Source of the DNA: a virus
Length of the DNA: 20,268 nt
IMG/VR virus record: IMGVR_UViG_3300047550_000971
Location: 1-20,268 of that record
Reading direction: 5' to 3' (one strand)
In this document: piece after piece, positions 1 through 20,268 of the stretch
Position numbering within the stretch: position 1 is the first letter of the stretch
How the letters are laid out: every line of letters begins with the position of its first letter
Notes under the pieces: model-generated
Seen by the model: only the letters and a program-made list of their open reading frames with translations
The model's database searches: none
Told to the model about the DNA's origin: nothing
Made by a program: the position numbers and the translations under genes

Positions 1-1182
1 ATTGAGGTGAACTTCTACAAGAGTACAAAGTTCAAAACTTTCTAGTGGCTGCTCTGCACAAGGATTGAATCCCATAACTCTAAAATCCTTGCCGTCCTTT
101 GCATCTACAGTTCTACCCCAGTTACGAGTTACGTCAAGCCAAATAAATCCTGGCTCTCCGTTATTAGCAATAAGATCTACATAATCTTCATAGTTTGTTC
201 CTACCTCAGCAGCAATAGAGTTATTGCTCATCCATGCCCATCCAGGACTTCCTGGATCAAATGAATTTCTTTCAGGGAAAAACTCTGGATTTTTGAGATT
301 AATAAAATCTTTATCTTCTGGACTACCAAGAGCAAGTGTTGCTGAACGACGAACGTTTCCTGCAACAACACAAGTGCCAATAAGATTTACAATATCTACG
401 ATTGCTCTTGAATCAATCTTTTGTCCTGCCCTTTGACCAATGACTCTACGAATATCATTATGTAGTTTAATCAGTGGCTCTGGACCAGACGCAATACCGC
501 CAAAACCACGAATTGGTTCTCCTGCTGGTCGAATCAATGAATAGTCAAATTCCATTGAATCATGGTTTGGCTTAAGGAAAGAGTTCAACAAAAGCCTAAT
601 TGACTCTACCCATCCTTCTCTGCTATCAGAAATTTCATAGGTTTGAACATTATCATTGGGAACAAAAATATCTAAATCTTTTTCCTGTCCAAGAACATCA
701 AACCCAACACCTACACCCAACATAAGAGCATCCATTACCCAAGCAAATAGTGCTCCAGGATCATTACGATCAATATCGCGGGTAGAAACAAATGCACAGT
801 TCTGAAGTGCAGCAGAATTTCTACGTTCCATAACTAATGGAGCACCCATCATCCATAGTCCTCTACCTGGAGGTGTCCACTTCAAATTAAACATACGATC
901 AAATGCCTCTTGTGCAGAAGCCTGGGCCTTACGATCATTCCAAGGAAGTCTATTAGACTTAGCCCAATCCTTTTGAATAGAATACATTCCTTCAATTACC
1001 CGCTTACATACCTCGTGCCAACGCTCTTTTGAGCCGTCTTCCTTAATACGGGAGTATGTGCGAATAAAAGTAATTTCTCCTAGAGCATTACCTCCAGAAT
1101 CAACAAAACCCCAAGGTGCTTCTTGATAGCGATACTTCGCTACAAAGTCATCAGAGAGTTTAAAAGAAAAAACATCAGACAT
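1..1182 (-). CDS. nrdJ: Class II (B12-dependent) ribonucleoside-triphosphate reductase, N-terminal part
   Basis: The 394 residues present match the monomeric adenosylcobalamin-dependent reductase family typified by Lactobacillus leichmannii RTPR, which reduces NTPs to dNTPs for phage DNA synthesis. Visible family blocks are TYSRI (42-46), PPGRGLW (104-110), NCAFV with Cys129 (one of the redox pair), DSREGW, RGFGGIASGP (225-234), AGNVRRSA (274-281), ALGSPEDKDFI, SNNS and NGEPGF. NPCAE (373-377) carries the radical-site Cys375 and Glu377, and Cys386 in ELC is the second redox cysteine. The gene is cut by the left edge, so the C-terminal half, including the terminal shuttle cysteines, is not seen. 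The ATG at 1182 has AGTAGGTAG about 8 bases upstream. It is the only metabolic gene here and the only one with a full -35/-10 promoter. The catalytic core seen is intact, so it is probably active. Confidence 0.97.
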   Translation of the reverse strand, partial: MSDVFSFKLSDDFVAKYRYQEAPWGFVDSGGNALGEITFIRTYSRIKEDGSKERWHEVCKRVIEGMYSIQKDWAKSNRLPWNDRKAQASAQEAFDRMFNLKWTPPGRGLWMMGAPLVMERRNSAALQNCAFVSTRDIDRNDPGALFAWVMDALMLGVGVGFDVLGQEKDLDIFVPNDNVQTYEISDSREGWVESIRLLLNSFLKPNHDSMEFDYSLIRPAGEPIRGFGGIASGPEPLIKLHNDIRRVIGQRAGQKIDSRAIVDIVNLIGTCVVAGNVRRSATLALGSPEDKDFINLKNPEFFPERNSFDPGSPGWAWMSNNSIAAEVGTNYEDYVDLIANNGEPGFIWLDVTRNWGRTVDAKDGKDFRVMGFNPCAEQPLESFELCTLVEVHLN

Positions 1183-1219
1183 ATAAAAACTACCTACTTT
1201 CGTGAGAGATATAATCGAA

Positions 1220-1248
1220 AGTATACCAGCGTTTCATCCGAACATCAA
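1220..1248 (-). promoter_or_regulatory. Sigma70-type promoter of the reductase gene
   Basis: On the minus strand TTGATG (1248-1243) and TATACT (1225-1220) are separated by 17 bases, an ordinary housekeeping-type promoter. The predicted transcript would begin near 1213 and have a leader of about 30 bases containing the ribosome binding site. This leader is too short for a cobalamin riboswitch. The architecture differs from the -10-only boxes in front of the fibre genes, suggesting expression at another time in infection. Confidence 0.6.
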
Positions 1249-1301
1249 TAGATCAATTGAAAAATCAATGATTTGAAAAAGTGATGTTTATAACAATTTG
1301 A

Positions 1302-2213
1302 TTACATTCCACCAAGGAAGAAAGTAGTAGCAGGACCACCACTTCCTATTTGTTCATAACTTGTTCCATTAATTGTATATTCCCAAGCATCAGTAGTTTC
1401 ATTCCAACGAATTTCAACATCTGGAGATGTTCCTCGTTTTACCTTAATAGATGCATCAGATGATGGAGATCCTGTTGTTAAAGAATTAAAAACAAGATTT
1501 GATGGTCTAAAGTTAATTGTGCCGCCAGCCTCACCCATGTTCATAATAGTTGCAGAAACTGCAATATTTGCAGTTGTCACATTATTTAAAAAATCAAAGG
1601 TAGATGCAGAAGATGTTAATCCACCACCATGTACAAGAAGATCTCCTGCAAGAATTGTTTCTGAATTCCAAATTGTTGTATTGCCAGTTTTTGAACCAAT
1701 ATTAATATCTGTTCCAGCCATTCCTAAGTTAATTACTAAAGCATTTGTATTAAACAAACTAGCATTAGAAGACGTAGTAGAAATATCTCCACCATTTACT
1801 GCAAGATCATTTCTAATCGTTGTTGTTCCAGATGCTGATCCCATAGATATTGCACTGGCAGACTGCCCAAGATTCATTGTTAAAACATTATTATTAAAAA
1901 TATTCATTGTTGATGCTGATGAAGTCATATCTCCACCATTAATTGCAATATCTCCAGCAAGGGTAATATTATTAAATAATGTTGTTCCTGTATCTTGAAT
2001 AGTAAAATCTACTTTACCAGTTAAATCATTATATGTAGCAGTCATTCCGACTTGTACCCCACCAGTAATTAATCCAGCAGTGTAGTCTTCAATTGATTCT
2101 TGAAGAATATTATCAATTCTTCTTGCCAACTGTTCAACATCTGAAGAAACATTTACTGGATCAGTAGACTTTGGATATGGAAGAGCATATTTTGGTGTTG
2201 TACCTGTAGCCAT
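1302..2213 (-). CDS. Tail fibre protein with triple internal repeat and FFLGGM end
   Basis: A 303-residue structural protein. Residues 8-40 (YALPYP...DPVNV...EQLARRID) form an N-terminal segment I associate with phage tail proteins, probably for attachment to the virion. Residues 90-238 hold three related beta-rich repeats built on a GGD/GGG turn, SSAS, an asparagine-rich strand and (M/I)G...G(T)I. Residues 256-287 (KVKRG...RWNET...WEYT..GTSY) repeat a module also present in the fibre at the right edge of the window. The protein ends SGGPATTFFLGGM, a hydrophobic C-terminal tag shared with four other genes here. No Shine-Dalgarno site precedes the ATG; an extended -10 box lies 6 bases away. 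Last fibre gene of the array. Receptor specificity unknown. Confidence 0.85.
   Translation of the reverse strand: MATGTTPKYALPYPKSTDPVNVSSDVEQLARRIDNILQESIEDYTAGLITGGVQVGMTATYNDLTGKVDFTIQDTGTTLFNNITLAGDIAINGGDMTSSASTMNIFNNNVLTMNLGQSASAISMGSASGTTTIRNDLAVNGGDISTTSSNASLFNTNALVINLGMAGTDINIGSKTGNTTIWNSETILAGDLLVHGGGLTSSASTFDFLNNVTTANIAVSATIMNMGEAGGTINFRPSNLVFNSLTTGSPSSDASIKVKRGTSPDVEIRWNETTDAWEYTINGTSYEQIGSGGPATTFFLGGM
1500..1946 (-). repeat. Three degenerate in-frame repeats within the fibre gene
   Basis: Codons for residues about 90-136, 138-192 and 193-238 encode three diverged copies of a repeat of about 46-55 residues: (I/V)(N/H)GG(D/G), SSAS, an N-rich strand, then (M/I)G and GT-TI. It looks like a beta-helix or shaft repeat. 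Confidence 0.6.
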
Positions 2214-2219
2214 AATTTA

Positions 2220-2228
2220 ATTATATCA
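2220..2228 (-). promoter_or_regulatory. Extended -10 box, leaderless start
   Basis: TGATATAAT on the minus strand ends exactly 6 bases before the ATG at 2213. No Shine-Dalgarno site lies between, so the predicted +1 falls on the start codon. Confidence 0.65.
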
Positions 2229-2257
2229 AATGATACTTTATAAAATTTTTATTTTTT

Positions 2258-2743
2258 TTACTCAGAATCTTCTACCCAAATCCACTGTTGAGCATTTTCA
2301 TCCCAAACCCACCTTCCCCCTGGTTTTTGAGGTGGCATTGGAGTTGGAGGCTCCCACTCATGCGTATCATGATCCCAGTGCCAAGATGGATATGGTGATT
2401 CAGGAATAGTTGTAGTAAAGTTAGAAACTATTTCAAAATTTTTATTGTCATTAATTGCCCACACCTTTATTTTATAGGTAGAGTCTGGAACTAAGTCATC
2501 AATTATTGTTGAATACATATAGTCTTGATTAGTAGATATGAATTGTACATCGTCTTTTGGAAAAGTTTCACTATTAATAATATATCCATTTATAATAACT
2601 TCGTATCCAAAAGAAAGATTGATAAAATTTACTGGAAAACCATCATTATCACGAAATCCTATTTCTAATATAATATTGTCACTATTAACCTCGCTATCAT
2701 TTTCTAACCAAGTTAGGTTTACAATATCTCCAATAAATTTCAT
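2258..2743 (-). CDS. Fn3-like protein with tryptophan/proline-rich tail
   Basis: A 161-residue protein of unknown exact role. Residues 1-115 have the strand pattern of a fibronectin type III or Ig-like domain, with DLVPDSTYKIKVWAIND (83-99) resembling the conserved Fn3 E-F region. Residues 119-160 are unusual: two W-x-W-D units (121-124 and 145-148) flank a proline-rich stretch EPPTPMPPQKPGG, and the protein ends acidic. Similar WDxxTxxW-PPTPMP segments occur, from memory, in cyanophage appendage proteins. The codon use is very AT-rich. It follows the AWCPY gene closely, with a TAAAAT box sharing that gene's stop codon. Probably a virion decoration or fibre-associated protein; function inferred from context only. 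Confidence 0.75.
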   Translation of the reverse strand: MKFIGDIVNLTWLENDSEVNSDNIILEIGFRDNDGFPVNFINLSFGYEVIINGYIINSETFPKDDVQFISTNQDYMYSTIIDDLVPDSTYKIKVWAINDNKNFEIVSNFTTTIPESPYPSWHWDHDTHEWEPPTPMPPQKPGGRWVWDENAQQWIWVEDSE

Positions 2744-2749
2744 AATTTT

Positions 2750-2758
2750 ATTTTACCA
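2750..2758 (-). promoter_or_regulatory. Extended -10 box (variant TAAAAT) overlapping upstream stop
   Basis: TGGTAAAAT ends 6 bases before the ATG at 2743. The first three bases of the hexamer are the TAA stop of the preceding gene. This is the only box that departs from TATAAT. Confidence 0.5.
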
Positions 2759-3157
2759 TACTCCAGGAACTATTATCTTTTTCTCTACAACAGTATTTTT
2801 TATTGGTGTTGGAGAAGTACTACCTTTAGGGTAGTCTATTTTGTTTAATATTAAATAGTTTTCTAATCTTTCATTTGCCATATACCCAACAAACTCTTCT
2901 ATTATTCTCCAATGATGCATAACAATATAGTATTCAGCATATGGACACCAAGCACCGTATACACCAAATGGCCCAGTTTCTTCTAAAATAACTTCCCAAA
3001 GATCAACGTCTTCAAATCTTATTTCTCTGTTACCATCCCAAGGTATTGGTTCTGGAGCATATTGCCATATTCGATCATAATTCATCCAATTATCATCAAA
3101 AAATTCACCATCATTTTTAACATTTAATAAATTTTGAGTAGTTTTCCAACGAGGCAT
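2753..3157 (-). CDS. AWCPY-family small phage protein, copy 1
   Basis: A 134-residue protein, paralogous to the gene at 13181-13570. Shared features are KTTQ near the start (5-8), FEDVDLWEVI (48-57), GVYGAWCPYAEYYIV (65-79), an EF.G..ANE stretch (88-96), a DYPK motif (108-111), and an IIV near the C-terminus. There is no signal peptide or membrane segment. Proteins of this type sit beside fibre genes in marine phages as far as I recall, but I know of no assigned function. Both copies lie immediately downstream of a glycine-rich fibre gene, which suggests a dedicated partner, for example an assembly factor or a cap. The fixed Cys71 within AWCPY is notable. Start supported by the extended -10 box 6 bases upstream. 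Confidence 0.85.
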   Translation of the reverse strand: MPRWKTTQNLLNVKNDGEFFDDNWMNYDRIWQYAPEPIPWDGNREIRFEDVDLWEVILEETGPFGVYGAWCPYAEYYIVMHHWRIIEEFVGYMANERLENYLILNKIDYPKGSTSPTPIKNTVVEKKIIVPGVW

Positions 3158-3163
3158 AGGTGA

Positions 3164-3172
3164 ATTATATCA
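3164..3172 (-). promoter_or_regulatory. Extended -10 box, leaderless start
   Basis: TGATATAAT ends 6 bases before the ATG at 3157. It lies in the short gap after the stop of the glycine-rich gene. Confidence 0.65.
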
Positions 3173-3174
3173 AA

Positions 3175-3966
3175 CTACTGTAATGGATAACGAATAATAA
3201 CTACACCTGCTGCTGAAGTGTTTGCAGTACTTGCCCCTTGGCCAGTATTTGGTGCAGCAGTTTGTGCGCTACCTGCGCCACCTCTAGCATATGTTACAGA
3301 TGATCCTGAAATACTATTTTCTAAACCAGCACCATTAGATGCTCCTGATCCAGCAGATCCAGCACCGCCGCCTCCGCCGCCTGCCCCCTTATTACTAATA
3401 CCCCAATAAGCATCTGCTAAGAATGATGGTGAACCATTTCCACCGTTATTTCCCTCTCCTGGTGTTCCAGCGCCACCAGCCCCAGGAGCAATAGCATTAT
3501 ATCCAGTTCCTGCCCCTCCACCGCCAGATCCCCCAGTTCCTGCGGTTCCAACAGAATTTCCAGCACGTCCATGACCGCCACCAGTTGTTGAGATTGTTCC
3601 ATAACTTGAACTATTGCCATTACTTCCAGGATTTCCACCATCACCACTAGTACTGCCAGCACCTCCAGCAGTTCCTACTGTTGTTGATGTACTTCCTAAT
3701 TGAGCATATAGTGATCCAGATTTATATCCACCTGCACCACCACCACCACCTAACCCACCGCCTGCTCCGCCTGCTCCAGCAACAACTAGATATTCAACAG
3801 TTCCTGGAAGTTCTACAACAAAATTTGTAGTTCCAGAGGTAAATGAGTGAATACGATATCCACCAGATTCTACAATACTTCCACCAGTAGCAACAACCTT
3901 TCCACCACTAGCAAAAAATCTAGAATTTCCTACAATACCTCTTGCGTTTGCACGCATAACAGCCAT
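3175..3966 (-). CDS. Glycine-rich tail fibre/adhesin, subfamily 1
   Basis: A 263-residue protein. Residues 1-60 form an N-terminal domain with SGGYRIHSF (34-42) and EYLVVAGAGG (58-67). The rest is a long glycine-rich region (GGLGGGGGAGGY at 70-81, GGGHGRAGN, GGSGGGGAGTGY, GGGGGGAGSAG) closing in AAGVVIIRYPLQ. This is the glycine-rich adhesin architecture seen in phage fibre tips, where glycine-rich motifs pack as polyglycine-II-like bundles and the loops bind receptor. Closest relative in the window is 16927-17805 (shared SGGY.IH.F and GGGGGAGGY). The ATG overlaps the preceding stop as TAATG, with GGAG 8 bases upstream, so it is translationally coupled. Other-frame ORFs inside it are products of the repetitive glycine codons. 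Confidence 0.88.
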   Translation of the reverse strand: MAVMRANARGIVGNSRFFASGGKVVATGGSIVESGGYRIHSFTSGTTNFVVELPGTVEYLVVAGAGGAGGGLGGGGGAGGYKSGSLYAQLGSTSTTVGTAGGAGSTSGDGGNPGSNGNSSSYGTISTTGGGHGRAGNSVGTAGTGGSGGGGAGTGYNAIAPGAGGAGTPGEGNNGGNGSPSFLADAYWGISNKGAGGGGGGAGSAGSGASNGAGLENSISGSSVTYARGGAGSAQTAAPNTGQGASTANTSAAGVVIIRYPLQ

Positions 3967-4298
3967 TATGTAATCTCCGAAACAAATGCCTGAAATGTCA
4001 TAGTATTAGCAGAAGAAGAAACTCTAATGAAAGTTCCTGCTGCTAAAGATACTCCAACAGTTAAAAAGACAGTATCGTTGGCTGGTACTGTACCACCATA
4101 TACTAGCCAATCTGCTGCCACTGGATCAGTTGCGCTTGTAGCAAAACCAATTCTATATGTTCCAGAAGATCCAGCGGTATTGCAAATAGCAATTGTTGAT
4201 AATACTGACTGAGTTGATGCAGGCACTTGATATAAAGTTGCATATGTTGTTACAGCAGCAGTGCCTTGAACTCCTGATCTTTTATATGTTGTTGCCAT
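3966..4298 (-). CDS. Small beta-sandwich appendage protein
   Basis: A 110-residue all-beta protein without recognised catalytic motifs. It matches the C-terminal 95 residues of the protein at 15512-16306: PAST followed by ST(I/L), YRI or YQI, VY, ANDT, a long hydrophobic strand and a final EI(T/A). The wider family, with the N-terminal domains at 8986-9771 and 17805-18536, shares the pattern SVxATNxSxS...YIVY...F. It precedes a glycine-rich gene in both places it occurs, so it may be the collar or base on which that fibre sits (inference). The start has a good Shine-Dalgarno sequence (AAGGAG, 8 to 10 bases upstream) and an extended -10 box further out. Confidence 0.82.
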   Translation of the reverse strand: MATTYKRSGVQGTAAVTTYATLYQVPASTQSVLSTIAICNTAGSSGTYRIGFATSATDPVAADWLVYGGTVPANDTVFLTVGVSLAAGTFIRVSSSANTMTFQAFVSEIT

Positions 4299-4319
4299 GT
4301 TTTTTTACTCCTTCAAGAA

Positions 4320-4328
4320 ATTATATCA
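4320..4328 (-). promoter_or_regulatory. Extended -10 box with short Shine-Dalgarno leader
   Basis: TGATATAAT is separated from the ATG at 4298 by 21 bases that contain GAAGGAG. The predicted mRNA would have a leader of about 15 bases, in contrast to the leaderless arrangement elsewhere. Confidence 0.6.
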
Positions 4329-4331
4329 CAG

Positions 4332-4958
4332 TTAACATCCAATAAGAAAAAACGACCCTGTTCCACTACCAACTTCATCTCCACCAGAGAATAAGATTCC
4401 TCTTTCATCTACCCAAGAAACTGGTGTTCCAGATGAATCTTGCCATTCTTGTATTTTTGCTGTTTGTGATCCAGATGCTCGTACTGTAATTCCTTTATGA
4501 CCTGGATTTGCAATATTTACTGTAACTGCTGTTGTAGTAGGAACTGTAGTAGATCCAATTGCTGCATACCCCGCTAAAGTAAATGTTCCACCAGTAGACA
4601 TTGTTGCAATATTAGTTAGTGATGAATTCTTCCATTCTTGCAAATTTGAAGTTTGTGATGAAATAGCACGAATAGTAAGTGGAACAGTAGTTGTTGTTTG
4701 AGCAATAATTGTATTTGCAGATGCTGACTGAGAAACTTGTTCAATATAAATATTTCCTAATCCAGCAAGGGATGATTCAGCGGAAGTCAGACGAATATCA
4801 AGTTTTCTAAAATTACCCTCAATACTATCGTCTGGAATAGGTTGTGAAGAATAATTATCTACACCATAATGATAAACTCGTAATGCCTCTTCTATAGAGG
4901 AATCATCACCAAGACTTGGAATTCTACTTTTATATTGACTTCCTACTGGTTGTGACAC
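4332..4958 (-). CDS. Tail fibre protein with paired QEW repeats and FFLIGC end
   Basis: A 208-residue fibre protein starting at GTG. Residues 9-65 (YKSRIPSLGDDSSIEEALRVYHYG, then DDSIEGNFRKLD) form an N-terminal domain that I recognise from phage tail proteins. Two repeats follow: RA.SSQTSNLQEWKNSS near 96-112 and RASGSQTAKIQEWQDSSG near 159-176, each leading into a beta hairpin. The protein ends GSGTGSFFLIGC, one of five hydrophobic C-terminal tags in the window. The start is set by AAGGTG seven bases upstream of GTG; an ATG four bases earlier is in another frame and gives no long product. It follows the baseplate-like pair and precedes the beta/glycine-rich/AWCPY block. Confidence 0.83.
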   Translation of the reverse strand: MSQPVGSQYKSRIPSLGDDSSIEEALRVYHYGVDNYSSQPIPDDSIEGNFRKLDIRLTSAESSLAGLGNIYIEQVSQSASANTIIAQTTTTVPLTIRAISSQTSNLQEWKNSSLTNIATMSTGGTFTLAGYAAIGSTTVPTTTAVTVNIANPGHKGITVRASGSQTAKIQEWQDSSGTPVSWVDERGILFSGGDEVGSGTGSFFLIGC

Positions 4959-4976
4959 TCATATTCACCTTGTTTT

Positions 4977-4985
4977 ATTATACCA
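4977..4985 (-). promoter_or_regulatory. Extended -10 box sharing the upstream stop codon
   Basis: TGGTATAAT, 18 bases before the GTG at 4958, with AAGGTG in between. The TAA inside the hexamer is the stop codon of the preceding gene (GTG GTA TAA). Confidence 0.6.
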
Positions 4986-5562
4986 CTGTGATATTAAGTG
5001 CAATATCTATGGTGGTAGTTACATTTGACCAGGTAGAGGATGAATATTTAATTGCTTCTACAACTATTTCTAAGTTTGTTGAAACAATACTTTTTGAATT
5101 AATAGTAAGAACAGTAGGATCTGTACTTACCGCAGTCATCGTAACAACATAATTATCAGATGTTAGTCCAGTAATTGTTGACGGAATAATGTCTGCAATT
5201 GGAATAGATACTGTTCCAATACCGTTGGTAAATGACTGACTCACTGTTGTTGCATATACTGGTGGCTGTAATCGTAATACCTGATCCCATTGATCACCAG
5301 TTACTTTTGGATTATAAACATATAACCATCCATATTCTGAACCTGTAGCGGCATTAATATAAACATCTCCCTCTATAGGAGTAATAGCGCTACCAAAAAC
5401 ATTTTCAGATACTACAGAATCATTTGGATCTCCTGCGCCAGCATAGAATGTAGATCCTCTTGGACCTTGTTCCCCCCTAGAAACAGATACATTAATAACA
5501 TCAGGTGGACCCAATACAACAAGATCATCTGTGTTGACCACTACATCGAATACCGCTGTCAT
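4978..5562 (-). CDS. Baseplate/fibre protein with collagen-like GxxGPxG segment
   Basis: A 194-residue protein. Residues 18-36 include GPPDVINVSVSRGEQGPRG, a short collagen-like segment of a kind frequent in phage appendage proteins at domain borders. Residues 41-100 (AGAGDPN, GDVYIN, GWLYVYN) form a small beta domain related in layout to the GDLWVD-type repeats. From about residue 101 onward there is a separate beta-rich domain rich in Thr, Ser, Ile and Val. AAGGA lies 5 bases before the ATG and overlaps the previous gene's stop, so it is coupled to 5571-5924. Its stop codon is embedded in the next promoter box. Probably a baseplate-proximal connector. Confidence 0.8.
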   Translation of the reverse strand: MTAVFDVVVNTDDLVVLGPPDVINVSVSRGEQGPRGSTFYAGAGDPNDSVVSENVFGSAITPIEGDVYINAATGSEYGWLYVYNPKVTGDQWDQVLRLQPPVYATTVSQSFTNGIGTVSIPIADIIPSTITGLTSDNYVVTMTAVSTDPTVLTINSKSIVSTNLEIVVEAIKYSSSTWSNVTTTIDIALNITVV

Positions 5563-5570
5563 AATTATCC

Positions 5571-5924
5571 TTATGGTGTTGTAATGTCTGCTGTCACAGT
5601 TATTGTGCCAGTCAGCAGGGTGTATACAATGTTTGGATTAGTTTTACTTTGAATAGAAACATCGTAATAGTATGTTACTGATGGTGATAATAGGTTTCCA
5701 ACGCTTGGATTTAATGTGCAGGTAACACTGTTATCTGATATGGCTGTACTTCCAGTTAATGTTGCACTTGCCGATGTACCCCTGCCTGTTGAAATATAAA
5801 AATATGCATCATAGGCTGCTGAGGTAACAGGAAAAATTTCTCCCGCTGAAGTTTTTGGACGTACCACAAATTGATAAGTATCACCTTTATAATAACGTAT
5901 ATTATATGTTGCAGGAAATGCCAT
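5571..5924 (-). CDS. BppU-like / Ig-like small baseplate protein
   Basis: A 117-residue all-beta protein. RYYKGDTYQFVV (10-21) and YYYDVSIQS (85-93), followed by a threonine-rich last strand ending in DITTP, match the layout of small Ig-like phage proteins resembling the N-terminal domain of BppU-type baseplate upper proteins, which attach receptor-binding proteins to the tail. No signal peptide. The ATG has AAAGGTG 7 to 13 bases upstream, and a TGCTATAAT box beyond that. It forms a two-gene unit with the following collagen-like protein. The family call rests on sequence pattern alone. Confidence 0.8.
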   Translation of the reverse strand: MAFPATYNIRYYKGDTYQFVVRPKTSAGEIFPVTSAAYDAYFYISTGRGTSASATLTGSTAISDNSVTCTLNPSVGNLLSPSVTYYYDVSIQSKTNPNIVYTLLTGTITVTADITTP

Positions 5925-5941
5925 TCAAATCACCTTTGTCT

Positions 5942-5950
5942 ATTATAGCA
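5942..5950 (-). promoter_or_regulatory. Extended -10 box with short Shine-Dalgarno leader
   Basis: TGCTATAAT lies 17 bases before the ATG at 5924, with AAAGGTG between them. It sits in the short gap after the 52-residue gene. Confidence 0.6.
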
Positions 5951-5960
5951 GTTTCATTTA

Positions 5961-6119
5961 CTATGGATTATATGGTTTTGGAGTTTTTCCCTTTGCTAAC
6001 CAAGCAAGATAACGTTGATAATCTACACTTTCATGATTTTCCAACATTGAAATCATTACATTACCATCAATAAAAATAATAACCTCTTGACCACTTGGAC
6101 TAACTGTAATGTAATACAT
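5961..6119 (-). CDS. 52-residue fibre-associated protein (YLAWLAKGKTPKP)
   Basis: A short gene of 52 residues beginning MYYITVSPSGQEV and ending YQRYLAWLAKGKTPKPYNP. The segment YLAWLAxGxTPxP is common at the end of phage tail-fibre assembly and fibre-associated proteins. The ATG overlaps the stop of the preceding fibre gene (TAATG, sharing one base), and GGAG lies five bases upstream, so it should be translated by coupling. Otherwise the stretch from 5961 to 6118 would be empty, which is out of keeping with this tightly packed region. Likely a dedicated chaperone or tip partner of the upstream fibre; function inferred. Confidence 0.75.
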   Translation of the reverse strand: MYYITVSPSGQEVIIFIDGNVMISMLENHESVDYQRYLAWLAKGKTPKPYNP

Positions 6120-7507
6120 TATAACTCCGCACTAAAAGCAATAGATGCAGCAATATTATTTGTATAGGCAAGGCACGCTTGGCCAGCAGTAGATGAAACT
6201 TCAGTTGAATTATAAAGACGACAACTATTTTCTGTTGCAAGATCTAATGTAAAACTATTAACATAGTCTACACCACCGCTTCTATTTAATGCATAGTAAT
6301 CAGTTCCAGTTGTTATTATTGCCACTGGTGTTGTACGCATAGATACAGGGAAAAATATTCCAACATCAACCTGGTTTGAAGCAAAAAATGAACCAATCGC
6401 AATTATTTTACTAGTACCACTAATAGGTTTGTGATAATATCTTTGGCATTCCCGCAACTCTTGACTATAATTTTTAAATTCAAATGTTGTTGGATTTGAA
6501 TTTGCCTCTAGTTGAACACCAGTTATTTGCCAATAATTATTAATTGCAGATGCAAGATTTGTTTGACCTACAACACGGTTTATATTAACTGTTGATCCCC
6601 AAGTAGTCTGCAATGATCCAGAGGATCGGTCTGATCCAGCACCTAGCCAAAAATTTAAATATAATGATGCAGCATTATCATTATCAAATGTACCAATCGT
6701 GTCTGCTGGAAATGTTATAATCTTGCGCTCCCAAGTTGCACTTGCACTAATTGTATAAGAAGCAGATACGGAACGAGTATTATCCGCATCTTGTAATTCA
6801 GCAATATATGTTCCAGTTACGTTTGATTTTACCCAAAATGAAAGTGTTAATGGTTGTGCTGATGCTGTTCCTTTAGCAATACGCTGAAGATCCTGACCTT
6901 CAAGAAATTGCGCTATAAAATTAACATCTGAAGCAGAAGGTGAAGCATCAGCGGTTGTACATAACATTCGTAAAGATTTTCTAAATCCACTTCCAGTTGG
7001 TGCATCATTTTCAATATTTTGTGTCCATGTTCCAAGACTACTAATACCATGATACCAACGATCAGCAGTACGATAATCACCAGTAGTAATTCCTGTAACA
7101 CTGGCACTTCTTTGGTTAATTTGCATACTGCCGTTATATAACAAATTTCTATTTGAAAATAATGGTGCTTGATCATAAACAAATGCAGTAGTAGCAATTT
7201 GAGTATTATCTGTACCCACCGATGCAGTGGGGGCAGTTGGAATGCCAGTTAGTGATGGTGAAATCTTTGTTGCATATGTTGTAGAAGCACTAGATTGAGT
7301 TAAATATGCAGATAGATCAACTACTACACTAGTTGCTGTCCATGTTGTACCGTTCCAAACACTCAAAACATTATTATCTGAATCTATCCATAAATCCCCC
7401 GTACCTGCGGCGGTAGGAGATGCAGATTGATACTTAGCCCCAATTAATGATCCAATAGGAATCCATTCAGATCCTGTATAGACGTACGCTGGTTTTCCTG
7501 GTGGCAT
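6119..7507 (-). CDS. Large tail fibre, NLLYNG/CQRYY module, AEL end (copy 3)
   Basis: A 462-residue fibre. Residues 26-57 form a GDLWIDSD...WNGTTW repeat; 68-80 carry a YLTQSSASTTYA shaft repeat; 88-113 include the TQIATTAFVYD element common in fibre shafts. Residues 121-358 form the large conserved module: NLLYNGSMQINQR, TADRW, DAPTGSGFRKSL, LEGQDLQ, LTLSFWVKSN, ITFPADT, QTTWG, ITGVQLE, ELRECQRYY. It resembles a carbohydrate-binding jelly-roll. The last 100 residues are unlike the paralogues at 7526 and 9789 until the shared FSAEL end, so this is the likely receptor-binding tip. Start is ATG with a -10 box 7 bases upstream and no Shine-Dalgarno site. Confidence 0.9.
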   Translation of the reverse strand: MPPGKPAYVYTGSEWIPIGSLIGAKYQSASPTAAGTGDLWIDSDNNVLSVWNGTTWTATSVVVDLSAYLTQSSASTTYATKISPSLTGIPTAPTASVGTDNTQIATTAFVYDQAPLFSNRNLLYNGSMQINQRSASVTGITTGDYRTADRWYHGISSLGTWTQNIENDAPTGSGFRKSLRMLCTTADASPSASDVNFIAQFLEGQDLQRIAKGTASAQPLTLSFWVKSNVTGTYIAELQDADNTRSVSASYTISASATWERKIITFPADTIGTFDNDNAASLYLNFWLGAGSDRSSGSLQTTWGSTVNINRVVGQTNLASAINNYWQITGVQLEANSNPTTFEFKNYSQELRECQRYYHKPISGTSKIIAIGSFFASNQVDVGIFFPVSMRTTPVAIITTGTDYYALNRSGGVDYVNSFTLDLATENSCRLYNSTEVSSTAGQACLAYTNNIAASIAFSAEL

Positions 7508-7514
7508 AATAAAT

Positions 7515-7523
7515 ATTATATCA
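7515..7523 (-). promoter_or_regulatory. Extended -10 box, near-leaderless start
   Basis: TGATATAAT ends 7 bases before the ATG at 7507, directly after the TAA of the preceding fibre gene. Confidence 0.62.
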
Positions 7524-7537
7524 GTTTAGAGTTCAGC
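7515..7537 (-). repeat. Junction repeat, copy 1 (23 bp)
   Basis: Spans the last codons (SAEL end), the stop codon and the -10 box. It matches 9778-9800 at 22 of 23 positions by direct comparison; the single difference is the third base of the last Leu codon. Confidence 0.8.
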
Positions 7538-8971
7538 ACTAATACCAATATACCCTGCTGTATTATTATTATTAGAAATAATATACATTGTTCCAGCAGT
7601 CAATCCACTTGCTACACCTAAATAAACTTCTGTTGCTGTTGTAGTACCAGCACCAATACTTGATGTTGTAACAGCAGTAATTGTTGATGTTGGGATATGT
7701 AATCCTATATTAGAAACTTCAACTGCTGTTGGCGGAACTCTCATATCTACTGTTTTTTGTATTAGACACACTGAGTTTGTTGTACTTATTGCTCTTGCCC
7801 AACCATGTGAGGCATATGCACCAACTGGGGTATTAGATCTCCAATAATACCTTTGACATTCAGAAAGTTCTTGACCATAAGATTTAAATTCATATCCAGT
7901 AGCAGAACTACCAACTTCTAACTTTACCCCTGTAAATTGGATATATTGACTAGCAGTTAATAAAGTTAGTCCTGGTGCTCTTGCACTTGCAGTAGTTCCC
8001 CAAGTAGTTTGAAGATTTGATAAACTTCCAGGACTTGATGTGCCTCCTGTGCCGTATGTTGATCCTCCTGCAAGCCAAATATTTAATTGTAAAGAACCAT
8101 TATTATCATTATCTAGTACCCCGCTAGTATCTGCTGGAAATGTAATAGTCTTATATTCCCATGTTTGAGATGAGGATGTTCCACAGGATGCTGAAACATA
8201 TCTGCTATTATCAATATCCTCTAATTCAATAATGAGTGTTTTTGTAGCATTTGATTTAATCCAAAAAGAAAGAGTAAGTTGTTGAGCACTTGCTGAACCC
8301 TTTCGTATTGACTGTAAATCTTGCCCCTCTAATGTTTGACAAATTAAATCTTTTGTACCACCACTTGGAAGCATTGAATTTGTATCAGTACAAAGCATTT
8401 TTAATGATTTTCTAAATCCAGATCCTGTTGGTGCGTCATTTTCTACAGATTGAGTATATGTTCCATTACTAGACCCAGTGCTGAATTTCCATCTATCAGC
8501 AGTATAATAGGCATTAACGCTTGTCCCAGTTAATCCAGATGCGCTTGCAGATCTTTGAACCACCTGCATGGCTCCGTTGTATAACAAATTAGAATTAATT
8601 GCTGTGCTACCACTTGGCAATCCTGACACCGATGCACTAGTAAATACAACAGAAGCACTAGTAAAGTTTACCGTCCCAGTAAATGAAGGGGAGTTTATTC
8701 GGGCATATGTAGTTGATGCACTACTTTGTGTTAGATATGTTGCAGATGCACTAGATATTCTTAAGTAATTTGCTGATGCATCAACTTTAGATAAATAATC
8801 ATTAGCATCAAAAACATTAATTGTACTATCAGAATCTATCCATATTTGACCAGTAAATGCACTAGCAGGTGCAGAGGCTTGATATGCTGCAATAGCATTT
8901 GGGGAAATAAGCGGAGTAGAAATATTTGCCCATTCTGTACCAGTCCACACCCTGGCATTTTTATCAGTCAT
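7526..8971 (-). CDS. Large tail fibre, NLLYNG/CQRYY module, AEL end (copy 2)
   Basis: A 481-residue fibre, the largest here. Its first residues (RVWTGTEWANIS) are a short attachment-like W motif. Residues 40-56 are a GQIWIDSD unit. Residues 69-91 carry consecutive YLRISSAS / YLTQSSAS / TYARI shaft repeats, followed by FTGTVNFTS. The conserved module (128-377) has the same landmarks as its two paralogues: NLLYNGAMQ, TADRW, DAPTGSGFRKSLKML, LEGQDLQ, LTLSFWIKSN, QTTWG, GVKLE and CQRYY. Residues 378-476 are a divergent tip; the end is GISAEL. An insertion rich in Gly, Ser and Thr (303-318) is absent from the other copies. The -10 box is 8 bases from ATG. Confidence 0.9.
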   Translation of the reverse strand: MTDKNARVWTGTEWANISTPLISPNAIAAYQASAPASAFTGQIWIDSDSTINVFDANDYLSKVDASANYLRISSASATYLTQSSASTTYARINSPSFTGTVNFTSASVVFTSASVSGLPSGSTAINSNLLYNGAMQVVQRSASASGLTGTSVNAYYTADRWKFSTGSSNGTYTQSVENDAPTGSGFRKSLKMLCTDTNSMLPSGGTKDLICQTLEGQDLQSIRKGSASAQQLTLSFWIKSNATKTLIIELEDIDNSRYVSASCGTSSSQTWEYKTITFPADTSGVLDNDNNGSLQLNIWLAGGSTYGTGGTSSPGSLSNLQTTWGTTASARAPGLTLLTASQYIQFTGVKLEVGSSATGYEFKSYGQELSECQRYYWRSNTPVGAYASHGWARAISTTNSVCLIQKTVDMRVPPTAVEVSNIGLHIPTSTITAVTTSSIGAGTTTATEVYLGVASGLTAGTMYIISNNNNTAGYIGISAEL

Positions 8972-8979
8972 GATAATTT

Positions 8980-8985
8980 ATTATA
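8980..8985 (-). promoter_or_regulatory. -10 box, near-leaderless start
   Basis: TATAAT 8 bases before the ATG at 8971, starting right after the TAG stop of the preceding gene. It lacks the TGN extension (TAG instead). Confidence 0.5.
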
Positions 8986-9771
8986 CTACATACCACCAAG
9001 AAAGAATGATGGTGGTATGGCAGCAGCGTCTGATCTATCATCAACATATAGTTTTGTAGTTAAGTCATTAGAATTTACTGGGGTAGCAGCACTTACTACA
9101 CCAGTAAAAGAACCAGTTGAAGCAGATACACTAGTAGAAGCAGATATAGTATATGCTGATAGTAAATTAGGTGAAAATAGTTCTCCAGAAATTGTTCCAG
9201 TAAATGTACCGCCTGATTTTAACATATAGTCATTAGAGTTAATAGCAACTACTTGTTCATCAGCATCTACCCAAATATCACCTATTGATGGAGTAGAAGG
9301 AGCATTATTTTGATAAATAGCGGCTGCACCTACAGCACTTTCCCAAACGGTACCAGTCCAAAAGTTAACTGTTGAATCATCAGTATCAATCCATACATCA
9401 CCAATAGTTGGGGAAGATGGAGCGGTAGCCGAAACACTTACATATTGATTACCAACACTTTCATAAATACCGTTCAAAGAAAATGAAACATTTGCAGTAG
9501 ATGATCGTACATATAATTCATCACCATCTTCTAATGCAAACCTAAAAGTTTCGAGGGTATTCTTGATAGGAATCGGTACATTATAAGTAATATATGCATA
9601 TTGTGAAGCACTAGATGATCCTGATGGTTGTATCCATACTTGTACCGCTGATTCTGCGGAGGCAGACATATTTGTAGCAATTACTGAAACTATCGACTGC
9701 CTTTCAGCGGTATGAAGAAGAGTATTCGTATTTGCCGCAGGATTTGCTAAGGCCAATCGAACAATTGCCAT
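8986..9771 (-). CDS. Fibre/appendage protein with two GDxWVD repeats and FFLGGM end
   Basis: A 261-residue modular protein. Residues 1-105 (VRLALANPAANTNTLLHTAERQ, SVIATNMSAS, YITYNVP) are a beta domain paralogous to that of 17805-18536. Two lollipop-like repeats follow: PTIGDVWIDTD...WTGTVW (121-143) and PSIGDIWVDAD (161-171). Residues 185-245 contain shaft elements (SGGTFTGTISG, TPVNSNDLTTKLYVDD) common in fibres. The end is AAIPPSFFLGGM, identical in its last six residues to the gene at 1302-2213. The single-gene unit begins at an ATG with the -10 box 6 bases away. Confidence 0.87.
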   Translation of the reverse strand: MAIVRLALANPAANTNTLLHTAERQSIVSVIATNMSASAESAVQVWIQPSGSSSASQYAYITYNVPIPIKNTLETFRFALEDGDELYVRSSTANVSFSLNGIYESVGNQYVSVSATAPSSPTIGDVWIDTDDSTVNFWTGTVWESAVGAAAIYQNNAPSTPSIGDIWVDADEQVVAINSNDYMLKSGGTFTGTISGELFSPNLLSAYTISASTSVSASTGSFTGVVSAATPVNSNDLTTKLYVDDRSDAAAIPPSFFLGGM

Positions 9772-9777
9772 ATACTG

Positions 9778-9786
9778 ATTATATCA
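9778..9786 (-). promoter_or_regulatory. Extended -10 box, leaderless start
   Basis: TGATATAAT ends 6 bases before the ATG at 9771, three bases after the stop of the preceding AEL fibre. Confidence 0.65.
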
Positions 9787-9800
9787 GTTTAAAGTTCAGC
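9778..9800 (-). repeat. Junction repeat, copy 2 (23 bp)
   Basis: Counterpart of 7515-7537, covering the AEL codons, TAA and extended -10 box of the neighbouring gene pair. Confidence 0.8.
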
Positions 9801-10946
9801 GTTTGCTACCCAGTTAAATGCCATTAAACTTCCACCACTTCCAGAGGTTATTCCACCTGAAAAACCTTGCATAGAAATTGTTGCTGCACCACCTGTTACA
9901 TCTGGATTACCAGCAGTATTAACTTGAACTTTTGCACTGGCTCCAGTTCCTGGAGAGTAAACAGTAACTACTGGAACACCTCTTTTATAAACATTAAATG
10001 TTACTGGAATAGTAAAAAATGTATTAAATGTTGCATTATTATTATTATAATATACTGCTCCTTGATGTGTTCCAGTAACAGATCCAGGATTGGTGGCAAT
10101 GTCATAAGACTTTTCGTAATATCTTTGACACTCCCTTAATTCATTGCCAAATGATTTAAATTCAAAAGAGGTAGCAACTGGTCCTATTTCTAATTGTGCT
10201 CCTGTCATTTGCCAATAATTATTAGTAGCAGAGGCAAGATTAGTTTGCCCTACCGCTCTAGAACTTGTTAATGTTCCCCATGTTGTTTGAAGTAGCGAAC
10301 CACTAGTAAAGTTTGATCCTGCTGCTAACCAAAAACTAACTTCTAGAGATAAAGCATTATCATTATCAAATACCCCCACGGTATCTGCTGGAAATGTTAA
10401 ACGCTCAAATTCCCAGGTATTTGCAGAAATAATATTATAAGAAACAGATACACTTCTATTATTATCATTATCTCTAAGTTCTGCTATATATGTACCAGTA
10501 ACGTTAGATTTAACCCAAAAAGATAATGTGAGTTGTTGAGCAGAAGATGTTCCTTTTCTTACCCGCTGAACATCCTGACCTTCTAAATTTTGTTCAAGAA
10601 GCAATACATCAGTAGCAGCAGGAGAAGCATCGGCAGTAGTGCAAAGCATCTTAATTGACTTTCTTAATCCTGATCCTGTAGGAGCATCAACTTCTACAGT
10701 TTGAGTCCATGTTCCAAGAGAAGATACTGATGCAGACATTCTATCAGCAGTATAGTAACCACTTGTTGTAATACCCGCCACACTAGCAGATCTTTGATGA
10801 ATTTGCATAGCCCCGTTATACAACAAGTTTTTATTTGCCATATATGAAACACCAGCGGCATTTGTAAGATCACCCGTACTTGTTGTCAATGCTGATGGGG
10901 TAGAAGAAGATATATGTTGAATGGTATTAGTCTTTAGAGTACTCAT
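9789..10946 (-). CDS. Tail fibre, NLLYNG/CQRYY module, AEL end (copy 1)
   Basis: A 385-residue fibre. The N-terminus is short: MSTLKTNTIQHISS (1-14) is a typical oligomerisation/attachment start of phage fibre-tip proteins. The conserved module occupies 40-277 (NLLYNGAMQIHQR, YYTADR, DAPTGSGLRKS, LEGQDVQ, LTLSFWVKSN, LTFPADT, QTTWG, MTGAQLE, ELRECQRYY). The tip (278-380), rich in Asn, Gly and Val, is unlike the other two copies, and the end is WVANAEL. The ATG overlaps the stop of the coiled-coil gene upstream as ATGA. Shine-Dalgarno is weak (AGGCGG), so expression probably relies on coupling. Within the module it is closer to the copy at 6119 than to that at 7526. Confidence 0.9.
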   Translation of the reverse strand: MSTLKTNTIQHISSSTPSALTTSTGDLTNAAGVSYMANKNLLYNGAMQIHQRSASVAGITTSGYYTADRMSASVSSLGTWTQTVEVDAPTGSGLRKSIKMLCTTADASPAATDVLLLEQNLEGQDVQRVRKGTSSAQQLTLSFWVKSNVTGTYIAELRDNDNNRSVSVSYNIISANTWEFERLTFPADTVGVFDNDNALSLEVSFWLAAGSNFTSGSLLQTTWGTLTSSRAVGQTNLASATNNYWQMTGAQLEIGPVATSFEFKSFGNELRECQRYYEKSYDIATNPGSVTGTHQGAVYYNNNNATFNTFFTIPVTFNVYKRGVPVVTVYSPGTGASAKVQVNTAGNPDVTGGAATISMQGFSGGITSGSGGSLMAFNWVANAEL

Positions 10947-11173
10947 TGTATACCGCCTAAAAGTAATTTTGCTTCATCTTCTGTTATACCAAGTTTTTCA
11001 AGCAGTGCGGCTTTTGCTGCTGCACGTTCTGCTTCTGCTTTTTGTTTTGCTAGTTGTTCTTCCTCATAATTTTGTTGATCTAATTCACGTTGCGCTAATT
11101 CATCAATAGTAAATGGCCGCTCAATGGTTTCACCAGTATTAGCATTAATTTCCACCCACATTATTTCACTCAT
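10943..11173 (-). CDS. Small coiled-coil fibre-associated protein, copy 2
   Basis: A 76-residue protein. MWVEINANTGETIERPFT (5-22) is followed by a charged helix of about 40 residues rich in Glu, Gln, Lys and Ala (24-60, probable coiled coil) and ends LLEKLGITEDEAKLLLGG. The last motif, LxKLG(I/L)TxxExxxLLG, is shared with 11816-12082. Small proteins of this shape accompany fibre genes in other phages, by analogy with fibre-assembly chaperones; no function is established here. AGGA lies about 8 bases before ATG. It is overlapped by the next fibre gene (ATGA), which fits a chaperone translated together with its client. Confidence 0.82.
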   Translation of the reverse strand: MSEIMWVEINANTGETIERPFTIDELAQRELDQQNYEEEQLAKQKAEAERAAAKAALLEKLGITEDEAKLLLGGIQ

Positions 11174-11175
11174 GA

Positions 11176-11808
11176 TTAATTCCTATATCCATAGACTCTA
11201 ACAGTGCCACCGCTAAAAGTGCTACTTGTAGGTAGTAAAGTAAAAGATTCATAACTGGCTGCTGTAGTATGACCACCTGTATAAAAGTTAATAGATGGAC
11301 CTGTGGTATTAGCCTCATAAGTTGAAAGTGATTGAAATCCAGTGCCTACTGCAATAAATGGACTAAATATAGTTAAATCTATTGGTGTTGCCATTTCACT
11401 TGTTGTCACACTGGCTAATTCAAAAGCATTTTGATTAGAACCAACACCTAAAGTCCAGACAGTAGATCCAAGAAGGTTGCGATAGTTATAATTAGTGCTT
11501 GCATCAACACCTCCAGTACGCAAACGAAATCTCAATGTAGGCACCCCTGCTGCAACATAAACACGTTCAATTAAAATACGATAAACATTGTAGGTTGCGG
11601 AAAAACACGAATTAATGCTAACACTAGAACCTGATAATGCAGCATCAACAATCTTCACCAAACCACCAGCGGTATTAATCTGAGTTTGAATAGCAGAAGT
11701 AGTATTATCTAAATATCCTAATTCTGTACCTGAAATATTTACAGATGCCGAGGTAGAAATATTATTAATACCCCCCAATGATCCTGATCCATCTAGAGTA
11801 ATAGGCAT
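11176..11808 (-). CDS. Fibre tip protein with C-terminal RVYGYR domain
   Basis: A 210-residue protein. Residues 1-50 (PITLDGSGSLGGINNISTSASVNISGTELGYLDN) are a short repetitive shaft start seen in phage fibres. From about residue 52 (VKIVDAALSGS) a single beta domain continues to the end with YNVYRILIERVYVAAGVPTLRFRLRTGG, YRNLLGS, and a final GGTVRVYGYRN; I associate this pattern with phage fibre-tip domains. No tag of the FFLGGM or AEL type is present. The ATG is 6 bases from a TATAAT box whose TAA ends the preceding gene. First gene of a three-gene unit with a coiled-coil protein and an AEL fibre. Confidence 0.83.
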   Translation of the reverse strand: MPITLDGSGSLGGINNISTSASVNISGTELGYLDNTTSAIQTQINTAGGLVKIVDAALSGSSVSINSCFSATYNVYRILIERVYVAAGVPTLRFRLRTGGVDASTNYNYRNLLGSTVWTLGVGSNQNAFELASVTTSEMATPIDLTIFSPFIAVGTGFQSLSTYEANTTGPSINFYTGGHTTAASYESFTLLPTSSTFSGGTVRVYGYRN

Positions 11809-11814
11809 GATTTA

Positions 11815-11820
11815 ATTATA
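11815..11820 (-). promoter_or_regulatory. -10 box sharing the upstream stop codon, leaderless start
   Basis: TATAAT ends 6 bases before the ATG at 11808. The upstream reading frame ends GGG GTA TAA, so its stop is inside the box. The TGN extension is missing (GGG). Confidence 0.55.
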
Positions 11821-12082
11821 CCCCCGCATTTCCTAGTAATGCTAATACTTCTTCTTCTGTTAAACCAAGAGCAGCAAGTTTTGCTAGTGCTGAATCAACT
11901 GCTGCCTGCTTCGCAGCAGTAGCAGACTCTTGCTCCGATATTAGCCGCTCATACTCTTCTTGTATTAATACAGGATCAATAATACGTCCATCAGAGTCTG
12001 CCCATACTGTTAAATCAGGTTCGATACTTACTGGTTCTCTGGCAACATTTCTTGCCGCTTCAACAAAAAGTATTTCAATCAT
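11816..12082 (-). CDS. Small coiled-coil fibre-associated protein, copy 1
   Basis: An 88-residue protein starting MIEILFVEAARN. Residues 24-50 (LTVWADSDGRIIDPVLIQEEYERLI) lead into an Ala/Glu/Gln-rich helix and the C-terminal KLAALGLTEEEVLALLG, paralogous in layout and end motif to 10943-11173. I chose the ATG at 12082, which overlaps the previous stop as TGATG with GGGG 7 to 10 bases upstream; a GTG three bases earlier (12085) is the alternative and adds one residue. GC content is visibly higher than in most neighbours, as for the gene before it. Probable assembly partner of a fibre; inferred. Confidence 0.8.
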   Translation of the reverse strand: MIEILFVEAARNVAREPVSIEPDLTVWADSDGRIIDPVLIQEEYERLISEQESATAAKQAAVDSALAKLAALGLTEEEVLALLGNAGV

Positions 12083-12639
12083 CACGACCCCAAATCAATC
12101 ACAGTAATGCTGCGGTTTTGGTAGACCTGTGCAGGACTACTACTCCCCCGATATTTACAGGTAAAAGTGTTGCTTCCTGCTGTTAGCGTGGTAAGCATGT
12201 ATACCGCTGAGAGTTGTATGACCGTGTTGTATAGTCCACTGCCAATTGCCGAATTGTTAAGTGCGGTGGTATCGGTTGCTGCTATTGTTGTGGCACCCGA
12301 AACCGCAAAACTCATAAGTGCAGCACCTACCGCTCCACCGTTATAACAGTACGCAGTCAAAATCACTAATGCTTTCGTTCCAGTCGTCAATGTTACTGCT
12401 GGACCTACAGTTGCGAGGTCTGTATAGGTAGTACTGGTTGTTGTTTGATTAGTAGCGACAGTTGAGGTAGCAGCACGCAAAATAGCAGACGACCATACAA
12501 CATCACCTGTAAACGTGGGACTAGCAGTAAGCGCAACTGTTCCTGAACTACCAGGCAGGGTCAATGTCACATCAGATCCTGTAGCGGGGGCAGCCAAAGT
12601 AACAGACCCATTTGTAGCCCCATTAATCTTTAATGGCAT
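12082..12639 (-). CDS. Tail fibre tip protein of higher GC content
   Basis: A 185-residue protein. The N-terminus PLKINGATNGSVTLAAPA followed by GSDVTLTLPGSSGTVALT (21-39) is a shaft/attachment segment common in marine phage fibres. The tip domain (about 46-185) is an all-beta fold rich in Thr, Ala and Ser ending QNRSITVIDLGS. Two sample rows within the gene have 45 and 52% GC, whereas sample rows in other fibre genes have about 28-35%, suggesting recent arrival. Start ATG lies one base after the previous stop; the Shine-Dalgarno sequence (GGACAG) is weak. The next gene overlaps its stop. Confidence 0.85.
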   Translation of the reverse strand: MPLKINGATNGSVTLAAPATGSDVTLTLPGSSGTVALTASPTFTGDVVWSSAILRAATSTVATNQTTTSTTYTDLATVGPAVTLTTGTKALVILTAYCYNGGAVGAALMSFAVSGATTIAATDTTALNNSAIGSGLYNTVIQLSAVYMLTTLTAGSNTFTCKYRGSSSPAQVYQNRSITVIDLGS

Positions 12640-12640
12640 A

Positions 12641-13165
12641 TTAAATCACTGTCCAAACACTACCAGAAGGAACTGTTACCGTTACCCCGCTGTTAATTGT
12701 AACAGGACCAAAACTTCCAGCATTCTTATTAGTACTAATAGTATAGTTATCTGTTATTGTTATATCATTTTCATAAAATGCTTTATTTGTACCCCCACCT
12801 GTAGCGCCTGCTCCAGCGGCATTGACCCAAGAAGATCCATTATAAACAAATAATGCTAAAGTATCGCTATCTACCCACAACTGCCCCGTTACTGGATTTG
12901 ATGGGGAAGATGATTGATAAGATAAAGTTGTAAGAGTATTTACCCATGAAGATCCATTATAGATATATGAAACATTATTGTCACTATCTACCCATATTGT
13001 AGATGTTGGTGCATTAGATGGAGCGGTAGATTGATAGTAAATATCTGACTCATCATCTAATTCCTGAATTGCCGCCTGCACATTATTAGAAAGAATATTG
13101 TTGACTGGAACAAAACTTACTTGAGAAGCAGTCGTATATGTTTGTGGTCGTGCATACCCAGGCAT
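12641..13165 (-). CDS. Fibre protein with two GxLWVDSD repeats and WTVI end
   Basis: A 174-residue modular protein. SFVPVNNILSNNVQAAIQELDDE (17-39) is a recurrent phage fibre helix. Two repeats follow: YQSTAPSNAPTSTIWVDSD...YNGSSW (44-74) and YQSSSPSNPVTGQLWVDSD...YNGSSW (83-113). The C-terminal part (135-174) is a small beta roll NYTISTNKNAGSFGPVTINSG, then TVTVPSGSVWTVI, which I recognise as a terminal module in phage fibres. The start ATG is preceded by two tandem TATAAT sequences, the nearer one 6 bases away. First gene of a three-gene unit. Confidence 0.86.
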   Translation of the reverse strand: MPGYARPQTYTTASQVSFVPVNNILSNNVQAAIQELDDESDIYYQSTAPSNAPTSTIWVDSDNNVSYIYNGSSWVNTLTTLSYQSSSPSNPVTGQLWVDSDTLALFVYNGSSWVNAAGAGATGGGTNKAFYENDITITDNYTISTNKNAGSFGPVTINSGVTVTVPSGSVWTVI

Positions 13166-13171
13166 AATTAG

Positions 13172-13180
13172 ATTATATCA
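13172..13180 (-). promoter_or_regulatory. Extended -10 box, leaderless start, tandem TATAAT
   Basis: TGATATAAT ends 6 bases before the ATG at 13165. A second TATAAT directly upstream (13179-13184) contains the previous gene's TAA, giving TATAATGATATAAT. Confidence 0.65.
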
Positions 13181-13570
13181 TTATACGATTATTGTTTGTT
13201 GAGCGGGTATATTTTTATAGGTAACACTATTAGTTTTTGGATATCTAATACCCATTTGTACTAATACTTGTTCTGCCGCTTCATTTGCACCAAATCCATA
13301 AAACTCATAAAGAATAGTTCCTTGATTGGTAATGATATAGAGTTCATCATATGGACACCATGCACAATATACCCCGATTCCATTACCAGTTTCTGTAATT
13401 ACCTGCCAAATATCTACATCTTCTACTCGTAATGGACGTAATCCATTCCAATTATATGTGGGGGGTAGATCATTAATTCCATCTCGTAAATTATCATATT
13501 CTGATTTCATTAAACCTTGATTAGGTAAAAGTATATGTTGTGTTGTCTTAAATCGTACTCTTCTACTCAT
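13181..13570 (-). CDS. AWCPY-family small phage protein, copy 2
   Basis: A 129-residue paralogue of 2753-3157. Conserved landmarks: FKTTQHILL (7-15), RVEDVDIWQVI (48-58), GIGVYCAWCPYDELYII (64-80), YEF.GFGANEAAE (88-100), RYPK (109-112) and a C-terminal QQTIIV. Its ATG overlaps the stop of the glycine-rich gene upstream as ATGA, so it is made with that fibre. No Shine-Dalgarno site stands out. Unlike copy 1 it has no promoter box of its own. Function unknown; the strict linkage to glycine-rich fibres is the main clue. Confidence 0.85.
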   Translation of the reverse strand: MSRRVRFKTTQHILLPNQGLMKSEYDNLRDGINDLPPTYNWNGLRPLRVEDVDIWQVITETGNGIGVYCAWCPYDELYIITNQGTILYEFYGFGANEAAEQVLVQMGIRYPKTNSVTYKNIPAQQTIIV

Positions 13571-14538
13571 AGAACGTATCTTATCATAAGAATGCCATCT
13601 GATCCATTACCACCATATTGTCCATATCCATTTGCCGCGCTGTTTGTTCCTCCACCACCGCCACCAGAACCAATTGCTATTGGGGTTGCGCCATTAAATC
13701 CTTGCCATGCTGCACTGTTTGAATTTCCACCAGATCCTCCAACCTGATATGAATCAACAAGACCACCACTTCCTCCAATGTTATTTGCCCAGCCTCCACC
13801 ACCACCACCTGCTGCCATTGCTATATCAAGTCCGTTAAAGTTAATTTTTACCCCATTTCCTCCTGCACCACCGACGTTTGACCCTGTATTAAGACCTGTA
13901 GTGGAATAACCCCCACCTCCACCACCTCCTACACTTCCAGATGTTGCCCCATCCCTTCCTTGTCCAGGTGTTCCAGCACCTCCTGCTCTAGCACCAATTT
14001 GATAATGATATGAGCCACCTCCACCACTACCTCCTGCTACACCAAGTGCATTTGCTTGTGAACCATAATGACCACCCCTTCCACCAGCAATGGCGGTAAA
14101 AGGCCCAAATGTTGTATTAGTTGCACTAACTAATCCAATACCAACGCCACCTATACCAACAGAAAAAGAATAAGAGTCAGTTGTATTAACATAATAATTG
14201 TATTGAAGTATTAGTCCTCCAGCACCTCCACCGCCTCCACAATAATTAGTATAAGATTGTTGTGTAGCATCTCCAGCGTGGTAATATCCATGACCGCCTG
14301 GGGCACCACCTGCAACCATTAATATATCAATTAAACCAGCCTTAGTAAAATTAACTGTTCCAGTTGTATTTCCATTAAATTCATGAATTCTATATCTATA
14401 TGTTGGAGTAGTATTTGTTTGTCCATTACCTTCAAATTCATATGTTTTTGCAAATGCTGGAGGGTTATTAATAAACGCTCCACCAGTTGTTGAAATTGGA
14501 GTAATATAATATGGAGACTTTAATCTTTCTATAGCCAT
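13567..14538 (-). CDS. Glycine-rich tail fibre/adhesin, subfamily 2 (downstream copy)
   Basis: A 323-residue protein with the N-terminal MAIERLKSPYY shared with its neighbour. Residues 1-74 form a beta domain (YRYRIHEF 47-54, DILMVAGG 71-78). Glycine-rich blocks begin at 80 (PGGHGYYHAG) and continue through CGGGGGAGG, AIAGGRGGHYG, GGSGGGGSYHY, VGGGGGGGYS, AAGGGGGGWANN, and SGGGGGGTNSAANGYGQYGG, ending DGILMIRYVL. The glycine blocks alternate with short variable loops, as expected of glycine-rich adhesin tips. Shine-Dalgarno AGGAAA lies 5 bases before ATG, overlapping the neighbour's stop (GTA TAG). Antisense and frame-shifted ORFs in it are by-products of GGN repeats. Confidence 0.88.
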   Translation of the reverse strand: MAIERLKSPYYITPISTTGGAFINNPPAFAKTYEFEGNGQTNTTPTYRYRIHEFNGNTTGTVNFTKAGLIDILMVAGGAPGGHGYYHAGDATQQSYTNYCGGGGGAGGLILQYNYYVNTTDSYSFSVGIGGVGIGLVSATNTTFGPFTAIAGGRGGHYGSQANALGVAGGSGGGGSYHYQIGARAGGAGTPGQGRDGATSGSVGGGGGGGYSTTGLNTGSNVGGAGGNGVKINFNGLDIAMAAGGGGGGWANNIGGSGGLVDSYQVGGSGGNSNSAAWQGFNGATPIAIGSGGGGGGTNSAANGYGQYGGNGSDGILMIRYVL

Positions 14539-14546
14539 AATATTTC

Positions 14547-15512
14547 CTATACTGGGTACCTTATTATAATAATTCCACTACTTCCATTACCTGGATATTG
14601 ACCATAACCATTAGCAGCACTATTAGTTCCACCACCGCCACCTCCGCAGCCTAATGCTGTTGGATTTGATCCATTAAAGTTTTGCCATGCGGCACCACTT
14701 GAACTTCCACCAGTACCTCCAGTTATTACACCATCTACAAGTCCACCATTTCCAGGAGTATTTTGTGCCCAACTTCCACCACCACCTCCAGCGCACATAG
14801 GACGAACTATACCATCAAAATTTATACTCACACCATTTCCACCATTTCCACCCGCATTAGTTATTGAATTAGATCCTACTGTTGCATATCCACCACCACC
14901 AGCAGCCCCTACTCCAATACATCTACCTCCTTGATTACCTTGAGTAAACACTCCTAATCCTGGATAACCACTACCAGCGTAATAATGATATGACGCTCCT
15001 CCACCAGATCCACCACTTATTCCAGCAGAGTTACCTGTTCCACCATAATGACCACCGCGTCCTCCTGCTAATGCAGTAAATGCTCCAAATACTGTATTAG
15101 TACCAGGAGTCAATCCAACTCCAGTTCCTCCAACTCCTACAGAAAATGTATACCCAATAGAAGTTTCAACCCTATACTTATAAATAAACATTAATGCTCC
15201 TGCACCACCACCACCTCCTGCATAGTTTGTATTTAGTGCATCACCAACAGTTCCAGCATGGTAGTATGCATATCCTCCTGGAGTTCCCGCACCAACTAAC
15301 ATAATATCTACAAATCCAGAATTAAGAAAATACAATGTACCACTTAATCCAGATGTAAATTGATGTACCCTATATAATTGTCCTGCTACCGTTCCAGTTT
15401 GTCCAATACTTGTAAATGTATATGTTGAACCTAATGCTGGAGTTTCAAGATATGCAGATGGTGAATTAACAGTGGGTACATAATATGGTGATCGAAGTCT
15501 TTCAATAGCCAT
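14547..15512 (-). CDS. Glycine-rich tail fibre/adhesin, subfamily 2 (upstream copy)
   Basis: A 321-residue tandem paralogue of 13567-14538. The two align over their full length: MAIERL(R/K)SPYY, (V/I)DI(M/L)(L/M)V, PGG..YYHAG, AGGRGGHYG, GGSGGG.SYHY, GGLVD, and the identical stretch GGGGGGTNSAANGYGQY, ending GIIIIRYPV. The variable parts are the loops, for example 180-200 (PGLGVFTQGNQGGRC). ATG overlaps the previous stop (TAATG) with GGAG 8 bases upstream, the same junction as at 3966. It was probably produced by tandem duplication and then diverged in loops; this would alter binding rather than fold (inference). Confidence 0.88.
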   Translation of the reverse strand: MAIERLRSPYYVPTVNSPSAYLETPALGSTYTFTSIGQTGTVAGQLYRVHQFTSGLSGTLYFLNSGFVDIMLVGAGTPGGYAYYHAGTVGDALNTNYAGGGGGAGALMFIYKYRVETSIGYTFSVGVGGTGVGLTPGTNTVFGAFTALAGGRGGHYGGTGNSAGISGGSGGGASYHYYAGSGYPGLGVFTQGNQGGRCIGVGAAGGGGYATVGSNSITNAGGNGGNGVSINFDGIVRPMCAGGGGGSWAQNTPGNGGLVDGVITGGTGGSSSGAAWQNFNGSNPTALGCGGGGGGTNSAANGYGQYPGNGSSGIIIIRYPV

Positions 15513-16306
15513 TATGCAATCTCCATACCAAAAACATTGAATGATATGTTTGGATTAGATGCGGTAAATAATAAATATTTGACAGTAGAATCAAGTGTTA
15601 AGCCTAGTGTCATTGTTATCGTATCATTTGCCGCTATTAAATCATTATAAACAATATAATGTTTATTTGATGGAGTAAGAGAGTCAGCAACTGCAATTTG
15701 ATATGATGCACTTGTTGTTGAACTTCTATTTGTTACTACTAAAGTTGACGTAATTGCAGAGGTACTTGCTGGACAAGTATAGGCAGTAACCCAAGGGTAA
15801 TAAACAACAGTACCAGACATTGATGTTGAAGAAACATCTGTACCATTAAACACATAAGTAAATTGATTAGTTGATGCTGATGCAACAGTGTATGTTCCAT
15901 TAAATGCTAGGTCTTTTCCTGTTACTGTACCGCTGGATGCAGAGGATGAAACGTTTCCAGCATTTTTAACATAACTAATATTATTTCCAGAAACGTTAGT
16001 AAGTGTGTAACTACCATTAAATGTTGCGTCTACTCCTGTTACCGTTACTGCTGTACCCACCGTAAATCTTGGAGCGGTAGTTAAAGTTAATGTAGCAACA
16101 CTAGCACTTAATGCTTTATTAGAAACGGTATAAGATGCATCAGTTGTTTCTGATATAAGAATATTTTGTCCAACTGGTATACCGTGGGCTGAAGCAGTAG
16201 TAATTGTTACTACACTAGCACTCAATACTTTGCTAGTTGCAGCAATAGATGCTGAAGCAGTAGTAAGTTGACCTAAAACTTTATATGTTGTTGTCTTTGT
16301 TGCCAT
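15512..16306 (-). CDS. Beta appendage protein with inserted HG(I/L)-type repeats
   Basis: A 264-residue protein. Its last 95 residues (about 170-264) match the 110-residue protein at 3966-4298: CPAST, STL, SYQI, YIVYNDLIAANDT, FNVFGMEIA. Inserted after the first 13 residues are about 150 residues of repeats: VTITTASAHGIPVGQNILIS (33-52), LTTAPRFTVGTAVTVTGVDATFNGSYT (75-101), then DLAFNGTYT...FTYVFNGTDVSS (132-160). These are tandem beta modules of a type common in phage proteins. I start at the ATG at 16306 because GGAG lies 6 bases upstream; a TTG at 16318 would add four residues. It begins one base after the previous stop. Confidence 0.84.
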   Translation of the reverse strand: MATKTTTYKVLGQLTTASASIAATSKVLSASVVTITTASAHGIPVGQNILISETTDASYTVSNKALSASVATLTLTTAPRFTVGTAVTVTGVDATFNGSYTLTNVSGNNISYVKNAGNVSSSASSGTVTGKDLAFNGTYTVASASTNQFTYVFNGTDVSSTSMSGTVVYYPWVTAYTCPASTSAITSTLVVTNRSSTTSASYQIAVADSLTPSNKHYIVYNDLIAANDTITMTLGLTLDSTVKYLLFTASNPNISFNVFGMEIA

Positions 16307-16307
16307 A

Positions 16308-16535
16308 TTATGCTCCAACCAACAAGAAGTCTACTGGTAATGCTGTTCCACTTCCTACTGCTGTCCAAGATGTTCCATCATAGTATTCTAAACTATCTTC
16401 ATCAAGAATATATACTACTGTACCTTCTGCTGGACTTGGCATTGCTGCATCTCTTGCAGCGGCACTTGAATAAACTTTAATATCGTTAATGTTTGTGGTA
16501 TCAGCAGTAGCAGTAGGAATAAGTAGCCCAGGCAT
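16308..16535 (-). CDS. Short fibre protein with RDAAxPSPxEG domain and FLLVGA end
   Basis: A 75-residue protein. Residues 20-58 (KVYSSAAARDAAMPSPAEGTVVYILDEDSLEYYDGTSWTAVG) form a small beta domain that I have seen embedded in many phage fibre proteins; here it stands almost alone. The end is GTALPVDFLLVGA, one of the five hydrophobic tags of the FFLGGM type. There is hardly room for a receptor-binding tip, so it looks like a minimal module plus tag. The start ATG is 6 bases from the extended -10 box, with no Shine-Dalgarno site. First gene of the longest unit (five genes). Confidence 0.83.
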   Translation of the reverse strand: MPGLLIPTATADTTNINDIKVYSSAAARDAAMPSPAEGTVVYILDEDSLEYYDGTSWTAVGSGTALPVDFLLVGA

Positions 16536-16541
16536 ATTAAG

Positions 16542-16550
16542 ATTATACCA
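16542..16550 (-). promoter_or_regulatory. Extended -10 box, leaderless start
   Basis: TGGTATAAT ends 6 bases before the ATG at 16535, in a 25-base gap after the previous gene. Confidence 0.65.
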
Positions 16551-16560
16551 TTATTGAAAA

Positions 16561-16908
16561 CTACGTTACTCTATTTACATATCCATAAATGGATACTACA
16601 TTTACTATACTAGAATATGCTCGTATTGGTAAAGAATTATTTAAAAATAATCCAGGTACAACTAGTACTAGTCCAGATTCCCCTGGAATTGAAATTTCAA
16701 TTTGATCTGCTGTTGATGTACCACCAAATTCAACATCTAAAAATGCAGTAGAAGCAGATGTATTTTGACAATAAATCCAAACTTCATCAAATGATGCTGA
16801 TCCTGAAACAGCGGTATGAATTAAAGTTCCTGGTGTAGCACTTGCAGATACTAAAATACCTCTTCCATTTGTTGATCCTGAAAAAGGAATTTTAGAAAAA
16901 GTTGCCAT
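16561..16908 (-). CDS. Small beta-sandwich appendage protein
   Basis: A 115-residue all-beta protein, MATFSKIPFSGSTNGRGILV at the start and VVSIYGYVNRVT at the end. Its layout (TPGTLIHTA, DEVWIYCQNTSAS, LVLVVPGLFLNNSLPIRAYSS) parallels the N-terminal domains of 8986-9771 and 17805-18536 (xTLLHTA, VIATNxSAS, then a strand pair), so it appears to be a single-domain member of that family. No catalytic residues are apparent. It is a one-gene unit: -10 box upstream and another promoter downstream. Probably a fibre collar or decoration protein. Confidence 0.8.
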   Translation of the reverse strand: MATFSKIPFSGSTNGRGILVSASATPGTLIHTAVSGSASFDEVWIYCQNTSASTAFLDVEFGGTSTADQIEISIPGESGLVLVVPGLFLNNSLPIRAYSSIVNVVSIYGYVNRVT

Positions 16909-16914
16909 GATTAA

Positions 16915-16923
16915 ATTATATCA
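16915..16923 (-). promoter_or_regulatory. Extended -10 box, leaderless start
   Basis: TGATATAAT ends 6 bases before the ATG at 16908; it lies three bases after the previous stop. Confidence 0.65.
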
Positions 16924-16926
16924 TTG

Positions 16927-17805
16927 TTAAGAATAAAGATATCTTATAACAACTATGCCATTAGTTCCAGAGCCACCAGTTCTTGGAGCAGTTGGATATC
17001 CAGCAGAACCTCCACCACTACCAATACCAGTAGCGTTAGATCCTGTTGTAGTTCCACTTCCATTTCCACCGCCACCAGTGCCGCCAGTTCCTCCTGTGCC
17101 ACTATATGCCCCACCGCCGCCGCCTGCACAGTAATAAGTTGATGTTCCAGTAATTGAATTCAATACTCCACCACCTCCATTTCCACCAGTTCCTCCACTG
17201 GCGGCACCACCTACTGAGCCTGCTCCACCACCTCCACCTCCTGAACCATAATTATCTGATCCACCAGTATTACTTCCACTTCCTCCATTATTTCCTTGTC
17301 CAGCAGTTCCTGCACCACCAGAAAAAATAGAACCTCCTGCTGCATTTGAGCGCGACGCTCCACCACCTGAGCCTCCACTAAATCCTGCTCCAGCATTGGC
17401 GTAAGATCGGCCAGCGCCACCGCCTAGTGCTGTTAAATTAAATACTGATGAACTTTCTCCGTTATTTCCATTTGCGTCAACCTGTGAAACTGCACCACCA
17501 TTACCAACAACTATGCTGTAAGTAGTTGTTTGCAAAGATATTGATCCTGTTAAATATCCACCTGCACCACCGCCACCGCCAATTCCACCAGAGCCACCGC
17601 CTCCACCGCCCACTATTAAATAGTCTGCAATAGATGTTATGTTGTTCAATATATATGAGACTATTAATGAACTAGTACTATTAAATGTATGTATCTTATA
17701 TCCACCACTAGTAACTATATTTCCACCTACAGCATCAGAAAAAATTTTTAAACCAGAAAAGGGATCACTAACCCTTTTACTAACCATAAATCTTTGTACA
17801 CTCAT
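16927..17805 (-). CDS. Glycine-rich tail fibre/adhesin, subfamily 1
   Basis: A 292-residue protein with SGGYKIHTF (33-41), ADYLIVGGGGGGSGGIGGGG at 60-79, GGYLTG, GNGGAVSQ, GGGAGRSYANAG, a long stretch GSGGGGGGAGSVGG, YYCAGGGGGAYSG, and the end TNGIVVIRYLYS. It matches 3175-3966 in the N-terminal part and in the first glycine block. The N-terminal extension (1-24, VQRFMVSKRVSDPFSG) is its own. AGGATG lies about 8 bases before the ATG, which overlaps the previous stop (TAATG). It follows a beta appendage protein, repeating the order beta protein then glycine-rich fibre. The AWCPY gene that follows the other two glycine-rich loci is absent here. Confidence 0.88.
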   Translation of the reverse strand: MSVQRFMVSKRVSDPFSGLKIFSDAVGGNIVTSGGYKIHTFNSTSSLIVSYILNNITSIADYLIVGGGGGGSGGIGGGGGAGGYLTGSISLQTTTYSIVVGNGGAVSQVDANGNNGESSSVFNLTALGGGAGRSYANAGAGFSGGSGGGASRSNAAGGSIFSGGAGTAGQGNNGGSGSNTGGSDNYGSGGGGGGAGSVGGAASGGTGGNGGGGVLNSITGTSTYYCAGGGGGAYSGTGGTGGTGGGGNGSGTTTGSNATGIGSGGGSAGYPTAPRTGGSGTNGIVVIRYLYS

Positions 17806-18536
17806 TATGAAAACATCCTTTGTGCAATAATTAATTGGCTATCATCTACCGCTGCGCCCAGGGCAACCCAGGTAGTTCCATTATAAACCTTTAATTGCAT
17901 AGATGTACTATCTACCCATAGATCACTAGTAGATGGAGATGATGGTTCAGAAGCCTGCAATGGTATGGATTTTTCATAATTACTAATACCGTTTGGAAGA
18001 ACTACTGTTCCAGTAAATGTATTATTACCGCTCCAAGTATAGTTTCCATCAGTATTTAATGCTCCACCTGCTAATTCAATCCACGATGTACCGTTCCAAA
18101 TATAAGTTGGTTTTGCACTTGATCCAGAAACAGTTCCATCAGAATCTACCCAAATTTGTCCTTGTACTGGACCAACTGGAGCGGTAGTTGAATAAGCATT
18201 AGCAATATATCCAAATGTTACATCATATTGAATAATTCCATACCCCTGACAAGAAACACTAGCACTTGTTGTTCTAACCTTCACTGTATCGTTAGTATTC
18301 ACAGCAAACCTAAATGTTTCATAGGAGTTCAATCCATCAACTGGAAGTTCATAAACAATATAAGCATATTGAGAAGCAGATGCAGTACCTGCTGGTTCTA
18401 CCCACACAGAAAGATCAGCGGAACTTGCAGATTTATTTGTTGCAATAACAGACATTAAATATTGATTATCAGCAGTAAATAATGTGGTATCTGTATCAGC
18501 AGATGGATTAGATATTGCAAGTCTTTTTAGTCCCAT
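17805..18536 (-). CDS. Fibre/appendage protein with two LWVDS-type repeats
   Basis: A 243-residue protein, paralogous to 8986-9771. N-terminal domain 1-107: LKRLAISNPSADTDTTLFTADNQ, SVIATNKSAS, QYAYIVYELP, ETFRFAVNTND. Then QGQIWVDSDG...WNGTSWIEL (125-155), a shaft piece GNNTFTGTVVLPNGISN (170-186) and STSDLWVDSTSMQLKVYNGTTW (202-223). It ends QLIIAQRMFS without any of the three recurring C-terminal tags. GGGAG lies about 9 bases before the ATG, inside the end of the preceding gene. The next gene, a glycine-rich fibre, overlaps its stop, suggesting it may serve as the attachment base for that fibre. Confidence 0.86.
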   Translation of the reverse strand: MGLKRLAISNPSADTDTTLFTADNQYLMSVIATNKSASSADLSVWVEPAGTASASQYAYIVYELPVDGLNSYETFRFAVNTNDTVKVRTTSASVSCQGYGIIQYDVTFGYIANAYSTTAPVGPVQGQIWVDSDGTVSGSSAKPTYIWNGTSWIELAGGALNTDGNYTWSGNNTFTGTVVLPNGISNYEKSIPLQASEPSSPSTSDLWVDSTSMQLKVYNGTTWVALGAAVDDSQLIIAQRMFS

Positions 18537-18539
18537 AGT

Positions 18540-19454
18540 TTATACTCCCAACCACCATGAGTTTGATAGTGCAACGTCTGTTTGCACACTTCCACCTCCA
18601 CCACCACCTGTTGGAGTTTTATTTTTCCATAATCCTGTTGCAGATTCATATGTCAATACTTGATCATTGAGTGGACTTGTTATCAAAACGTTATGAAGTT
18701 CTTGTAGTTCATATCCATTTTGTGGATTGATAAATACTCTTCCAGAAGACATATTACTACTTAAACAATAGCCAATAAACACACTATGATCTGGTTGTGT
18801 TGGTACTGTTTCAGTTAATTCTCCAGGGGTAGTTGAGAGCCATAATTTATTACCCGCAGTAAATGATGCAGTATTTAAATTACCAACTACGCCAAATGTT
18901 GCAACAAATCCTTCTGAACCATTAGATATTTCTTCTGCCGTTATACCCAAAGTTTTACTAGATGTTGATTCAGCAGAAGCAGAAGATAGTGCTATTGATG
19001 GGCGTTGGCCTTGTGCCCCAACAATATAAACTACCTTACCTTTTGGAATAGCAGATCCTGTACCGTTATAACAAAGAACAACTTCTTCTTTGCCTACTCC
19101 TAAATTAACATTTCCACCCTTTAAGGTAAAGGTAAGAGTTCCTTCTCCATCATCCCATAGTAATCTTCCTACCTGTGCTGTAGCAGCGGCAGAAGCATTA
19201 GTATCAAAATCTACCCCACTGATATCAAATGTACGATCAGTATCTCGTAAAACTAAAGTATTTGGAATATTTAAAACGCTACCACTAGCACTTGAACTTC
19301 CTCCACCACCAGAGGCTATTTCTACCCAGGCTGATCCATTATAGTATTTGTATGCACTAATAGTAGTGTTATAGTATATTTCTCCACTCGTCCCTGCTGC
19401 TGGATCAGATGCAAGGTTAACAATTCTTTGTGGAGTTAACAGCCTTGTAGCCAT
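18540..19454 (-). CDS. Tail fibre/appendage protein with WWLGV end
   Basis: A 304-residue protein. Residues 9-45 (QRIVNLASDPAAGTSGEIYYNTT...YYNGSAWVEI) are a linker module common in phage fibres. Residues 98-260 form a recognisable appendage domain: LLWDDGEGTLTFTLKGGNVNL, IPKGKVVYIVGAQGQRPSIALS, KTLGITAEEISNGSEGFVATFG, LWLSTTPGELTETVPTQPDHSVFIGY, ELHNVLI. A short VLTYESATGLWKN segment (267-278) then a hexaglycine linker precede the hydrophobic end NSWWLGV. The start at 19454 is preferred over one 24 bases upstream because a TATAAT box lies exactly 6 bases ahead of it, as at other genes. First gene of a three-gene unit after the hairpin. Confidence 0.87.
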   Translation of the reverse strand: MATRLLTPQRIVNLASDPAAGTSGEIYYNTTISAYKYYNGSAWVEIASGGGGSSSASGSVLNIPNTLVLRDTDRTFDISGVDFDTNASAAATAQVGRLLWDDGEGTLTFTLKGGNVNLGVGKEEVVLCYNGTGSAIPKGKVVYIVGAQGQRPSIALSSASAESTSSKTLGITAEEISNGSEGFVATFGVVGNLNTASFTAGNKLWLSTTPGELTETVPTQPDHSVFIGYCLSSNMSSGRVFINPQNGYELQELHNVLITSPLNDQVLTYESATGLWKNKTPTGGGGGGSVQTDVALSNSWWLGV

Positions 19455-19460
19455 AATTAT

Positions 19461-19466
19461 ATTATA
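19461..19466 (-). promoter_or_regulatory. -10 box, leaderless start
   Basis: TATAAT ends 6 bases before the ATG at 19454 and overlaps a second TATAAT (19456-19461). The TGN extension is missing (AGG). It decides the start of the gene. Confidence 0.55.
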
Positions 19467-19479
19467 CCTTTTTTGCATT

Positions 19480-19507
19480 GAAGGGGGCAGCCGAAACTAC
19501 CCCCTTC
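19480..19507 (-). terminator. Strong hairpin after the first fibre gene
   Basis: Arms at 19480-19490 and 19497-19507 pair over 11 bp (GAAGGGGG core, one G-U pair on the minus strand) around a 6-base loop. It lies between the stop at 19515 and the next promoter. No T-tract follows on the minus strand (AATGCAAAAAA instead), so it is either a U-less terminator, an mRNA 3'-end stabiliser, or a processing site. It is the only strong hairpin noticed in the window. Confidence 0.5.
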
Positions 19508-19514
19508 GCACGCA

Positions 19515-20268
19515 TTATCCAATTATTACAACACGATATGCATCTGTTGTTGGAGCGGTAGAGAACGAAACAGTAACTGTATTAGTATTTGTTCGTACTA
19601 CATCACATTCAACTGTGTCATATGTAGCGTTGTCATATACCTGTACTTGAACATCCCTTGTACCCAAATTGTGAGTAACGGCAAATGATGTTCCAGAGTT
19701 ATTACCTACGTTTGCTGAAGCCTTCTTCGTGAATGAATCTGTAACAAGTTTTGCTTCTAATGAAACAATGTCAACAGCCAAACCACTTGAAGCAGTAAGA
19801 TAACTTGAACTCGCAGCAAGAATAGTATCAATAGACAATGTTCCAGCAGACGCACCGTTATCAGTATAGGTAACTGAAATTGATGGACTGCCACTAGTCA
19901 TGGCACCAACAACATCTTCTACCTGCTCATCAAACCCAGTAATGTCTGCTGGTGTTAAGGTATCACCATCAAGAAGAATAGTATAGTAATTAGTACCATC
20001 TCTTGTGGCTTCCCAGGTATTATTTGTTTCATTCCAACGTAGCGTAACATTTGGTTCATTACCACGATTGATTTCAATACCTGCATTTTCAGTTGGAGTA
20101 GCAGAGGCAGGCAAATTAGAGTTAAACAGAATAATATTGTCAGCAAGATTAATAGTTTCTGTATTAACTGTGGTAACTGTTCCATTAACTGTTAGATCAC
20201 CATTAATAATTAAATTATCATCAACAGTAACTGTTCCACCAGCGGAATCAATAACAAGATTACCAGTT
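19515..20268 (-). CDS. Tail fibre protein, C-terminal part (5' end outside window)
   Basis: The reading frame is open to the right edge, giving 250 residues without a start; a TTG at 20114 is internal. It begins TGNLVIDSAGGTVTVDDNL, then GDLTVNGTVTTVNTETINLADNIILFNS (a shaft unit), then GIEINRGNEPNVTLRWNETNNTWEATRDGTNYYTI, a module also at 256-287 of the protein at 1302-2213. After LTPADITGFDEQVEDVVGAM (a known fibre helix) comes a C-terminal domain: FAVTHNLGTRDVQVQVYDN, VECDVVRTNTNTVTVSFSTAP, YRVVIIG. This last domain is frequent at phage fibre ends. Most likely a major shaft or tail-tip fibre. Confidence 0.88.
   Translation of the reverse strand, partial: TGNLVIDSAGGTVTVDDNLIINGDLTVNGTVTTVNTETINLADNIILFNSNLPASATPTENAGIEINRGNEPNVTLRWNETNNTWEATRDGTNYYTILLDGDTLTPADITGFDEQVEDVVGAMTSGSPSISVTYTDNGASAGTLSIDTILAASSSYLTASSGLAVDIVSLEAKLVTDSFTKKASANVGNNSGTSFAVTHNLGTRDVQVQVYDNATYDTVECDVVRTNTNTVTVSFSTAPTTDAYRVVIIG

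Follow-up and report, generated by a model that had tools for sequence, protein, structure and literature searches.

Extended -10 promoters, in which TGN adjoins the -10 box, can dispense with a -35 element, and TGN-TATAAT is the sequence that ordinary sigma-70 is known to bind best. The late promoters of T4-like phages carry a TATAAATA box that is read with gp55. TA-led genes, defined in silico by Zheng et al. (2011), make up >20% in Actinobacteria, and the same study also described a TG extension of the box in genomes of low GC content (PMC3160421). In M. tuberculosis, the mapping by Cortes et al. (2013) gave 26% leaderless genes and TSSs with a purine at +1 and a pyrimidine at -1 (PMC3898074), and Shell et al. 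(2015) found that a 5'-terminal ATG or GTG suffices in mycobacteria (PMC4633059). The gene starts described here match this published actinobacterial leaderless class, common in the bacterial hosts, and may be a further case of it. We put at roughly 85% the probability that this actinophage fibre block consists of about 14 extended -10 units read by host RNA polymerase with its main sigma factor, 11 of them leaderless and three leadered.

The window, by which we mean the whole stretch of DNA analysed, is a 20,268-base viral record (IMGVR_UViG_3300047550_000971), a 20 kb fragment with a GC content of 38%. Among named phages the window had no megablast match, and an Rfam search returned zero matches over threshold. 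The best named-phage match of its ribonucleotide reductase (RNR) was Actinomycetia phage DSL-LC01 (60% identical), with Mycobacterium phages next, and the protein was 75–80% identical to many large IMG/VR contigs, hereafter the relatives. Of the 20 relatives searched, the 8 longest encode WhiB, an actinobacterial protein, with scores above the family cut-off. RNR kinship and WhiB together point to a place among actinophages for the window, and it appears to be part of an uncultivated tailed actinophage with freshwater-type actinobacteria as hosts. Homologues of the window genes at 5571–5924 and 4978–5562 were adjacent, with their order kept, in two relatives. One relative had matches to portal, protease, DnaB-like helicase and DNA polymerase, a set that does not point to a T4-type phage.

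A block of short genes, all on the same strand, occupies most of the window, and several of their products are tail-fibre or virion-protein-like, with phrog_4492 matched at 6119–7507, 7526–8971 and 9789–10946. The features are as follows.

1..1182 (-), ribonucleotide reductase; continues past the window edge and ties the window to actinophages
1302..19454 (-), fibre block of ~26 short genes on one strand; 14 predicted transcription starts
2220..2228 (-), extended -10 TGATATAAT; gap 6 to ATG 2213; predicted leaderless
2750..2758 (-), extended -10 TGGTAAAAT; gap 6 to ATG 2743; predicted leaderless
3164..3172 (-), extended -10 TGATATAAT; gap 6 to ATG 3157; predicted leaderless
4320..4328 (-), extended -10 TGATATAAT; gap 21 to ATG 4298, SD AAGGAG between; leadered
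4977..4985 (-), extended -10 TGGTATAAT; gap 18 to GTG 4958, SD AGGTGA; leadered
5942..5950 (-), extended -10 TGCTATAAT; gap 17 to ATG 5924, SD AGGTGA; leadered
7515..7523 (-), extended -10 TGATATAAT; gap 7 to ATG 7507; predicted leaderless
8980..8985 (-), -10 TATAAT without TG; gap 8 to ATG 8971; predicted leaderless
9778..9786 (-), extended -10 TGATATAAT; gap 6 to ATG 9771; predicted leaderless
11815..11820 (-), -10 TATAAT without TG; gap 6 to ATG 11808; predicted leaderless
13172..13180 (-), extended -10 TGATATAAT; gap 6 to ATG 13165; predicted leaderless
16542..16550 (-), extended -10 TGGTATAAT; gap 6 to ATG 16535; predicted leaderless
16915..16923 (-), extended -10 TGATATAAT; gap 6 to ATG 16908; predicted leaderless
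19461..19466 (-), -10 TATAAT without TG; gap 6 to ATG 19454; predicted leaderless

A recount in the window found all 14 boxes where the original prediction had placed them, and its counts were correct as well: nine gaps of 6 bases, one of 7 (7507) and one of 8 (8971), the remaining three being 21, 18 and 17. TGN precedes the box at 11/14 starts, the exceptions being 8971 (TAG), 11808 (GGG) and 19454 (AGG). The start at 19454 is likelier than the in-frame upstream ATG at 19478, because the latter precedes the -10. Directly upstream of this -10 is a strong hairpin, GAAGGGGG...CCCCCTTC (window 19480–19507, about -24 kcal/mol), which has no T-run on the coding strand. The RNR start at 1182 has no leaderless -10, and an inverted repeat, TACTTTCG...CGAAAGTA, lies directly upstream of it at 1195–1223. 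Fibre-block proteins of differing size end alike at the C-terminus, in FFLGGM/FFLIGC/WWLGV-type strings (1302, 4332, 8986 and 18540), in AEL (6119, 7526 and 9789) or in the IIRY/VIRY/MIRY type (3175, 13567, 14547 and 16927). These common endings are possibly attachment or folding tails.

The placement of the boxes was strongly non-random. Under a first-order Markov model, 1.9 occurrences of TATAAT-N5-8-ATG were expected, whereas the minus strand has 12 and the plus strand 0; its TGN form occurred 7 times against 0.14 expected. Eleven of the 27 minus-strand gene starts had a box at gap 6–8 (shuffle mean 1.05, maximum 6 in 20,000), 8/27 with TG (shuffle mean 0.06, maximum 3), and other ATGs had one at 8/421 internal minus-strand and 5/332 plus-strand sites. 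Random frequency of the motif inside coding DNA, which the original prediction had named as an outcome that would tell against it, is therefore not what the counts show. At 38% GC, with TATAAT present 47 times in all, the window offers ample material for chance strings in AT-rich DNA, but the contrast between gene starts and internal ATGs, with the low shuffle mean, refutes chance as the explanation, and we regard it as vanishingly improbable.

For every gene of the window we listed the distance upstream, the -10 box and any SD, and the starts fell into three classes. The first comprises the 11 starts with a box at gap 6–8, whose predicted mRNA has no SD. The second comprises three starts with TGN-TATAAT at 17–21 and a clear SD in between (AAGGAG, AGGTGA and AGGTGA). 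Most of the remaining starts form the third class, at ≤8 bases from the preceding stop or overlapping it and mostly with short SD-like strings; these genes are probably co-translated with the preceding gene, the exceptions being ribonucleotide reductase and the window-edge gene. SD-like strings were found at 1/11 leaderless starts versus 13/16 others (p = 3e-4), and the single case, AAGG at 19454, precedes the -10 and would thus not be part of the predicted mRNA. All 11 leaderless starts were ATG, and all 11 had a pyrimidine at -1, as expected for an initiating purine. The long-gap boxes at 4298, 4958 and 5924 carry an SD and are thus ordinary leadered promoters. Leaderless mRNAs are well supported by these features for 11/14 starts but not for the other three; of the roughly 14 units that the fibre block would comprise, 11 are predicted to be leaderless and three to be leadered.

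In this anatomy the locus resembles actinobacterial TA-led genes, with a TANNNT-like box ~12 bases upstream (gap ~6) enriched at 11/27 starts, no SD, a start codon of ATG or GTG but never TTG, a pyrimidine at -1, and RNA predicted to begin at the start codon. It differs from TA-led genes in being phage-borne, in its near-full consensus TATAAT with TG and in its density within a fibre block. We found no earlier report of leaderless starts in such an actinophage lineage in the literature searched, and the window offers a clean example of them in an uncultivated actinophage lineage, at the level of sequence. In such phages, gene callers that expect an SD may put starts in the wrong place, whereas the TGN-TATAAT-N6-ATG signature allows starts to be corrected and transcription units to be separated. 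It may also help to recognise phage contigs with actinobacterial hosts.

The absence of a -35, noted in the original prediction for the cases inspected, was borne out. The best matches to TTGACA upstream of the boxes had 2–4 mismatches, no better than shuffles of the window, and the sigma-70 predictions listed for the window include none of the 14 boxes. The gaps between genes into which the boxes fit were mostly 7–25 bases; many of the promoter-holding ones measured 14–25 bases, just long enough for an extended -10 plus 6 bases, so any -35 would sit in the preceding gene. Among the relatives, 7/43 boxes had a good -35 match (0–1 mismatch) versus 1.4 expected. The boxes share with extended -10 sigma-70 promoters the TGN that adjoins the -10; unlike the usual examples, they are fitted into gaps between genes such that +1 would coincide with the ATG.

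We counted the motif in seven WhiB-positive relatives (G001–G004 and G006–G008, loci L114–L150; 645 genes). In the relatives and in the host genomes, each long open reading frame was given its first start codon as the gene start, so percentages per gene are approximate; the peak at gap 6 is independent of this shortcut. The search of related phages proposed with the original prediction gave a peak of -10-like boxes at gap 6, with 43/645 genes and typically 5–15 at other gaps. TGN preceded 25/43 of these boxes, a pyrimidine was at -1 in 38/43 versus 281/645 overall, and 42 starts were ATG and 1 GTG (n = 43). SD strings were present at 10% of starts with a box at 6–7, 79% of those with TGN boxes 15–24 upstream and 45% of the rest (p = 3e-8). 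The box sites were spread across the genomes, beyond fibre or late genes. Density set the window apart, at 14 sites in 20 kb versus 13–24 in 90–110 kb for the relatives overall, although some 10 kb stretches of the relatives hold 6–7 sites; the window fibre block is unusually promoter-dense. A TGRTACAAT box with an SD was kept upstream of 3/5 homologues of gene 3966–4298. The nearest homologues of the fibre proteins, which are in other phages, have no motif, which indicates that the motif belongs to the phage lineage and did not travel with the fibre proteins.

The relatives also showed a smaller TGN-TATAAT peak at gap 9 (19/645 genes, 16 with TGN; for example TGGTATAATagattaatcATG), which may reflect leaders of 3 bases or a wider spacing between -10 and +1. 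Together with the gaps of 7 and 8 in the window, this second peak fits a reading in which the boxes are real promoters and the mRNAs have tiny leaders, with +1 lying 1–5 bases upstream of the start; alternatively, a longer upstream transcript could be translated, as the genes are closely packed and read-through is likely. Both variants sit poorly with the dominance of the exact gap of 6, the invariable pyrimidine at -1 in the window, the missing SD sites and the identical exact gap in actinobacterial genomes, and we judge it unlikely that the mRNAs are not leaderless.

Candidate host genomes were fetched with an acI 16S probe and included Planktophila isolates, their identity being that given in the record titles. 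LanE-43 and P. versatilis, both Nanopelagicales, were sampled over 200 kb each; a gap of exactly 6 between TANNNT and the start was found in 35/176 and 30/174 genes, respectively, with 0–9 at other gaps. The gap-6 share is thus about 20% of genes in these two genomes of plausible hosts. A tRNA comparison gave best matches of about 79–91% in the class and did not separate the orders. Exact TATAAT-N5-8-ATG was not above control in the nine genomes fetched by the probe, and it was the looser TANNNT that showed enrichment. Boxes in the hosts have the form TAGNCT and no TG, and TATAAT was never found in the sampled genes; this accounts for the lack of enrichment of exact TATAAT in the hosts and means that the phage promoters do not copy those of the hosts. 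We consider it improbable that the phage lineage uses a promoter class distinct from its host's (TGN-TATAAT vs TAGNCT) that is favoured by an unrecognised phage-encoded polymerase-binding protein. Were that so, the leaderless fibre genes would be switched on as a set and translated despite impaired host SD-dependent initiation.

The boxes had been likened in logic to the late promoters of T4-like phages, and a phage-encoded sigma factor or modified polymerase had been suggested as their reader. As in those promoters, a -10-type box without a -35 is found near late-type genes; unlike them, the boxes have another sequence and occur genome-wide, and the relatives have no gp55 family or sigma regions. 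The TATAAATA box occurred 0 times on the coding strand of the window, and the gp55 family (phrog_234), found in T4 as the positive control, was absent from the 20 relatives, leaving the likeness to T4-like late promoters unsupported. With the window being a fragment, a phage sigma-like gene was sought in the relatives, and none was found: Sigma70_r2 and Sigma70_r4 were present in 0/20 relatives, which are contigs not established as complete genomes. T7-type RNA polymerase (PF00940) gave no match, but the control was silent too. On the Sigma70_r2, Sigma70_r4 and gp55 PHROG searches of these 20 relatives, the T4-like or phage-sigma candidate was rejected.

These results, the spread of the relatives' motif beyond structural genes and the preference of ordinary sigma-70 for TGN-TATAAT make it improbable that a phage sigma factor or polymerase modifier, like T4 gp55, reads TGN-TATAAT as a late promoter, even though the phage has an extended TATAAT where the sampled hosts have TAGNCT, no -35 was seen and Planktophila phages E7 and F5 encode a sigma-70 factor (PMC10202952). 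As a putative explanation it is enough to invoke the host RNA polymerase and its main sigma factor. With this host enzyme as the reader, the fibre block would be split into about 14 short transcription units, each starting at an extended -10 promoter (TG in 11/14) that does not need a -35. At 11 units the -10 sits 6–8 bases before the ATG, and the RNA 5' end would fall at or within 1–2 bases of the start codon; the host ribosome would then initiate on leaderless mRNA, which is routine for actinobacterial ribosomes. At the other three the -10 sits 17–21 bases upstream and would leave room for an SD. Downstream genes of each unit would be translated via coupling or weak SD sites.

Several tRNA genes were present in the relatives, at L120–L125 (G002) and L114–L119 (G001), and in G002 the 3' end of a tRNA-like sequence is immediately followed by a -10 box.
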